Source: Flavobacterium gilvum (GTDB lineage: Bacteria > Bacteroidota > Bacteroidia > Flavobacteriales > Flavobacteriaceae). Taken from it: DNA of 64,000 nucleotides. Shown here piece after piece: positions 1-64,000 of this stretch. Location of the stretch: NCBI RefSeq assembly GCF_001761465.1, contig NZ_CP017479.1, forward strand, positions 3,224,001 to 3,288,000. Reading direction: 5' to 3'. The position numbers were made by a program, and so were the translations under genes. Numbering within the stretch: position 1 is the first letter of the stretch; each line of letters begins with the position of its first letter. The notes under the pieces were generated by a model. That model was not told the DNA's origin. It ran no database searches and saw only the letters and a list, made by a program, of their open reading frames with translations.

Positions 1-1472
1 TCATCAAAACCAGTTTTATCAGTACCGGTAAGTGTACAACCTTTCGCATAACGAATAGTGGCTGTTGAACCAAAAATATTTTTTATTCCATCTACAGGAC
101 TTACACTAGGCACTCCGGCTGATGAATATCCTCCTAATTGAGCCACATTGGCATTGGGTCCGATAACAGCTATACTCTTAGCTGTCGCTGCGATTGGCAA
201 TACATTGTTTTTATTTTTCAACAATACAATACTTTCTTCTGCTGCTTTTTTTGCCAATGCTCTAAACTCAGGAGCATTACATAATTTGGTAGCCTGAGTG
301 GTATCCTCAATATACGGATGTTCGAACAGTCCCATCTCAAATTTTACACGCAGAATTCGTTTTACGCTTTCATCAATTACCGATTGGTCAATATTTCCTT
401 TTTTAACCTCATCTACTAATTCTACATAAGCTTTGTATCTAGGTAAATCAACATCCAAACCTGCCTTGGCACATATCACAGCTGCCTCTCCCTTTGATTC
501 CGCTATTTTGTGCATGCCCATGGTATGAACTACTCCACTCCAATCCGACACTGTATAGCCTGTAAACCCCCATTCTTTCCTCAATATATCGGTAAGCAGC
601 CATTTATTGGCATGGCAGGGTACTCCATCTATAGCGTTGTAGGCAGCCATTAACGATTTTGCATGGGCTTCGGTTACAGCAGCTTTATAAGGAACCAAAT
701 GAATTTCTCTTAGTTCTCTTTCGCTCAATGAAACATTAGCTGCATCCAACCCATTGGAAGGCACAAAATTTGCAGCAAAGTGTTTTGGCGTGCAGATAAC
801 TCCATTTTGTTGTACATTCTTGATAAATTCAACAGCAAAACGGGAAGCCAAATAAGGATCTTCCCCATACGTTTCTTCCATTCTCCCATGACGTGGATCC
901 CTTGCCAAATCAAGTACCGGGCTCAATGCCTGTCTTATACCTCGACTATAAGCTTCTTTTCCGATGGCATCTGTTATTTTTTTCATGAGTGGTAAGTCCC
1001 ATGTACAAGAAAGTGCAATAGACTGAGGGTAAGTAGTAGCACCAAAACCTTTTACTCCATGCAAAGCCTCATCATTTATAAGAGTAGGAATACCTAATCT
1101 TGTTTCTTCAACGGCAACTTTTTGAATTTCATTGACCGTTTTAACTCCTTTCGCAGCATCCATATCGGTTGTAGGACAACTAATATGACCCGTACCGTGG
1201 GATTTCATTTGCTGACGGATATAATCGATGGAGTATACCCCACTGCTTTTGAATATTTCGTCTCCATCTCCCAAACGCAAAGCACACATTTGGTATACTT
1301 TTTCTTCGAGAGTCATTCGGGCAATTAGATCGTTTACTCGCTTCTCAACTGGAAGAGCAGGGTTCTTATAAGGTAAAATTTTACCTTCAGACTTTGTTTG
1401 TGCAGTAACCACTCCGCTAAAAAGCAAAGAAACAATAACTGCTGACAATGCAATTGGTGATGAAAATTTCAT
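1..1472 (-). CDS. Glycoside hydrolase family 3 beta-glycosidase (C-terminus cut by window edge)
   Basis: I translated the open frame that starts with ATG at 1472 and runs off the left edge without a stop, giving about 490 residues. It opens with a signal peptide ending near VVTAQ. The GH3 N-terminal barrel follows, with the KHF motif near residue 230 and the nucleophile motif TVSDWSG, putting the catalytic Asp near residue 309. The start of the second alpha/beta domain (AKSIAVIGPNA) is visible. Family members remove beta-linked glucose or xylose from oligosaccharide ends in the periplasm. Next to a GH120 beta-xylosidase homologue, a beta-xylosidase role is plausible, but sequence alone does not settle the sugar. 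It is the most distal visible gene of the PUL arm. Confidence 0.93.
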   Translation of the reverse strand, partial: MKFSSPIALSAVIVSLLFSGVVTAQTKSEGKILPYKNPALPVEKRVNDLIARMTLEEKVYQMCALRLGDGDEIFKSSGVYSIDYIRQQMKSHGTGHISCPTTDMDAAKGVKTVNEIQKVAVEETRLGIPTLINDEALHGVKGFGATTYPQSIALSCTWDLPLMKKITDAIGKEAYSRGIRQALSPVLDLARDPRHGRMEETYGEDPYLASRFAVEFIKNVQQNGVICTPKHFAANFVPSNGLDAANVSLSERELREIHLVPYKAAVTEAHAKSLMAAYNAIDGVPCHANKWLLTDILRKEWGFTGYTVSDWSGVVHTMGMHKIAESKGEAAVICAKAGLDVDLPRYKAYVELVDEVKKGNIDQSVIDESVKRILRVKFEMGLFEHPYIEDTTQATKLCNAPEFRALAKKAAEESIVLLKNKNNVLPIAATAKSIAVIGPNANVAQLGGYSSAGVPSVSPVDGIKNIFGSTATIRYAKGCTLTGTDKTGFD

Positions 1473-1587
1473 TTTATTGTTTTTTAGTATTGAATTAATT
1501 ATTAATAGTTTTTACTTCTAATTATTTTACCTCCCCTTCTTTGCAGTCGTCACACTGAAGCTGTGCACTGAAAGGAAATCTTTTTCT

Positions 1588-3546
1588 TTATTTTGACCAT
1601 ACTTTAATCTCTCCATTAACTGGCGTTTCAAAAGGTCCTGGAAATGGATCTTTCTCATTTCTCTTTTTGCCAAGATAATCTTTATTTACTATTAAAGGCG
1701 AGCCATCAGCATTTTCGTAAGCACAACCTGAAACTTTTGCTTTCCCAAGAAATGCTGTGGTAATTACTTTTCGGTTCTCTTTATTTTTCCAGTTTTCTTT
1801 TTCTGATAAAGAAAGATACCAACCGTCTTTTTTCTCTACTATTTTCATATTGGTATCAAAACCAGTATCCAACAAGGGGTTCACTTCTAATTTACAAGCT
1901 AATGTGCCCTTGGTATATACATTCCCTCCTAAAAATGAAACCGCACCCATTTTATCTACTCGATTAAGATTGCCTCCACCTATAAATAAATTATTGTAAA
2001 ATCGGCCGTCACCACTATCTCCATTATCGTCACTATCCGAAGGATAAAAGCTGGCTATTGCTGTAGAATGCGGTACCAGAACAGGTGTTACACGTCGTCC
2101 ATCATTAACATAGTACGAAATATTACCAGCAATAATGTTGTGGACAAATGCGATTCCTTGTGAAGCTACATCGAACCCTTTTGCTGACAAGAATAAATTA
2201 TTTGCCAAAAGCATAGGCCCGTGTTGCATTTCTAGAGAACCATCCCCTCTATTATCATGTAGCAGGTTTCCTGTTACCTGTACCCCCTGACACATCCAGT
2301 CCAACCAAAGACCAAGAAATCCGCATCGATAAATGTGATTGTTGCTGATGGTTACATCTACTGCACCATGAAACTTAATACCGGCCTGTTCCCAACCAGA
2401 ATACAACCTCTCCACATGTATATCATGAATCTCATTACCTGTTATGGTGCTGAATGCACAACCAAGACTACCAACAATACCAACCTGCTCACAATGATGG
2501 ATATGATTGTTACGAACAATATGACTACCCACCTTATCTTTGCTCCAGCCATCTTTTATAGCCCTAAGCACACAATCTGTATAAGGATCTGCAGCGCCAC
2601 CATCGTTGGTATTATCAAACTTATCACCATACTTTCCAAGTGCAATTCCTGCGCATTTCGAATAACTAACTTCATTATTCTCAATAATCCAACCTTTGTT
2701 CCAATACGCTGAGATTATTCCAATCTGTCCAGCACTAGGTGGTGCCCAAGGTGTGGCTGCGTTACGCATATCAAAGCCACTAACGGTAATATAATTCATT
2801 CCAGTTTTTTCGGGTGTAAACACAGTTTGACGCACATTGATTTCTACATTTTGTTCATTTGGATTTATGCCCGGAAATTGTGCCCAAATGGTGGTATTAT
2901 CTAGCGTTACATTGCAGCTCCATACTGGCTTACTGTTTGTATCCGAAAACAAATCAGACCAATGTGCTGCCTCATTTAACCAATGCCCATTTAGATAAAC
3001 TGCACCTGTATGGTGTTTCCGGGTCATCGTTGCAGGAAGCACAATGGCTTTGTTCTTGCTATCTCGACCATCTGGTGTAAACCAGTCGCCATGAATCAAA
3101 TCTTCATAAGGATTGAATTTATCAAAGAAGGAATTAGGCAGGGTTACTTTCCAAACGTTGTTGCTTACAAGCGTCCATCCTTTTACGATTTCAGAACCTG
3201 TAATGATCACCTTTTCGCCCGATGCAGCTCTATACACAATACGTTTTGTATTCGATTCTCCACCTCTAGGAGGAGTTACTCTCTCCCGATAAGTTCCTCC
3301 ATGTACCGTAATAATATCCCCAGGCATTGCTTTGTTGGCCGCAGCCATAATGGTTTTAAAGGGTTTAGACGAAGAGCCATCACCCCCATCGTTACCATTT
3401 ACAGACACATGAAATTCTTTACCAAGAGCCTCTGTATTATTGCTTTTAGTTTTTATATCATTCTTAAAACCATTCTGTGCAAATAAACTAGTACACAGAA
3501 TACAAGTTAAAATGGAAATAAAATTTCTTAAATTAGCCTTTTTCAT
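1588..3546 (-). CDS. Secreted GH120-family beta-xylosidase-like beta-helix protein
   Basis: This is a 652-residue protein with an N-terminal signal peptide (cleavage near LFAQ) and a right-handed beta-helix. From memory it resembles Thermoanaerobacterium XylC, the GH120 beta-xylosidase, along most of its length, with shared blocks such as NAATPWAPP, GWIIENN and GLWLDW. The expected catalytic pair is present: Asp416 in LWLDW as nucleophile and Glu439 in LEMQHGP as acid/base, 23 residues apart as in XylC. Expected role: release of beta-linked xylose from oligosaccharide ends in the periplasm. It lies 64 bp after the GH43-like gene in the same operon. Automatic annotation will probably call it only a right-handed parallel beta-helix protein. 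Confidence 0.85.
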   Translation of the reverse strand: MKKANLRNFISILTCILCTSLFAQNGFKNDIKTKSNNTEALGKEFHVSVNGNDGGDGSSSKPFKTIMAAANKAMPGDIITVHGGTYRERVTPPRGGESNTKRIVYRAASGEKVIITGSEIVKGWTLVSNNVWKVTLPNSFFDKFNPYEDLIHGDWFTPDGRDSKNKAIVLPATMTRKHHTGAVYLNGHWLNEAAHWSDLFSDTNSKPVWSCNVTLDNTTIWAQFPGINPNEQNVEINVRQTVFTPEKTGMNYITVSGFDMRNAATPWAPPSAGQIGIISAYWNKGWIIENNEVSYSKCAGIALGKYGDKFDNTNDGGAADPYTDCVLRAIKDGWSKDKVGSHIVRNNHIHHCEQVGIVGSLGCAFSTITGNEIHDIHVERLYSGWEQAGIKFHGAVDVTISNNHIYRCGFLGLWLDWMCQGVQVTGNLLHDNRGDGSLEMQHGPMLLANNLFLSAKGFDVASQGIAFVHNIIAGNISYYVNDGRRVTPVLVPHSTAIASFYPSDSDDNGDSGDGRFYNNLFIGGGNLNRVDKMGAVSFLGGNVYTKGTLACKLEVNPLLDTGFDTNMKIVEKKDGWYLSLSEKENWKNKENRKVITTAFLGKAKVSGCAYENADGSPLIVNKDYLGKKRNEKDPFPGPFETPVNGEIKVWSK

Positions 3547-3610
3547 TTTATAGTTATTATTTTATATGACTTTTATTTTTTATTTATTCATTAGCTCTTG
3601 TGACAATTGT

Positions 3611-4723
3611 CTATTTCTTAAAAGGCACCACAACATTCCATGAGTGCGTACCATATTCAAAACCACCCGGGCCATCCATCGTGGCAAAAAAGAAATAAAC
3701 CGGTTTACCATTTTCAAAATAGATAAAAGGTCTTTCCAGTTGTCCCATCGTTTCTGTTTTCCCATCATTGTAACGAAGTGTTCGGGAATAGGCTTTAGGT
3801 GAATCTGCAACAGTCCATTGAATAGCATCTTTTGAATTGGCTAATACTCCTGCGCCATTCTCTCCAGTATATTTCGCAACATGATCTTTAAAAACCACAT
3901 GATACCCTTTTTCGTCCTTCCAAAAGAAAGGATCTTCAATTTCCGGTTGCCCCGGACCTCCTAGTACGGGTTGTCCGTTATTCAGTACTTCAAACTTATC
4001 GTAGATACTTTTGGCACGAGCCATTCCAAAACACATACCCGAATACTTATCATTTCCCACATAACTACGGGCTTTAAACATCAGTAAAACAGAACCGTCC
4101 TCTTCGATAATCGGACTTGGATTGGAAGTCAGAAAACTGTAAAAACTATCTGGTTTTGTTTCCAATACCGGTCTATCAAAACGTTTCCAAGGGCCGTAAG
4201 GCGAATCGGCAATGGCAACACCAACTCGCTTGTTACTACGGCCTACAATACACCATTTGCTGGCTAGGTTGAAATCTTGTTTATTAGGCTCTTCAAAGGG
4301 ATGCGTAGATCCCATATAATACAATATATACTTGTTTTTGTATCGCAATATACGAGGATTGTGAGTAGAACGACCATCCCAATATTGTGCGCCACGGGCA
4401 GGCAAGGCTACATCCGAAAATGTGTATGGGCCTTCTGGTTTATCTGATATCGCATGTACCACTTCTGATGCCACCATCCAACCCGGATGAAACAATATAC
4501 TGTCTGGCCAGCGGGAAGCAAACATGTGATATTTTTTATCATCACCTTTTACAACAGAACTACACCATACCCAATATCCTTTCATTGAAAAGGCTGGCGT
4601 TCTATAGGCTTCACCTAACTGAGAATAAATTTGATTGGCTGTTTCTGCTTTTTGTGCCTCACATTCTTGAACGTTTATCAATTGTAATAGTACAATCAAA
4701 ACAATTGCGAAATGTTTTTTCAT
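3611..4723 (-). CDS. Secreted GH43-like five-bladed beta-propeller glycosidase
   Basis: This is a 370-residue protein with a signal peptide (cleavage near CEAQ). Repeated blade motifs are typical of GH43/GH117-like propellers: WVWCSSVVKG, a DGRSTHNPRI segment, GPWKRFDRPVL, SNPSPIIEEDGS and EIEDPFFWKDEKGYHVVFKDH. Acidic residues in DGRSTHNPRI and IEDPFF are candidates for the catalytic site, but I could not assign the triad with certainty. Members of this clan usually act on arabinofuranose, xylose or galactofuranose side chains. It starts 9 bp after the stop of the GH95 gene, so the two are probably translationally coupled. Exact subfamily and substrate are unknown. Confidence 0.75.
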   Translation of the reverse strand: MKKHFAIVLIVLLQLINVQECEAQKAETANQIYSQLGEAYRTPAFSMKGYWVWCSSVVKGDDKKYHMFASRWPDSILFHPGWMVASEVVHAISDKPEGPYTFSDVALPARGAQYWDGRSTHNPRILRYKNKYILYYMGSTHPFEEPNKQDFNLASKWCIVGRSNKRVGVAIADSPYGPWKRFDRPVLETKPDSFYSFLTSNPSPIIEEDGSVLLMFKARSYVGNDKYSGMCFGMARAKSIYDKFEVLNNGQPVLGGPGQPEIEDPFFWKDEKGYHVVFKDHVAKYTGENGAGVLANSKDAIQWTVADSPKAYSRTLRYNDGKTETMGQLERPFIYFENGKPVYFFFATMDGPGGFEYGTHSWNVVVPFKK

Positions 4724-4732
4724 TTTTTTTCT

Positions 4733-7156
4733 TTATTTCCCTCTAATCAAATTAAATTGGCTGTCAAACTTGTATTTCTTTCCGGCAATTAAGTCCACCT
4801 CTTTTTGCTTTCCATTATATACAAATGCACATCGATTTGTTTTGCCGGCATGAATAGTAGCTGACACCAATTTTCCGTCTTTCCATTGTATATCTAGCTT
4901 ATGGCCGCCGTGAATACGTGTCCCCAATAACTGCCCTTGCGGGAAAGTTGCTGCACAGGCTGGCAAAAATTCAACACGACCAGGTTGTGAAAACACCATC
5001 ATATCGGCCAGCAATCGCTGCAAACTCAACACCGAATCAAGATTGTAAATAGCATGCTCTGGATTATGAGAAGTAACAAGACCGTTGTATACATAATTAC
5101 GTTGGGCAAAACGATTAAGATTAGCCAACACTTTTTCCTTTTCGTGCAACCTAGTAGCCATCAATGCTAAATGAATCAGACCATGAGCCGATTCAGTATC
5201 TGATTCAAAACGCTTACCCAAAGCCACTCTTGCAGCCTCTACTAGAGCTGGATCAGCACCGGGTTCAAAAAACTCTCTACCTGGGAAAACCGGATAGAGA
5301 TGCGAATTGTGTCGGTGTTTGTAATTGTCTTCAAAAGGTAAAGTTATCCATTCGGCCAAAGCGCCATCAGCATTAATACGATAAGGAACCAACTTATCGT
5401 GGTACTGTTTCCACTTTGCCATATCTGACTGATTAAGATTAAACATTTTTCCCAATTTCAATAAATGGTCAAATACTTCACGAGCCACTGCTATTTCGAA
5501 AGTAGCATCTTTTGAAAGTGTACTACCTTGTCCTTTGACACCATTTTCGGGGGAAATCCCTGGGGAAATATGATAGTACCCATCTTTATCTTTGGTAAGA
5601 TAGTCTTCATAAAACTGTGCCATTTCCTGATATAAAGGTAAAACACGTTTGCGAAGAAAAGCTGTATCTCCATAAAGCATTCCGTGCTCATAAAAAGGCA
5701 TCAAATTCCATCCAGCACCACCTGGCCAATACATCCATGGAAGACCAGGAGTAAAATGATTGAGATATCCTTTTTCCGGATCGCTGTAATGAGGTACCAA
5801 GAAGCCACGACAGCCCAAATAACTACTGGCATTAAGTCTCCAGGCGGGCAATAATCTTTCTACATAACCAAAATACGATTCTGCACATTCGGCCAAATCA
5901 CCTGTAGAAATCCCAGAAATAGCAAGATTCACATTAGTATCCATCACAAAGCCACCAATCCATGAAGGTGTCCATCCACCTCCCCAAATGCCTTGCAGTG
6001 GTGGCGGAAAATCTCCAGATGAAGATATAAGTAAATATCGTCCCATGGCATGAATCTGTTCAAGAAATAGAGGTGTTACTCCTTTTTCGTGAGCTTCATC
6101 CAACATTTTCTCTGTTGGCGTGCTTTTCCAAAGGTCTGCACAACCCAGATCAAGCACTACACGACGAAACATCTCGCCATGTTGAGCAGCATGTGGCAGC
6201 AACAGCTTATCATAATCAGTCGGAAGCAAAGAAAGTTCATTACGAACGGCTACTTCCTGTGAAGTGCAACCAAATTCCAATGGTGTTATACGTACTAATA
6301 TAGTAACTTCATTGGTGTTTTCTATCTTAAGTTGATTATTCTCCACTCGCATTTGTCCACCATTTGCAACTACCTTAGCCAAACCATCATAACCACCTGG
6401 ATCTGATGAATATTGTGCATGATAGCTCAACCACCCTGATGCATCGGCCTTACTGCTTGTGTTAAGAAAAACCTTGTCCAATTCAAAACCATTAGCCTTT
6501 CCTGTGCGGCCGGGAGTTTCGGCAAGATTGAGTGTTAATTCCAGTTTTTTTCCTGCTGATGATTTAATCCTGATTACATTAACATTATCAATCCTAGATG
6601 AAAATACACTTTCCTCTACGGTACCCTGTTCATCTTTCCATTGGGCTTTTGCTTCCCCGGTTTCCAAATTCAGCTCACGTCTATAAGCAGAAACAACTCC
6701 AACCTTTTTTACATTCATTTGCACATCAAACGCAGGATGCGGGAATAGCGGCCACATATTTGTAGCTCCCATAGCATCGAGCTGTTTACGAGCCTCACCT
6801 GTGCTAAGACGTGCGGCCTCGCCAAACTTAGCTGAATCACTCAACTTTCTCATCTCTGGAAGCAGGTTGGCAAGGTTGGCCACCGCTACTTTGTGTCGAT
6901 CCCAAGCGCGAACAAAAAGTTTTTCATGTACACAAATAATCCGCTCCTCACCCACATTACCTGTAAACATCGTTCCGTGACGACCATTACCTGTTACAAA
7001 TGCATCTTCCCATTTAAGTGCTGGTTTATCGGACCAAACAATCCATTGTCGAGGAGGATGGCCTGACTTATCAGCTGTTTTCTTTACTTGTGCGGAAAGC
7101 GAAGCAACAGCTGTCACCGCTCCAAAAAGAAAAATTATCTTTAATAGTGATTTCAT
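4733..7156 (-). CDS. GH95-type alpha-L-fucosidase or alpha-L-galactosidase
   Basis: This is an 807-residue secreted protein with a signal peptide (cleavage near SLSAQ). The N-terminal beta-domain carries the family opening KWEDAFVTGNGRHG near residues 48-60. The (alpha/alpha)6 barrel contains LQGIWGGGWTPSW near 388-400 and the TNVNLAISG segment with Asn408 and Asn410. The acidic SPENG motif follows (Glu537), then a tail with NLDSV (Asp707) and VEFLPACAATFPQGQ. These match the positions of the Asn pair, Glu and Asp used by characterised GH95 enzymes, although the usual NYW after the Asn pair is replaced here by ISG. The enzyme would remove alpha-L-fucose or alpha-L-galactose caps. Confidence 0.82.
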   Translation of the reverse strand: MKSLLKIIFLFGAVTAVASLSAQVKKTADKSGHPPRQWIVWSDKPALKWEDAFVTGNGRHGTMFTGNVGEERIICVHEKLFVRAWDRHKVAVANLANLLPEMRKLSDSAKFGEAARLSTGEARKQLDAMGATNMWPLFPHPAFDVQMNVKKVGVVSAYRRELNLETGEAKAQWKDEQGTVEESVFSSRIDNVNVIRIKSSAGKKLELTLNLAETPGRTGKANGFELDKVFLNTSSKADASGWLSYHAQYSSDPGGYDGLAKVVANGGQMRVENNQLKIENTNEVTILVRITPLEFGCTSQEVAVRNELSLLPTDYDKLLLPHAAQHGEMFRRVVLDLGCADLWKSTPTEKMLDEAHEKGVTPLFLEQIHAMGRYLLISSSGDFPPPLQGIWGGGWTPSWIGGFVMDTNVNLAISGISTGDLAECAESYFGYVERLLPAWRLNASSYLGCRGFLVPHYSDPEKGYLNHFTPGLPWMYWPGGAGWNLMPFYEHGMLYGDTAFLRKRVLPLYQEMAQFYEDYLTKDKDGYYHISPGISPENGVKGQGSTLSKDATFEIAVAREVFDHLLKLGKMFNLNQSDMAKWKQYHDKLVPYRINADGALAEWITLPFEDNYKHRHNSHLYPVFPGREFFEPGADPALVEAARVALGKRFESDTESAHGLIHLALMATRLHEKEKVLANLNRFAQRNYVYNGLVTSHNPEHAIYNLDSVLSLQRLLADMMVFSQPGRVEFLPACAATFPQGQLLGTRIHGGHKLDIQWKDGKLVSATIHAGKTNRCAFVYNGKQKEVDLIAGKKYKFDSQFNLIRGK

Positions 7157-7274
7157 TTATTTTATAAGTTAGTTCATTTATTTAATAAGGATATTAAATA
7201 CAAATAATTTCGTAATTCACTTTTTTATATAAAGTCGTAAAAAATACCCCTTTTAATCTATCAATACTCATCCC

Positions 7275-7488
7275 TTAATTTGATGTTTTTCCGAAAACTT
7301 CTACTTCGCTCATAGAAATTTCTTTGGCGGAGTCAAAAAAGTTGATTCTTAAAAATCTACCTATAGATTTGCTATCGATTTCTATCGATTTTCTCACCGA
7401 CATTAGATTTTATACCAGCATTCTGCCCATAAAACATAAATACTGATGCCAACAATAAAATTAGTGTCAAATTTCTTATTCTCTTCAT
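7275..7488 (-). pseudogene. Frameshifted relic of a secreted discoidin (F5/8C)-domain protein
   Basis: The 394 bp gap between the GH35 and GH95 genes holds a broken gene. ATG at 7488 starts a clear signal peptide (MKRIRNLTLILLLASVFMFY, then GQNAG) that stops at 7372. In another frame, ending at TAA 7275, about 33 residues read as the end of an F5/8C-type domain, with GRFLRINFF and SMSEVEVFGK. So only the secretion signal and the C-terminal strand remain, joined out of frame with most of the gene deleted. A short duplicated ATCGATAGAAATCGATAGC-like stretch lies at the junction. I see nothing else in the gap. Confidence 0.7.
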
Positions 7489-7550
7489 AAAACTATGATC
7501 TACTATTAAGTTAGTTGACCCCTTAAACATTATCGTTCTTAAAATATCCT

Positions 7551-10064
7551 TTATTTTTTCATCTGCTTTTCAATCGATACTTTGTATCGGTAAACCGGAA
7601 CGATGTCGATTTTCTTCACTTTCGCCTTTAACTGATCGTCCAATGTTTTTTCCAAACTTTCCCAGTAAATTTCATACTGCTTCTCTACAGGCAATACCTG
7701 AATTACTATAGGATCGGCTGTATTCTTGGATACATAATTCAATCTAAACTTACAAATATTATTATAGTTAAACTGGTCGTAAACTAACTTATTCTTTTGA
7801 TACATTGTCATATAATCGCCATCATAATTTACTGATACTTCCCAGTCAACTACGCCTGTTGATGGCTTGCAATTATAAGTCGATTGATACAATTGCTGAT
7901 TTGGCAAAGAGTGAAATGTTGCTTTGTATAAAGGTCCTGGCTGCAACGGTTTGAATGCTGTAGATTTCTTAAATTCAGTTAACATTGAGTCTTTAAATTT
8001 TTGAGCCGCTTCAACATCGTTATCAACGATTGGTGTAAAATTTACCGAAGGTTTATTTACAACAGAAGGATTCAGCACAAATGAGCCCAAAAAATTATCT
8101 GTAGTAACCGGCTTACAGTTTATGCCATTTGAAACTGATTTGACCACCAAATCAGAACTTGGATAGGTTTTCACGGCAATCTTACCATCTTTGTTGGCAA
8201 TTTCCAAACTGTATTGGTTCGTTGTTTCCTGTCTTAACAAGGCATCAGTAAAAACCAACGCTTCCTGTTTATCACCGTAATTAATTTTATAGGTCTGTAG
8301 CGCCAGCTCTCTGGTAACAACAAGTACTTTTACCTGTTCGCCATTTTTACTTGTTATTTCAAAATAAAAACTACCTTCTTGCTTATCGCTGGTTATAGTT
8401 CCTTCTTTTTCATTCCACAGGCAACCTTTTAAAGCGCTTACTTTTTTAATGGTAGAATTGTCGAAAACCATTTCCGGAGCAATGGCATCTCTGAAGAAAA
8501 CAAACGTTTTTGTACCTCCATTATTTAGAATAGAAAGTGGTTGTACGGTAGCATATTTCAATAATACGCTTTGCATTTCTAATTTATAAGGCCAGATTAC
8601 ATAATGATTAGCAGGAAAAGTAATAGGCTTTGCCGGAACCGCTTCCGTTGTTGAACCATTGTTTAAACTAAGTTGAAAATCCTTAATTTCGGGTAATGAA
8701 ACCAATCTTTGGTAATTCGAAAGGAAAATAAAGCCCGCACCATTTTTGGTACGAATAGAAGACTGCACCGTATCTTTTGAAACCATCGATACTTTAAATT
8801 TTGATGGAAAATAAGGGCGTGTTTCTACTAATCTATCACCATAATCCTGCGCAAAAAGGTTCATCAATTTTAATTCAGAAAAAGATTGTGCTGGTATTCC
8901 CATAGCACCTAATGGAGCCTGAAAATCGTAATTAACCATGGACAAATCGTTCGGATAATTAGAAATTCTTGTCTCATGAAACCCGTAGTCGTTTGTCCAA
9001 TCCAGAGGATTCATACATCCGTGATACATATAATATCCGAATCCATTTAAGCCTGCTGCTAATTTCACAAAAATATTGGCTGCCACATCTGAAGCAGAAA
9101 CGTCAACACGCCTGTGATACGTATTTTGCATCCCTCCACCCAATTCGGCAGAAATCAATGGGTAATTGCTTCGAACCTTATTATCAACTTTGCCCAACAA
9201 ATCACTTCCTATGTCATCATCTGCTTTCAAGGGTTTAATAAAGAACACGGGTTTAATTAACTTTTTAGTGGAAGTATTCCATGGACTATCGGGATAACTG
9301 CCTAGAGTAAAGAAAAACTCATCCTGATTATCCGGTCCTGGAGCAAAAGCACTGTAATAAGGAACATCCATTCCATTCTGAATAGCTATTTTTTTCAAGG
9401 TCTTCATGTGTTCATAGTCCGGAGCATTCTTAAAATTCAATTCATTTTCCACTTGAACCCCAATAATCGGTCCACCTTCTTTGAAATAATATCCCTCACA
9501 TTGTTCAGCAACTTGTTTAAAAAACAAATCAGCATAACGCAGGTATACAGGGTCATCTGTACGCAATTTTATCTTTTTAGCCATCAACCAGTCAGGAAAA
9601 CCACCATTTTTGATTTCAGCGTGCGCCCAAGGACCAGGCCTTACCCACACAAACATTCCGTGTTTTTTACAAAGTGCTAGAAATCGGTTAAGGTTATTAT
9701 CTCCACTCCAATCAAAAACACCTTCCCTCATTTCATGTAAAATCCAAATAACATAGGTACTGATTATGGCAACACCACCTGCCTTCATGGCAATAATTTC
9801 CTGTTCCCATTGATTGGCATTGTACCTTTCATAATGAAATTCTCCCATAACGGGAAACCAAGGTTTTCCATTACGCAACAAATAATTTCCTGTATAGCCA
9901 AAACTTGCACCGTTTGGCCCAACACTAGTTCCTCTTTTAATATCCGGTGTTACTACTGTTGCATTAGTGCTTTTGATTTTTATGTCATATTGCAAACGAT
10001 TCTGTGCATTTATTTCCAAAAATGAAATGCATGCCATCAACAGCAACAAAAATTTCTTTTTCAT
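7551..10064 (-). CDS. GH35-family beta-galactosidase-like enzyme
   Basis: This is an 837-residue secreted protein (signal cleavage near LEINAQ). A GH-A clan barrel begins near residue 60 with LLRNGKPWFPVMGEFHYER and continues with VRPGPWAHAE. The acid/base motif is IIGVQVENEL (Glu208) and a likely nucleophile is PLISAELGGG (Glu307), about 100 residues apart as expected for GH35. Long beta-sandwich regions fill the C-terminal half. Known GH35 enzymes remove terminal beta-galactose, and some use other beta-sugars. It lies 120 bp downstream of the esterase gene. Only trace matches to the HTCS operator were seen in that gap, so it is probably read from the upstream lyase promoter. Confidence 0.85.
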   Translation of the reverse strand: MKKKFLLLLMACISFLEINAQNRLQYDIKIKSTNATVVTPDIKRGTSVGPNGASFGYTGNYLLRNGKPWFPVMGEFHYERYNANQWEQEIIAMKAGGVAIISTYVIWILHEMREGVFDWSGDNNLNRFLALCKKHGMFVWVRPGPWAHAEIKNGGFPDWLMAKKIKLRTDDPVYLRYADLFFKQVAEQCEGYYFKEGGPIIGVQVENELNFKNAPDYEHMKTLKKIAIQNGMDVPYYSAFAPGPDNQDEFFFTLGSYPDSPWNTSTKKLIKPVFFIKPLKADDDIGSDLLGKVDNKVRSNYPLISAELGGGMQNTYHRRVDVSASDVAANIFVKLAAGLNGFGYYMYHGCMNPLDWTNDYGFHETRISNYPNDLSMVNYDFQAPLGAMGIPAQSFSELKLMNLFAQDYGDRLVETRPYFPSKFKVSMVSKDTVQSSIRTKNGAGFIFLSNYQRLVSLPEIKDFQLSLNNGSTTEAVPAKPITFPANHYVIWPYKLEMQSVLLKYATVQPLSILNNGGTKTFVFFRDAIAPEMVFDNSTIKKVSALKGCLWNEKEGTITSDKQEGSFYFEITSKNGEQVKVLVVTRELALQTYKINYGDKQEALVFTDALLRQETTNQYSLEIANKDGKIAVKTYPSSDLVVKSVSNGINCKPVTTDNFLGSFVLNPSVVNKPSVNFTPIVDNDVEAAQKFKDSMLTEFKKSTAFKPLQPGPLYKATFHSLPNQQLYQSTYNCKPSTGVVDWEVSVNYDGDYMTMYQKNKLVYDQFNYNNICKFRLNYVSKNTADPIVIQVLPVEKQYEIYWESLEKTLDDQLKAKVKKIDIVPVYRYKVSIEKQMKK

Positions 10065-10184
10065 AATTCTAATTTTAACTATCTAGCTAATAAATGTGGC
10101 TTTCAAAATATAAAATAAAAAAGTAGGACACTCCAAAACGAATTATCTCCTACCTTTTATCTCAGGTTAAGGGCTCCCATATTC

Positions 10185-11621
10185 CTACCAATCATCTGTT
10201 CTAAAACTGCTCGCAGGAAATCCTTCAGTGTTAAACAAGTCGCCCGCAACAAAATCTTTAAAAGCATACCTCACAGCTACCGGGTTAGCAACCTCTGGAG
10301 CCGATACCTGCAATTTTCCTTGAGAAACTACTGCTTTTGCCGGATAAAAAACTTTATCGGCGCCGGCAATTTCAAAATTACTCAAAGGCTTACCGTAAGA
10401 AGTCAAACCGTTTGCCGTATTGCTGAATTGAACTGTAGCTACATTACCGGCAAAACTTACGGATTCATACATTGGAGAAGCATATGGAAATCCTTTTAAG
10501 CCGTAGGTTTTGGCCAGTGCCATATACGCTAAACGTTTACCCACAGTTTCCTTATCCCGGGGATGAATGAAAATTTCATCACCAATATCCAATGTAACAG
10601 CCATACCGCTGTTGGGAATTACTGCCAATGCTTTTCTTTGGGCATCTCGCAAATAAGCCGAATGCAACTTAGGATCTGATTCAATAGGTTTATTTTTATA
10701 AGGTGCAATCTGCACATAGTAAAACGGAAGATTCTCATTATTCGATTTTGTTCTCAGCATTTTTACAAAAGCAGGAAACAAGGTTTCGTATTGTTTCGGA
10801 CGGTCATAATTACTTTCTCCCTGATACCAAATACAACCTTTGATGGTATAACCCAAAAAAGGATACAACATGGCATTATAAACCGCAGAAGCATTTTTAT
10901 TATTTATTTTTTGTGAAGTGTCCGTTTTTGATGGAAAGGAGGTAATCTCCGGAAATGGTTTCAATGCTTCTTCATCCATAAAGCCTTCCACGGGAGTGCC
11001 TCCATAGCTATTGCACACTAGTCCAATTGGCACTTTTAACTTCGCATACAATAATCTTCCGAAGAAATAAGCTGTCGCGCTGAAGTTGGTAACCGATTCG
11101 GGTTCAGCTTCATTCCACGTTGCCTTACCAGAGTCATCCTGAGCCTCTCTCTGAACCGCTTTTGGTACGGTGTACAACCTGATTTTGTCATTGTCCGAAT
11201 TAAAAATGGCATCGCTAGCACCAAGAATAGGCTGATCTTTGAAGCCTTTCATTGGCATTTCCATATTACTTTGCCCACTGCAAAGCCAAACTTCGCCTAT
11301 CAAAACATTTTTAATAGTAATGCTATTGTTTGCTTCACTTATTTTTATTTCAAAAGGACCGCCTGCTGTTGGAGTTGCAACATTTGCTTTCCATTTACCT
11401 TTTGAATCAGCAGTAACAATAATCTTCTTTTTATTCCAGGATGTAACAAGACTAACTTGGGCTCCTGCCGTACTCCAGCCCCAAATCAAGGGATTTGATT
11501 GTTGCTGCAATACCATATTATCCGAAAATAAATACGGAAGTTTGATTGCACTAAAAGCTGTACTTCCAAAGAAAGTAAAGCAAATTAAATAAATAATAAC
11601 TTGTTTCTGAAATTTCATCAT
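10185..11621 (-). CDS. Sialate O-acetylesterase-type (SASA) carbohydrate esterase
   Basis: This is a 478-residue secreted protein starting MMKFQKQ with a hydrophobic signal peptide. The N-terminal strand LPYLFSDNMVLQQ is the standard SASA-family start. The SGNH-like esterase blocks follow: GEVWLCSGQSNMEMP (Ser118 as nucleophile), GGTPVEGFMD, GCIWYQGESN, and a C-terminal Asp/His region DIGDEIFIHPRDK that matches the DxxH pair. Such enzymes remove O-acetyl groups from sugars; in a plant or algal glycan PUL this more likely means acetylated pentose or uronic acid than sialic acid. It lies 71 bp after the first lyase-like gene and is probably co-transcribed with it. Confidence 0.88.
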   Translation of the reverse strand: MMKFQKQVIIYLICFTFFGSTAFSAIKLPYLFSDNMVLQQQSNPLIWGWSTAGAQVSLVTSWNKKKIIVTADSKGKWKANVATPTAGGPFEIKISEANNSITIKNVLIGEVWLCSGQSNMEMPMKGFKDQPILGASDAIFNSDNDKIRLYTVPKAVQREAQDDSGKATWNEAEPESVTNFSATAYFFGRLLYAKLKVPIGLVCNSYGGTPVEGFMDEEALKPFPEITSFPSKTDTSQKINNKNASAVYNAMLYPFLGYTIKGCIWYQGESNYDRPKQYETLFPAFVKMLRTKSNNENLPFYYVQIAPYKNKPIESDPKLHSAYLRDAQRKALAVIPNSGMAVTLDIGDEIFIHPRDKETVGKRLAYMALAKTYGLKGFPYASPMYESVSFAGNVATVQFSNTANGLTSYGKPLSNFEIAGADKVFYPAKAVVSQGKLQVSAPEVANPVAVRYAFKDFVAGDLFNTEGFPASSFRTDDW

Positions 11622-11692
11622 TTTGGTTATTTGGGTTTTGTTTAGTTAATTTAAAAATTTTAAAAGCGTTCTAAAAGCTAATTCAGAGTCTT

Positions 11693-13363
11693 TTAAAATG
11701 TACTTGCTTTATTTGTCTCTTTAATCCATTCGGGTAATTTTCCCAATCTCAATTTTAATTGGGCTTCATACAAAGAAGCGGGTTCAACAGCTGTACCAAT
11801 GGATTCTGATTGTCCTAATTGTTCCTTTTTAAAAGTAGATCCCTTGCTTGTAAAACCTACAATTACAGGATTAGGAATTCTCCACCATTCAGAGACCACT
11901 GTAGGCGGCCAAAATTCAAAATCTTTTACCGGTTCATTGGTTTGTTTATAATTCCATAAAACCAAACCCTGCATGTGGTTAGGCATATTTTCCTTTGCAC
12001 CGCCTGCACGACCATTCATCAAACCGCCTTCTACACCATCAAGCAATGTGTTTCTGGGTTGACTCGAATGCGATTCAAAACAAGTAGTAGCAGGATAAGT
12101 ACATTTCCAAATCACGGTATTCATGGTTCCCCCTGTAGTCCCAAAAGAATGCCATTGTGAAGCTTCATCAACACATTTGGCAATCAATACATTGGTAGAA
12201 CCTCCGGCACTAATCGCTTCATGTCCCGCATTTCCATTTACTAAACAATTCAAAACGGTGACATTGGCACTTTGAGAAATTGTAGCTGCTACACTGCAAT
12301 CTGTAAAACGGCAATTTTTTATCCATGAATTCGTCGTTTTCTGAATTCGAAGCATAGTATAACCACTATCGTCTTTCCATGAGCGATGGTGCACAAATTT
12401 TTCTTTCCAATTACCCACAAAGGCAATATCTTCTATCCCAATCTCCTCATTATGGGCAAATTTATAAACACCCCATTGGTATTTTGGATCAATTGCATAG
12501 GAAATGGGAGCCATCAAGGTCAGCTTTCCATTCTTAATTTTTTTTATCTGATAAAAAACGTTGACACTAATTCCTTTATTTATAAGACTAGTCCACTCTG
12601 GTTCTACTTTATTGTTTTTTAATTCTGATGCAATTAAATCTTTATTATTATCTAATAATTTTAGCGCAATCCAATCTCCTGATTCCAAACCTTCAGTCGT
12701 GTTTACTTGGATGGTCAAATCACCAACAGAAGCTGCTGCAGTAACTTGTCCAATTTTTTTATCAGAACCGGAACTTGTAAAAATGAATAATGGCGGCACA
12801 GTCCACATTTGAGAAGGATTTGCCGGCGGAAGGTTATTTTTCATAAACAACTCCGTTCCTCCAGAACCCGAGCCACTTCCTCTGAAAATGATATGTCCAT
12901 TTTTGGAAATAATGGAATTGTTCGCATCACCATCTTCATTGACCAAAAATCGTCCTTTTGGAAAAAAAACAATTCCGGAACCGTTTTTATTGGCGGCATC
13001 AATAGCTAGTTGAATCGCTTGTTTATCTGAAATGTCATCATTTGGCTTTGCGCCAAATTCAGTCACATCAAAAACTTTATAATTAGTGATATTCGGAATA
13101 TTTTTTTCACCCTGATGGTAACCCACATAAGAGAAATCAGGCAACACATTTTTATCTTTCTTATAATCTTCAAATATCTTGGCGTTCTGCTGAGCAGCAA
13201 CCGTAGTAATAACAAAAAGATTCAAAAGGAAAATTATTCCCTTTTGAATCTTTTTGCTACTGTCGTTGTATTCCCTAATAGATTCAAACATGATAATAAA
13301 CAATGCTTTAAAAAAAATTATGTAATTAGTTTTAGCTATTTTGGTTTCAAATGCATTAATCAA
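11693..13363 (-). CDS. DUF4955-type beta-helix protein, probable polysaccharide lyase
   Basis: This 556-residue protein has a pectate-lyase-like right-handed beta-helix. Motifs seen are LPDFSYVGYHQGE, DVTEFGAKPNDD, GSGIVFFPKGRFLV, and Asn/Cys-rich turns such as WIKNCRFTDCS. It resembles the protein at 22805-24580, which begins with the same PDFSYxGY block. Family function is not established to my knowledge. Because both copies sit beside a GH88 gene, whose enzymes need lyase products, I infer a lyase role. Start is uncertain: ATG 13363 gives a long pre-sequence, while ATG 13291 (residue 25) places the hydrophobic signal (GIIFLLNLFVITTVAAQ) closer to the N-terminus. Its own promoter lies at 13410-13475. 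Confidence 0.78.
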   Translation of the reverse strand: MINAFETKIAKTNYIIFFKALFIIMFESIREYNDSSKKIQKGIIFLLNLFVITTVAAQQNAKIFEDYKKDKNVLPDFSYVGYHQGEKNIPNITNYKVFDVTEFGAKPNDDISDKQAIQLAIDAANKNGSGIVFFPKGRFLVNEDGDANNSIISKNGHIIFRGSGSGSGGTELFMKNNLPPANPSQMWTVPPLFIFTSSGSDKKIGQVTAAASVGDLTIQVNTTEGLESGDWIALKLLDNNKDLIASELKNNKVEPEWTSLINKGISVNVFYQIKKIKNGKLTLMAPISYAIDPKYQWGVYKFAHNEEIGIEDIAFVGNWKEKFVHHRSWKDDSGYTMLRIQKTTNSWIKNCRFTDCSVAATISQSANVTVLNCLVNGNAGHEAISAGGSTNVLIAKCVDEASQWHSFGTTGGTMNTVIWKCTYPATTCFESHSSQPRNTLLDGVEGGLMNGRAGGAKENMPNHMQGLVLWNYKQTNEPVKDFEFWPPTVVSEWWRIPNPVIVGFTSKGSTFKKEQLGQSESIGTAVEPASLYEAQLKLRLGKLPEWIKETNKASTF

Positions 13364-13409
13364 ATTCCTTGTTTCATTAATGACCTAAAAAAATAGCTAT
13401 AAATATTTT

Positions 13410-13475
13410 CAAATTTACCTAGTTGTATTCATTTTTAGGCGGAAAATCGTCCAATTTTATGTTCCAATATTCCAC
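13410..13475 (-). promoter_or_regulatory. Promoter with HTCS-type 21 bp direct-repeat operator (first lyase gene)
   Basis: On the minus strand a perfect -7 element TAAATTTG lies at 13417-13410. Exactly 32 bp upstream starts a degenerate direct repeat, read on the plus strand as GAAAATCGTCCAA (13442) and TCCAATATTCCAC (13463), period 21 bp. The half-sites are weaker than at susC, but the spacing to TTTG is identical to the other four sites. Transcripts would start near 13403, upstream of both candidate starts of the lyase-like gene. The rest of the 337 bp gap holds the inverted repeat at 13597-13677 and nothing else visible. Confidence 0.55.
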
Positions 13476-13596
13476 TTTATGCAAAATAAACTTTTCGTAG
13501 CTAATCTTTTAATTGTTTGTTCTGAAAATTGATTTCAAATAGTCATCATAAAGACTTTTGTATAAACTTTTTTCAAATGTGAATAAAAATATAAAA

Positions 13597-13677
13597 CACA
13601 TAGAACACAATTTTTTAATTAATCCTATCACAGTTTAATATGATTGCTGATTAATTAAAAAACTGTGTTGCTATGTG
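13597..13677. repeat. Long imperfect inverted repeat, possible terminator
   Basis: Left arm 13597-13624 (CACATAGAACACAATTTTTT then AATTAATC) pairs with right arm 13649-13677 around a 24 nt loop, with a few mismatches. It lies 23 bp after the stop of the GH88 gene, so it may end that transcript or be a small mobile repeat. Together with the promoter at 13410 it separates the susC-susD-GH88 unit from the lyase unit. Confidence 0.6.
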
Positions 13678-13700
13678 CTGGATTTATAATCCTCCACAGA

Positions 13701-14918
13701 TTATAAATACCATTTTTTATAACGCAATAATGCTTCCAGGAAATAATAGTCGGCATAGGTAAGCGGTACATCAATTTCCCCATTATGCGGGATCGAGCCC
13801 ACACTATGCATTAACAGATAACCTCCATTTGAACCTAATTTTGCTCTGTATTTTGGAGTTGATAATGACTTCAAAATGGTTTTGGCAACATCAACATAAT
13901 TCTGTTTCTCTTTCCCTGAAGTGTATTGACCCAATTCCAATAATGCAGATGCATAAATGGTTGCCGCCGAAACATCGCGTAAAGTACTAGGAGTTATTGG
14001 AGCATCAAAATCCCAATACGGAACCTTATCTGCAGGTAATTTAGGATTGTTCAAAATGAATTTGGCAATTCCTTGTGCTTGTTTTAAGTAATCAGGATTT
14101 TTTGTAAATCGGTACATCATGGTGTAACCATACAATGCCCATCCCTGTCCTCTACTCCATGCGCTGGAATCTGCATATCCCTGAGCCGTAACTTTTTTAA
14201 GAACTTGTCCTGTTTTCAAATCATAATCCAGTACGTGATAACTGCTGTAATCCGGTCTGAAATGATTTTTGATCGTTGTATTGGCATGATTTTCTGCAAT
14301 GTCTGCAAAAGTTGGATCATTACTATTATGACTCGCCCATTCCAGCATTTCGAGATTCATCATATTGTCAATGATAACCGGGCCTACAAAACCTTTTCCG
14401 TTTCGCAATCCATCATCGCTAACCTCCCATGACTGAATCACTTTGGCATCGGGGCGGTATCGGGTTGCTAATGATTTTGAAGACTGAAGAATCACTTTTT
14501 TGTATTCTTCGTTTTTCGTTAATCGATAAGCATTCCCAAAACTGCAATACATCATAAAACCCAAATCATGGTTTTTGGTGTAATACTTTACCGTATCCAA
14601 TATAGCAAGTCTCTTTTTGGCTTCATCAAGGATTAAAGGTTTTTTGGTATATTCATAAATATACAAAAGTGTTCCGGGATAAAAACCGCTGCACCACCAC
14701 CAAACATCGGAACTAACATTTTTGTTATGCTCGAATGTTTTTGGCATTTCATTTGCCGGTGTTGCTTTTTCTAGATATTGGTATTGCTTTTCGGCAAATG
14801 CGAAATTGTCATGAATCAGTTTTTGCATAGCAAAATGATCCTTGCTATTGTCTTTTTGGGCAGAAACAGTTAAGCTGCAAAAGGACAATAGTACCAAATA
14901 GTACTGAATTGTTTTCAT
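13701..14918 (-). CDS. GH88 unsaturated glucuronyl hydrolase
   Basis: This is a 405-residue protein with signal peptide (cleavage near LTVSAQ) and an (alpha/alpha)6 barrel. Catalytic aspartates expected from Bacillus UGL are visible: Asp118 in NHDLGFMMYCS and Asp184 in VIIDNMMNLE, 66 residues apart. Substrate-side aromatic motifs WSRGQGWALYG and HFRPDYSSYHV are also present. The enzyme hydrates the 4,5-unsaturated uronic acid that a polysaccharide lyase leaves at the non-reducing end, and so frees the rest of the oligosaccharide. It follows susD after 78 bp that include a strong hairpin, so its expression may be lower than that of SusCD. It is paralogous to 24577-25830. Confidence 0.93.
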   Translation of the reverse strand: MKTIQYYLVLLSFCSLTVSAQKDNSKDHFAMQKLIHDNFAFAEKQYQYLEKATPANEMPKTFEHNKNVSSDVWWWCSGFYPGTLLYIYEYTKKPLILDEAKKRLAILDTVKYYTKNHDLGFMMYCSFGNAYRLTKNEEYKKVILQSSKSLATRYRPDAKVIQSWEVSDDGLRNGKGFVGPVIIDNMMNLEMLEWASHNSNDPTFADIAENHANTTIKNHFRPDYSSYHVLDYDLKTGQVLKKVTAQGYADSSAWSRGQGWALYGYTMMYRFTKNPDYLKQAQGIAKFILNNPKLPADKVPYWDFDAPITPSTLRDVSAATIYASALLELGQYTSGKEKQNYVDVAKTILKSLSTPKYRAKLGSNGGYLLMHSVGSIPHNGEIDVPLTYADYYFLEALLRYKKWYL

Positions 14919-14935
14919 GAATATTAAAATGTGAT

Positions 14936-14980
14936 AAAAAAGTTGGTAAAAATACTTTGTACCATTTTACCAACTTTTTT
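14936..14980 (-). terminator. Strong hairpin between susD and GH88 (attenuator or terminator)
   Basis: Perfect 16 nt arms, AAAAAAGTTGGTAAAA at 14936-14951 and its complement at 14965-14980, with a 13 nt loop. On the minus strand it starts 16 nt after the susD stop, and its distal arm ends in a T-run, as in an intrinsic terminator. Read-through would let SusCD be made in excess over the enzymes downstream. Confidence 0.72.
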
Positions 14981-14996
14981 AGTATTAAACTAGATT

Positions 14997-16724
14997 TTAC
15001 CAACCCGGGTTTTGGTCAGCTGGAGTTATCAACTTATTAGACAACATTTCTACTGAAGGAATAGGGAACAATAAGTTCTTTTGGGTAGTACTTTGCCCTC
15101 CGACTCTACCGTATCGGGTATCAGAAACTATCACAGGTGGCGCAGGTGCAGGTGGGTTAGCTGCAGGACTTGCTGCTATTTCATTCCCTACAGCATTCAT
15201 AACAGTAACATAACCTAAACCTTTCCAACGAATCAAATCCAATCTTCTTAATCCTTCAAAACACAATTCACGCATACGCTCGTCTTCAATAGCTTGTTGC
15301 TGAAAAGCAGCTTTACTTAAACCTGATGGCAAATCAGCAACCAAACTTGGTGTACCAATTGGCAAGCCATATCCTCTTCTTCGTACTTGGTTCACATATT
15401 CAAGAGCAGTTGCAGTTGGACCATTATTCACCTGATTTTGTGCTTCAGCATACATCAAGAGTACATCAGCATATCTCAATACAGGGAAATTAATACCGCT
15501 TTGGTTTTTATCTTTAGGATTAATGGCTTCGTATTCTCTTTTCCATTTCGCAGCATCTCTACCATATTGAACATTCTTGCCAATGGCAGTTTTGGTTGCG
15601 ACATTAGTAGTATTGTTGATAGCCCATGTGTAAGTGGCCAAATTCCAATCACGACGCAAATCTCTACCAGCAGCATCATAGCTATTGAATAATCTATGTG
15701 TTGCTTTTACGAATCCATAACAATATCCAATAGTATTCATAAGAGGCGAACCATTTGCAGGCGTAAAAGTAATTCCAATCTGACTTCCTAAGCCTCCAAG
15801 TTCAAAGTACCCATCAGCACGATTCCCTTTAAATTCAACTTCCCACATACACTCTTTTGTGTCATATTTATCTAGTGCTGGATTAATAAATATTTGACGG
15901 TAAGCATTATTAGAATTTGCAGGAACAGTTGGAATAGTCTGATTAAAACTGTTAAAAGCAGGATTAGTATCGAAAGTTACATTCAAAGCATGCTCACCAG
16001 AATCGATTACTTTTTTAGACCAAACTAAAGATTCAGCATATTTTGAAGTATCATTTAGAGGATAACCCGCCATGTACAAACATACTCTTGCCAAAATCCC
16101 ATCAACTACCGTTTTTGAAACACGGCCCGGAAATCCAATAGCCGATGAAGTAGCCACTTTGCCTTCGGCCTCCTTCATGTCATTCAATATTTGCTCGTAA
16201 ACCTGAGCTTTTGGAGTTCTAGCCATGCTAATTCCAACAGGACTTGTCGTTGGAGTCAATCTCAAAGGCACATCACCAAAATGAGTTACCAAAAGGAAAT
16301 AATAATAACCTCTTAAGAACTTAGCTTCTCCCAATATTTGTTGGCGTTTTGTTTCATCAATTGTTGCCACATTAATATTGGCAATCAAATCATTGGCTCT
16401 TTCAATTCCTTTGTAAAGGTCGGTCCAATAATTGGCAATATTTGGATCCGTGAAATTATAAAGATTTACAACTAAACCTGTTGCAGTATTACGACCGTAA
16501 AAACTCTCATCTGATTGTACTTCATAGGTAGTGTTTATTAAGTTACCATAAACATTACTTGAACCCAGTATATCATAAACCCCTGCTAAAACCTGAGTCA
16601 AACCGGCTTCATCTGTATAATACTGCTCCAATCCAACTTTATCAATCGGCTTTTCATCCAAAAAACTCTCACATGAACTTGTGCTCATAGCAATCAAGCC
16701 CAATATTATATATATCTTTTTCAT
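14997..16724 (-). CDS. SusD/RagB-family glycan-binding outer-membrane lipoprotein
   Basis: This is a 575-residue lipoprotein with a lipobox ending at Cys18 (STSSC), followed by the usual FLDEKP start. N-terminal TPR-like helices (LTQVLAGVYDIL, RANDLIANIN, LGEAKFLRGYYYFLL) and the C-terminal signature near residue 480 (FQQQAIEDERMRELCFEGLRR, in part) define the family. SusD proteins cap the SusC channel and capture oligosaccharides on the cell surface. It starts 21 bp after the susC stop, and the two would be co-translated. A Pro/Ala-rich insert (AANPPAPAPP) near the C-terminus is unusual. Confidence 0.96.
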   Translation of the reverse strand: MKKIYIILGLIAMSTSSCESFLDEKPIDKVGLEQYYTDEAGLTQVLAGVYDILGSSNVYGNLINTTYEVQSDESFYGRNTATGLVVNLYNFTDPNIANYWTDLYKGIERANDLIANINVATIDETKRQQILGEAKFLRGYYYFLLVTHFGDVPLRLTPTTSPVGISMARTPKAQVYEQILNDMKEAEGKVATSSAIGFPGRVSKTVVDGILARVCLYMAGYPLNDTSKYAESLVWSKKVIDSGEHALNVTFDTNPAFNSFNQTIPTVPANSNNAYRQIFINPALDKYDTKECMWEVEFKGNRADGYFELGGLGSQIGITFTPANGSPLMNTIGYCYGFVKATHRLFNSYDAAGRDLRRDWNLATYTWAINNTTNVATKTAIGKNVQYGRDAAKWKREYEAINPKDKNQSGINFPVLRYADVLLMYAEAQNQVNNGPTATALEYVNQVRRRGYGLPIGTPSLVADLPSGLSKAAFQQQAIEDERMRELCFEGLRRLDLIRWKGLGYVTVMNAVGNEIAASPAANPPAPAPPVIVSDTRYGRVGGQSTTQKNLLFPIPSVEMLSNKLITPADQNPGW

Positions 16725-16745
16725 TATGAATGTAATTTAAGGTTA

Positions 16746-19700
16746 TTAAAATGTAATATTCGTTCCAAAAGCAATTGTACGTGCACGAGGATAAGGCGAA
16801 TAATCAAATCCCGGTGTTAGAGCTGTTCTGTTAGTATTAACCTCTGGATCAGGCCCAGTATATTTTGTCCAGGTATATAAATTTTGTCCCGAAACAAAGA
16901 ATCTCATTGATTTTAGGTGCCATTTGGTAACCAATTTTTGATCTACATTGTATCCTAAAGCAAGCGTTTTGAATCTTAAATAAGAACCATCCTCCACAGT
17001 GTAACTTGAATATCCACCAGCAGATCCAATATAACCTCTAACACGTGGAATATCTGAATTTGGATTTTCAGGACTCCAACGGTCTGCGAAATTGGCGAAA
17101 AGGTTTTTATTTATTCCAGCTCCTGCAGCATCAAAGATTACACGGTTACCATTTAGAATGTCATTACCATAAGACCATTGGAAGAAAACGTTCAAATCAA
17201 AGTTTTTGTAAGTGAAATTGTTACTGAAACCTCCAGTATGTTTTGGCTGACCATTTCCAATTACGGTATAATCTAATTTGTCTATAGTTAAATCCCCGTT
17301 TTGATCTTGATATTTAACATCCCCAGGTCTGATACTTGCCCTTGTATTTCCATTACCAGCGATACCAGTTTTTAACACGTAAGGATCAGCTGTAGTACCA
17401 CTACCTGTAAAATCTTCATTTTTGTAAGTCCCTAAAGACTGTAAACCATACATTAGTCCTATAGGCTCTCCTACTCTTGCAATATAACCAGAGGTATTTA
17501 CATCAAAGTTATTAATAGTACTTTCCATATAATCCTGTCCCTCATTTAAAGCCAATAATTTATTTTTATTGAACGCAATATTGGCGCTGGTACTCCATGT
17601 AAAATCCTTGGTAACAATGTTTCTAGTGTTCAATGTCAATTCCAATCCTTTATTTTCTATACTACCAACGTTTTTAAATGCTGTAGTAAATCCAGAAGAA
17701 TTTGGAATTTGTGTTTTCAATAACAAATCGTTCGTCGTTTTTTTATAAACATCTGCAGCAAAAGAAATTCTTTGGTCAAAGAAACCTAAATCAAGTCCAA
17801 TATCCATTGCCTCTGTAGTTTCCCATTTCAACTCAGAATTTCCAAGTGTATTAGGAATAACTCCATCCATATATACACCATTGAAAGCATAGGAATTTGA
17901 TATTGGATTGAAGTAAGTAGTAAGATAATCATAAGGTCCTACACGGTTGTTACCGGTTTGTCCGTAACTCGCACGCAATTTACCATCAGATAAAACTTTA
18001 TTGTTTTTCAAGAAATTTTCTTCTTTGAATTTCCAGGCAATCGCTCCCGATGGGAAATATCCCCAATGATTTTCAGTAGGAAATTTAGAAGATCCATCCG
18101 CTCTCATCGAAGCTGTAATCATGTACTTTGAACCATAGTTATAATTAACCCTAGCCAGAAATGAAGCCATTGTCCACTCAGTATTGGTAGGAATTACTCT
18201 TTGAGGTACCCCTAGTCCAATTCCCATACCGTCAAACATCAAACTCTCATCTTTCAATTGATACTCAGAATAACCATTGAACCAGTCTTTTCTTTGTTGG
18301 GCAGTAAACCCTCCTAAAGCAACAATTTTTGATTTACCATAGGTTTTATCCCAAGTAATAGTGTTTTCATTCAACCAGTTACTGTAATTGGTATTACCAA
18401 TGATTCCCTGAACCCCATTAACACTTCCTTTACGTCCTCTAGACGTTTGGGAATTATAGAATTCATCTCTTTCAGATCTATTTTCATTGATTCCAAAAGT
18501 AGATCTCAATTTCAGATTTTTAGCCAATAAATACTCTACATAACCATTAAATCCAAAGTTTTTTACTTCGGTTACGTCGTAAGTATTTTCAAGAGCAGCA
18601 ATCGGATTAACTCTGTAATCAGAAGCGTTGGTTATACTAGGATCAACAAATTCTTCTTCAATATTATAAGTTTCAGAAGGCACTGGTCGTGTTCCCCAAA
18701 CAGATGCAAAAACATTGGAAGTTGTCGCTCCGGCAAAATCTCCTTTTGTTGGATCTAATCCGGTTTGTTTCAAGAAGCTATAATTGGTATTAATACCTAC
18801 TTTTAACTTATCAGTAATACTATAATCAAGATTTAAGCGCCCTTGATATCTTTTATAATTGGAATTCAACACAACACCATCCTGATCTACCATAGAAAGA
18901 GAAACAGCATATTTAAACTTATCTGTTCCACCTCTCACTGCAAAATCATTGTTTTTATACATTGCAGTACGAGTAATTAAATCCTGCCAATCAACTGGCT
19001 TAACTGTCTTGTAATAGTCTAATGTTCTTCCTGGTCCAGTAAGATAAAGCTCAGTCGGTGTTTTTGGCGATCCAACTGGAGCAGCAAGTGTAGGATCAAC
19101 TTCTATTTGATATTTCACATAGTTGTAAGGATCCATCACCTCTACTCTGGATATTGAATTTTGAACTCCTGTAGTAGAGTTAAAAGTAAATACTGGTTTA
19201 CCCTTTTTACCTCTTTTAGTCTGGATTACGATAACCCCATTGGCTCCACGAGCTCCGTAAATGGCCGTAGCCGAAGCATCTTTCAAGATATCGATAGACT
19301 CAATATCCGCAGGGTTGATTACGTTATTGTTAGGGTCTTCAATCAAGAAACCATCAATAACATATAATGGACTGTTAGCTTGTGTAAGCGAGTTATTACC
19401 ACGAATTACGATATCAACACCAGATCCTGGTCTACCGTCTGACGAAGTTACCTGAACCCCGGCAACACGACCAGCCAAAGCATCGTCAAAAGAACGAATC
19501 GGAGCTTTGTTGATATCTGCCATTGATACACTTCCAACAGAACCTGTCAAATCTTTTCTTTTAACTGTTCCGTATCCAATTACAACAATCTCTTCCAAGT
19601 TACTTGTTGTAGAATGTAACCCTACATCAATGCTACTTCTGTCTCCTACTGTAATTGTAGCTGTTTCATAACTAATATAAGAAAAAACCAACTGATCTTT

Positions 19701-19940
19701 TGAAGTGGCTTTAATTTTATATTGACCTGTAAAATCAGTCATTGTTGCTTCCTTCGTTCCTTTTACCGATACTGTAACACCCGGTAATGGCTCTTTCTTT
19801 TCATCATGTACAGTACCAGAAATCATTTTGCCCTGTGCCTGCGCAAAAGTTGGTACAATTGTCATAAAAATACCAACAAGGAAAAGTCTGAAGACCTTAG
19901 TAAAAAGTTGGTATTTCGAGTTCAAATTTTTCATAATCAT
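16746..19940 (-). CDS. SusC/RagA-family TonB-linked outer-membrane transporter
   Basis: This is a 1,064-residue protein. A signal peptide ends near TFAQAQ, a CarboxypepD_reg-like domain spans about 38-110 (SGTVHDEKKEPLPGVTVSVKG, in part), and the TonB-box-like EEIVVIGYG lies at 116-124. The plug domain (GRVAGVQV, ASATAIYGARGANGVIVIQTK, in part) leads into a 22-strand barrel that ends with Phe (GTNITF). It imports oligosaccharides of several residues with energy from TonB. Start could be Met1 or Met3 (MIMKN). It is the first gene of the PUL arm; its 200 nt leader and promoter are at 20120-20212. Confidence 0.97.
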   Translation of the reverse strand: MIMKNLNSKYQLFTKVFRLFLVGIFMTIVPTFAQAQGKMISGTVHDEKKEPLPGVTVSVKGTKEATMTDFTGQYKIKATSKDQLVFSYISYETATITVGDRSSIDVGLHSTTSNLEEIVVIGYGTVKRKDLTGSVGSVSMADINKAPIRSFDDALAGRVAGVQVTSSDGRPGSGVDIVIRGNNSLTQANSPLYVIDGFLIEDPNNNVINPADIESIDILKDASATAIYGARGANGVIVIQTKRGKKGKPVFTFNSTTGVQNSISRVEVMDPYNYVKYQIEVDPTLAAPVGSPKTPTELYLTGPGRTLDYYKTVKPVDWQDLITRTAMYKNNDFAVRGGTDKFKYAVSLSMVDQDGVVLNSNYKRYQGRLNLDYSITDKLKVGINTNYSFLKQTGLDPTKGDFAGATTSNVFASVWGTRPVPSETYNIEEEFVDPSITNASDYRVNPIAALENTYDVTEVKNFGFNGYVEYLLAKNLKLRSTFGINENRSERDEFYNSQTSRGRKGSVNGVQGIIGNTNYSNWLNENTITWDKTYGKSKIVALGGFTAQQRKDWFNGYSEYQLKDESLMFDGMGIGLGVPQRVIPTNTEWTMASFLARVNYNYGSKYMITASMRADGSSKFPTENHWGYFPSGAIAWKFKEENFLKNNKVLSDGKLRASYGQTGNNRVGPYDYLTTYFNPISNSYAFNGVYMDGVIPNTLGNSELKWETTEAMDIGLDLGFFDQRISFAADVYKKTTNDLLLKTQIPNSSGFTTAFKNVGSIENKGLELTLNTRNIVTKDFTWSTSANIAFNKNKLLALNEGQDYMESTINNFDVNTSGYIARVGEPIGLMYGLQSLGTYKNEDFTGSGTTADPYVLKTGIAGNGNTRASIRPGDVKYQDQNGDLTIDKLDYTVIGNGQPKHTGGFSNNFTYKNFDLNVFFQWSYGNDILNGNRVIFDAAGAGINKNLFANFADRWSPENPNSDIPRVRGYIGSAGGYSSYTVEDGSYLRFKTLALGYNVDQKLVTKWHLKSMRFFVSGQNLYTWTKYTGPDPEVNTNRTALTPGFDYSPYPRARTIAFGTNITF

Positions 19941-20119
19941 TTATTTTAGTTCTTAGTTAATGCTTTAAATCTGTTTTTGGAAAATAGTTGGTTGTTTTTA
20001 CATAAATTAATTTTTGATTCATTTTTTATTTTTTATTTTTTCTAATTGAGAAAACCTTTTTTTGAATAAGATGTTTTTTTAAACCTCTTTTTTTATGTTA
20101 TTAATAATTTATTTCAACC

Positions 20120-20131
20120 GAAAACGTTTTC
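20120..20131. promoter_or_regulatory. Perfect LacI-type palindrome in the susC leader
   Basis: GAAAACGTTTTC is a perfect 12 bp palindrome of the kind bound by LacI/CcpA-type repressors (central CG, flanking A/T runs). It lies just downstream of the predicted susC start site (TTTG ends at 20147), where a bound repressor would block elongation. No LacI-family gene is in the window, so the regulator is unknown and chance is possible in AT-rich DNA. Confidence 0.4.
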
Positions 20132-20146
20132 TTCAAAAGATAATTT

Positions 20147-20212
20147 CAAATGTACTTTGGAGTATCTGGTTAAAAGGTTAAATTCTTCCTTTTGAAGGGG
20201 AAAATATTCCTT
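20147..20212 (-). promoter_or_regulatory. susC promoter with HTCS-type 21 bp direct-repeat operator
   Basis: The minus-strand -7 element TACATTTG lies at 20154-20147. Its G is 32 bp from the operator edge at 20179. Read on the plus strand the half-sites are TAAATTCTTCCTT (20179) and GAAAATATTCCTT (20200), period 21 bp, i.e. two helical turns, as expected for a dimeric AraC-type activator bound to one face. The architecture matches the sites at 13410, 25968, 26950 and 32417. The HTCS at 27251-31333 carries an AraC output domain and is the natural candidate regulator. Confidence 0.72.
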
Positions 20213-20273
20213 TTTCTCTTATTCTACAATGTATCGAGCTTTTTTTTAATCTAGCCGTAACCATTTAGTAAGA

Positions 20274-20486
20274 TTAATTTACTATGATCTGTTTTCTAGT
20301 AGGAACTTTCAATGTTTTTAATAATTGAGTAGTCATGAATTTATTTTTCCATATTTTTATTTCTGCTAATTTTTTCTTCTCTTTTGGGTCTTTTCTTAAA
20401 TTGAAAACCAAAAGAATATACAATTCATATTTTCCAATCGTAGGTGTTCGGAAAATACAATAGGGATTTTGTCTTTCTTTAACCAA
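20274..20486 (-). pseudogene. C-terminal relic of a second sulfatase
   Basis: An open frame of 70 codons reads RTPTIGKYELY, then NLRKDPKEKKKLAEI, then MTTQLLKTLKVPT, ending in TAA. It lines up with the last 45-60 residues of the intact sulfatase at 21054-22586 (QLYDLSKDPKEENNLAEK, then MAAQLAQIIETPT). No catalytic part remains; the 5' side is cut off at the small inverted-repeat element at 20494. I therefore read it as the tail of a deleted sulfatase gene and not as a small protein. Confidence 0.72.
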
Positions 20487-20493
20487 ATATGTG

Positions 20494-20613
20494 TATAAAC
20501 CTAAGTTCGATTAATACGCCATAAAACTTATTTACAAATAAATCATGTCACTTGATGTTCCTGCAAGGTATCCACTAAATAATAAACTATTAAATAATCG
20601 AACTCAGGTTATA
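20494..20613. repeat. 120 bp element with terminal inverted repeats (MITE-like)
   Basis: The left end TATAAACCTAAGTTCGATTA and the inverse of the right end TATAACCTGAGTTCGATTA match except for one indel and one or two substitutions. The 80 bp interior has no gene. Its right half (from ATCATGTCACTTGATGTTCC to the end) recurs in diverged form at 57400-57544, also beside gene relics, which suggests an old mobile or recombination-prone element. Confidence 0.6.
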
Positions 20614-20692
20614 AGTGAGGATCATGTAAAAAGAATTGTGCCCAAAAGGTATTAGATGAAATTTTTATTGCTGTTTTCTTAAGTATTGCATA

Positions 20693-20871
20693 CGCGTGAG
20701 TGCAATGTCATTAAGTTAAGGATAAAAACCATCGTTTTGTCATTCCGAGGCACGAGGAATCTCACTAGAGACTCACGTTATGTGATTTGCTTCGCCTGTT
20801 CGCTGTCGCTCGAGTCTCCTCCGTCGAAATGACATAAAAAAAGCTTAACTTAATGACATTGCGCGTGAGTG
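20693..20871. mobile_element. MITE: 159 bp, 18 bp perfect TIRs, 10 bp target duplication
   Basis: The core 20703-20861 starts with CAATGTCATTAAGTTAAG and ends with the exact inverse CTTAACTTAATGACATTG. It is flanked on both sides by the direct repeat CGCGTGAGTG (20693-20702 and 20862-20871), the expected target duplication. Inside is a second imperfect palindrome, GTCATTCCGAGG...GAGGAATCTC to CGTCGAAATGAC, related to the repeat at 48127-48231. No open reading frame for a transposase is present, so it must have been moved in trans. The outer sequence GCGTGAGTGATGGGAGC appears to be an older repeat into which it landed. Confidence 0.72.
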
Positions 20872-20911
20872 ATGGGAGCAAGTTACCAAAGTAACGCGTA
20901 CAGCACGACAG

Positions 20912-20966
20912 CATTAGGGAAAGGGGGCGAGTATACGTTACTATGTGATGCCCCCTTTTCCTAATG
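20912..20966. repeat. GC-rich inverted repeat downstream of the MITE
   Basis: The 17 nt arms CATTAGGGAAAGGGGGC (20912) and its inverse at 20950-20966 carry one mismatch, around a 21 nt loop that holds TATACGTTAC. It would form a stable hairpin just past the end of the sulfatase gene (stop at 21054, minus strand), so it may act as that transcript's end, although no long T-run follows. The rest of 19941-21053 is AT-rich without other visible genes. Confidence 0.55.
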
Positions 20967-21053
20967 GTGGCACGCCCAAATTATTTTTGAAGTAATAATT
21001 TGCTATTCCTATTTGTCTTTTCGACATAGGATTACAATAAATCAGCCGAATGT

Positions 21054-22586
21054 TTATTTATTTGTAGGAGTTTCTATTATTTGTGCCAATTGGGCAGCCA
21101 TAGCTTTAACTTTTTCAGGATTTTTTTCTGCCAAATTATTTTCTTCTTTTGGGTCTTTACTTAAATCGTAAAGTTGTGGAGTTTGCTGTAATCCAGATTT
21201 TACATCTTTATTGACCAACCAATCGGGAGTTGGTCTGGTTTGAGGTGCAATGTATTTCCAATTCCCATCTCTGATAGCCATCGTAAAAGCTTCCTCAAGC
21301 ATATTTGTACGGCCTTTTTTATTTTTACCCAATAGAACGTCAAGCATATCAAAACTATCGACGGCGGTTTCCTTATTTTTGATTTTTACACCAATTAATT
21401 TAGCAAATGAAGCAAAAAAATCTACCTGACTAAGTAATGCCTGACTTTTGGCTGGCTTTATTTTACCTGGCCAATAAACAATTGTCGGTACGCGGGTTCC
21501 TGCTTCATAAGCGCTATACTTTCCGCCTTTGAAACTTCCTCCAGGATGGTGTGAACCAGCATTTGCAATCGACTTATCAGCATACCCATCATCCAAAATA
21601 GGTCCATTGTCACTACTAAAAACGATTATAGTATTATCCGTCAGGTTAAGTTCCTTCAGTTTTTTGACAATCTGACCTGTAACCCAATCCATTTGAACAA
21701 TAGCATCGCCACGTGGTCCCATCTTTGTAGCGCCTACAAATTTTTGGTTTGGCGCTCTGGGAACATGAATATCTGGCAAAGCAAAATACAGGAAAAACGG
21801 TTTGTCTTTGTGGATTGTAATAAAATCAGTGGCCTTTTTAGTCAATATATTAGGAAATTCTTCATCTTTCCAGTAAGCCTTATGACCACCACTCATAAAC
21901 CCTATTCGGCTTATTCCATCCACTATTGTTCCGCTGTGCTGGGCATCGGCAGTCATTTTTAAAATCTCTCCATCTTCCAAGCCAATAGGATCTGTTCCTA
22001 TTCGCTCATTATAACTCACTTTTATCGGATCATTTGGATCTAGATTGACTACATTGTGATTTTCAACAAATACTGTAGGAACCCTGTCTGGTGTTGCGGG
22101 TATTAGGTAACTGTAATCAAATCCTATCTCTAATGGGCCTGGCTTAATAATTCCGTTCCAATTTGGACTACCATCCCCTAACCCCAAATGCCACTTACCC
22201 ACTACAGCTGTAGCATACCCCCCTTTTTTAAACATATCGGCAATGGTTTCTTGTTTTGGATTGATAATTAAAAGAGCGTCTCCAGGCAAAATGGCCGCAT
22301 TATTTCTAAAGGCATAATTACCCGTAAGCAAAGAATACCTTGATGGTGTACAGGTTGCTGCTGTACAATGTGCATCTGTAAATTGAATTCCCGCGGTGGC
22401 CAATGAATCAACATTTGGTGTCTTAACAGCTGTGGCTCCGTAACAACTTAAATCTCCGTAACCCAAATCATCAACATAAATAAATATTACATTGGGCTTT
22501 TTTGCAGCTTCATTTACTTTTTTTGGAGAACAAGACACCAACAGAAGTATGAAAAATGAATAATAAAAAAACGATGTTGTCTTCAT
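21054..22586 (-). CDS. Type I (formylglycine-dependent) sulfatase lipoprotein, S1 family
   Basis: This is a 510-residue lipoprotein (lipobox VSC, Cys19). The N-terminal metal-binding segment is NVIFIYVDDLGYGDL. The formylglycine signature CTPSRYSLLTG puts the modified Cys at residue 79, and VVGKWHLG and SSDNGP supply further metal and sulfate ligands. It should remove sulfate esters from glycan residues after maturation by an anaerobic or aerobic sulfatase-modifying enzyme that is not in this window. It lies 218 bp after the second lyase gene; a palindromic repeat fills part of that gap and no clear HTCS site was found there, so read-through is likely. Confidence 0.95.
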   Translation of the reverse strand: MKTTSFFYYSFFILLLVSCSPKKVNEAAKKPNVIFIYVDDLGYGDLSCYGATAVKTPNVDSLATAGIQFTDAHCTAATCTPSRYSLLTGNYAFRNNAAILPGDALLIINPKQETIADMFKKGGYATAVVGKWHLGLGDGSPNWNGIIKPGPLEIGFDYSYLIPATPDRVPTVFVENHNVVNLDPNDPIKVSYNERIGTDPIGLEDGEILKMTADAQHSGTIVDGISRIGFMSGGHKAYWKDEEFPNILTKKATDFITIHKDKPFFLYFALPDIHVPRAPNQKFVGATKMGPRGDAIVQMDWVTGQIVKKLKELNLTDNTIIVFSSDNGPILDDGYADKSIANAGSHHPGGSFKGGKYSAYEAGTRVPTIVYWPGKIKPAKSQALLSQVDFFASFAKLIGVKIKNKETAVDSFDMLDVLLGKNKKGRTNMLEEAFTMAIRDGNWKYIAPQTRPTPDWLVNKDVKSGLQQTPQLYDLSKDPKEENNLAEKNPEKVKAMAAQLAQIIETPTNK

Positions 22587-22679
22587 GATAGTTGGTATTT
22601 TGTTATAAAAAAGGCTTCCATTTGCCTATAAAAATTAAATTTTAATGCTTAAACCGAGATTCCGTAAACAGGAAAAAAT

Positions 22680-22736
22680 TTCACGAAGATGTTCAGAGTA
22701 AACACAAAGATTCCCAAAGAAAAAATACTTCGTGAA
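22680..22736. repeat. Palindromic intergenic repeat (TTCACGAAG / CTTCGTGAA)
   Basis: A perfect 9 bp inverted repeat frames CACAAAGATTCCCAAAG, with further related words (CCTTGTGAATACTTCGGG) just beyond. Repeats of this character also occur at 49511-49582 in this window. It lies between the second lyase and the sulfatase, and may be a degenerate REP-like element. Confidence 0.4.
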
Positions 22737-22804
22737 TCCTTGTGAATACTTCGGGTTTCTTTGCGAAATAAAGCCTAACTCATATTCAGGTAATAAACCA
22801 AAAG

Positions 22805-24580
22805 TTATTTAGTTACTTTATTCAGCCTCATTTTCAATTGGGCATCATATAAAGACAGTGGATAAACTTTTCCTTTATTAAAATTTTCAGTATAAATCCA
22901 CTCGTCATTAGTATCTGCTTGGTTTCCATTAATGGTTACCTCAAATTGAGGTTGGTAAACTCCTGCCAAAATACTTTTGGGATACATTTGATGGCTTAAA
23001 TTATCTTTAACCAAACCTTTTACTGGAGACTGCCAGCTATAAAACATCTCCGAATCTTTATCATTAAAATCGGCTAGCTCTACATTCCACCAAGTATTAA
23101 AATTTGCAGTATGAGGCAAATTATTTGGCGCCCCGCCTCCACTGATTTTATTTAGTCCTTTGATATTTTCAAATAAATTTTCTGCGGGTGGCGAAAATCT
23201 TCTGTCACTGAAGCCATGAAAATCAAACAAACCTGGTTTTCCGCTGACAGCCTTATAATCAACATTCCTAAAAACATTGCCATAAGCATTTCCCTCTCCG
23301 CTTAATACATGTGTAAAATTGTTTTTGAAATTCAGGTTTTGAATTAAATTGTCGCAGGCATGGCTGTAAATTTTAACTCCACTATGACCATCAAAACCTA
23401 AAAATTCCGCTCCATCAACAGTAACATTCCTGCTGTCTAACAAATAAATCGGACTAGTAAAATTTTCCAAAGTCACATTCTTAATCCAACCATTTGCCAC
23501 TCTGCAAAAATTTATGGCATTCCAGCCGTAATCCATCTCTTGGCCTTGGTATTTTCCTCCTCCTTCACAACCGTGATGGCAATAATAACCAGCCCAACCC
23601 GATTTTAAGTAAATATTTTCGATACCAATTTCGCTAAGCATTTCAGCCTTTGCCACGACAGGTTTATATTTTAGATCAAAATCTCTTCTCAGAGGCTGTT
23701 TTAATGTAATTTTATTTTTATTTATGCTCTCAATTTGAACCAGCCATTGGTAAGAAGGCGCGCTACTTGGACCTGCACTTTTTGCAGATGCTTCAAAATC
23801 ATAAAATGCTGTAATAGGACTGATGATACTTTTAATCAATGTTCCTGTTTCGTCGCTATTGTATAAGCCCAACAAAACATAATCATTAGCAGATAAATGT
23901 TCTGAACTTTTTAACCACAACGTTCTATCTCCTTTTTTGGCGTTTTTAATGAATTGAGTCAAAATCTTTGCTTCTTGAATTTCTCCATTTACTACCCCAG
24001 CATTGGTCGAAATAACTTCTGAATTGTTCGTTGCATTTTTAGGATAATCTATACCCCAAAAACTTTCTGTACGCTGCAATTTGGTGGCAGTTTGAATTAA
24101 AGCCGGAGATAACCAAGGGCTTACATCATCTTGTGTTAATGGATAACCATCAAAAAAAACAGTTCCATTGCTACTGTTTTCCTCACCTCGCAACACTACG
24201 TTACTATGATTTATTTGCAAAAATTGCTTTTCTCTTGGGTTCATATTAAAATAATAAACCCCTTTTGGAAAATACAAAACACCTCCACCATCAGCGCCAA
24301 CTTTATCTATAAGTTGTTGCACTTCTTTGGTTTGGTCTTTCATGGTATTTGTTTTAATACCAAACTTGGTTACGTCTATTACGTTTTTAGTAATATTAGG
24401 AACTGGTTGTTCCCCATACCGATATCCTGCATACGAAAAATCAGGTAAATCACATTTCTTACTGTCTTTTTTAAAGGCTGTATAAATGGCAGCTTCTTGT
24501 TGCGAAAAGCATTGAAAGCTTATCACAACAAGAAACATACAAACCAACATCTTATTTATATTTTCTTTTTTCACTTTCAT
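22805..24580 (-). CDS. DUF4955-type beta-helix protein, probable polysaccharide lyase (second copy)
   Basis: This is a 591-residue protein with an N-terminal signal peptide (MLVCMFLVVISFQCFSQ). Motifs are LPDFSYAGYRYGEQPVPN, IDVTKFG, GGGVLYFPKGVYYF, and a His/Gly-rich turn GYYCHHGCEGGGKYQGQ (in part) that has no counterpart in the other copy. The C-terminal VYPLSLYDAQLKMRLNKV corresponds to the paralogue's ending. Its start overlaps the stop of the GH88 gene by four bases (ATGA), so the two are translationally coupled. That coupling is the best evidence for a shared lyase/unsaturated-uronyl-hydrolase step. Residues for lyase chemistry could not be assigned. Confidence 0.78.
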   Translation of the reverse strand: MKVKKENINKMLVCMFLVVISFQCFSQQEAAIYTAFKKDSKKCDLPDFSYAGYRYGEQPVPNITKNVIDVTKFGIKTNTMKDQTKEVQQLIDKVGADGGGVLYFPKGVYYFNMNPREKQFLQINHSNVVLRGEENSSNGTVFFDGYPLTQDDVSPWLSPALIQTATKLQRTESFWGIDYPKNATNNSEVISTNAGVVNGEIQEAKILTQFIKNAKKGDRTLWLKSSEHLSANDYVLLGLYNSDETGTLIKSIISPITAFYDFEASAKSAGPSSAPSYQWLVQIESINKNKITLKQPLRRDFDLKYKPVVAKAEMLSEIGIENIYLKSGWAGYYCHHGCEGGGKYQGQEMDYGWNAINFCRVANGWIKNVTLENFTSPIYLLDSRNVTVDGAEFLGFDGHSGVKIYSHACDNLIQNLNFKNNFTHVLSGEGNAYGNVFRNVDYKAVSGKPGLFDFHGFSDRRFSPPAENLFENIKGLNKISGGGAPNNLPHTANFNTWWNVELADFNDKDSEMFYSWQSPVKGLVKDNLSHQMYPKSILAGVYQPQFEVTINGNQADTNDEWIYTENFNKGKVYPLSLYDAQLKMRLNKVTK

Positions 24581-25830
24581 AAGGAAATTTCATTTTCTAT
24601 TTTTTTATATCGCAACAATGCTTCCAAATAATAATAATCGGCATAGTTCAATGGTACGTCAATCTCGTTATTATGAGGCAAACTGCCTACTGAGTGCTTT
24701 ATTAGAAAATTATTATTTGTTTTTGGAATCGCCAAATAAGCACTACTGCTCAATGACTCAATTATTTCAATCGCATCTGCTTTATATTTTTTTCCTGTTT
24801 CTTTTGGCAAATAAGTACTTATTTCTAAAAGTGCCGATGCAACAACTGCTGCTGCCGAAGCATCTCGCGGAATAGGATTACTGTATTTTTCTTTATTGTA
24901 ATTCCACAGCGGTGTGTAACCTTCCTGATTAACATTAAAATCCCACAACGGAATTTTGTCATTTGGCAGTCTTTTGTTATTCAAAAAGAAATCAGCCAAT
25001 TTGGTAGCCGTATCCAGATATTTTTTGTCTTTTGTTTCTCTGTACATTATGGTAAAACCATAAATTGCCCAAGCCTGTCCTCTTGCCCAAGTAGAATTAT
25101 TAGAAAACCCCTGACAAGTTTCTCTATTTAAAACTGCTCCAGTTTTTTCATCATAATTCACAACGTGATAAGTGCTATAATCAGGTCTTATGTGATTTTT
25201 CATAGTAGCATTCGCATGCGATACCGCTATATTATAATAAGTAGGATCACCTGTTTCTTTGGAAGCCCAGAAAAGCAATTCCAGATTCATCATATTATCA
25301 ATAATTACAGGGTATTTCCAAAGCGTCTTTCCATCCCAGGACATGCGTTGATCCCATGATTCTATACATTTTGTAACAGGACTATATCTGCTTGCCAATG
25401 ATTTTGCAGATTGTATCAAGATATCACGGTAAGCTTTATTACCTGTCAAACGGTATCCATTACCATAACTGCAATACATCATAAAACCCAAATCATGAGT
25501 ACCTTTATTAAATTGGTTATCCTTTAAAGATTCTGTCCATTTAGTCGCAACATCTTTCCATTTTGGATCTTTGGTATATTCATAAACATACCATAAATCA
25601 CCTGCCCAAAAACCACAAGTCCAATCTTTCAAATCGGTGCTTTTTAAGCTTCCGTCATTGGCCGATGTGCGTGGATAAAGGTCATAATTTGATTGATCAT
25701 TAATCATATCAGTGTACATGATTTCGGCACGTTTGAAACTTTCTTTGATTAATAAATCGGCCGAATTATCTGTACTAGTAAAAGCCAGAAGTAAAAAAGC
25801 ACAGGGTATGATCTTTCTTAAAACACTCAT
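24577..25830 (-). CDS. GH88 unsaturated glucuronyl hydrolase (second copy)
   Basis: This is a 417-residue protein with a signal-like hydrophobic N-terminus (IIPCAFLLLAFTST). Catalytic aspartates are Asp113 in THDLGFMMYCS and Asp178 in VIIDNMMNLE, 65 apart as in the family. WARGQAWAIYG and HIRPDYSTYHV mirror the first copy at 13701-14918, but overall identity is moderate, so they probably differ in the uronic acid linkage or sulfation they accept. Differences include an insert with QRMSWDGKTLWKYP and NVNQEGYTPLWNY. It is first in an operon with the second lyase and probably the sulfatase, driven from 25968-26033. Confidence 0.93.
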   Translation of the reverse strand: MSVLRKIIPCAFLLLAFTSTDNSADLLIKESFKRAEIMYTDMINDQSNYDLYPRTSANDGSLKSTDLKDWTCGFWAGDLWYVYEYTKDPKWKDVATKWTESLKDNQFNKGTHDLGFMMYCSYGNGYRLTGNKAYRDILIQSAKSLASRYSPVTKCIESWDQRMSWDGKTLWKYPVIIDNMMNLELLFWASKETGDPTYYNIAVSHANATMKNHIRPDYSTYHVVNYDEKTGAVLNRETCQGFSNNSTWARGQAWAIYGFTIMYRETKDKKYLDTATKLADFFLNNKRLPNDKIPLWDFNVNQEGYTPLWNYNKEKYSNPIPRDASAAAVVASALLEISTYLPKETGKKYKADAIEIIESLSSSAYLAIPKTNNNFLIKHSVGSLPHNNEIDVPLNYADYYYLEALLRYKKIENEISL

Positions 25831-25967
25831 ATTTTTTTATTATTTATATTGTAAATCTTTTACTGATAGAACTATTTTATTTTTACCACAGGAAAATCTT
25901 TTTTTTACGTGGGTAAAAACTGTATTTAAAAAACAGCCAACACTCAAAACCCTGCTGTTACTGTTTT

Positions 25968-26033
25968 CAAAATTGCGGTTATTATTATTTTAAACAGATT
26001 AAATTTTTCCTTAATAAGTGTAAATTTTTCCTT
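25968..26033 (-). promoter_or_regulatory. Promoter with perfect HTCS-type direct repeat (GH88-lyase operon)
   Basis: This is the clearest copy of the operator. The 13-mer TAAATTTTTCCTT occurs identically at 26000 and 26021 on the plus strand, period 21 bp. The -7 element CAATTTTG (TTTG core, minus strand) ends at 25968, exactly 32 bp from the operator edge. GCAATTTTG is shared word for word with the CBM96-like promoter at 26950. The remaining 25831-26277 gap is AT-rich and otherwise holds only the terminator at 26190. Confidence 0.75.
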
Positions 26034-26189
26034 TTATTTATTTTTTTGATTTTCCATACATCATTCAAAGTATTAAACAAGAAAAACTTAGCTTCTACAT
26101 CTGTTTTATTTTTGCAAAAAAAATATCACTACACTATTTTATATTCCATTAAAAAAAAACAATATTGTAAGGTTACCGTTGAAAAAAAA

Positions 26190-26228
26190 CAAAAAAAAGC
26201 CTGCAAAATACTTTTTCATTTTACAGGC
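26190..26228 (-). terminator. Intrinsic terminator of the CBM96-like gene
   Basis: The arms GCCTGCAAAAT (26199) and ATTTTACAGGC (26218-26228) pair with one mismatch. On the minus strand the hairpin is followed directly by a run of eight T. It lies 50 bp after the stop at 26278 and insulates the CBM96-like gene from the GH88 operon promoter. Confidence 0.75.
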
Positions 26229-26277
26229 GATTTCAGATTTAATTGACTAAACTAAAACTAAAAATTAATTGACTTAT

Positions 26278-26862
26278 CTATTCTATAATTAAAAAGCAAT
26301 CTTTTCCAATAGAAGCACCGGTTGAAACCGAAATATTATTGGCCAAAGCAAGTGAAATAGTTCTCTTTTTCGAATCTTTTATCAATTCATTTATACCATC
26401 GACATCTAATTTTATTTTTACCCATTCAAATGTTTTATCATCTATTGATTGATTGAGTTGAGCAGAACCTAAAACATTACCCAATTTTGGAGCATTATTA
26501 AATGTAATACTTTGAGAACTCCATTTACTATTGGGAACACCTTGTATATCCAAATCAAATTTTGAATCCGGAAACACTTTATCTTTAAAAACTTTTATTC
26601 TAATATCAAACTCAACTGATTTTGCACTCTCAAAACCTTGAGGAAGTTTAAATTTCATAAAAGTAATTCTTGAGTATTTGGTATTTCCTTTAGAATTAAA
26701 AACCAATAACGCATCTGGTTTTGTTACTCCTAATGCTTCAAGGGATGTTTCGCCTCCTTGTATAAAAGCGCATTCAGTTGCTATAATTTTTTCACTTTGA
26801 GCATTCGCAGACATAACTGTCAAAAAACATAAAACAAAAAATCTCAATACTTTTTTTTTCAT
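26278..26862 (-). CDS. Secreted single-domain DNRLRE/CBM96-like protein
   Basis: This is a 194-residue protein. A signal peptide ends at SANAQ. The rest is one beta-sandwich whose features fit the DNRLRE/CBM96 fold: AFIQGG near the start, LLVFNSKGNTKYSRITFMKF (in part) as the central strand pair, SITFNNAP, and a C-terminal SLALANN. Known CBM96 modules bind acidic glycans such as alginate. A free-standing copy in the PUL, with its own HTCS-type promoter and terminator, may be a glycan-binding protein. Family assignment rests on motif memory, so other beta-sandwich folds remain possible. Confidence 0.65.
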   Translation of the reverse strand: MKKKVLRFFVLCFLTVMSANAQSEKIIATECAFIQGGETSLEALGVTKPDALLVFNSKGNTKYSRITFMKFKLPQGFESAKSVEFDIRIKVFKDKVFPDSKFDLDIQGVPNSKWSSQSITFNNAPKLGNVLGSAQLNQSIDDKTFEWVKIKLDVDGINELIKDSKKRTISLALANNISVSTGASIGKDCFLIIE

Positions 26863-26949
26863 AACATTTTTTTTAATTTTTTTAGGGCTATACTTTTAGA
26901 TTAATAGGTTAATTTTCCTTAGCTGTATTCCATGCTAAGTTATTACTCC

Positions 26950-27015
26950 AAAATTGCTATTTATAACAAAATAAAAGGGGTAAATTTATCCTTAATAAGA
27001 GTAAAAACTTCCTTT
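26950..27015 (-). promoter_or_regulatory. Promoter with HTCS-type direct repeat (CBM96-like gene)
   Basis: The plus-strand half-sites TAAATTTATCCTT (26982) and TAAAAACTTCCTT (27003) have a 21 bp period. The -7 element GCAATTTTG (minus strand) ends at 26950, 32 bp from the operator edge, as at the other four sites. It is about 235 bp upstream of the divergent HTCS gene, so it might also affect that gene. The remaining 26863-27250 sequence holds only the HTCS promoter. Confidence 0.72.
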
Positions 27016-27206
27016 TTAGTAGCGTTCTTAACATTACATATTTGGAGAGTAACAAGATAAAATAACTAAATTTATCTTATTTTAAAGGATTATTATTTTC
27101 AGACTAATAAAATTTCTATTAATTTTGACCCATATCTACAATCGTGATTGATGATATATTTTTCCCCACCTTTACATTTTATTAATATAAAATTAACTAT
27201 TTTTAA

Positions 27207-27231
27207 CAGTTTCAAAAACTGCTTAATTTTG
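27207..27231 (+). promoter_or_regulatory. Candidate HTCS gene promoter with small palindrome
   Basis: TAATTTTG at 27224-27231 fits the Bacteroidota -7 consensus TAnnTTTG and lies 20 bp before the ATG. The 15 bp palindrome CAGTTTCAAAAACTG (27207-27221) sits directly upstream, in the spacer. No clear -33 TTTG was found, so confidence is limited. Confidence 0.4.
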
Positions 27232-27250
27232 TAAAACTTAAACCTATTTA

Positions 27251-30200
27251 ATGATTTTTAAAAATCACAATTTGAGAATTCTTTTTTGGGGAATTTGCTT
27301 CTGGAGCTTACTTTTTTCTCCTTCAAAAAGCTTTTCCCAAAATAGTTCATTATCATTCAACCATTTAAATGTTACTAATGGTCTTTCAAACAACTCTGTT
27401 TTATCAATCAGCCAAGACTCTACCGGTTTCATGTGGTTTGGGACAAAGTATGGCTTAAATCGTTTTGACGGCCGTACATTTAAAGTTTTTAAAAATGATC
27501 CTGAAAACAAAAACAGTATTTCTTCCAACGATTTTATAAAAAAACTCGCATTTGCTTCAAATAAAAAAATGTGGATTGTCACTGACGGATTGGATTTATA
27601 CCATTCTGAAGACAATTCTTTTGTCACTGTTCTACCGCAAACTGAAAGTCTTTTGAAAGTTTTGCAGGATTCTAATGGTAATTTATGGATTGGTTCTTTG
27701 ACACAACTAAAATTTAAAGCTGCCAAAAGCAATAAAATTATCCCCATTAAAATAGCAAAAGAAAATCTGCAGGTTTCAGAAATTTTTGAAGACAACAACC
27801 ATCATATCTGGGTAGGAACATCGGCGGGATTATATGAATTGTTTTTTGCAAATAAAAAACTAATTACAAGAAGACATTTCAGTTCCGAATTCAAAAACAG
27901 TGAGAATGTTGATTTAATCACAAGCATTATACAAGATCAAAATTTAAGATATTGGATAGGAACAAAAAAAAGCGGTCTTTATCTTTTTGATAAAAAAACA
28001 TTGCAACTAACTCATTTTGTAAAAAACAACAATGATAAAAACTCATTGGTAAACAATAATATCCGAAAAATTTTAGTTCATAAAAATGGTTCGCTTTGGA
28101 TTGGAACACAAGACGGATTATCGATTTTGAACCCCTACACTCACCAGTTTATTAATTATCAACACGATCCTACAAATCCAAACAGTTTAAGTCAAAACTC
28201 TATTTATGACATTTTTCAGGACAAAAGTGGATCTGTTTGGATAGGAACTTATTTTGGAGGAGTCAATATTGTATATTCTGTAAATACGCCTTTTACCTTT
28301 TATCAAAACAACATCAATAAAAATAGTATTAGTAGCAATATTATCAGCGCAATAGTTGAAGACAACAAACACAATTTATGGATTGGTACCGAAGCCGGAG
28401 GTCTTAATTATTTTAATAAAATCAATCAACAGTTCATTAATTACAAAAATAATATTAATGATAAAAACAGCTTGAGTTCCAATCTGGTTAAAGCCATTGC
28501 TATTGATAAAAATCAAAATATTTGGATAGGAACAGGTTTGGGAGGTGTAAATCTTTTTAACCCCAAGACTTCAAGTTTTACAGTTTTCAAACGAAATGCC
28601 AGTAACAGCAATTGCATTGCTTCGGATAACGTTAATTGCCTCGTTGTTAGCAAAGAAAATAAATTATTTGTAGGAACAGATAACGGTCTTAGTATTTATG
28701 ACATTGCTCACCAAAAATTCAGCCATATTGCCACCGGCGGGAAAACATATATAGAAAAGTGGATAAATACGCTCTTTGAAGATAAAAAAGGTCGTATTTG
28801 GGTGGGTACACCTCTCGGAATTTACGTTTACCAAGATTCAAAACTGCAGCATAAAAGTTTTAAAGATAAATCGAACAAGCCATTCAAATACAATATCAAC
28901 TGTTTTATTGAAGACAGCCATGGAAATATGTGGGTAGGAACCTATCATAACGGACTGGCATTATTGAACTTAAAAAATAATACTTACAAAATTTTTAATA
29001 CCGATTTTGGTTTACCAAGTGATAATATATTGTCTATCACAGAAGATAATGATACCAATTTATGGATGGGAACCGATAATGGTTTGGTAAAATACAACCG
29101 CCAATTAAATATATTTAGAAGTTTTAATATTCAGGATGGTCTTCCTGATAATCAATTTAATACCAATTCTGTTTTTCATGATAGTCAGGGGCGAATGTTT
29201 TTCGGCACTTACAACGGATTGGTAAGCTTTATTCCCCACAATATTCAAAGAAATACGATACCGCCTGATGTTGTACTCTCGAACCTCAAATTGTTTAATA
29301 AAGGTGTAAAAGTCAACGATGAAAACGAACTTCTGAATAAAGACATAAATTACAGCAACTCTTTGACTTTTGATCATGATCAAAACAATTTTACAATCGA
29401 GTTTTCGTCATTAAATTTTATAAAATCAAATAAAAACAAGTATGCATACAAACTTGATAGTTTTGAAAAAGAATGGAACTATGTAGATATACCATCGGCT
29501 ACTTATACTAATTTGCCTGCTGGAAACTATGATTTTTTAGTAAAATCAGCCAATAATGATGGTATTTGGAACAAAAATGTCAAAAAAATAAACATAGTTG
29601 TACTTCCTCCAATATGGAAAACCTGGTGGGCCTATCTTATTTATTTTATCATAATTTCTTCAATAGCCTATTATGTCTTAAAATTTTTAAAAGCAAGAGC
29701 CGACCTGAAACGAGAGCTTTATTTTGAAAATTTAAGAGCAGAGCATCAAAAGCAGGACTATCAGATGAAGCTGGATTTCTTTACCAATGTTTCGCATGAA
29801 ATCCGAACACCATTGACTCTTATTTTGGGACCTATAGAAAAATTAGAGCAATTAACTGCCGAAAACACACAAGCCAATAAATATGCTCTTAGCATTAAAA
29901 ACAACACAGAACGACTGTATCGTCTAGTAAACGAATTATTGGATTTCAGAAAAGCAGATTCCGGTAACCTGCGCCTGTACTTTTTTGAAGAAGACATTGT
30001 AAGCGCCGCAAAAGAAATTTTCAACCATTTTCAAACGCTTGCCGAGGCAAAAAACATTCAGTATACCTTCAAAAGTAGTCATGACTCCATTTTGGTTTAT
30101 TTTGATAGAGACCAAATGGAAAAAGTGTTTTTTAATTTATTAGCAAACGCTTTCAAGTTCACACAAAATGAAGGCAGTATAAGCCTAGAAATTTCCTTAA

Positions 30201-31333
30201 ACGACCAACAGGTTGAAATTATGGTAACTGATAATGGTAAAGGTATCGATATTGATAATATCGACGATATTTTCAAAAGTTTTTATCAGGCAGGGCAAAA
30301 TATAGGAACGGGTATTGGCTTGACATTATCAAAAAGTCTGGTAGAACTCCATAAAGGAAAAATAACGGTGGCTAGTAAACCGTCTACAGAAACCGAAACA
30401 GGCAAAACTACTTTTACGGTAGTGTTACAGCTAGGCAAAAATCATTTAAGCGAGATTGATATTGCCCCTACTCCAATCATTGAAAACCATGATTATAAAG
30501 AAATTAACGAGTACACACCCGAAGACATTATTGATGATGCCGTAATAGAGGATAAAACCAAAACTGCTAATATTCTAATTGTGGAAGACAATGATGAAGT
30601 AAGAGAGTTCATCAGACAATCTTTGGAAAATCAATACCATGTTTATGAAAGTGAAAACGGATTGGAAGGTTGGAAAAATGCGATTCAGACACTTCCTGAT
30701 TTAATCATTAGCGATGTCATGATGCCTATTATGGATGGATTGGAACTTTGCAAAAAACTTAAAACTGATGTACGTACTTCGCATATTCCTGTAATTATGT
30801 TAACGGCAAAATCTGCTTCCATACACCAAATTCATGGTTTGCAACACGGCGCCGATGCTTATATTACCAAACCTTTCAGCGATCAGATTTTACAGCTTAA
30901 CATCCGTAATCTTCTATCTTTAAAAGGTTCTTTGCAAAAGAAATATAGTGAACAGCTATTACAATTACCGATTATAACAACCGAAGAATCATCTCAGGAA
31001 GAGGTATTCCTCCAAAAACTACAGCAAATTATCGAAGAAAATATTGCCAATACCAATCTGGATCTCGGCTTTATCACTGCTGAAATTGGCATGAGTAAAT
31101 CTGTTTTGTACAAAAAATTTAGTGCTCTTACCAACTTGTCCTTAAATGAATTTATTAAAACGCAACGTTTAAAACACGCCGTTACATTTTTTCAAAAAGG
31201 GGAAACCAACATCCTATCAGTTGCTTTACAGGTTGGGTTTAATGATGCCAAGTACTTTAGCCGTGAATTCAAGAAAATGTACGGCATTACCCCAAACGAT
31301 TATATTAAAAACAAAGGACAGGCAGATGTTTAG
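27251..31333 (+). CDS. Hybrid two-component system regulator (HTCS) of the PUL
   Basis: This is a 1,360-residue inner-membrane one-protein two-component system. Signal peptide; periplasmic two-bladed sensor of repeated WIGT/WVGT propeller motifs over about residues 40-680; a Y_Y_Y domain about 680-785 (FEKEWNYVDIPSATYTNLPAG, in part); membrane helix about 793-815. In the cytoplasm come a HisKA domain with His849 (NVSHEIRTP), a HATPase with DNGKGID and GTGIGLTLSK, a receiver with Asp1155 (ISDVMMP), and an AraC-type DNA-binding domain from about 1255 with GFNDAKYFSREFKKMYG. Such proteins sense an oligosaccharide in the periplasm and switch on their PUL. The operator repeats found around it are the likely targets. 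Confidence 0.97.
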   Translation: MIFKNHNLRILFWGICFWSLLFSPSKSFSQNSSLSFNHLNVTNGLSNNSVLSISQDSTGFMWFGTKYGLNRFDGRTFKVFKNDPENKNSISSNDFIKKLAFASNKKMWIVTDGLDLYHSEDNSFVTVLPQTESLLKVLQDSNGNLWIGSLTQLKFKAAKSNKIIPIKIAKENLQVSEIFEDNNHHIWVGTSAGLYELFFANKKLITRRHFSSEFKNSENVDLITSIIQDQNLRYWIGTKKSGLYLFDKKTLQLTHFVKNNNDKNSLVNNNIRKILVHKNGSLWIGTQDGLSILNPYTHQFINYQHDPTNPNSLSQNSIYDIFQDKSGSVWIGTYFGGVNIVYSVNTPFTFYQNNINKNSISSNIISAIVEDNKHNLWIGTEAGGLNYFNKINQQFINYKNNINDKNSLSSNLVKAIAIDKNQNIWIGTGLGGVNLFNPKTSSFTVFKRNASNSNCIASDNVNCLVVSKENKLFVGTDNGLSIYDIAHQKFSHIATGGKTYIEKWINTLFEDKKGRIWVGTPLGIYVYQDSKLQHKSFKDKSNKPFKYNINCFIEDSHGNMWVGTYHNGLALLNLKNNTYKIFNTDFGLPSDNILSITEDNDTNLWMGTDNGLVKYNRQLNIFRSFNIQDGLPDNQFNTNSVFHDSQGRMFFGTYNGLVSFIPHNIQRNTIPPDVVLSNLKLFNKGVKVNDENELLNKDINYSNSLTFDHDQNNFTIEFSSLNFIKSNKNKYAYKLDSFEKEWNYVDIPSATYTNLPAGNYDFLVKSANNDGIWNKNVKKINIVVLPPIWKTWWAYLIYFIIISSIAYYVLKFLKARADLKRELYFENLRAEHQKQDYQMKLDFFTNVSHEIRTPLTLILGPIEKLEQLTAENTQANKYALSIKNNTERLYRLVNELLDFRKADSGNLRLYFFEEDIVSAAKEIFNHFQTLAEAKNIQYTFKSSHDSILVYFDRDQMEKVFFNLLANAFKFTQNEGSISLEISLNDQQVEIMVTDNGKGIDIDNIDDIFKSFYQAGQNIGTGIGLTLSKSLVELHKGKITVASKPSTETETGKTTFTVVLQLGKNHLSEIDIAPTPIIENHDYKEINEYTPEDIIDDAVIEDKTKTANILIVEDNDEVREFIRQSLENQYHVYESENGLEGWKNAIQTLPDLIISDVMMPIMDGLELCKKLKTDVRTSHIPVIMLTAKSASIHQIHGLQHGADAYITKPFSDQILQLNIRNLLSLKGSLQKKYSEQLLQLPIITTEESSQEEVFLQKLQQIIEENIANTNLDLGFITAEIGMSKSVLYKKFSALTNLSLNEFIKTQRLKHAVTFFQKGETNILSVALQVGFNDAKYFSREFKKMYGITPNDYIKNKGQADV

Positions 31334-31449
31334 GTTTTCAAAAGTGTAGATTTAGATCTAGAAAAACATTGAAATGAGTATCATTCACCTATTTTTTCAG
31401 ATCTCTTGACTCGAATCGTGTAAATATTTTCAAAAAAAAATTGGTCAGT

Positions 31450-32380
31450 GCCCAAGTATGGTAATGGAATTATAGCCCCACGCTAATCGCCATAATTAAC
31501 AGGGCACCGCCAATTTTTATAATAAATCCTTAAAGTCTCTAAATACTATTGACCAAATTACAGGCCAAAACAACGCATTAACAAATCCCAAAACCGCTAC
31601 CAATACAATGACAACCGGTAATTCCGGAATTCCTGGTAATAATGTAATCATTGTGCAAGGTGAAATGAATAAAATAGTAACAGCCAAAAGAACTCCGAGG
31701 GTACAAGATAATTTTAAAAAAGAAGTTAGAGAAACATATTTTGGAATTAACGCTATTCCCAAAACACAGCCTATAACTATAGAAGTCATTGTAAACAAGA
31801 TTAATTTTTGATAAAAATCAAGCTGTACTACATAAACCTCTAATCTTTTTAGAAAATCGCCAAGAGAATTCCCAGCCAAAATTTCGGAAGCAGTATAGAA
31901 ATATAATATCAAAACAATCAAAGCCAAAACAAACTGAGGCTGCATCAACATATTTTTAATCTTCTGAAAAAAACTTAGATTAATCTTACTTTGATCTTCT
32001 ACAAAATTCATTTCGGGGAGCAATAAAAATTTCAGAACAATTGCCAGTACGAAAATAATTATAGATACAGAAATAAAAGATACTTGTTGTTCCAAAAAAA
32101 ATGAATCTTGAGTATTCGTTTCTCCCACAGCGTTTTGAACGTCCTTTTTATCAACCCCATAATCTGCATTATGTGACAAAACCAAGGCTTTTAATTCATG
32201 TGCTCTCTCAATATCATTTTGATGAATAATATCAGAACTATTCTGAGCAACTGCATCATAAGAAAAAACACAAAACAATATTGAACAAATACCTAAAATA
32301 TAAAACGCATTGCATTTACACAGGCTATAATTAAGTCTTGGATTCAAGTAAAAGAATAAGATTGAAGAAAAATATTTCAT
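31450..32380 (-). pseudogene. Decayed FucP/GluP-type MFS sugar transporter
   Basis: An open frame of 287 codons (31517-32380) matches only the second half of sugar/proton MFS permeases. Recognisable segments are a KFLLLPEM linker, LILYFYTASEILAGNSLGDFL for the family LYVGAEVSIGSFL, and FVNALFWPVIWSI for FNSIMFPTIF. The first six membrane helices are missing, replaced by an odd signal-like start. After the stop, other frames continue the same family: GGALLIMAIS, then GAIIPLPYLG down to 31450. Hence it is frameshifted at least twice at the 3' end and truncated at the 5' end. It keeps an intact HTCS-type promoter at 32417-32482. Confidence 0.7.
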
Positions 32381-32416
32381 ACAACTACTTAATGGGGGTT
32401 AAGAGATTTGGTAGAC

Positions 32417-32482
32417 CAAAATTATTTCATCTTACTGATAATAAAGGGTATGATTTTCCGTAAATGGATAAAAATCTTCCTT
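32417..32482 (-). promoter_or_regulatory. HTCS-type promoter/operator upstream of the MFS relic
   Basis: A perfect -7 element TAATTTTG (minus strand, ending 32417) lies 32 bp from the operator edge at 32449. Plus-strand half-sites are TATGATTTTCCGT (32449) and AAAAATCTTCCTT (32470), period 21 bp. It would start transcription about 30 nt before the relic's ATG at 32380, which implies the transporter once belonged to the PUL regulon. I see nothing else in 32381-32762 apart from AT-rich sequence before the ApbE gene. Confidence 0.6.
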
Positions 32483-32762
32483 AAATTACCTTATCAGGCT
32501 TTTTTGATGTGGCAAACCAAATCTTTTTTTACTGATTTGCATCAAAGTATCTCTCTCACAATTCTACACGAATAAAAGTAAGTTATTTGCGATGAGGATT
32601 AGCTGCAAACTGTGTTCGAACACTATTTCTGATTGAAAATTGTCATTATCTATTTTATATTCTTAACTTGCTGTTTTGCAAAAAAATATTTGACAACAAA
32701 ATAAGGAGAGAGCCAAACCTAGAATGAAAAAGTTCTCAAAAGAATAAAATAACCTAACACTA

Positions 32763-33848
32763 ATGAATAAAAAATTGAAGTCCATTGTTTTCTTTTCAAA
32801 TAGCTTTCGACGCTTGTTGAAAAATAACATATTTAGGACTTTTTTATTCGTACCATTTATCATCATTTTGATTCTTATTGGTTTAACATCACATCGCCCG
32901 AAAGAATGGAAGCGATACAGTATTGCTAGCAAAGCACAAGGCACAACCTATTCTATTGTTTATTATGAAAAAGACAGTGTGATTACCAAAGAAATGATAG
33001 CTCAGAAGTTAATAAAACTTGATAGTTCCCTTTCTTTATACAAAACGTATTCACACATAAATCAATTCAATAATTCGGAAAAAGGTATTATTCTGGATAA
33101 TTCCTTATTTCCTGTTATCAAAAAATCAATTGAGACTTTTAAAGAAACTAATGGGCTGTTTGATATTACCGTTTATCCATTGGTAGAAGCATGGGGTTTT
33201 GGTGTAAAGAAAACAGCATCTGAACCTGATTCCTCAACTATCAGTTTATTGCAAGATTGTATTGGCAACAATTTGATTGAACTCAAAGGAAATTATTTGT
33301 ATAAGAAAAAACCCTGCGTAAAAATTGATCTCGATGGAATTGCCCAAGGTTATTCGGTTGATGAACTTGCAGATTTACTTGAAAAACATGGTGTTGAGAA
33401 TTATGTCGTGGAACTAGGTGGCGAAATAAGAGTTCAAGGAAGAAAACAGCCCGACGGAGAAAAATTCAAGATAGGCATTGAATCACCTGCAGAAGATACA
33501 TTTGGACAAAATCCCTTGCAAAAAATAATTACATTAGACAAAGGAGCTATCACAACATCTGGCAGCTACCGGAAATTTTATGAAAGTAAAGGCAAAAAAA
33601 TAACGCATCTTATCAATCCAAAAACAGGTTATCCGCACAATAATGAACTCATCAGTGTAACTGTTTTTGCAAACGATGCCATAACCGCCGATGCATACGA
33701 CAATGCACTAATGTTGATGGGACTTAAACAGGCTTTGGCATTTGTTGAAAACAAAAAAAATCTGGCTGCCTATTTTATTTACAGAAAAAAAGACGGAACT
33801 ATTGCCGATACATCAAGCACTGCTTTTTTAAAATTAAAAAATCAATAA
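32763..33848 (+). CDS. ApbE-family FAD:protein FMN transferase
   Basis: This is a 361-residue protein with a membrane anchor or signal helix near residues 38-55 (LFVPFIIILILIGL). ApbE motifs are present: LDSSLSLYKTYSHINQFN (in part), LFDITVYPLVEAWGFG, IDLDGIAQGYSVDELA, VELGGEIRVQG, ITTSGSYRKF, THLINPKTGYP and DAITADAYDNALMLMG, which holds the Mg2+-binding Asp. The enzyme attaches FMN covalently to Thr/Ser of exported or membrane redox proteins. It lies 14 bp before a Gfo/Idh/MocA oxidoreductase gene, so its target may be a redox partner of that pathway. No flavinylation target (DxxTS(A)T in an FMN-binding domain) is visible among the neighbours. Confidence 0.92.
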   Translation: MNKKLKSIVFFSNSFRRLLKNNIFRTFLFVPFIIILILIGLTSHRPKEWKRYSIASKAQGTTYSIVYYEKDSVITKEMIAQKLIKLDSSLSLYKTYSHINQFNNSEKGIILDNSLFPVIKKSIETFKETNGLFDITVYPLVEAWGFGVKKTASEPDSSTISLLQDCIGNNLIELKGNYLYKKKPCVKIDLDGIAQGYSVDELADLLEKHGVENYVVELGGEIRVQGRKQPDGEKFKIGIESPAEDTFGQNPLQKIITLDKGAITTSGSYRKFYESKGKKITHLINPKTGYPHNNELISVTVFANDAITADAYDNALMLMGLKQALAFVENKKNLAAYFIYRKKDGTIADTSSTAFLKLKNQ

Positions 33849-33862
33849 TATATTAGTTAACA

Positions 33863-35077
33863 ATGAAACGTAGAGATTTTATCCGTCAAACAGGATTGTT
33901 TACCGCAGGGGTTTTATTTCATCAGCAAATGTTACAGGCCGCAACTGTAAATGAAGATGACAGAATCATTTCGGTTGGTATTATCGGCTGTGGTGACAGA
34001 GGTAGCGGGTTGGGAAGTGTTTTAAATAATATGCCCGTTCAATTCAAACTGACTACGGTTTGTGATGTATTACCCTTCCGTCTGGAACGAGCAAAACAAC
34101 TCGATAAACTTAATTCGCTTCGTTACGAAAATGATTATCGAAAAATTCTAGACGATAAAACAATTGATGCCGTGATTGTTGCTACGCCACTAAATATGCA
34201 TTATGAAATTGCGGCCGAGGCGATTCGTGCTGGAAAACATGTCTATCTCGAAAAAACAATGACTTATAATGCTGAACAGGCTCTTGCATTGGTAAAATTA
34301 GTAAAACAATATCCCAAACAAGTATTACAGGTTGGTCACCAATACCGTTATACGCCGCTTTATTTTAAAGTAAAAGAAATGATTGACAAAGGCTATCTGG
34401 GTAAAGTAACTCAAATTGACTGCCGCTGGGATCGCAACTGGAACTGGCGCAGACCTGTTCCTGCAGGCTACACAGACAGACAGATAAACTGGCGTATGTA
34501 CAAAGAATATTCTGGTGGTTTACCTGCTGAGTTATTATCTCACCAAGTAGATTTTATTAACTGGGCTTTCAACACGCATCCCGATGAAATAATTGGAACC
34601 GGCGGTATTGACTATTATAAAGATGGAAGAGAAACTTTTGACAACGTACAAACTATTTTGCGATATAATAAAGAGGGAATGATTGGGAATTTTGGAGCAA
34701 CCTGCAGTAACGAAAAAGATGGTTATCTCTTTAAATTAAAAGGAACAAAAGGTACCGTGCAATTATTGATGAACGATGGTATTTTTTTTCCAGAAAAAGA
34801 AACAAAAAAAGATATGGAAACCGTTGATGGTGTTACGGGAGCCACAAAAATTGAGTGGACAAAAGATGGCGGAATTCCAATCCTGAATGAAAAATCTAAA
34901 GATGGTAGTTGGTATGCGCTTCAGGAATTTTACAAAACGATTATCGAACAAAAGAAACCCGTGTCTAACGTTATCACAGGAGCTACTACAGCTTTTTGTG
35001 TACACCTCATGAATAAATCCATTTATAACCATTCCTTGGAAACATGGAAACCAGAATTTAATATTAACATAACTTAA
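33863..35077 (+). CDS. Exported Gfo/Idh/MocA-family oxidoreductase
   Basis: This is a 404-residue protein starting MKRRDFIRQTGLFTAG, a twin-arginine-like export signal, so it probably folds with its NAD(P) cofactor before export. The nucleotide-binding fold follows with VGIIGCGDRGSG. The usual EKP motif reads EKT here (HVYLEKTMTYN). Downstream motifs include VGHQYRYTPLYFKV and GGLPAELLSHQVDFINW. Known relatives in glycan loci oxidise a sugar hydroxyl at C3, which sets up eliminative cleavage. It overlaps no gene but sits 12 bp before the DUF1080 gene, in one operon with ApbE. Confidence 0.93.
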   Translation: MKRRDFIRQTGLFTAGVLFHQQMLQAATVNEDDRIISVGIIGCGDRGSGLGSVLNNMPVQFKLTTVCDVLPFRLERAKQLDKLNSLRYENDYRKILDDKTIDAVIVATPLNMHYEIAAEAIRAGKHVYLEKTMTYNAEQALALVKLVKQYPKQVLQVGHQYRYTPLYFKVKEMIDKGYLGKVTQIDCRWDRNWNWRRPVPAGYTDRQINWRMYKEYSGGLPAELLSHQVDFINWAFNTHPDEIIGTGGIDYYKDGRETFDNVQTILRYNKEGMIGNFGATCSNEKDGYLFKLKGTKGTVQLLMNDGIFFPEKETKKDMETVDGVTGATKIEWTKDGGIPILNEKSKDGSWYALQEFYKTIIEQKKPVSNVITGATTAFCVHLMNKSIYNHSLETWKPEFNINIT

Positions 35078-35089
35078 CCCAAACAACCA

Positions 35090-36460
35090 ATGAAACAAAT
35101 TTCAACAATCTTTTTTTTATTTATTGCACTTAATTCGGGTGCACAATCAAACAACTGGCAATCATTATTTGACGGAAAAACACTTAATGGATGGAAACAA
35201 ATGACCGGTTCTGCGCCTTATACAGTAGAAAATGGTTGTATAGTAGGCACATCTATCGTAAATTCCCCAAACTCATTTTTAGTATGTGACCAAAAATTTA
35301 CTGGTGATTTTGTATTAGAAATGGAAGTAATGCTGAATAATGCAAACATCAATTCTGGGATACAATTCAAAAGTAATTTTGATTCAAAAGGAAATAAGGG
35401 CAAAGGCGTAATCAATGGTTATCAATATGAATTAGACCCCACTGATCGCAAATGGACTGCTGGCATTTATGACGAATCCCGAAGAGGCTGGCTATATCCA
35501 GGTTCATACAACCCTAAACAACAACAACTTTTAACAATAAATAAATTTCATAAAGTACGTATCGAATGTATCGGCAACACGGTAAAAACTTGGTTAGACG
35601 GATTACCTGCTTCCTACTTAGTTGACGAACAAATTACCAATGAAGGACTTATAGGATTACAAGTACACGGCATTGGCAAAAAGGAAGAAGAAGGGTATAA
35701 AATATCTTGGAAAAACATTCGCATTCAAACAAAAAACATAAAACCACTTGCTTTTCCTAAAGGAATTTATGTTGTTAACAAAACCCCGAACAACCTGACA
35801 GATTACGAAAAAGAAAGCGGATGGAAGTTGCTATTTGATGGCAAAACCAATAGTGGATGGATTGGTGCGCACAAAGATGCTTTCCCGCAAAAAGGATGGA
35901 CGATAAAAGATGGTATTTTAACAGTATTATCATCAAACGGAGGAGAATCAACAAATGGTGGTGATATTGTAACCAAAGATGAATATGGTGCATTTGAACT
36001 TTCGTGGGATTTTAAACTGACAAAAGGAGCAAATAGTGGCGTAAAATATTTTGTAACATTAAAAGAACAGGTACAAGGTAAATCTGCCATTGGTCTCGAA
36101 TACCAATTGCTAGATGACACATTACATCCTGATGCAAAATTGGGAAGAGACGGCAACCGTACACTTGCCTCTCTATATGACCTAATCACTGCCAAAAAAA
36201 CGGAAGGGAAATTTGCTCAACCTGGCAACTGGAATACAGGGCGCATTATTGTTTATCCTAATAATCATGTCGAACATTATCTTAATGGTCTAAAAGTACT
36301 GGAATATGATCGTGGCTCACAAGCTTTCCGTGATTTGGTTGCCATTAGTAAATACAAAGAGTGGCCAAACTTTGGCGAAGCTCTAAAAGGACATATCTTA
36401 CTTCAAGACCACGGCAACGAAGTGGATTATAAGAATATTAAAATTAGAGTGTTGAAATAA
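35090..36460 (+). CDS. Secreted tandem DUF1080 (3-keto-disaccharide hydrolase) protein
   Basis: This is a 456-residue protein with a signal peptide (LNSGAQ) and two DUF1080 jelly-rolls. The first runs about 20-215 (WQSLFDGKTLNGWKQM, then NSGIQFKS). The second runs about 240-455 (WKLLFDGKTNSGWIG, then ANSGVKYFV and GLEYQLLDD). Relatives have been linked to cleavage of 3-keto-glycosides made by Gfo/Idh/MocA enzymes. Pairing of both types in one operon supports that reading here, but which of the two domains is active cannot be told by eye. A shared terminator follows at 36485. Confidence 0.88.
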   Translation: MKQISTIFFLFIALNSGAQSNNWQSLFDGKTLNGWKQMTGSAPYTVENGCIVGTSIVNSPNSFLVCDQKFTGDFVLEMEVMLNNANINSGIQFKSNFDSKGNKGKGVINGYQYELDPTDRKWTAGIYDESRRGWLYPGSYNPKQQQLLTINKFHKVRIECIGNTVKTWLDGLPASYLVDEQITNEGLIGLQVHGIGKKEEEGYKISWKNIRIQTKNIKPLAFPKGIYVVNKTPNNLTDYEKESGWKLLFDGKTNSGWIGAHKDAFPQKGWTIKDGILTVLSSNGGESTNGGDIVTKDEYGAFELSWDFKLTKGANSGVKYFVTLKEQVQGKSAIGLEYQLLDDTLHPDAKLGRDGNRTLASLYDLITAKKTEGKFAQPGNWNTGRIIVYPNNHVEHYLNGLKVLEYDRGSQAFRDLVAISKYKEWPNFGEALKGHILLQDHGNEVDYKNIKIRVLK

Positions 36461-36484
36461 ATCTGAAACTTCCTTATCCATAAA

Positions 36485-36513
36485 AAAAGCATTCGTTTTT
36501 GGCGAATGCTTTT
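36485..36513. terminator. Bidirectional intrinsic terminator
   Basis: The perfect 11 bp stem AAAAGCATTCG / CGAATGCTTTT with a 7 nt loop is flanked by A- and T-runs, between the convergent DUF1080 and Gfo/Idh/MocA genes. It serves both strands. Confidence 0.88.
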
Positions 36514-36529
36514 CTTTTTATATTAAAAA

Positions 36530-37957
36530 TTATACTTTGTAATATTGCTCCCATCCTTTTCTAGGTGGTGGGCCTACCAATAACTCATTGGCATTTTTGC
36601 TGCTGGTAATTATTTTTTTGGTTCTATCAAACACAATTTTTTCACCAGTCCATTGCGCCAATACGCCAAGACAAAATACCTGACTTAACGGGCCTGCAAT
36701 TTCAAAAGGGGAACGTGTTTTCTCCTCGCCTTTGCAAGCTTTTAAAAAATTAGCAAAGTGATTTGATGTGCTTGCTGGTACAATTGGTAAACGAGAAGCC
36801 ATCTCTTTTGCTTTTTCCTCTGGAATGATCGATAAAGTACTGCCATGGGAAGCACCTTTGAATGTTAAATCTTTACTGTAAATAATTTTTCCAGGATTCA
36901 GTTTTGCTGGTGCAATAGCTCCATTGCTTGGTGGCGGAATATTGGGATCAAGTCCCTGTACCCCATATCCTGCAGGAATTGGAGGAAGATTATTAATTCC
37001 ATCGTACCATTTTACTTCAACTGGTGGCATACTACCACGTTTCGGAAACTTAAATGAAAGCGTTGTTGACATTGGATAGAAAAACTTATTATGTCCTTCC
37101 AATTTAATAGGATCAACTTCATAAGGAAGTCCAAGATCCAAAAACTGATGAGCCGTATCGAGAAGGTGTGCTCCCCAATCACCCAAAGCTCCCATTCCAA
37201 AATCGAACCAACAACGCCATTGACCATTTACAAAATCTTTGTTGAACTGATGCCCTTGGGTTTGCATTTGCCAAATATCCCAGTCGAGTGTACTCGGGAT
37301 AGGCTCAGCAGGCGGAAATGAAGTAATATTTGGGTTCCAACCATGCCAACGCCTTGGGGCGTTCATGTGAGCAGTGATAGCTGTTACGTCTTTAATAATA
37401 CCGGCATCCACCCATGATTTAAACTGAAAATAATTGGCTTCAGAATGTCCTTGGTTTCCCATCTGAGTTACTACTTTCGGATGCCTCCTTGCGGCCTTCA
37501 TCATCAATTCTACTTCATTAAATGTACGTGCCATCGGTTTTTCCACATACACGTGTTTACCAAGACCAATCGCCATCATTGTAATCGGAAAATGAGAAAA
37601 ATCAGGGGTTCCAATAGAAACAGCTTCTATCTGATTGCCCATTTTATCAAACATTTCTCTAAAATCTTTAAATCGGGGTACATTTGGAAACTGTTTTAAT
37701 ATATCCAATGTATGAGGCGCTTCCATATCTACATCACAGAGTGCCACAATATTAGCCAATCCTGTATTGTAAAGTTCACGAATAATTTCGCCCCCGCGGT
37801 TACCTATTCCTACACAGGCAAGGTTTACCTTATCAGCAGACCCAAAACCAGACAGGTTTAGCTCTTTGGAAAATAAAAAACTGGGGGTTGCAACAGCTGC
37901 AGAAGCCAATAAGGCTTGTGTTAAAAACTTTCCTCTTGAATAATTATTGTCTGACAT
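36530..37957 (-). CDS. Gfo/Idh/MocA-family oxidoreductase (bacterial-type, exported)
   Basis: This is a 475-residue protein with an N-terminal signal-like region (FLTQALLASAAVATPSFLFS) without a clear twin arginine. The Rossmann motif is LACVGIGNRGGE and the canonical EKP is intact (HVYVEKPMART). A C-terminal extension with ASHGSTLSIIPEEKAKEM (in part), HFANFLKACKGEEKTRSPFE and a final GPPPRKGWEQYY matches the large periplasmic subgroup. It probably oxidises or epimerises a sugar. Convergent with the ApbE-Gfo-DUF1080 operon, it may be a second dehydrogenase of the same 3-keto-sugar route. It differs clearly from the one at 33863, so it is not a recent duplicate. Confidence 0.93.
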   Translation of the reverse strand: MSDNNYSRGKFLTQALLASAAVATPSFLFSKELNLSGFGSADKVNLACVGIGNRGGEIIRELYNTGLANIVALCDVDMEAPHTLDILKQFPNVPRFKDFREMFDKMGNQIEAVSIGTPDFSHFPITMMAIGLGKHVYVEKPMARTFNEVELMMKAARRHPKVVTQMGNQGHSEANYFQFKSWVDAGIIKDVTAITAHMNAPRRWHGWNPNITSFPPAEPIPSTLDWDIWQMQTQGHQFNKDFVNGQWRCWFDFGMGALGDWGAHLLDTAHQFLDLGLPYEVDPIKLEGHNKFFYPMSTTLSFKFPKRGSMPPVEVKWYDGINNLPPIPAGYGVQGLDPNIPPPSNGAIAPAKLNPGKIIYSKDLTFKGASHGSTLSIIPEEKAKEMASRLPIVPASTSNHFANFLKACKGEEKTRSPFEIAGPLSQVFCLGVLAQWTGEKIVFDRTKKIITSSKNANELLVGPPPRKGWEQYYKV

Positions 37958-38027
37958 ATTAAAGATTTTTTTAAATATAACAATAAAATGTATTCGAGCA
38001 CACAGTGATGATTAAAATATTTTATTA

Positions 38028-40796
38028 CTACTTACCCCACGTCAAATTTGGATTTGCACCCAACCATAATTCTAAAGTCCCTCCTTTACTGAAATCAGCA
38101 TGCGAAAATGAAAAGTGATTATGTTCTTTTCCATTCAAAGCCGCTTTTTGAATGTAACAATTGGTTTTAGAATTATTATAGGTTTTAATAACAAACTCTT
38201 TTCCTTTATAATACTTACTGTTAAGTTTAATTACGACTTCATCAAATACTGGGCTTGTAATATCATACTCTGGATTGATGGCGCTGGTACCCGTTAAACT
38301 AAACAATCCGATAGACGTCAAAGCGCTTACACCACTCATCTGACCTTGATCCTCATCGTGACCACCATAACCTTTGTCTGGAGTAACAGCACCATAAGCC
38401 TGCTCATTTACCCTGCGTACCCAATATTGAGTTAAATCAGGTCGTCCTGCATAATTAAAAACATGTGCATTAGAGCAGCCTGGTTGATTGGCATAACTGA
38501 CATATCCATCATTGTAGCCAAAAACAAAATCCTGATCTTTGGATTGTTCAAAGGCGTAATTCAACTTTTTGCAAAGGGTGTCATTTCCTCCCATCATATT
38601 AGCCAATTGATGAATACCATGCGAAACAGACCATGTTGCCTGCCATGCATTGGCTTCTACCCAGCCATTTCCGCTTAATGCTTCTTTATGCAACCAATCT
38701 CCCTCTTTGGTTTTTGGAAAAATTAATTTTTGATCTGAGTCAAATAATTTAGTCCATCCTTGCGAGCGATTATTAAAATTCTCGTAATCTTTCTTCTTCC
38801 CTAATTTTTTAGCCATTTGTCCCAATGCCCAGTCTTGAAAAGTAATTTCTGTAGTAATACCTGCATTCGACGGATAATAACCATTTTTTATATAAAATTC
38901 CATTTCTTCTTTTTCCCCCATCATTCCCCCAGGTGCATGATTTTGTTTCATTACTTCGTAAGCCAAAGCAGCAGGTTTCTTTGTAAGAATGCCCTTTTGA
39001 TAAGCACTGGTAATAAGGTTAGTGGCAGGACAACCCGTCATGATATACGAATAACCACCAGCACAAGGCCCACGTGGCAATAGCTTTCCATTTTCGGCAT
39101 ATTGAATCAATGACCCTGCAAAATCATCCAAGACTTCGGGCCAGGCTAATCCCCATAGAATATTCAAATTCCATTGCGTTAACCAAAATGCATCTGAATT
39201 ATACATGTGGAATTTTGCTTTACCGTTTTGATCTTTCGGTAATGTTCTTATTTTAAATTTGGTGTTAACGGTAGCATTTCCTCGTCGCTCCCCTTCGGTG
39301 TTATCAGGATAATCTCCGGACACATCATCTAACTTATGACGCCCCAGCAACGCATGCCATAAATCCGTATAAAATTTAATTTTTTGGTTGTTGCTACCGC
39401 CTTTTACAGCAATACGTCCCAGCATTTCATTCCATTCGTTTTGCGATTCGGTTCGTTGACTATCAAAATTCCAGCCTCTGTTTTCCGATTCCAAATTACG
39501 TCTTGCGTTGTCAACACTGGTAAAAGAAACCGCCACTTTCATTTGAACTGTTTCACCGGCTTTTACATGATACTGAGCCGCAACTCCAGTAGTCGCTGCA
39601 TCATAATAACTCATTCTCCCCGTGTTCTTAGCTGTTTTCTCAGGGGTTCCATTCAAGGTTGTTATGTCGTTCAATTCCTGTTTTCCATCCCAGCCATTTA
39701 GTTTTTCAAATGGTTTTTCAAAATCAATCGCAAAATAAATACGTACATTTTCGGGCCCGCCCCATAAACGTCCGGTTGTATTTACAGAACCTTCAATGCG
39801 AGTATTACTTACTTTTTTGATTCGGGCATCATTCATTGTCGCTTCACCAACATAGCCTCCCAAATTAATCAATACATTAGTCAAAGCATCTTTGGTATAT
39901 GTAAAGCGATAAAAACTGATGCGATCTGCCGCAGTTTGTTCTACCCAAGTATTGTATTTTTCAAGATAAAGTCGATGATAACCCGGTTGCACAATTTCAC
40001 CATCATGCGAAAAATTAGATTTCCATTCCTGTTCCCCTTTGTTTGGATTAATGGTACCAGTGGTTGGCATCAGAGTTATACCTGACAGCATCCAGCAATG
40101 TATTTGAGGAAATCCCAATATTTCAGTCGAATTGTAATTGTATCCTCCTCCATATTGATTTTTGTTACGGGTTAATGGCGCAGCGCTAATCATTCCAAAA
40201 GGCTGACTACCAGTAACAAAAAAGAAATAACGACCTCGGTTTGACTCAATATAAGGATCTACCCACGAAACTGGTTCAGATATTTGTGTTGGTGACGGAA
40301 ATACTTCCATTTCAGACAAACCAATTGCCGAACCATCTCCATCCGTTGTTTCAAATTTCACCCAAGTTATGGTCTGTTCTGGAAAATCAACCACTTTGGG
40401 CGCTCCATTATTGGGTATAGCAAAAACAGGAACTCGTGTACCATTACTAAATATAAGTGTACCTCCGGCATTGTGTGAAGCTGTCGCAACCCTATCATAC
40501 AAAATAATTTTATTGATGGATTGAGGCTGTTGCCAGGTCAACTGTATCCAAGGATAATCAATCTGTCCCCAAAAAGTAACCGTACTTTTTGATATCCATT
40601 CTCCTTTACCATCGGTGCGAATAATTCCGTCAATTACGTTGACGGCTTTTCCCTCCCCAAAGTTTTCGGAGGAGGCTGTTACAGTTGCTTTATTGGCGAT
40701 ACTGCCCGGCCCAGCTTGTACAAACTGGCTGGAACAGATCAGTAAGAAAATAAAAATGTGTCTTAGTATTCGTTTCATAACTTTTATTAAAATCAA
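38028..40796 (-). CDS. GH92-family alpha-mannosidase with N-terminal discoidin-like domain
   Basis: This is a 922-residue protein with signal peptide (FVQAGPG). Residues 30-165 form an F5/8C-like sandwich (ANKATVTASSENFGEGKAVN in part; IGLSEMEVFPS). GH92 starts near 170: VSWVDPYIESNRGRYFF, PFGMISAAPLTR, GYNYNSTEILGFPQIH. The catalytic-site segment GHDEDQGQMSG stands where the family has its Asp/Glu-rich GQMSAW motif. Classical GH92 enzymes are Ca2+-dependent exo-alpha-mannosidases; the substitutions in the GFSH and GQMSAW regions here suggest an altered or unknown specificity. It lies 70 bp after the Gfo gene start and carries its own promoter at 40979. Confidence 0.88.
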   Translation of the reverse strand: MILIKVMKRILRHIFIFLLICSSQFVQAGPGSIANKATVTASSENFGEGKAVNVIDGIIRTDGKGEWISKSTVTFWGQIDYPWIQLTWQQPQSINKIILYDRVATASHNAGGTLIFSNGTRVPVFAIPNNGAPKVVDFPEQTITWVKFETTDGDGSAIGLSEMEVFPSPTQISEPVSWVDPYIESNRGRYFFFVTGSQPFGMISAAPLTRNKNQYGGGYNYNSTEILGFPQIHCWMLSGITLMPTTGTINPNKGEQEWKSNFSHDGEIVQPGYHRLYLEKYNTWVEQTAADRISFYRFTYTKDALTNVLINLGGYVGEATMNDARIKKVSNTRIEGSVNTTGRLWGGPENVRIYFAIDFEKPFEKLNGWDGKQELNDITTLNGTPEKTAKNTGRMSYYDAATTGVAAQYHVKAGETVQMKVAVSFTSVDNARRNLESENRGWNFDSQRTESQNEWNEMLGRIAVKGGSNNQKIKFYTDLWHALLGRHKLDDVSGDYPDNTEGERRGNATVNTKFKIRTLPKDQNGKAKFHMYNSDAFWLTQWNLNILWGLAWPEVLDDFAGSLIQYAENGKLLPRGPCAGGYSYIMTGCPATNLITSAYQKGILTKKPAALAYEVMKQNHAPGGMMGEKEEMEFYIKNGYYPSNAGITTEITFQDWALGQMAKKLGKKKDYENFNNRSQGWTKLFDSDQKLIFPKTKEGDWLHKEALSGNGWVEANAWQATWSVSHGIHQLANMMGGNDTLCKKLNYAFEQSKDQDFVFGYNDGYVSYANQPGCSNAHVFNYAGRPDLTQYWVRRVNEQAYGAVTPDKGYGGHDEDQGQMSGVSALTSIGLFSLTGTSAINPEYDITSPVFDEVVIKLNSKYYKGKEFVIKTYNNSKTNCYIQKAALNGKEHNHFSFSHADFSKGGTLELWLGANPNLTWGK

Positions 40797-40978
40797 TATA
40801 ATGAATGAAAATGAGTTGTTGCCACAGCGGTTTAATAATCAACTGAGAAAACTTTGGGAAAGAAACTGAAATAATCAGCAACACAGAAATGAGGTGTTTT
40901 TAATTTTCATGGTTTGTTGGTTATTGGTTACTATTTTGAGGCAGCTTGATTTACTAAATCGTTTATGTAAATCAATTC

Positions 40979-41040
40979 CAAATATAATTAAATGAAAGAT
41001 AATAAGCAGATTTTTTCTGTTTAAGGTCAAAATATTCCTT
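40979..41040 (-). promoter_or_regulatory. GH92 promoter with a weaker HTCS-like site
   Basis: The -7 element TATATTTG lies at 40986-40979 on the minus strand. A strong half-site, CAAAATATTCCTT at 41028, is almost the same as one at susC, but its partner 21 bp away (CAGATTTTTTCTG) is poor, and the distance to TTTG is 28 bp, not 32. Either another regulator acts here or this is a relaxed member of the regulon. Confidence 0.35.
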
Positions 41041-41095
41041 AGGACTTCAATTTTAAACTACTTTATTTATATTGGTAAAAAAACAAAAGCATTAT

Positions 41096-43303
41096 TTAAA
41101 CAAGTTTTTTTGTTTTCAAAATCAGACAATTAATAATTTTAAAAAGCTGAATCGCTTCAAAAGGTTTGACTATAATATCATTTATTCCTACCCCTATTGC
41201 CTCTTCAGTTATTTCGTTTTTATCAAAAGCTGTCAATGCAATTATTGGAGTTTCGATTCCCTTTTGTCGTATTCTTCTAGAGGTTTCAAAACCATTCATC
41301 AAAGGCATGTTAATATCCATCAAAATGACATCAAATTCCTCATTATCCAAAATTTCCAAGGCCTTAAATCCATCATCGACCACTATACAGGAATAATTAT
41401 TTTTTTCAATAATTTTTCTGGTTATTAACTGATTGATTCTGTTATCCTCGACAACGAGTACTTTAAAGACTTGACTGGAAGTCAAATCGACCTGAATATT
41501 ATTTATGATTTCAATAGTCTTGACAGGATTACACTCAAAGCTAATGCAAAAAGTAAAGGTTGTTCCCCTGCCCAATTCACTTTCAACAGTTATCTTGCTT
41601 CCAAAAAGTTCCAATAGCCTTTTTACTATCGGCAATCCCAATCCTGTTCCTTGATAATCGACTTCTTTTCTTCCTACCTGAACAAATTTATCGAATATTA
41701 TTTCCTGATCCAGAGGAGCAATTCCTATTCCGGTATCGGCAATTTTAACCTCTATGCAATGCATATTTTTGTTTATTTCAATAAGTCTGGCTATTAATCT
41801 AACTTCACCATTTTTGGTGAATTTCAGAGCATTACTTACCAAATTCATAAGGATTTGGGCAAATCGAAGTTTATCTCCAATTAAACTTTCGGGAATAGAT
41901 GGATCAACATCAATATAAACCTTATTGTTATTGTTTTGGGCGATAAAAGACAATGAATTTTTTATCATATAAAATTCATCTGTCAGATTAAAAGTAAATT
42001 CTTCTAAGACAATTTTGTTTTCTTCAATTTTATTTATCTGCAAAATATCATTAACCAGAGACAACAAATAGCGAGCAGAAAATTTCAGGGAATTCAAATG
42101 CGGACTAGAAGCGAGCTCTTTGTGTTCTTCCAATAGCAAATCAGTAATCCCCACAACTCCGTACAATGGCGTTCGTAATTCATGGCTAATTGTAGAAACA
42201 AACTGGGTTTTCAATTTAGACGACTCTTCTGCTTTTTTATTGGCTTTGATTAATTTCTTATTGGCAAGCATCAAATCGGCATTCGATTTTACCCTAAACT
42301 TATTATTTTTAATCAAAGAATTCAGAAAAAGCAACAGAACAAAAATGGCAAGAATGAAAAGCAGCACAATAATTCTTGATTTTTTCAGACTTTGATATTG
42401 CAAATTCCTTTCGTTTTCAATTTTATCAATAGTACGTTTGTATTCGTCTAGTTCAAGATTAACACCTTCAATATTGGCTTTTTCTAACTTTTCTTCAGCA
42501 TAAATTTCTTCATTGAGTTTTGTGTACAATTCCAGGTTTTCATAAGCCCTTTTGTAATCCTTTTGCTTTAATAAAAATTTAGAAAACTCTAAATGACAAA
42601 AAGAAAGATCTGATTTCTCATTCATTTTTTTGCCTAAACGAATTGCTTCCTCAAAATACAATTCAGCTTTTTCATTCTCATTTTTATAATTGTAGTACAT
42701 CCCATTTAGCATATTGAGCACCACAATTGTCACATCATTATGATATTTTTGATAATAGGAATTAATAAATTTTAAATTATTTTCACCTTCTCTGAATTTA
42801 CCAATGTCAAAAAAAGCCCAGGTCATATTCAGATTAGTAAATGCCATTTGAGCTGAATCCTTTATTTTCTCACTGTATTCAAGTGCTTTTTTAAAATAAT
42901 AGATTCCTTTTTCGTATTTCTTTTTTTCAAAACAAAAAACATTTCCAAGATTGTTGTTGATTTTTTGTTTTATCGAATCGTTTTGGGTGAAGTTGGCATA
43001 ATTTAAGCCTTTATTGTAGTAAAAAATAGCCTTGTCAAATTCGACTAAATCATTGTAATTAGCCGCAACATTATTGTAATTTTTGGCAATAAGGACATTG
43101 TCATGAATGGTGATAGATTTCTGCAAGGCCAATCTAGAAATCAACAATGATTTCTCGAAATCACCAGATTGCCTTAGTTTGGCTGCTTGTGAAGTTAATT
43201 TATTAATTTCATTTTTTTTGGGCAATTGTGTCTGACCAATCAAGGCAAAGCCAAAAAAATTAAACCATAAAAGAACAAATAACACTACTCTCATTGGGGG
43301 CAT
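41096..43303 (-). CDS. TPR-containing hybrid sensor histidine kinase
   Basis: This is a 735-residue protein. A signal-like start leads to periplasmic TPR helices over about 35-300 (YNNVAANYNDLVEFDKAIFYY in part). A membrane helix at about 312-333 (IIVLLFILAIFVLLLF) is followed by a coiled linker, HisKA with His374 (STISHELRTPLYG), HATPase (ADTGIGIA, GTGLGLPIVK) and a C-terminal receiver with Asp663 (VILMDINMP). No DNA-binding domain is present, so the phosphoryl group must go to an Hpt protein or another partner elsewhere. Likely an orphan signalling protein unrelated to the PUL. Its last residues end in a lysine-rich tail, KTKKLV. Confidence 0.93.
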   Translation of the reverse strand: MPPMRVVLFVLLWFNFFGFALIGQTQLPKKNEINKLTSQAAKLRQSGDFEKSLLISRLALQKSITIHDNVLIAKNYNNVAANYNDLVEFDKAIFYYNKGLNYANFTQNDSIKQKINNNLGNVFCFEKKKYEKGIYYFKKALEYSEKIKDSAQMAFTNLNMTWAFFDIGKFREGENNLKFINSYYQKYHNDVTIVVLNMLNGMYYNYKNENEKAELYFEEAIRLGKKMNEKSDLSFCHLEFSKFLLKQKDYKRAYENLELYTKLNEEIYAEEKLEKANIEGVNLELDEYKRTIDKIENERNLQYQSLKKSRIIVLLFILAIFVLLLFLNSLIKNNKFRVKSNADLMLANKKLIKANKKAEESSKLKTQFVSTISHELRTPLYGVVGITDLLLEEHKELASSPHLNSLKFSARYLLSLVNDILQINKIEENKIVLEEFTFNLTDEFYMIKNSLSFIAQNNNNKVYIDVDPSIPESLIGDKLRFAQILMNLVSNALKFTKNGEVRLIARLIEINKNMHCIEVKIADTGIGIAPLDQEIIFDKFVQVGRKEVDYQGTGLGLPIVKRLLELFGSKITVESELGRGTTFTFCISFECNPVKTIEIINNIQVDLTSSQVFKVLVVEDNRINQLITRKIIEKNNYSCIVVDDGFKALEILDNEEFDVILMDINMPLMNGFETSRRIRQKGIETPIIALTAFDKNEITEEAIGVGINDIIVKPFEAIQLFKIINCLILKTKKLV

Positions 43304-43404
43304 AAATAGTAATTATATTTACCAAATATACATTATAATCCACAGACATATCACAAAAAACTAAGAATATTTTAGATAAATACAACATTGGTATCAATAA
43401 ATTA

Positions 43405-43438
43405 AAAAAGCAGCTACATTAGACCTGTAACTGCTTTT
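43405..43438 (-). terminator. Intrinsic terminator downstream of the symporter gene
   Basis: The arms AAAAAGCAGCTACA (43405) and TGTAACTGCTTTT (to 43438) pair with one mismatch around a short loop. On the minus strand a T-run follows, about 45 bp after the symporter stop at 43482. Confidence 0.7.
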
Positions 43439-43481
43439 ATTATATTTAAAAATTTAAAAAAAAGAATTTTACCCTTCTTTT

Positions 43482-44753
43482 TTACTCATTTTCTATTTCT
43501 TTATTGTCTTCCCATTGACCAACTACTGAAGTGGCCAAGGCATTACCCAAAACATTTGTTGCGGTTCTAAACATATCACAAAAATGGTCTATTGGCAATA
43601 TTAATGCAATTCCTTCTACAGGGATCTTAAACATACCGCAAGTAGCCGCCACAACCACCAAACTGGCTCTTGGAACTCCAGCTATTCCTTTGCTGGTAAG
43701 CATTAATACGAAAAGCATTGTAAATTGTGTAAGATAATCCAAATGTACTCCATAGGCTTGTGCGATAAAAATTGCAGCAAAAGTCATGTACATCATGCTC
43801 CCATCCAAATTAAAAGAATAACCCAACGGCAACATAAAAGAAACGATTTTGTCTTTTACACCAAATTTCTCCAATTCTTCGGTAAGTTTTGGAAAAACAG
43901 CCTCAGAACTAGTGGTACCAAAAGCAATAATCAGCGGGCTCATAATATGATTCAGTAATGTTTTTATTCTTTTGCCAAGAAAAATATAACCAATCAGAAT
44001 TAATATCCCCCATAGCGAAGTAATACCAACTAAAAATGAACCAAAATATTTGAAATAAGTAAGAGCCAAATCCTGAAAATCACGAACAGAAAACACACCT
44101 GCAATTGCCCCAAAAACTCCTATTGGCGCAAATTTCATAACAAAATTCACCATTTTTAGAACAACATGTGAAGTTCTGTCTAAAAAATCAATTATAGGTT
44201 TTGAATGATCCCCCAATGATGCAGCGGCCAATCCAAAGAATATGGAAAATATAACAATCTGTAAAATCTCATTGGTTGCCATTGCTTCAAAAAGACTTTT
44301 GGGTACAATGTGTTCAACAAAATTCTCGAAAGACAAACTTTGGGTTTTTCCCGTTACATCCGAAACGGATGCCATATCTACATGCGATAGATTCAAGCCA
44401 ACTCCAGGCTCCAAAATATTCACATAAAACATTCCTATCAACAATGAAATGAAAGAAGCTGTAAAAAACCAAATCAAAGCTCTCCCTCCAATTCTTCCTA
44501 CTGCTTTTATGTCTCCCAATTTGGCTATTCCAACCACCAAAGTTGTAAAAACCAATGGTGCAATAATCATTTGAACCAACCTAATAAAAATAGTGGCTAG
44601 CATTTTTATTTTAGTGCTGAATCCCTGAGCACTTTCGGCAGCAACAGAATTATGAATGATCACGCCCAAAATGGCGCCTAAAACCATTGCTATAAGAATC
44701 TGACCTGTAAGGCCACTCAAAAATGATGGCTTTTTGGTTGTAGTTGTATTCAT
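43482..44753 (-). CDS. Dicarboxylate/amino acid:cation symporter (DAACS)
   Basis: This is a 423-residue inner-membrane protein with the Glt fold: eight membrane helices and two re-entrant hairpins. Hairpin 1 carries FGTTSSEAVFP for the serine-rich motif, the following region has SFNLDGSMMYM, and hairpin 2 has SKGIAGVPRASLVV. These bind the carboxylate substrate and Na+ or H+. Typical substrates are glutamate, aspartate, succinate or malate; the sequence does not settle which. It sits 55 bp after the aroC stop on the same strand but has its own terminator and no obvious link to chorismate synthesis. Confidence 0.95.
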   Translation of the reverse strand: MNTTTTKKPSFLSGLTGQILIAMVLGAILGVIIHNSVAAESAQGFSTKIKMLATIFIRLVQMIIAPLVFTTLVVGIAKLGDIKAVGRIGGRALIWFFTASFISLLIGMFYVNILEPGVGLNLSHVDMASVSDVTGKTQSLSFENFVEHIVPKSLFEAMATNEILQIVIFSIFFGLAAASLGDHSKPIIDFLDRTSHVVLKMVNFVMKFAPIGVFGAIAGVFSVRDFQDLALTYFKYFGSFLVGITSLWGILILIGYIFLGKRIKTLLNHIMSPLIIAFGTTSSEAVFPKLTEELEKFGVKDKIVSFMLPLGYSFNLDGSMMYMTFAAIFIAQAYGVHLDYLTQFTMLFVLMLTSKGIAGVPRASLVVVAATCGMFKIPVEGIALILPIDHFCDMFRTATNVLGNALATSVVGQWEDNKEIENE

Positions 44754-44808
44754 TTAATTAATTTGAATTTTAAATTATCAAAATACGAGGGAATATTCTG
44801 TTTTGTTG

Positions 44809-45870
44809 TTATAAATAGGTTTTATTCAAAAGATAAAAATCAGCCAAAACAATTGCAGCCATCGCTTCAACGATAGGCACTGCACGAGGAACAACACAAG
44901 GATCATGACGTCCTTTTCCAGTCATTTCTGTAATATTTCCCTGATTATCCAAAGACTCTTGTTTTTGCATCAAAGTAGCCACCGGTTTGAAAGCTACACG
45001 AAAATAAATATCCATTCCGTTGCTTATACCTCCTTGTATTCCGCCAGAACGATTGGTTCGGGTAGTTCCGTCAGGATTGTATAAATCGTTATGCTCGCTT
45101 CCTTTCATTTTTACACCTTCAAATCCACTTCCGAATTCAAAACCCTTTACGGCATTGATAGACAACATCGCTTTTCCCAATTCGGCGTGTAGCTTGTCAA
45201 ATACAGGTTCTCCCAATCCGATAGGCACGTTTTGAATTACGCAGGTAACGGTTCCACCGACAGTATCTCCATCTTTACGAATTTGACGAATGTATTCTTC
45301 CATTTCAGCAGCTGAATTTTCGTCAGGGCAACGAACAGGATTGCTTTCGATTTTCGAAAAATCCAATTCCTGATAAGGCTTTTCAAGAAATATTGGTCCA
45401 ACCGAAGAAACGTATGCATTTATTTTGATTTCGGGAAGCATTTGTTTTGCAATCGCACCTGCCACTACTCTACTGGCCGTTTCGCGTGCAGAACTGCGTC
45501 CTCCACCTCTATAATCCCTCACACCATATTTCTTTTCATATACATAATCGGCGTGACTAGGTCTGTAATTATCTTTGATATGGGAGTAATCGTCAGATTT
45601 TTGATTGGTATTCGGGATAATGAAACCGATAGGCGTTCCCGTAGTTTTTCCTTCAAAAATTCCTGATAGAAACTGAACCTCGTCCGGTTCTTTTCTTTGG
45701 GTAACTATTGCGGATTGACCTGGCTTTCTTCTGGTCATTTCCAGTTGAATAGCATCAAAATCTAATTGAATTCCGGAAGGGCAACCGTCTATGATTCCGC
45801 CCAATGCTTCTCCGTGTGATTCTCCAAAAGTAGTTATTCTATATAGTGTTCCGTAACTATTTCCTGCCAT
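44809..45870 (-). CDS. aroC: Chorismate synthase
   Basis: This is a 353-residue cytoplasmic enzyme that converts 5-enolpyruvylshikimate-3-phosphate to chorismate with reduced FMN, the last step of the shikimate pathway. Family motifs are [20 protein letters not shown] at the N-terminus, [17 protein letters not shown], the FMN-site [17 protein letters not shown] (in part), and the C-terminal [18 protein letters not shown]. An upstream in-frame ATG at 45927 would add 19 residues (MFIIFSL...), but MAGNSYG is the conserved family start, and a promoter lies between the two, so I chose 45870. Confidence 0.97.
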
Positions 45871-45886
45871 TTTATAAAATTTTACG

Positions 45887-45894
45887 CAAATGTA
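45887..45894 (-). promoter_or_regulatory. Candidate aroC promoter -7 element
   Basis: TACATTTG on the minus strand matches TAnnTTTG and lies 16 bp upstream of the chosen ATG at 45870. If used, translation from the upstream ATG 45927 is impossible, which supports the shorter protein. Confidence 0.45.
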
Positions 45895-46129
45895 AGTTTT
45901 ATGAATTAAACTAAAAATTATAAACAACTAATATTTCACAATAATTGAGTTCAAAATCAATGGAAATGCGATTATTATTTGTCTAAATAAATGATTAAGT
46001 CTTAAAATTATTACTATTTTTTGATTTGGGTTTGACGATGTAAAGTAACTTTTATTGAAACTGAAAATGTATAGTTTAAATCTTATTTGAGTGCGATTAT
46101 TATTTTCTATATTTGATAAAGTAAAAACG

Positions 46130-46160
46130 TGATAATTATCAGACAAAGCCCTTAATTTTG
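46130..46160 (+). promoter_or_regulatory. Candidate promoter region of the RDD gene
   Basis: A perfect palindrome TGATAATTATCA (46130-46141) is followed by TAATTTTG (46153-46160), which fits TAnnTTTG, about 96 bp before the RDD gene start. The rest of the 386 bp gap from 45871 is AT-rich, with only weak chance reading frames. Confidence 0.35.
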
Positions 46161-46256
46161 ATTAGATAAGTCTTATTTTATCAAAATTACTCACAAGTTG
46201 GTGGCAAGCATTCGAAAAAACTAAACCTAAAACAAACCTAAAAAAACAGAATTAAA

Positions 46257-46871
46257 ATGAATGAAAACCAAACTCCAATAGAAATTGACGGAATAAGCGG
46301 AAGCTTATATGCAGGATTTTGGGCTAGATTAGCCTCACTTCTTTTAGACACAATCATTATGATGCCAGTAATACTGCTGATATTATATCTAAATGGACTA
46401 GGAAAAGATATCTATTTCTACACGCTTATACCAAATTTTGTTTTTGGACTTTGGTATTATATTTATTTAACTAAAAAGTATGGAGGTACACCCGGAAAAT
46501 TAATAGCTGGTATAAAAATAATTAAATTGAACGGAGAATCTATTGATTGGAAAGAAGCAATTTTAAGACATTCTGTATTGTTAGTTCTAACTTTATTAAG
46601 TGTTATAATGATGACTTCATGTCTTTTATCTGCCGATGAAACTATATTTAACAATTTAGGCTGGCTAAAACGCTCACAATATCTAATGTCATTATCTCCA
46701 ACGTTTTTTTTAATTTATACTTGGGTTTCTAATATTTGGATTTATAGTGAATTCATAGTTCTTTTAACAAACAAAAGAAAAAGAGCCATTCATGATTTTA
46801 TAGCAGGAACAGTAATTGTGAGATCTATATATATTGACAAAATTAGAGAAACAATGAATAATCAAAACTAA
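46257..46871 (+). CDS. RDD-family membrane protein
   Basis: This is a 204-residue protein with four or five membrane helices. The family-defining Arg-Asp pattern is visible in GFWARLASLLLDTIIMMP near residue 20, followed by YGGTPGKLIAGIKII, the conserved cytoplasmic loop, and KKRAIHDFIAGTVIV near the end. Function is unknown for most of the family; some members act in transport or Na+ tolerance. It stands alone, followed directly by a REP-like element. Confidence 0.88.
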   Translation: MNENQTPIEIDGISGSLYAGFWARLASLLLDTIIMMPVILLILYLNGLGKDIYFYTLIPNFVFGLWYYIYLTKKYGGTPGKLIAGIKIIKLNGESIDWKEAILRHSVLLVLTLLSVIMMTSCLLSADETIFNNLGWLKRSQYLMSLSPTFFLIYTWVSNIWIYSEFIVLLTNKRKRAIHDFIAGTVIVRSIYIDKIRETMNNQN

Positions 46872-46891
46872 ATAATTTGCCAGCCACCAAA

Positions 46892-46994
46892 CCCGATAGC
46901 GCGGATTTGCAATCCGTGCCCACAACGATTGGACACAAAAAAAACTTTACCTGCTATACTTTGCGGGCACGGATTGCAAATCCGCGCTATCAGG
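46892..46994. repeat. REP-like palindromic element, copy 1
   Basis: A 103 bp element bounded by long inverted arms: CCCGATAGCGCGGATTTGCA ... and the inverse ending TCCGCGCTATCAGG, around an unrelated 40-50 bp core (ACGATTGGACACAAAA...CTGCTATACTTTGC). It is repeated in inverse orientation at 47901-48002. Arms of this length and GC content in an AT-rich genome look like REP elements moved by a TnpA_REP (Y1) transposase. Confidence 0.85.
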
Positions 46995-47038
46995 TCATGC
47001 AAAACGAACAGTTTAATAACTTAATCAAACAAAAATAA

Positions 47039-47881
47039 ATGCCAGACAATACAGACGAAGAACATTTAGACAATTCCATGAATGCACAACCAGAAAATAG
47101 TACTGGTGAAACCATTGCAACATTAGAAACAGTAGCCATCAATACAAACCAAGAAACTGAAAACATGGAAGTACATCATCATCCCGACCTTCATCATAAA
47201 CCAAAAAAGTGGAAAGAATATTTTCTTGAATTCGTAATGATTTTTCTTGCTGTAACGCTTGGCTTTTTTGCAGAAAGCTATCGAGAGCATTTAGTTGAAA
47301 ATAAAAAAGAGGTGGAGTATATGCATTCACTGATACAGGATTTAAAAGCTGATACGGCTTTGATGACCCAATCAATAAAATTTAATAAAGGTATTTGTAG
47401 AGCAGATTCATTGCTTTTGACTCTTTTGAATGCCCCGACTAAAGATTCTCAAACACTGCATAAGCTTTTTCAATTAAATGAGAATTCGAAAAATTTTTAT
47501 CCCCAAATTAACGATTCTAAAACTTTTGACCAGCTTAATAGTTCTGGTGATTATCGTTTCATAAAAAATGAGCAGGTACGGAACAGCATCGCAAAATACT
47601 ATCAGCACATTTCAATGGCAAAAGCATTCGCCACTGAAATACAGAGTAATCTTCAACTTACTTATAATATTTCATATAAAATTTTTGACCAGTATGCTTT
47701 TGATAATAAAGCCAATACAACAGTTCCGTTAATAACTAATGATGTTGCTCTACTTAAAGAATATAGCAATAATCTATATAATTTGGAACTCTCTTATAAA
47801 ATGTACTGTGAACAAAACATGGAACACCTTAAAAAAGAAGCAGTTAACCTTACATCCTTATTAGAAAAAGAATATCCTTGA
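47039..47881 (+). CDS. DUF6090-family membrane-anchored protein
   Basis: This is a 280-residue protein. A variable acidic N-terminus with a His-rich stretch (EVHHHPDLHHKPKKW) precedes the DUF6090 hallmark WKEYFLEFVMIFLAVTLGFF, a membrane helix at about 60-78. A long helical domain follows (EYMHSLIQDLKADTALMTQS, in part). Function is unknown. The gene is enclosed by two REP-like copies in opposite orientation, so gene and repeats could have moved or could invert as a block. Confidence 0.85.
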   Translation: MPDNTDEEHLDNSMNAQPENSTGETIATLETVAINTNQETENMEVHHHPDLHHKPKKWKEYFLEFVMIFLAVTLGFFAESYREHLVENKKEVEYMHSLIQDLKADTALMTQSIKFNKGICRADSLLLTLLNAPTKDSQTLHKLFQLNENSKNFYPQINDSKTFDQLNSSGDYRFIKNEQVRNSIAKYYQHISMAKAFATEIQSNLQLTYNISYKIFDQYAFDNKANTTVPLITNDVALLKEYSNNLYNLELSYKMYCEQNMEHLKKEAVNLTSLLEKEYP

Positions 47882-47900
47882 GAGTAAAGTAGCACGAACA

Positions 47901-48002
47901 CCCGATAGCGCGGATTTGCAATCCGTGCCCGCAAAGTATAGCAGGTAAAGTTTTTTTGTGTCCAATCGTTACGGGCACGGATTGAAAATCCGCGCTATCA
48001 GG
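47901..48002. repeat. REP-like palindromic element, copy 2 (inverted relative to copy 1)
   Basis: This is the same element as 46892-46994, with the core reversed (GCAAAGTATAGCAGGTAAAG ... TCCAATCGTT). It has one internal change in the right arm (ATTGAAAATCC). The two copies flank the DUF6090 gene with their cores in opposite directions. Confidence 0.85.
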
Positions 48003-48080
48003 TATCAGAAATCTTTTGGATGGAAAGGATACAAATGCCTAAAATATAATAGTACCCATTATTCCGATTTAAAAACAAAC

Positions 48081-48110
48081 AAAAAATCCATTCGCACGAA
48101 TGGATTTTTT
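48081..48110. terminator. Bidirectional terminator hairpin
   Basis: The perfect 14 bp stem AAAAAATCCATTCG / CGAATGGATTTTTT has a two-base loop centre and A/T tails on both sides. It sits between the plus-strand DUF6090 gene and the minus-strand bshA, and can end transcripts from either. Confidence 0.82.
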
Positions 48111-48126
48111 TGTTATATCAACCTGT

Positions 48127-48231
48127 TTTGTCATTCCGACGGAGCAGGAATCTCCAACAGAAGCTCGACAAAGATTGGTGATTTTGATTGCGGAGTTACT
48201 TACTGTGATTCCTCGTTCCTCGAAATGACAA
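48127..48231. repeat. Palindromic repeat TGTCATTCCGA...TCGAAATGACA
   Basis: The ends TGTCATTCCGACGGAGCAGG and GATTCCTCGTTCCTCGAAATGACA (in part) form an imperfect inverted repeat. The same words lie inside the MITE at 20703-20861. It fills most of the gap before the bshA stop and has no reading frame. Confidence 0.65.
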
Positions 48232-48264
48232 TATTGTGTAAAAAATCAGCCGAATACTGCTCCC

Positions 48265-49398
48265 TTATTTGTATTTATTAATCGCCTTTCGATACAAATC
48301 CTCATAAATTGGTAATATATTTTTTATGTCGAAACTTTCGGCAACATGGAAAGCGTTCTTTTTAAACTCGGCAAGAACTTTATCTTCCCTTATTATTTTC
48401 AAGGCGTTTTGTGCCATTTCCTCCACTTCACCAACGTCACTCAAATAGCCCGAAACACCATCAATATTTACTTCAGGTAAACCACCAGAATTACTTGATA
48501 TTACAGGAACTCCACAAGCCATAGCTTCTAATGCTGCCAATCCAAAACTTTCGGTCTCTGATGGTAAAAGAAACAAATCTGTCAGGCATAAAATACGGTC
48601 AATTTCATTACTGTTCCCAAAAAATATCACTTTGTCCTGTATACCATATTTGCGACACATTTTCTCCGCTTTTTCCTTTTCGGGACCATCACCTACCATC
48701 ATTAACTTCGCCGGAATTTCTTTCTGAATTTTATAAAATATTTTAACAATATCTGGAATTCGCTTTACTTTTCTGAAATTACTGATGTGTGTAATTATCC
48801 TTTCATTATCATTTGCCATAACTGAGCGCTGACAGGGAATTTTAGGGTCATATTGACTTTTGTCTAATTCAATGAAATTCGGAATCACCTGAATTTCATT
48901 TTTTATATTGAATAATTTCAGAGTGTCATCTTTCAAACTTTGGGAAACAGAAGTCACATAATCTGATTTATTGATACTGAAAGTTACCGCCGGTTTATAA
49001 AAAGGATGACTACCTACCAAAGTAATATCGGTCCCGTGAAGCGTAGTCACCATCGGGATATCGATTCCTTCATCTTTGAGCATTTGCTTGGCCATATAAC
49101 CTGCATAAGCGTGAGGAATTGCGTAATGCACGTGTAAAACCTCAATTTTATGCAACTTAACCATATCAACTAATTTGCTGGAAAGCGCCAATTCATAAGG
49201 TTGAAAATGAAACAAAGGATACTCCGGAACGATTACTTCGTGGTAATGCACATTGGGATTTAACAAAGCTAAACGTACTGGCTGGCTATAAGTTATAAAA
49301 TGGATTTCGTGTCCTCTTCTTGCCAATTCAAGACCTAATTCTGTAGCAACAACGCCACTTCCTCCGAATGTTGGATAACAAACAATTGCAATTTTCAT
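48265..49398 (-). CDS. bshA: N-acetyl-alpha-D-glucosaminyl L-malate synthase
   Basis: This is a 377-residue GT4 glycosyltransferase that joins GlcNAc from UDP-GlcNAc to L-malate, the first step of bacillithiol synthesis. Diagnostic features are the start MKIAIVCYPTFGGSGVVATE, the HFITYSQPVRL block, HVHYAIPHAYAGYMA, LHGTDITLVGSHP, and the donor-site ESFGLAALEAMACGVPVIS (GT-B EX7E motif). Length and motifs agree with BshA of Firmicutes and Bacteroidota. It suggests bacillithiol-based redox buffering in this organism. bshB and bshC are not in the window. Confidence 0.95.
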   Translation of the reverse strand: MKIAIVCYPTFGGSGVVATELGLELARRGHEIHFITYSQPVRLALLNPNVHYHEVIVPEYPLFHFQPYELALSSKLVDMVKLHKIEVLHVHYAIPHAYAGYMAKQMLKDEGIDIPMVTTLHGTDITLVGSHPFYKPAVTFSINKSDYVTSVSQSLKDDTLKLFNIKNEIQVIPNFIELDKSQYDPKIPCQRSVMANDNERIITHISNFRKVKRIPDIVKIFYKIQKEIPAKLMMVGDGPEKEKAEKMCRKYGIQDKVIFFGNSNEIDRILCLTDLFLLPSETESFGLAALEAMACGVPVISSNSGGLPEVNIDGVSGYLSDVGEVEEMAQNALKIIREDKVLAEFKKNAFHVAESFDIKNILPIYEDLYRKAINKYK

Positions 49399-49510
49399 GT
49401 ATAATTTTTAAGTGAAACGAAATTAAGGAGAATGCTAAGGATTATTATAAAATAAAAGTTAAAATTTAACTATTCAGAGCTCACACCTGACTTAGAGAAA
49501 GTTGTTTTAC

Positions 49511-49582
49511 CACAAAGTTCACAAAGAATTACGCTAAGTTCGTAAAGCTCTAAGCCCTTTTGGTAGCCTTGTGAACTTGGCG
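49511..49582. repeat. Degenerate palindromic repeat (CAAAGTTCACAAAG / CTTGTGAACTTGG)
   Basis: A left word CACAAAGTTCACAAAG and a right word CCTTGTGAACTTGGCG are near-inverse, around ACGCTAAGTTCGTAAAGCTC. It is similar in character to the one at 22680. It lies just after the stop of the efflux adaptor gene, where it may stabilise or end the transcript. Confidence 0.45.
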
Positions 49583-49589
49583 TTATATT

Positions 49590-50744
49590 TTATTCTTCTC
49601 CGCTTCCTTTTGTTAATTCTGATAACAAATAATAAGCTCCTTTGACAACCACTTTGGCATCAGCCGGTACCTGATCAATTGTTTTAACTTCAGTAAAACC
49701 TAAATCACTGGCACCTGTTCTTACCTTTATCTGCTGAAACCTATTTTTTCCAATCGTTATAAAAATAAAATGTTCGCTGCCGTTGTTGACAATAGCGTCC
49801 GATGGCAATGCAATGGTGTTAGTATTATCAATTTTGACACGTGCCTCCACATACATTCCTGGCAAAAGGGTTTCGGTGATTTCGTTTATCTTGGCATGAA
49901 CCAAGACCGCTTGTTCATTTGGTTCGAATGCTTTGTTTATCGCATAAATTTTGGCTGGATGAGTATGTGACACATCATTTGCATCGCTAAATGTAATAGA
50001 TTGCCCTATTTTTATTTTGTGAATGTCTTTCTCAAATACTTTTAAATCCAAGTGCAAGAAACGATTGTCAATAATTTCAAACAAGTCAGCATTAGCATCG
50101 GCATATTTACCCATACTCAAATTTATGTGTTGAATATAACCACTTATTGGTGCTGAAATAGCAATACTCGACGCAATATTTTTTGATGACAACTTACTGA
50201 CATTAACTCCTAACTGATTCAATTTTGAACCCAATGTCACTTTCTTTGCCTGAGCGATTTGCAGTTCTCTTTGCGCCTGTTGGTAGGTTTTGCCCGCATT
50301 GATATTATCATCTCTCAATTCCTTTTGGCGCTGATACTCTTTTTCCAAATAAACAAGATTGGCATTATTTTCCAAATAATCCTGTTGTAGTTGTATAACC
50401 TCTGTGTTTACAATAGTTGCCAAGGTTTTCCCTGCCGTTACAAATTCACCTTCCTGTACAAAAATATTCTTCACAACACCTCCCGTCAAAATACTCACCT
50501 GTGCCTGGTACTGTGGCGGCAATGATAATTTTCCGTTAATTTTTAATGTTGTAGTCAGGTTTTTGTTTTCAAAATTTCCTAACTGCAAATCGATTGCTTT
50601 TATCTGTTCGTTCGTAAAAGTCACAACTGATTTTTCTGATACTGCTTCCTTTGAGTCCTTTTTAACCGTATCTTCAATCGCATTTTTTTTGCAAGAGACT
50701 AAACCTAGAAATGAAAAAATTATGATTACTATGTTATTTTTCAT
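49590..50744 (-). CDS. Efflux RND periplasmic adaptor lipoprotein (CusB/CzcB type)
   Basis: This is a 384-residue lipoprotein (Cys18 in GLVSCKK). The usual adaptor order is visible: a barrel-sandwich half (QAQVSILTGGVVKNIFVQEG in part), a long helical hairpin (QLQQDYLENNANLVYLEKEY in part), the second sandwich half (ISAPISGYIQHI), a beta-barrel (GQSITFSDANDV, LLPGMYVEARV) and a membrane-proximal C-terminal domain (VVKGAYYLLSEL). It links the pump at 50754 to its outer-membrane channel. It starts 9 bp after that gene's stop. No N-terminal Met/His-rich metal-binding tail is seen. Confidence 0.93.
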   Translation of the reverse strand: MKNNIVIIIFSFLGLVSCKKNAIEDTVKKDSKEAVSEKSVVTFTNEQIKAIDLQLGNFENKNLTTTLKINGKLSLPPQYQAQVSILTGGVVKNIFVQEGEFVTAGKTLATIVNTEVIQLQQDYLENNANLVYLEKEYQRQKELRDDNINAGKTYQQAQRELQIAQAKKVTLGSKLNQLGVNVSKLSSKNIASSIAISAPISGYIQHINLSMGKYADANADLFEIIDNRFLHLDLKVFEKDIHKIKIGQSITFSDANDVSHTHPAKIYAINKAFEPNEQAVLVHAKINEITETLLPGMYVEARVKIDNTNTIALPSDAIVNNGSEHFIFITIGKNRFQQIKVRTGASDLGFTEVKTIDQVPADAKVVVKGAYYLLSELTKGSGEE

Positions 50745-50753
50745 TGATGTATT

Positions 50754-53700
50754 TTATTTATTTAATAAATATTGAATATTGATTATCGTTTGATTGAAAT
50801 TGTTCATTGCAGTCAAATAATCGTTCTTGATTTTGTTGGCGTCTTTCAGGTTTTGAGTATATTCAATATAACCAATATCCCCTGATTTATAAAGCCGCTG
50901 AGCCGAATTGATAATTGTTTCTGCCATAGGAAGTCCTTCCGTTTTATAATAATTGAGTTGTTCTTCATACTGCTTTTGCAATTGGTATTGTTGCAAATAA
51001 ATGGTTAACAATTCTTGTTGCGACTTCTCTAATTCTTTTTTGGCTATTTCGGTTTCTAATTTGGCTACTTGCGTTTTGGCTTCAATTCCGTTTCGGAACA
51101 ACGGAATATTAATGCCGACACTTCCAAAGTAAAAAGGGCTTTCTTTGTCTAAACTTTGTGCATTTACCCCCAAATTAAATGAAGGATTTCTCTTCGCCTT
51201 TTCTGATTTTATTACTAATTCTTTCGCAATTATTTGCTGTTGCAAAAGCTGTAAAACAGGATGACTCTTTACCAATGTACTGTCTTTCAAATTAACTTCC
51301 GACAACAATTCGTATTTTGCAGGAGCAACATAATCGGAGTTGTTTTTTGTCCATTTTTGCAATTCTGCCAAATAAAAAGACACTTGGGTATTGACCTCTG
51401 TCAATTGCATTTTTAAATCTTTATGTTGCAATGTGGCGTTTATTTTTTCAAGTTTATTGCTTTCGCCAACCTGAAATTTTTTATCGGCATATTTTTCATA
51501 TTCTAAAAAAACTGTATCCATTTCAAGCAACAAATTATACTGCTGCACATTGTAAATCCAAAGAAAATAGGCACTCGAAACGTTTTTAATCAATCCGTTT
51601 TTGGTAACCGCTTCATAAGATTTGGCCACATTTACATTTTGATTCAAAAGATTCCGATCGGCTTTATTTGACAATTTAAAGCCCTGAGCAACTCCAACAT
51701 TATAATCAAACAATTTACTGTTCATTTGCCCCAAATTACTGTTGATATTGAATGGATCGAGAATAGTTGCTGTTTTGGTTAATACTTGTTGTTGCTCTGT
51801 TTGCAAAGTCGCCTGTTGCATTGTTGGGTAATTTTTCAGAGCAAATTGCAAAGCATCGTTTAATTGCAAAGGGCTGTTTTGGGCTTTTGCATTAAAAGAA
51901 TAACAACTAAATAACAACACAGCAATCGATGTGATTTTCGGGTTTATTTTTATTTTTCCCGAGGACATCACTAAATAATATAAAATGGGTAATACAAATA
52001 AAGTTAGCAAGGTTGAAGTCAGCAAACCGCCAATTACTACAGTTGCCAAAGGTTTTTGAACCTCAGAACCTGCACTTGTACTCAAAGCCATGGGCAGGAA
52101 ACCCAATGAAGCTACGGTGGCAGTCGCCAAAATAGGTCTTAATCGAGCACTGCTTCCTTTGTAAATACGTTCCAGTAAATTATCTTCGCCTTCGTCTCTT
52201 AATTGATTATAATAACTGATAAGCACGATTCCGTTAAGAACTGCAACACCAAAAAGTGCAATAAAACCAACTCCTGCCGAAATACTGAAATTCATTCCCC
52301 GAGTCCATAAAGCAAAAACTCCCCCTATTGAAGCCAAAGGAATTGCCGAGAAAATTATCGTGGCTTCCTTGAGCGAACCAAACGACACAAAGAGCAAAAA
52401 GAATATGAGCAAAAGCGCCACAGGAACAGCCAATTGTAATCTTCCTTTGGCTTCCTGAAGGTTTTGAAATTGTCCACCATATTTTATAAAATAACCCTCT
52501 GGTAATTTTAATTTGGCTTCGAGTTTCTTTTGAACTTCCAAAACCACACTTTCAACATCTCTCCCTCGCACATTTGCCTCAATAACAATTCTTCGTTGCG
52601 CGTCTTCTCGGCTTATTTGCGAAGGCGCCGTTTTAAAAGTAATTTCGGCCACTTCGTTCAGCGGAATTTGATTTCCACTTGGTATCGGAATCAATAATGA
52701 TTTTAAAGCATCAATGTCGGTATCACTGTTTTTAGGAATACGAACAACCAAATCAAATTTACGCTCACCTTCATACACTACTCCTGTCGTTCCGCCGGCG
52801 TATGCGGTATTCAAAATCCGGTTAACTTCGGCAATGTTCAAACCGTATTGAGCAATCTTGTTACGGTTGTATTTTACGACCAATTGAGGCATTCCGGTAA
52901 CCTGTTCTACTTTGATATCTGCCAAACCTTCAATTCCTCTAATAATTGGAACCGCTTTATTGGCTTCGGAAAATAATTTATCCAAATCATCTCCATAAAT
53001 TTTTATCGCAATGTCTGACTTTACACCTGCAATCAATTCATTGAAACGCATCTGAATAGGTTGTTCAAACGACAAATTACAACCAGGAATCTGACTTAAT
53101 TTTTCATTCATTTTTTCGGCCAATTCTTCTTTATTATCGGCAGTTGTCCAATCCTTTTTATCTTTCAAAACCATAATAATGTCGGCGCTTTCTATCGGCA
53201 TTGGATCGGTGGGAATTTCGCTGGTGCCTATTTTACTCACGACTTCTTTCACCTCTGGAAATGTGAGTGCCAATTTCTCCAATTGAGTACCAACCTCGAT
53301 ACTTTGCGACAAACTGCTTCCTTGCCTGATGGAGTAATTCATCGCAAAATCACCTTCGTCCAATTCTGGTATGAATTCACCTCCCAATGAATTAAAAATA
53401 AATAATGAGGCAATGAATAAAAAAACTGCAATACCTATAACTTCAAATTTTCTTTTTAGCGCAATAACCAAAATCGGTTGGTACAAATTGTTTAATTTAT
53501 TGATAAACCGATCTGTAAAATTTGGCGCATCACTAACTTTTTTGCTTAAAAAAATACTGCTCGCCCAAGGAACATAGGTTATTGAAAGTAATAATGCTCC
53601 AAAGATTGCAAAACTTACCGTTTGAGCCATTGGCATAAACATTTTTCCCTCAACTCCACTTAATACAAACAAGGGAATGTAAACAATCAGGATTATTATT

Positions 53701-55055
53701 TGTCCAAAAATAGCACTGCTCATAATTTTTGATGAACTTTTTATTACCTCATGGTCCATCTTATTTTGAGAAAGCACATTGTTCTTATAATGTTTGGAAA
53801 AAATATGCAAAGTGGCCTCGACGACAATCACAGCTCCATCGACTATTAGCCCAAAATCCAATGCTCCCATACTCATCAAATTGGCACTCAGTCCAAAAAG
53901 ATTCATTATGATTATGGCAAAAAGCATCGCCAAGGGAATAACAGAAGCCACAATGAGACCTGCACGCAAACTGCCCAAAAACAAAACCAAAACTAATATT
54001 ACGATTAACGCTCCTTCCAATAAGTTAGTCGAAACGGTGCTGACTGTTTTCTCAATAAGCTTGGTTCTATCAACAAAATAATCAATCTTTACCCCTTTCG
54101 GCAAGGATTTTCCAATGGATTGCATCCTTTCTTTTACGCGTTCGATTACCCTTACGGCATTTTCTCCTTTTTGCATCAAGACAACACCTCCTACTGTTTC
54201 ACCGCTTCCGTTTCGGGTCATTGCTCCGTAACGGGGAGCAAACCCGAATTTAACTTCGGCTATGTCTTTTATCAAAATTGGAACACCAGAATTATTCTTG
54301 ACTACAATGTTATTAATGTCATCAATATTTTGAATTATTCCTTCGCCCCGAATAAAATAAATATTGGGTCCTTTGTCTATATAACTCCCTCCGGTGTTTT
54401 CGTTGTTATTCTGCAACGCATCAAAAACATCTATGAGCGTAAGATTATTGGCCGCCAGTCTATCGGGCTTTACCGAAACCTCGTATTGTTTTAATTTCCC
54501 TCCAAAGCTGCTTACATCGACAACACCAATAGTCCCCAACAATTGACGTCTTACAATCCAATCCTGAATCGTTCTCAATTCTGTTAAATCGTATTTGGCT
54601 TCGTATCCTTTTTCGGGAACCAAAACGTATTGAAAAATTTCTCCAAGTCCGGTAGTCGGTGGCAGTAATTCGGGCATCCCATATTGCTTTGGAATATTAT
54701 CCGTTGCCATTTTTATCTTTTCATCAACACGCTGTCTGGCAATACTAACCGGCACATCGTCCTTGAAAACAATAGTAATTACAGACAAACCGGAACGGCT
54801 CGTACTGCGCAATTCTACCATATCTGTCAATGATTTGAATTCGGTTTCTAATGGATAAGTGATAAATTGCTCTACTTCCTGAGTAGCCAAATTGGGTGCC
54901 GTGGTTATTACCTGAACCTGATTATTGGTTACATCCGGCAATGCATCGACACTTAATTGTGTAAACGAATAGATGCCAAACACAATAAAAAACGCCAATA
55001 AAACACCCGTAATCAGCTTGTTATTTACTGAAAAATTAATGATTCTGTGTATCAT
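50754..55055 (-). CDS. CzcA-type heavy-metal RND pump fused to a TolC-like channel
   Basis: This is a 1,433-residue fusion. Residues 1 to about 1025 form a full heavy-metal RND pump: proton-relay helix 4 reads DFGLIVDGAVIVVEA (Asp400), the CzcA-type signature expected for divalent cations (Zn/Co/Cd/Ni) and not CusA. After the last pump helix and SSGKIKI, a signal-like hydrophobic segment ends near residue 1054 (FSCYSFNAKAQ), then about 380 residues with two TolC/OEP repeats (LQLNDALQFALKNYP, ASPFYF-type strands, LYKSGDIGYIEYTQ). If translated as one chain, cleavage at AKAQ would be needed to free the outer-membrane part. Confidence 0.93.
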   Translation of the reverse strand: MIHRIINFSVNNKLITGVLLAFFIVFGIYSFTQLSVDALPDVTNNQVQVITTAPNLATQEVEQFITYPLETEFKSLTDMVELRSTSRSGLSVITIVFKDDVPVSIARQRVDEKIKMATDNIPKQYGMPELLPPTTGLGEIFQYVLVPEKGYEAKYDLTELRTIQDWIVRRQLLGTIGVVDVSSFGGKLKQYEVSVKPDRLAANNLTLIDVFDALQNNNENTGGSYIDKGPNIYFIRGEGIIQNIDDINNIVVKNNSGVPILIKDIAEVKFGFAPRYGAMTRNGSGETVGGVVLMQKGENAVRVIERVKERMQSIGKSLPKGVKIDYFVDRTKLIEKTVSTVSTNLLEGALIVILVLVLFLGSLRAGLIVASVIPLAMLFAIIIMNLFGLSANLMSMGALDFGLIVDGAVIVVEATLHIFSKHYKNNVLSQNKMDHEVIKSSSKIMSSAIFGQIIILIVYIPLFVLSGVEGKMFMPMAQTVSFAIFGALLLSITYVPWASSIFLSKKVSDAPNFTDRFINKLNNLYQPILVIALKRKFEVIGIAVFLFIASLFIFNSLGGEFIPELDEGDFAMNYSIRQGSSLSQSIEVGTQLEKLALTFPEVKEVVSKIGTSEIPTDPMPIESADIIMVLKDKKDWTTADNKEELAEKMNEKLSQIPGCNLSFEQPIQMRFNELIAGVKSDIAIKIYGDDLDKLFSEANKAVPIIRGIEGLADIKVEQVTGMPQLVVKYNRNKIAQYGLNIAEVNRILNTAYAGGTTGVVYEGERKFDLVVRIPKNSDTDIDALKSLLIPIPSGNQIPLNEVAEITFKTAPSQISREDAQRRIVIEANVRGRDVESVVLEVQKKLEAKLKLPEGYFIKYGGQFQNLQEAKGRLQLAVPVALLLIFFLLFVSFGSLKEATIIFSAIPLASIGGVFALWTRGMNFSISAGVGFIALFGVAVLNGIVLISYYNQLRDEGEDNLLERIYKGSSARLRPILATATVASLGFLPMALSTSAGSEVQKPLATVVIGGLLTSTLLTLFVLPILYYLVMSSGKIKINPKITSIAVLLFSCYSFNAKAQNSPLQLNDALQFALKNYPTMQQATLQTEQQQVLTKTATILDPFNINSNLGQMNSKLFDYNVGVAQGFKLSNKADRNLLNQNVNVAKSYEAVTKNGLIKNVSSAYFLWIYNVQQYNLLLEMDTVFLEYEKYADKKFQVGESNKLEKINATLQHKDLKMQLTEVNTQVSFYLAELQKWTKNNSDYVAPAKYELLSEVNLKDSTLVKSHPVLQLLQQQIIAKELVIKSEKAKRNPSFNLGVNAQSLDKESPFYFGSVGINIPLFRNGIEAKTQVAKLETEIAKKELEKSQQELLTIYLQQYQLQKQYEEQLNYYKTEGLPMAETIINSAQRLYKSGDIGYIEYTQNLKDANKIKNDYLTAMNNFNQTIINIQYLLNK

Positions 55056-55163
55056 TTTTTTTTATATAATGAATGAAAAACTTTAGACACTAAGGCCTAT
55101 TAAATTTGTGGAAAAGACACAACCCTTCATCCTGATATCCAAAATTATTGGAATCAGGTTTCA

Positions 55164-55481
55164 TTATACTATTTGAGGCGGTTGCCAAATACTTCCGTAG
55201 AAATTGGAAGAAAAAATTGATTTGTATTCTGGAATTTTGTTTTCAACCATTTTTTTGACAACAACAAAATCAAGAGTACAAATAGAACTATCGAAAGCAA
55301 AAACCTGAGAACTGCAACAGTTACAAATACAAAAAGGAGAACAAAAATCAATATCCTGATTATGATCGGAACTGCTTTTTTCGATTAAAGTTTGTGACGA
55401 ACTATTTCCTTCCTTATCCGCACAAGGCAAACAGGAAAGTATCAGAAAAAGAATTGATAATATAGTGCTAGTCCATTTCAC
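55164..55481 (-). CDS. DUF6660-family small Cys-rich protein (metal-associated)
   Basis: This is a 105-residue protein that starts with GTG (reads as MKWTST). A hydrophobic N-terminal segment (ILSILFLILSCLPC) precedes an acidic middle with the cluster DFCSPFCICNCCSSQVF. DUF6660 proteins typically stand directly before CusA/CzcA-type operons in flavobacteria. The Cys cluster suggests metal binding. Position first in the efflux operon (108 bp before the pump) is as expected. Function is unknown. Confidence 0.82.
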   Translation of the reverse strand: MKWTSTILSILFLILSCLPCADKEGNSSSQTLIEKSSSDHNQDIDFCSPFCICNCCSSQVFAFDSSICTLDFVVVKKMVENKIPEYKSIFSSNFYGSIWQPPQIV

Positions 55482-55603
55482 AAAAGCAAATTTAAGGTTT
55501 AAAATTAAAAAGTAAGTAAATATCTTAAAAAAAACTTAAAGCCGAATCAAACTCGCCTAAACACAATTAACTGAAAAACAACTAAAAACAAATAGAATTC
55601 ACA

Positions 55604-56653
55604 TTAACACTCCACTTTTTTCAGAAGAATATTGTTTATTAACTTAATGCACTCGTCAATATTAGTTACATTAGTATTTACCCCTACACTCCTATTGTCA
55701 TAAGGTCTATATTTATCTAAATTTGTAACTGAAAACAATCCGAATATTGGAATTTGGGTTGAACTCGCCAAATGCATAATACCACTGTCAGCTCCAATAA
55801 ACAATTCGGTATTGGCAATAACAGCTCCGATTTCTCGAACATTTTTGCTATAAAAAGTTGGTTCTTTGAATGATATTTTTGATATGTTTTCAACAGGCAG
55901 AATTTCAATAAAATTATAACCTGAATATTCTTTTTTTAATCTCTGATAAAAATTATCCCACCACTCTTCAGAATAGCATTTACTTCCCGTTGCATGAGTA
56001 AACAAACAAATAGTCTTATTCTCATTTCTAACAAGATTTCTTACCGTTTTCTTGCCCTCCTCAATTTCATTTTGATCCAATTTTAGATTCAATGACGCTA
56101 CAGGATTGTTGTTTGGTTCGAATCCAAATTGATTCAAATAATTACGAAAATTATACACCGGATATTTTGCTATATGTGCATCATCATCATGTTTTTCAGA
56201 AAGTTCAGCAGTTTCTCCAAAAAATCTGAATTTAGACCTGGAAAATTTTGTTGCAAGTCTTCCTGATGAAGAATCGACATCAACATTAATAACAATATCA
56301 TATTTATGCTTTCTTATGGAAAACCAGACCATAAAATATTGTATCAAATTACTAAAAGGCTTTTTAGGCAATTTGAAAATCAAATCTACATTTTTATAAT
56401 TTTCAAACAATATTGGAGCCAAAAATCCTTTTACAAATAAATCAATTTTACAGTCAGGAAATCTTGTACTTACATCTTCCAATAATGGAGTAATCAATAA
56501 AAGATTTCCTAACCGTTTATTGGGTCTACAAATTAAAACTCTTTGTATTTCAATTTTTTCATTTTTAGTAACAGAATAAGAATTACCAATATTTTTGGTT
56601 ATTTGATTCATCAAATACCTTCTGAACACATTAATTTTTTTAGAGAAATTCAT
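55604..56653 (-). CDS. Glycosyltransferase family 9 (heptosyltransferase-like)
   Basis: This is a 349-residue cytoplasmic or membrane-associated GT-B protein. The N-terminal half carries RVLICRPNKRLGNLLLITPL and DIVINVDVDSSSGR. The C-terminal half carries the donor-site motifs: CLFTHATGSKCYSEEWWDNF (in part), TELFIGADSGIMHLASSTQIP and FGLFSVTNLDKYRPYD, corresponding to the family's ADSG-H region. It probably adds a sugar to lipopolysaccharide core or another surface glycan. It stands alone; the neighbours do not identify an LPS cluster. Flanking DNA on its right is a stretch of gene relics. Confidence 0.92.
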   Translation of the reverse strand: MNFSKKINVFRRYLMNQITKNIGNSYSVTKNEKIEIQRVLICRPNKRLGNLLLITPLLEDVSTRFPDCKIDLFVKGFLAPILFENYKNVDLIFKLPKKPFSNLIQYFMVWFSIRKHKYDIVINVDVDSSSGRLATKFSRSKFRFFGETAELSEKHDDDAHIAKYPVYNFRNYLNQFGFEPNNNPVASLNLKLDQNEIEEGKKTVRNLVRNENKTICLFTHATGSKCYSEEWWDNFYQRLKKEYSGYNFIEILPVENISKISFKEPTFYSKNVREIGAVIANTELFIGADSGIMHLASSTQIPIFGLFSVTNLDKYRPYDNRSVGVNTNVTNIDECIKLINNILLKKVEC

Positions 56654-56811
56654 TTTTTTAAATTTATTACTAATGCTTTCTCTGTCAAAAAAACATTATT
56701 TTAACCTATCTAATCTATTAGTTTTCTAAAGAATAAAATTTAGATAGTTGATTAAACAATCTAATTTTAAAAATTGAATTTTGCTTATTACAAAAATTAA
56801 TCCAAAAAGCA

Positions 56812-57002
56812 TTATTCGGCATCATTAATTTTAATAAATTTTCCCAACGCATCAAAAATAACATCCTGTTTTTTAGATTTTTGGCTTATTTCAGTCTCAT
56901 AGGTTACCGTTTTTTTTTATCTATGATTTTTGTGACTTCAGTAATTTTATTCGAAGAGTATTTTTTTTTCAAATACTCTAAGACGGCAACGGGAAGTTCA
57001 CA
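56812..57002 (-). pseudogene. Relic of a PepSY-like periplasmic protein
   Basis: On the minus strand CELPVAVLEYLKKKYSSN, then KITEVTKIIDKKK, in one frame is continued after a slip in an A-run by TVTYETEISQKS and DVIFDALGKFIKINDAE to TAA at 56812. The pattern LPxAVLxYLKKxYP...KITE...TYEVE...DLIFDxxGxFIK is that of PepSY-like domains. The signal peptide and first repeat are missing, and it is joined directly to the histidine-kinase relic. Confidence 0.7.
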
Positions 57003-57013
57003 CTTTGTTTTAT

Positions 57014-57150
57014 TTCAATTACTCCCAATGGCGTTAGGATTTCATGCGAAGCATTCTCAGTGATTTTTTTTTGACTGTTAAAATCTACAATCATTTAATT
57101 CATCATTTGATTCAGTGAGTTGTTCAATAATCCGAATCCATTGATGCTTG
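57014..57150 (-). pseudogene. Relic of a sensor histidine kinase (H-box region)
   Basis: The minus strand reads GFGLLNNSLNQMMN, stop, MIVDFNSQKKITENASHEIL and TPLGVIE. LNxSLNxMxxK...F..QKxFTENASHEIQTPLAVI is the linker and H-box typical of Bacteroidota RprX-like kinases. Only about 45 codons remain, with a stop codon; the ATPase domain is deleted, and the sequence runs straight into the PepSY-like relic. Confidence 0.7.
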
Positions 57151-57195
57151 TTTATTCAAAATCAAGAACTTAATCATTGCTTGCTCTAAATTTTT

Positions 57196-57398
57196 TCAGA
57201 TTTTCAACAGTACTGTAAAACGGTTTCCTCTATGTTTTTGAAACCCAGAAATATAACCGATTCCATATATCGTTTGAAGATAATCTTCGCACTTGTTTTT
57301 CAATAACTTTTTTCGCAGATTTTTTACATGATTGTAAATAAAATCGAAGTTATCTAATCTATCTAAATTATCGCCCAAAGATGTTCTGCTAAAGCAAA
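57196..57398 (-). pseudogene. Relic of an OmpR-family response regulator (C-terminal domain)
   Basis: The minus strand reads FALAEHLW, then after a one-base loss GDNLDRLDNFDFIYNHVKNL, RKKLLKNKCEDYLQTIYGIG and YISGFQ. This is the winged-helix end of Bacteroidota OmpR-type regulators. The receiver domain and its start are absent. It lies just upstream of the kinase relic, in the order of a normal regulator-kinase operon. Confidence 0.72.
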
Positions 57399-57399
57399 A

Positions 57400-57544
57400 T
57401 TATGTTACTTGATGTTCTTTCAAAGTCTTTTTTAAGAACTTGTATGCATCTCATCATTACCAATACCTACAAGCGTTTAAAAAAACCTTGCCGGGTATCA
57501 AATAAACAAATAAATTATTTAATAATCAGACTCCGGTTAATAAT
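57400..57544. repeat. Diverged copy of the 20494-20613 element half
   Basis: Plus-strand words ATTATGTTACTTGATGTTCT (57400) and GGGTATCAAATAAAC ... AATCAGACTCCGGTTA (to 57544) match ATCATGTCACTTGATGTTCC and GGTATCCACTAAAT ... AATCGAACTCAGGTTA at 20543-20613, with an extra 70 bp between the blocks. It adjoins the response-regulator relic. In both places this sequence marks the edge of a truncated gene. The rest of 56654-57572 shows no intact gene. Confidence 0.5.
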
Positions 57545-57572
57545 AATAATTAAACCCTAAAAACAAAATTAA

Positions 57573-58187
57573 TTATTCCCAAAGCACAGGAACTTTACGG
57601 ATTTTCTTTTTGTTAATCCACTGATTCAGTTTGTAGCACAAATAAGCAGATCCACTACCGACAATTGCCCCAGCCAAAACATCAGACGGGTAATGAACCC
57701 CAAGATGCATGCGGGAATAACCAACCGTTCCTGCCCATAAAAATGAAGGAGCAATAACATACCATTTTGGGTACTCCATGCTCAATGATGTCGCTGTCGC
57801 AAAAGCCGATGAAGTATGTGCAGAAGGAAAAGAATAACTGGATTCCTCAGTTACATTATCAATTTCTGGATAGGTTTCATAGGGCCTATCTCTTTTGACA
57901 ATACTTTTCAAGGCCAAAGAAATAAATACTGAAGCGCCCAAAGTTTCCCCTAGAAAAATCGCTTTTTGTTTAGTCACACTGTCTTTTTCGATTAATCCAA
58001 CGGCGTACATAACAATTGGAGCTCCAACACTAATAGGAACAACGCTACTTGAAACTCCTTTCATAAAAGGATCTAAATTGGTATTCCTATTAATATTTAT
58101 GTCTTTTAAGATGTCTATATCCAAATTTTGAGCATTAGAAATAGAAAAACAGAAAAAACACAGAAAAAGGGAAAAGATTTTGGACAT
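57573..58187 (-). CDS. PAP2-family membrane phosphatase
   Basis: This is a 204-residue protein with signal peptide (SISNAQ). The three acid-phosphatase motifs are KRDRPYETYP, SYSFPSAHTSS (PSAH in place of PSGH, a common variant) and YSRMHLGVHYPSDV. They give the phospho-His and its helpers. Expected reaction is dephosphorylation of a lipid such as undecaprenyl diphosphate or phosphatidate in the periplasm. It is the last gene before the relic region, 18 bp after the small conserved gene. Confidence 0.9.
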   Translation of the reverse strand: MSKIFSLFLCFFCFSISNAQNLDIDILKDININRNTNLDPFMKGVSSSVVPISVGAPIVMYAVGLIEKDSVTKQKAIFLGETLGASVFISLALKSIVKRDRPYETYPEIDNVTEESSYSFPSAHTSSAFATATSLSMEYPKWYVIAPSFLWAGTVGYSRMHLGVHYPSDVLAGAIVGSGSAYLCYKLNQWINKKKIRKVPVLWE

Positions 58188-58205
58188 ATTGGCTGTAAAA
58201 TTTGT

Positions 58206-58688
58206 TTAAAAAAATCGGCTGTGCCAACTGTCTATAGCAGGAACTTCCCATGATTCATTGAACTCTTCGATATTGTTAACCAAATTATTAAAGACAATTG
58301 TGTTTTCGTTAACTGATTTGTCTTTCACCATTTTTTTAAAATCCATCAATGTTTTATGTGCGATGTGGTCACCTTGCTTGAACGTCACATTCATTTTGTC
58401 CAACAAATCTACATCGTATTTTTTTTCCAACCCTTGAATAAATTCAACTGAGGAATCAATAGAACAGCCCGTTGCCGCCTGAACTTCCTGATTTATGGCA
58501 ATTATTATGAAACGATTGTATTTCAACAAATAGGATGATTCAAGACTGGTTCCGTGTGCTGCCCATTCGCTAAGAAATGATTGCAAATCAGTTTCAATTT
58601 CAGACATCTCTGCATCCGAAAATTTTCTGTTCGATTGGTAAATCCAAATTCGAGATTCTCCGGGTAAATTTTCAAAAGGAACGTACAT
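58206..58688 (-). CDS. Conserved flavobacterial protein of unknown function
   Basis: This is a 160-residue cytoplasmic protein with no signal or membrane helix. It starts MYVPFENLPGESRIWIYQSN and contains FLSEWAAHGTSLESSYLLKY and ATGCSIDSSVEFIQGL. Related proteins are often labelled ABC transporter ATPase, but I see no Walker A (GxxGxGKS) or ABC signature here, so that name is probably a propagated error. It is conserved in this gene order (PAP2, this gene, PAP2, Fe-S proteins), which suggests a shared role in cell-envelope or redox maintenance. Role unknown. Confidence 0.8.
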   Translation of the reverse strand: MYVPFENLPGESRIWIYQSNRKFSDAEMSEIETDLQSFLSEWAAHGTSLESSYLLKYNRFIIIAINQEVQAATGCSIDSSVEFIQGLEKKYDVDLLDKMNVTFKQGDHIAHKTLMDFKKMVKDKSVNENTIVFNNLVNNIEEFNESWEVPAIDSWHSRFF

Positions 58689-58762
58689 GGTATTATTATT
58701 TTTTAATTATAAATTATGAATTGAAACTTTCAACAAACCTTAAACTTTAAACTTTGAACAAT

Positions 58763-59542
58763 TTAAAAAGAGGAAATATAACCAAATCCTGCTTGTTTCC
58801 CATCGTAATAAGGAATAAACGCAGATTTCTTGTTTGGATTACTTTTTGATGCAAATAATTTATTTACTGTTGGAAACAACCAATATCCTGCTTTCGTACT
58901 TAATATTCCAATTCCTGCACCTGCCACTACATCGGTAAGCCAATGACGGTTATTATACATTCTAAATGCTCCTGTAAAAGTAGCTACAGCATATCCTGAA
59001 ATGCCGTACCAAATAGAAACATCCTTATATTCCTGATATAAAAATTCGGCTCCCATAAAAGCTGTTGCCGTATGCCCAGAAGGGAAAGAATTATTTCCTG
59101 TATGGTCTGGTCTTTCGACTTTGGTAATTGATTTCAATCCTGTAACTGTTGCGGTCATTAATAAAAAAGAAGTCCCCAAAATAATTGATTTATCCTTCAT
59201 ATTATTCTTTCCTTTTACTCCCAAAGCTCCCAAAGCATAGACAGAGGCAGCCGGAGCATATTGCAAAAAATCATCAATAGAGATTTGCTTGTCAATGTGT
59301 TCAACTACTTCTTCGCTGATATCGGAATTAAGATCTTTTAATTGGTCACTATTAATCCCAATTACACCAAATCCGATAAAGGCAGCAGGAATAATTAATT
59401 GTTTAACGTTAAACTTTAATTGCTTAACAGTACTTGAATCATGAGGTATTGAATCTTGAAAATTTACTTTAGTTATATTTTGAGCTAATAAAGAACTCCA
59501 AATTGGCATTAACAATACTAAAATAAATTTTCGCTTAGCCAT
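58763..59542 (-). CDS. PAP2-family membrane phosphatase (second, longer)
   Basis: This is a 259-residue protein with signal peptide (WSSLLAQ). The motifs are KVERPDHTGNNSFPSGHTATA and FRMYNNRHWLTDVVAG; the third motif has R, H and D in place but begins FRM rather than SR. A C-terminal strand (YDGKQAGFGYISSF) may be an outer-membrane-targeting ending in Phe. It is likely a lipid phosphatase. Its start lies 3 bp after the stop of the Fe-S protein gene, so they are co-transcribed. It differs too much from 57573-58187 for a recent duplication. Confidence 0.9.
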   Translation of the reverse strand: MAKRKFILVLLMPIWSSLLAQNITKVNFQDSIPHDSSTVKQLKFNVKQLIIPAAFIGFGVIGINSDQLKDLNSDISEEVVEHIDKQISIDDFLQYAPAASVYALGALGVKGKNNMKDKSIILGTSFLLMTATVTGLKSITKVERPDHTGNNSFPSGHTATAFMGAEFLYQEYKDVSIWYGISGYAVATFTGAFRMYNNRHWLTDVVAGAGIGILSTKAGYWLFPTVNKLFASKSNPNKKSAFIPYYDGKQAGFGYISSF

Positions 59543-59545
59543 GGT

Positions 59546-60337
59546 TTATAAATCTTGAGCATTAGCAATCAATTCCGCCACATCCATCACTTTGACATTC
59601 CCTTCTCTGTCTTTGTGTTTTACCCCATCGGTCATCATAGTGTTGCAGAAAGGACAACCTGCAGCTATGATATCTGGTTTGGTCTCAAGAGCATCTTCTG
59701 TTCTTTCTACATTGATTTCTTTATTTCCGGGCTCGGCGTCTTTAAACATTTGGGCACCACCCGCACCGCAACACAATCCATTGGCTTTGGAACGCTTCAT
59801 TTCGACTAATTCGGCATCCAATTTTTGAATTAAATCCCTTGGTGCTTCATAAACATTATTGGCTCTGCCCAAATAACAAGGATCGTGAAAAGTTATCCGT
59901 TTTCCTCTAAATTGTCCTCCTTCTATCGTCAATCGTCCGGTATCAAGCAATGATTTAAGAAATTCTGTATGATGAACCACTTCGTAAACACCACCTAATT
60001 CTGGATACTCATTTTTTAAAGTGTTAAAACAATGCGGACAAGCTGTTACAATTTTTTTTATTTCATAAGCATTCAGGACTTCGATGTTCATCATGGCCTG
60101 CATTTGAAACAAAAACTCATTACCAGCTCTTTTTGCCGGATCGCCCGTACAACTTTCTTCGGTGCCCAAAACGGCAAAAGAAACATTGGCACGATTTAGA
60201 ATTCGCACAAAGGCTTTGGTTATTTTCTTTGCTCTATCGTCAAAACTTCCTGCACAACCTACCCAAAATAAAACTTCTGGCTGTTTTCCCTGGGCTAGCA
60301 TTTCGGCCATTGTTGGCACTACTAAATTTTCTGACAT
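59546..60337 (-). CDS. Cytoplasmic CCG-domain (Fe-S)-binding protein
   Basis: This is a 263-residue protein with two CCG repeats, as in GlpC, LutA and HdrB/D. Cysteines visible are C100/C103 (ACPHCFN), C154 (HDPCYLGR), C189-C190-G (GLCCGAGG) and C228/C231 (AGCPFCN). These usually bind a noncubane [4Fe-4S] cluster. Paired with the membrane Fe-S protein 106 bp upstream, it probably forms a quinone- or heterodisulfide-type electron-transfer unit. Substrate unknown. Family resemblance to lactate utilisation or HdrD proteins does not define the reaction. Confidence 0.92.
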   Translation of the reverse strand: MSENLVVPTMAEMLAQGKQPEVLFWVGCAGSFDDRAKKITKAFVRILNRANVSFAVLGTEESCTGDPAKRAGNEFLFQMQAMMNIEVLNAYEIKKIVTACPHCFNTLKNEYPELGGVYEVVHHTEFLKSLLDTGRLTIEGGQFRGKRITFHDPCYLGRANNVYEAPRDLIQKLDAELVEMKRSKANGLCCGAGGAQMFKDAEPGNKEINVERTEDALETKPDIIAAGCPFCNTMMTDGVKHKDREGNVKVMDVAELIANAQDL

Positions 60338-60442
60338 ACTATTTTGTTTGTTGTTTGTTGTTTATTGTTTGTTGTTAATCAATAATTTATATCTTTTTCA
60401 CTTAGTGAAACTATAAACTATAAACAACAAACCATAACCTAA

Positions 60443-61774
60443 TTAGTCATTCTTCCAGTTTAATCGATCCTGCTGGCTGTACTGCCATGGAGCACCATTA
60501 TTCTCAATATTTGTCATCATGGAATTTAACGGCATTGGCGCTGCACTTTGTTCCATCACAAGATAACGTCTCATCTCCATAATAATAGAAAGCGGACTGA
60601 TATTTACAGGACATTCTTCAACACAAGCGTTGCAGGAAGTACAAGCCCACAATTCTTCTGGAGTTATATAATCATTTAATAAGGATTTGTTGTCTGGTAT
60701 AAAGACACCTTTATTGGCATCGATGTTTTTCCCAACTTCTTCCAGCCTGTCCCTGGTATCCATCATAATTTTACGTGGAGACAATTTTTTTCCGGTTTGA
60801 TTTGCCGGACACGAAGAAGTACAACGTCCACATTCTGTACAAGTATAAGCGTTCATTAACTGAACCCAATTCAAATCCTGAACATCGCTCGCACCAAATT
60901 TGGCAGGAACTTCATTTTCTGAAACTGGTACTGCCGCAAATGGGTCGGCGTTAGGATCCATCATTAATTTCACTTCTGCAGTTACCGAAGCCAAATTATC
61001 AAATTGCCCTTGCGGTTTTAAGTTGGCAAAATAAGTATTTGGAAAAGCCAATAAAATATGAAGGTGTTTTGAAAAATATAAGTAGTTCATAAAGACCAAA
61101 ATCCCCACGATGTGCAACCACCAAAAAGCTTCGTTTAACAACATTACCAACTCATTGGACATTCCGTTGAAAATCGGAGCAATAAACTGACTTATCGGAA
61201 AAGAACCTGCTTTTATAAAATGAGAAAATCCTCCGGGTACATTTTGCAAATGCAAATCGGTGGCGTTCATTAAGAAAAACAAAGTCATTAAAGTAATTTC
61301 GAAATACAAAATGTAGTTGGCATCACTTTTTGGCCATCCTTTTAAATCAGAGTGAATAAATCTTCTTAACCTGATAAAATTTCTTCTTATCAAAAAAACA
61401 CTAACAGAAACCAGCACCAATAATGCTAAAATTTCAAAAGAAGCTATTAAAATGTCATAAGCCACTCCTATTGGAGCAAAAACACGATGCGTTCCAAACA
61501 AACCATCAATAATAATTTCTAAAAGTTCAATATTGATGATGACAAAACCAACATAAACTATGATATGCAGTATTCCCGCAACGGGTCTTTTTACCATTTT
61601 GGATTGTCCCAAAGCAATCATCACCATGTTTTTCCAGCGAGCCGATGGATTATCGTTACGATCTATGGCAACTCCAAGCTTAATATTTCTGATAATTTTT
61701 TTTACATTCGAATAAAAATATCCAAATCCAATAATCAAAATTATGGCAAATAACACATTACTAAGGTAACTCAT
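60443..61774 (-). CDS. Membrane [4Fe-4S] dicluster protein (HdrE/NarI-like N-terminus)
   Basis: This is a 443-residue protein. Five membrane helices in the first 250 residues resemble the cytochrome b subunit NarI/HdrE. Then two ferredoxin-type clusters follow: CTECGRCTSSCP starting at residue 312, and CTSCNACVEECP at residue 378, each with a fourth Cys before Pro. With the CCG protein downstream it forms a two-part quinone-linked electron-transfer module. It lies 13 bp after the MCE-domain gene, so the three form one operon. Confidence 0.93.
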   Translation of the reverse strand: MSYLSNVLFAIILIIGFGYFYSNVKKIIRNIKLGVAIDRNDNPSARWKNMVMIALGQSKMVKRPVAGILHIIVYVGFVIINIELLEIIIDGLFGTHRVFAPIGVAYDILIASFEILALLVLVSVSVFLIRRNFIRLRRFIHSDLKGWPKSDANYILYFEITLMTLFFLMNATDLHLQNVPGGFSHFIKAGSFPISQFIAPIFNGMSNELVMLLNEAFWWLHIVGILVFMNYLYFSKHLHILLAFPNTYFANLKPQGQFDNLASVTAEVKLMMDPNADPFAAVPVSENEVPAKFGASDVQDLNWVQLMNAYTCTECGRCTSSCPANQTGKKLSPRKIMMDTRDRLEEVGKNIDANKGVFIPDNKSLLNDYITPEELWACTSCNACVEECPVNISPLSIIMEMRRYLVMEQSAAPMPLNSMMTNIENNGAPWQYSQQDRLNWKND

Positions 61775-61786
61775 AGATAGCAGGTT

Positions 61787-62737
61787 TTATTTTGTTATTG
61801 AGTCTTTTGGGGCAACATACGGTTTGTTTTTCTTTCCAAACAAAGATACATTCACATAACGTGTTGGATTCAATCGTACATCTTCAAGAAGCAATTCCAG
61901 TTCTTTGGAAGTTTGAGACAAGTTTTTATACAAAGCTTCGTCTTTCATCAGTTTGCCCATAGTTCCTTTTCCGGCTTCCATATCTTTCATTAAACCATCT
62001 ACCTTACTTAATGTCGAATTTAAGTTCTTAACCGTTTTGCCTAAATCAGCTTTATTCAACGAATCTGAAATCTTAACAAAATTATCCGAAACTTTATTAA
62101 AATTAGAAACCACATTTTTCAATTGTCCTTTGTTTTCATCCAAAATCCCATTGGCGTTGGCTGCAACTTTGTGAAATTGTTCCATTGTTGCACTAAGTTC
62201 AGACAAAGTCTTTTTTAAATCTGCCTGTCCTTTTTCGTCCATAACATTATTGAAACTGGTAATCAATTTATCAGCACTAGCCATTAATTTTTCCACCTTT
62301 ACCATTACCGGAGACATTTTATCTCCCAATGAAGCCATAAGACCGGCATCAATGTCCCCTTTTAGGTAATCACCACTTTCTGCTACATTTTTGTCCTCAA
62401 AATTGGGATGAATAGCTACTTGTTTTCCACCTATAAGACTGGCATCATAAATAGTGGCTACACTTGATTTTGATATTGGAAATTCAGTATTTATCTGCAA
62501 TTCGGCCAATAAGGTTCCATTTTCTTTAATCGAAATAGTTTTTACAATACCTATATTAAGCCCGTTGATTGTAACCGGAGCCGAAGGAGCAAGCCCTTCT
62601 ACATTCGCGTATTCAACGTAAAAAGTTTTGTATTTGTTAAAAAGGTCTTTCCCTTTTAAAAAACTATATCCCCAAATGAATAATAAAATTGACGTAATAA
62701 CTAAAATAGCGGTCTTTATTTCTCTTGTAATTTTCAA
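61787..62737 (-). CDS. MCE/MlaD-family lipid-transport protein
   Basis: This is a 316-residue protein with an N-terminal membrane anchor (AILVITSILLFIWGYSFL) and one MCE domain of about residues 38-115 (YVEYANVEGLAPSAPVTING in part, GIVKTISIKENG). The rest is a coiled-coil tail (ADLKKTLSELSATMEQFHKV in part), ending YVNVSLFGKKNKPYVAPK. MlaD-type hexamers carry phospholipids between the inner and outer membranes. It sits 50 bp after the amidase gene. ABC partner genes (MlaE/F) are not in the window. Confidence 0.92.
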   Translation of the reverse strand: MKITREIKTAILVITSILLFIWGYSFLKGKDLFNKYKTFYVEYANVEGLAPSAPVTINGLNIGIVKTISIKENGTLLAELQINTEFPISKSSVATIYDASLIGGKQVAIHPNFEDKNVAESGDYLKGDIDAGLMASLGDKMSPVMVKVEKLMASADKLITSFNNVMDEKGQADLKKTLSELSATMEQFHKVAANANGILDENKGQLKNVVSNFNKVSDNFVKISDSLNKADLGKTVKNLNSTLSKVDGLMKDMEAGKGTMGKLMKDEALYKNLSQTSKELELLLEDVRLNPTRYVNVSLFGKKNKPYVAPKDSITK

Positions 62738-62786
62738 AATTTTCGTTTTTTAATTGGGCAAATTTAATATAAAATATCCTAACTTA

Positions 62787-63923
62787 TTATTTGGTTGCTT
62801 CCTGAATACTTATTTTTTTTCCGTTTTTGAAAGCAATCATAAATGCAGAATCATAACCTTTTGATTTAACTTCGCTCAATTGGTTCTTTGCTTTTTCATA
62901 ATCAGAGGTTTCGCCATATAGATATTTATAGATATTATCTTCATAAACGATTGAAACGTTTTGCAAACCTTTAAAATTTCTAGGCTCCAATGCTATTTTT
63001 TTTTGGCTTGCCAAAAACTGAATTTTAAAAATCGATTCGGCAGCAGCATCTTTGACACCAACTTTATTATCATTTACAGGAGCATCATTGACTTTTTCAG
63101 TATTTTCTTTGAGGATCTGAGAAGGTTTTTCGCCAACGTTTTCTACTTCACCATCTCCAAAAAATTCTAATTTATAACTAATAATAGCATCAGCAATTGC
63201 CTTGGCTATATCATTTTGTCCCTCTTCAGAGTTTAACAAATCACCTTCTGTAGGATTAGAAACGAATCCTGTTTCTATCAATACTCTTGGCATATATGCT
63301 TTATGAAGAACCATAAAAGGAGCTTGTTTCACTCCACCGTGTCTCAGTTTTTTACCCAAAAGAGCAAACTTCTCTTCGACTTTACTAGCCAAGGAAATAC
63401 TGTTTTCCAGATATTCTTCTTGCATTAAAGTCATACCAATCATGGTTTCGGGAGAATTGGGATCAAAACCTTCGTATTTGCGTTTATAATCTTTCTCAAG
63501 AGTAATTACGGAGTTCTCTTTTTTTGCAGCTTCCAGATTGGAAGCAATTTTATTCATACCCATCACATAGGTTTCGGTACCATCTGCAGCAGTATTTCTA
63601 TTTGCGTTGCAGTGAATTGACACAAAAATATGGGAGTTGGCTCTATTTGCAATATTAGCACGTTCTACCAAATCAACAAAAACATCCGTTTTTCTAGTAT
63701 AAATAACATCAAATTTGGGTTGAGCCTCCAATATTTTACCCACTTTCAATACAATTGCCAAAGCAATATTTTTTTCGATTCTTCCGCTGTAAACGGCACC
63801 AAAATCATGGTCTCCGTGCCCCGCATCCAATGTAACCTTGAAATCATTTGACTGACCATACGAATCTATAGCCAATATCGTTATTAATAATGTGAAAGCT
63901 ATTTTTATTTTTGATATAAACAT
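62787..63923 (-). CDS. N-acetylmuramoyl-L-alanine amidase (Amidase_3)
   Basis: This is a 378-residue periplasmic enzyme that cleaves the bond between MurNAc and L-Ala in peptidoglycan, used in cell division. The signal peptide ends near DSYGQ. Zinc ligands are visible: His36 (DAGHG), Glu50 (GRIEKN) and His104 (SIHCNA), with the catalytic Glu in RVLIETGFVSNPTEG. The C-terminal part (IFKIQFLASQKKIAL, ending with a SPOR-like fold YDSAFMIAFKNGKKI) may target septal glycan. The final 77 bp of the window upstream of its start hold no gene. Confidence 0.93.
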   Translation of the reverse strand: MFISKIKIAFTLLITILAIDSYGQSNDFKVTLDAGHGDHDFGAVYSGRIEKNIALAIVLKVGKILEAQPKFDVIYTRKTDVFVDLVERANIANRANSHIFVSIHCNANRNTAADGTETYVMGMNKIASNLEAAKKENSVITLEKDYKRKYEGFDPNSPETMIGMTLMQEEYLENSISLASKVEEKFALLGKKLRHGGVKQAPFMVLHKAYMPRVLIETGFVSNPTEGDLLNSEEGQNDIAKAIADAIISYKLEFFGDGEVENVGEKPSQILKENTEKVNDAPVNDNKVGVKDAAAESIFKIQFLASQKKIALEPRNFKGLQNVSIVYEDNIYKYLYGETSDYEKAKNQLSEVKSKGYDSAFMIAFKNGKKISIQEATK

Positions 63924-64000
63924 CTAATCGTTAATTTAATTACTAAGTCTTCCGTTATAAATTTATGTTTTGATTATTTTTGCCAAAAAATTATAGTAAT

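Follow-up and report, generated by a model that had tools for sequence, protein, structure and literature searches.

Among the regulators of glycan use in Bacteroides, HTCSs form a major class, and the Flavobacterium gilvum PUL analyzed here encodes one beside several promoters of similar appearance. Do these promoters share an operator, and is it the HTCS that reads it? The analyzed window is a stretch of 64,000 nucleotides, and its relevant features are collected in Table 1. The HTCS carries sensor, kinase, receiver and AraC-type HTH on one chain, which by Pfam makes it a hybrid two-component system; the HTH_18/AraC match bears out a preliminary description of the window that had placed an AraC domain in this protein. 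Its translation contains SHEIRTP, SDVMMP and SHIP. A motif containing S/CHIP has been tied to receiver-DBD inhibition in HTCSs (PMC11253607), and the S/CHIP part, which is the part compared, is present here as SHIP. The evidence below indicates that the repeated sites are very probably the operator of this HTCS, with a regulon that reaches beyond the local PUL.

Table 1. Genes, operators and palindrome of the PUL region. Coordinates are window positions; mismatches are to the full pattern, and ranks are among 763,618 own-genome positions scored with the matrix from relatives' sites.
Feature	Coordinates	Strand	Basis and remarks
DUF4955/pectate-lyase-like protein, downstream of the weak operator	11693..13363	-	Pfam
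Weak, divergent operator and TAAATTTG, before the lyase-like gene 11693-13363	13410..13475	-	rank 11
SusD-like protein	14997..16724	-	Pfam SusD_RagB
susC, SusC-like TonB-dependent receptor	16746..19940	-	Pfam Plug, CarbopepD_reg_2
Palindrome GAAAACGTTTTC, 15 bp past the susC TTTG	20120..20131		sole window copy at up to 1 mismatch
susC operator and -7 box	20147..20212	-	half-sites 20212-20196 and 20191-20175; TTTG 20150-20147; 0 mismatches; rank 1
Pectate-lyase-like/DUF4955 protein, overlapping the GH88 gene end	22805..24580	-	Pfam, coordinates
GH88-family protein, first gene after operator 25968	24577..25830	-	Pfam
GH88-lyase operon operator and -7 box	25968..26033	-	half-sites 26033-26017 and 26012-25996; 0 mismatches; rank 4
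CBM96-like protein	26278..26862	-	Pfam
CBM96-like gene operator and -7 box	26949..27014	-	1 mismatch; rank 2
HTCS	27251..31333	+	Pfam: Reg_prop propeller, Y_Y_Y, HisKA, HATPase_c, receiver, HTH_18/AraC
MFS-like fragment, downstream of operator 32417	31517..32380	-	weak sub-cut-off Pfam MFS_1 match
MFS-like fragment operator and -7 box	32417..32482	-	3 mismatches; rank 6

Five minus-strand promoters do share one layout, as had been proposed. Each has two half-sites with a 21 bp period (consensus AAGGAAnATTTTnnYC), and the outer half-site edge is 62 bp from the first T of TTTG at all five. On the minus strand of the window, three pairs reach at least 17/20 at lag 21, and other lags from 13 to 44 have two at most. 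Four of the operators are strong and the one at 13410-13475 is weak. The coordinates first reported are exact for four sites, and the span given as 26950-27015 is one base off (Table 1). The repeats at 26000 and 26021 are identical as described, both starting TAAATTTTTCCTT. The -7 element also has the reported form, TAnnTTTG or one base off, but in five of five promoters rather than four: three boxes are exact (TAAATTTG, TACATTTG and TAATTTTG), and the remaining two differ by one base (CAATTTTG). A spacing of always 32 bp to TTTG holds at all five window sites but becomes 32 or 33 bp in relatives, and our own-genome searches, which had the 32-bp spacing built in, are no test of it.

The two conserved sites about 21 bp apart are those of a direct-repeat HTCS operator, and they lie upstream of susC/D and enzyme operons in an HTCS-linked PUL. 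The lyase-like gene at 22805..24580 presumably forms one operon with the GH88 gene. The operator at 32417-32482 is 36 bp from the start codon of an MFS-like fragment that covers only positions 152-323 of the MFS_1 profile. No operator was found before the HTCS gene (best score 0.9), in a stretch preceding the GH95 gene (7157-7551; best score -14.6) or before the sulfatase gene (21054-22586), which is preceded by one in the loci of three relatives.

The full pattern, allowing up to three mismatches, occurs at eight places in the whole genome, compared with none for a reversed control. These are four of the window sites and four sites outside it, which precede two SusC genes, a PL8-type lyase and a BD-FAE-type esterase. 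Seven of the eight thus stand before polysaccharide-type genes (three SusC, the GH88-lyase operon, CBM96, the PL8-type lyase and, by its BD-FAE match, the esterase), and the eighth before the MFS-like fragment. None precedes a housekeeping gene, which upholds for this consensus scan the earlier remark that nothing similar is seen there. When TTTG is dropped from the pattern, 15 matches are found while the control yields 8; at this mismatch level the pattern is therefore specific only with the -7 register included. A matrix built from 12 relatives' sites places the 12 own-genome sites at ranks 1-12 of 763,618 positions, with the caveat that the own sites were picked by consensus before scoring and the relatives' sites were gathered with the window consensus, which leaves some dependence between the two sets. 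Chance matching in an A+T-rich genome is an extremely unlikely source of these sites. The loose pattern does occur about once per genome in 149 other genomes of the genus (156 matches and 143 for the control, near chance level), but the count of eight to none in the own genome and the tests on relatives described below both go against it. Chance may still account for the weak match at 13410. Its half-sites (GTGGAA.../TTGGAC...) were missed by the genome-wide full pattern at up to three mismatches; with the operator alone and this site left out of the model, it is seventh of 127,870 window positions, and a site closely resembling it occurs at genome position 761554, within a PUL at 765 kb.

In seven loci of close relatives, half-site pairs of at least 16/18 number 11 at lag 21, whereas the other 48 lags have a mean of 0.19 and a maximum of 1. 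This excess shrinks as the threshold loosens (15 versus a mean of 2.79 and a maximum of 7 at 15/18 or better; 31 versus 16.6 and 29 at 14/18 or better). TTTG lies at +62 in 8 of the 11 pairs, a count that rises to 9 when one extra base is allowed; three relatives' operators have the extra base (L075 susC, L241 susC and L082 4562). Nine of the 11 pairs lie upstream of PUL gene homologues, so the operator is conserved before homologous genes in genomes with a related HTCS. The other two are L075 1258, inside a coding frame, and L077 15191, before a gene without recognized identity. Relatives' susC promoters align with 20147-20212 at the half-sites and TTTG. A PL8-type gene with an operator adjoins the HTCS in F. 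fluvii, and in the own genome one is found about 300 kb away, likewise with an operator.

The operator follows this HTCS subfamily. A matrix from the own sites gives best scores of 22-55 in all eight loci with a close HTCS and no more than 18.8 in 133 loci with distant HTCSs, although the gap is narrow at its edge (22.4 versus 18.8) and the 69 farther loci include 7 shorter than 8 kb. A close HTCS (E <= 1e-100) occurs in 2 of 150 genomes of the genus, and in both an operator lies no more than 4 kb from it. These loci were chosen by HTCS similarity, so any linked factor would co-travel, and the own genome has further genes with AraC-type domains and 10 of LacI type; a different PUL-linked regulator could in principle bind the sites. 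We consider this improbable, as a scan of 20 window proteins around the PUL recognized no other DNA-binding regulator, and an AraC-type domain with 21-bp direct repeats fits the HTCS. Recent duplication of a promoter cassette, with no selection on the operator, is a still weaker contender and highly unlikely. It would explain the similarity over a long stretch between the susC leaders of the window and the 765 kb PUL, and a 281-bp promoter duplication, 95% identical, does exist elsewhere in this genome. However, the half-sites hold 15-16 bits each compared with 0.26 bits per base in the 20 bp that precede the -7 box, and the GH88 promoters of F. daemonense and Pedobacter segetis keep the half-sites and TTTG while their flanks have diverged.

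The own genome has three further close HTCS copies with receiver-DBD identities of 81-84% and almost identical recognition helices. Several paralogues might therefore use one operator, making it part of a cross-talking network rather than a private regulon. This reading is compatible with the assignment to the window HTCS, and we give it serious though lesser weight. In favor of sharing, an operator of this type occurs at 761173 in the 765 kb PUL, and 30 of the 33 bases at the end of that promoter agree with those of the window susC promoter. Against sharing, the half-sites next to the 4384 kb paralogue form a class of their own (AAAGACG), which suggests divergence of one copy or more, and the 2640 kb copy has lost its sensor and retains only residues 866-1357. 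In the three own paralogue regions, lag-21 half-site pairs are no more common than pairs at other lags at any threshold; the sites there are divergent and were found only through the pattern with TTTG or the matrix.

The palindrome downstream of the susC -7 box is a probable operator of a second regulator. It recurs 15-18 bp past TTTG with at most one mismatch in 10 of 28 operator promoters, several of them susC or PL8. Counted over the whole genome it shows no enrichment (8 places versus 11 for the reversed control); only its position stands out. None of the 10 LacI-type genes could be singled out as its partner. It is absent within 60 bp, at the same mismatch limit, from the susC operators of 3306 kb, 4384 kb, L073 and L074.

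A test independent of the half-site sequence was applied near distant HTCSs, with TAnnTTTG as anchor and 1,682 cells of lag and position, and it shows the 21-bp/-63 register there too, with weaker outcomes in some controls. For SusC genes (52 regions in a first run, 42 with 17 exact anchors after de-duplication), cells (21,-64) and (21,-63) rank first and second by mean score in the de-duplicated set, and none of 1000 random-anchor sets reaches the observed score. The validation set comprised 60 regions from 15 genomes other than the own one, hand-picked among the matches listed and mostly with full-length HTCS frames, a choice that omitted shorter frames and some further matches. Its SusC part (28 regions, 14 anchors) has (21,-62) and (21,-63) in first and second place by mean score, and random anchors match the observed value in 22 of 1000 sets. 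By strong-pair count, lag 26 cells are at the top with 2, tied with (21,-64); when TAnn may differ at one base, (21,-63) drops to rank 46 of 1,682, and in an earlier validation run (25 regions, 12 anchors) the register was not first. Before non-SusC genes the register ranks first in the validation set (255 regions, 87 anchors; z 5.3), with 0 of 2000 random-anchor sets as good in the 261 undeduplicated regions. In the far set (305 regions, 95 anchors), (21,-68) is first and (21,-63) second (z 3.1), random anchors do as well in 44 of 2000 sets, and two decoy anchors, TAnnTTTA and TAnnTTTC, score equally or better (6.46 and 6.31 versus 6.30 for TAnnTTTG). We lean slightly toward a class-wide grammar in which a pair with 21-bp spacing, of any half-site sequence, is fixed near -63 relative to TTTG in TAnnTTTG, and in which, within this subfamily, the palindrome would turn many importer and PL8 promoters into two-input gates (activation by the HTCS and a second, probably LacI-type, repressor) while the other enzyme promoters of this analysis take one input.

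The araI1-I2 site of E. coli araBAD consists of 17-bp direct-repeat half-sites with a 21-bp period, the proximal one abutting the -35 region (class II), and in class II AraC-type sites generally the proximal half-site keeps a constant position next to the -33/-35 region. The present sites are similar in half-site size, period and proximal half-site placement, and the fixed distance to TTTG, or one base more, in 9 of 11 relatives' pairs agrees with such placement. By this analogy the operator is best read as placed like a class II activator site. The presumed activator is a hybrid kinase, whereas AraC is a cytoplasmic sugar binder, and the promoter is of the Bacteroidota -7 type.

HTCS operators of Bacteroides thetaiotaomicron were predicted in 2013 as direct repeats averaging 21 bp apart (Ravcheev et al. 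2013, PMC3878776), so the operator belongs to a known kind. There, too, the repeat was read as bound by an HTCS dimer on one DNA face, and predicted operators precede susC/D and enzyme operons as well as the distant gene BT4675; motifs were predicted for 16 of 36 HTCSs (PMC3878776). Regulator fragments of two B. theta HTCSs bind susC promoters with predicted sites in EMSA (PMC11253607). The likeness is one of arrangement and gene context, and the present operators differ in being flavobacterial and in the added palindrome at several importer promoters. SusR-type operators are also direct repeats before sus genes, with centers 67 or 77 bp rather than 21 bp apart (PMC3878776). What is added to the known kind is the reach to distant genes and the fixed position relative to the -7 box, a distance absent from the passages of PMC3878776 on the B. 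theta operators.

We infer the following mechanism from domain content and site geometry. The periplasmic propeller of the HTCS would sense an oligosaccharide from the target glycan, and its kinase would then phosphorylate the receiver, freeing the AraC-type domain. This domain would bind as a dimer to the two 17-bp half-sites, which lie on one DNA face at a separation of two helix turns. If TTTG is taken as -7 to -4, the proximal half-site spans about -48 to -32, the place of a -33 element, so the bound dimer would recruit RNA polymerase to, and presumably activate, a putative promoter that consists of a -7 box alone. The predicted regulon would extend to a second SusC/D pair at a distance of about 51 kb and to the PL8-type lyase and esterase elsewhere, and probably takes in the susC promoter of the paralogous 765 kb PUL. 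In genome coordinates, its predicted members include the PL8-type gene at 3554028-3559751, the esterase at 2777449 and a SusC gene at 3306444.

The fixed -7 register would allow operators to be found directly and so link sensors to distant genes; in this genome it connects the PUL with the PL8-type lyase, the esterase and the second SusC/D pair, none of which lies in the window. The close paralogues, with two or more half-site classes among them, are a natural test case for changes in the DNA specificity of HTCSs, and the palindrome hints at a second layer of control over import. If the class-wide grammar is true, the operators of many HTCSs would be readable from sequence without comparison of orthologues.

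In all five window promoters, direct reading of the minus strand shows a pair of half-sites 21 bp apart, and the first T of TTTG lies 62 bp downstream of the outer half-site edge. The preliminary description had reported this shared layout, which holds at every site, with the fourth promoter shifted by one base to 26949-27014. The -7 box is an exact TAnnTTTG in three promoters and CAATTTTG in the other two. Twenty-four collected sites give the half-site consensus AAGGAAnATTTTnnYC, with 15.9 and 15.1 bits in the two half-sites and 0.26 bits per base in the 20-bp stretch preceding the -7 box; the bits of the -7 box itself are there by construction because all 24 sites were gathered with TTTG at the fixed distance.

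The genome-wide scan proposed in the preliminary description was run with the consensus pattern. At three or fewer mismatches to the full pattern, the 4.40-Mb F. gilvum genome yields eight matches and none to the reversed control. The four strong window sites account for half of these and four lie beyond the window (Table); the weak site at 13410 is absent from the eight. The pattern occurs 156 times in 149 other genomes of the genus, about once per genome, and its control 143 times. The shared layout is real.

Features of the probable operator system (window or genome coordinates)
Feature	Position	Observation
Operator before SusC/SusD pair	genome 3306444; pair 3306350-3311072	one mismatch, ~51 kb from HTCS
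Operator before SusC of another PUL	genome 761 kb	full-pattern match
Operator before BD-FAE-type esterase	genome 2777449	full-pattern match
Operator before PL8-type lyase	genome 3554028-3559751 (lyase)	full-pattern match
HTCS	window 27251-31333	Reg_prop repeats, Y_Y_Y, HisKA, HATPase_c, receiver, HTH_18/AraC (domain matches)
Truncated HTCS copy	genome 2640016-2641425	residues 866-1357 only
Diverged operator with truncated copy	genome 2639781	
Tandem operators, same strand	genome 761173, 761554	between 765 kb HTCS and its SusC; palindrome after each
Close HTCS of a second Flavobacterium genome (G101)	region L241, 7964-12007	aligns full length, yet split into two ORFs
AAAGACG direct repeats, 21 bp	genome 2626632+, 3469291-, 3817239-, 4375847-, 4380621-	4 exact, 1 one-mismatch
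Palindrome GAAAACGTTTTC	window 20120-20131; genome 761080, 761460; regions L072, L075, L076, L082, L241 (all perfect copies)	

Conservation was assessed in seven loci with a close HTCS (72-83% identical), six from five Flavobacterium genomes and one from Pedobacter segetis. Half-site pairs matching at least 16 of 18 positions occur 11 times at lag 21, and the 48 other lags average 0.19 and never exceed 1. TTTG is found at +62 in eight of these 11 pairs. Nine lie upstream of SusC, sulfatase, GH88, lyase-like or PL8-type homologues, one precedes a gene without an assigned identity, and one falls within a coding frame; two of the seven loci (L074 and L076) have no such pair. A weight matrix built from 12 relatives' sites places the 12 own-genome sites at ranks 1-12 among 763,618 own-region positions (ranks 1, 2, 4, 6 and 11 for the five window sites), which indicates consistency beyond the consensus letters, not full independence, because the window consensus was used to collect both sets. 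In the reverse test, the own-site matrix reaches best scores of 22-55 in all eight close-HTCS loci (the seven plus L241) and at most 18.8 in 133 others (four from Pedobacter with a 44% HTCS, 69 farther loci, seven of them under 8 kb, and 60 from whole genomes). Alignments of the susC and GH88 promoters show that the half-sites and TTTG are kept while the flanks diverge. Judged by this conservation, the operator sites are most likely functional.

The shared-operator interpretation of the preliminary description was correct in essence, and we likewise infer that the HTCS binds these sites. Its sequence contains an H box, the receiver Asp stretch and a SHIP motif, the last of which is described in the available text of PMC11253607. 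Within a 150-genome genus sample, a close receiver and DNA-binding domain (E<=1e-100) occurs only in F. gilvum (four copies) and G101 (one copy), and the operator is present near an HTCS in both. The three further F. gilvum copies are 81-84% identical to the window HTCS over this portion; the TAG in the truncated one is that copy's own stop. Elsewhere in the window, a single reading frame (50754-55055) joins an AcrB-type RND pump to an outer membrane efflux protein domain.

The 4384 kb HTCS copy adjoins a different half-site, AAAGACGnTT...C. Because the reversed control of this search gave nine matches at two or fewer mismatches, the number of AAAGACG sites is by itself no evidence; the evidence for this class is its 21-bp arrangement, together with two of the five sites (4375847 and 4380621) lying beside this HTCS and its SusC. 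The recognition helix begins MSRAVLYKKF in the 4384 kb copy vs MSKSVLYKKF in the window HTCS, and the S/A position corresponds to a residue through which MarA contacts DNA. A promoter stretch of 281 bp containing this class is duplicated at 95% identity (L243 1355-1635, at 3469 kb, and L246 1357-1633, at 3817 kb).

A register test that ignores half-site sequence took the DNA upstream of genes near distant HTCSs and scored its self-similarity at lags of 12-40 for every offset from an exact TAnnTTTG. For validation genes not recognized as SusC (87 anchors in 255 upstream regions, drawn from 60 regions of 15 genomes), the cell at lag 21 and offset -63 ranks first of 1,682 (z 5.3), and none of 2000 random anchor sets reaches the observed score. 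The same cell is first of 1,682 for SusC genes with discovery and validation pooled (z 5.3; 70 regions, 31 anchors; 0 of 1000 random-anchor sets). Some other runs and controls were weaker or contrary, and a class-wide register for HTCS promoters is likely but not settled.

The palindrome GAAAACGTTTTC sits 15 bp downstream of the TTTG in the window's susC promoter and is absent from the other four window operators. It follows TTTG by 15-18 bp at 10 of 28 operator promoters (eight perfect, two with one mismatch), all of which precede susC or, as in L076, a PL8-type gene (761554 being assigned to the susC behind it). Among 780 TAnnTTTG sites in own and close regions, 13 have the palindrome within 60 bp at no more than one mismatch. 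Ten of these are the operator promoters, among which L076 9676 is weak; the remaining three lie on the opposite strand and point towards those palindromes. We take it to resemble a LacI/GalR-type operator, and F. gilvum has 10 LacI-type genes. The palindrome is likely to be a second operator.

The available portion of PMC3878776 predicts direct-repeat operators with an average 21-bp spacing for 16 B. theta HTCSs and proposes same-face dimer binding; no fixed distance to a -7 box appears there, in the accessible parts of PMC12125979, PMC11501099, PMC10766802 and PMC10994844, or recognizably in the titles and abstract openings of papers matched by full-text searches of open-licence literature. 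The available text of PMC7366714 notes the lack of a detected -33 motif for Flavobacterium johnsoniae, in keeping with a -7 promoter that depends on an activator. Direct-repeat HTCS operators are already known as a kind; the present additions are a fixed register, distant genes as candidate regulon members, and the palindrome.
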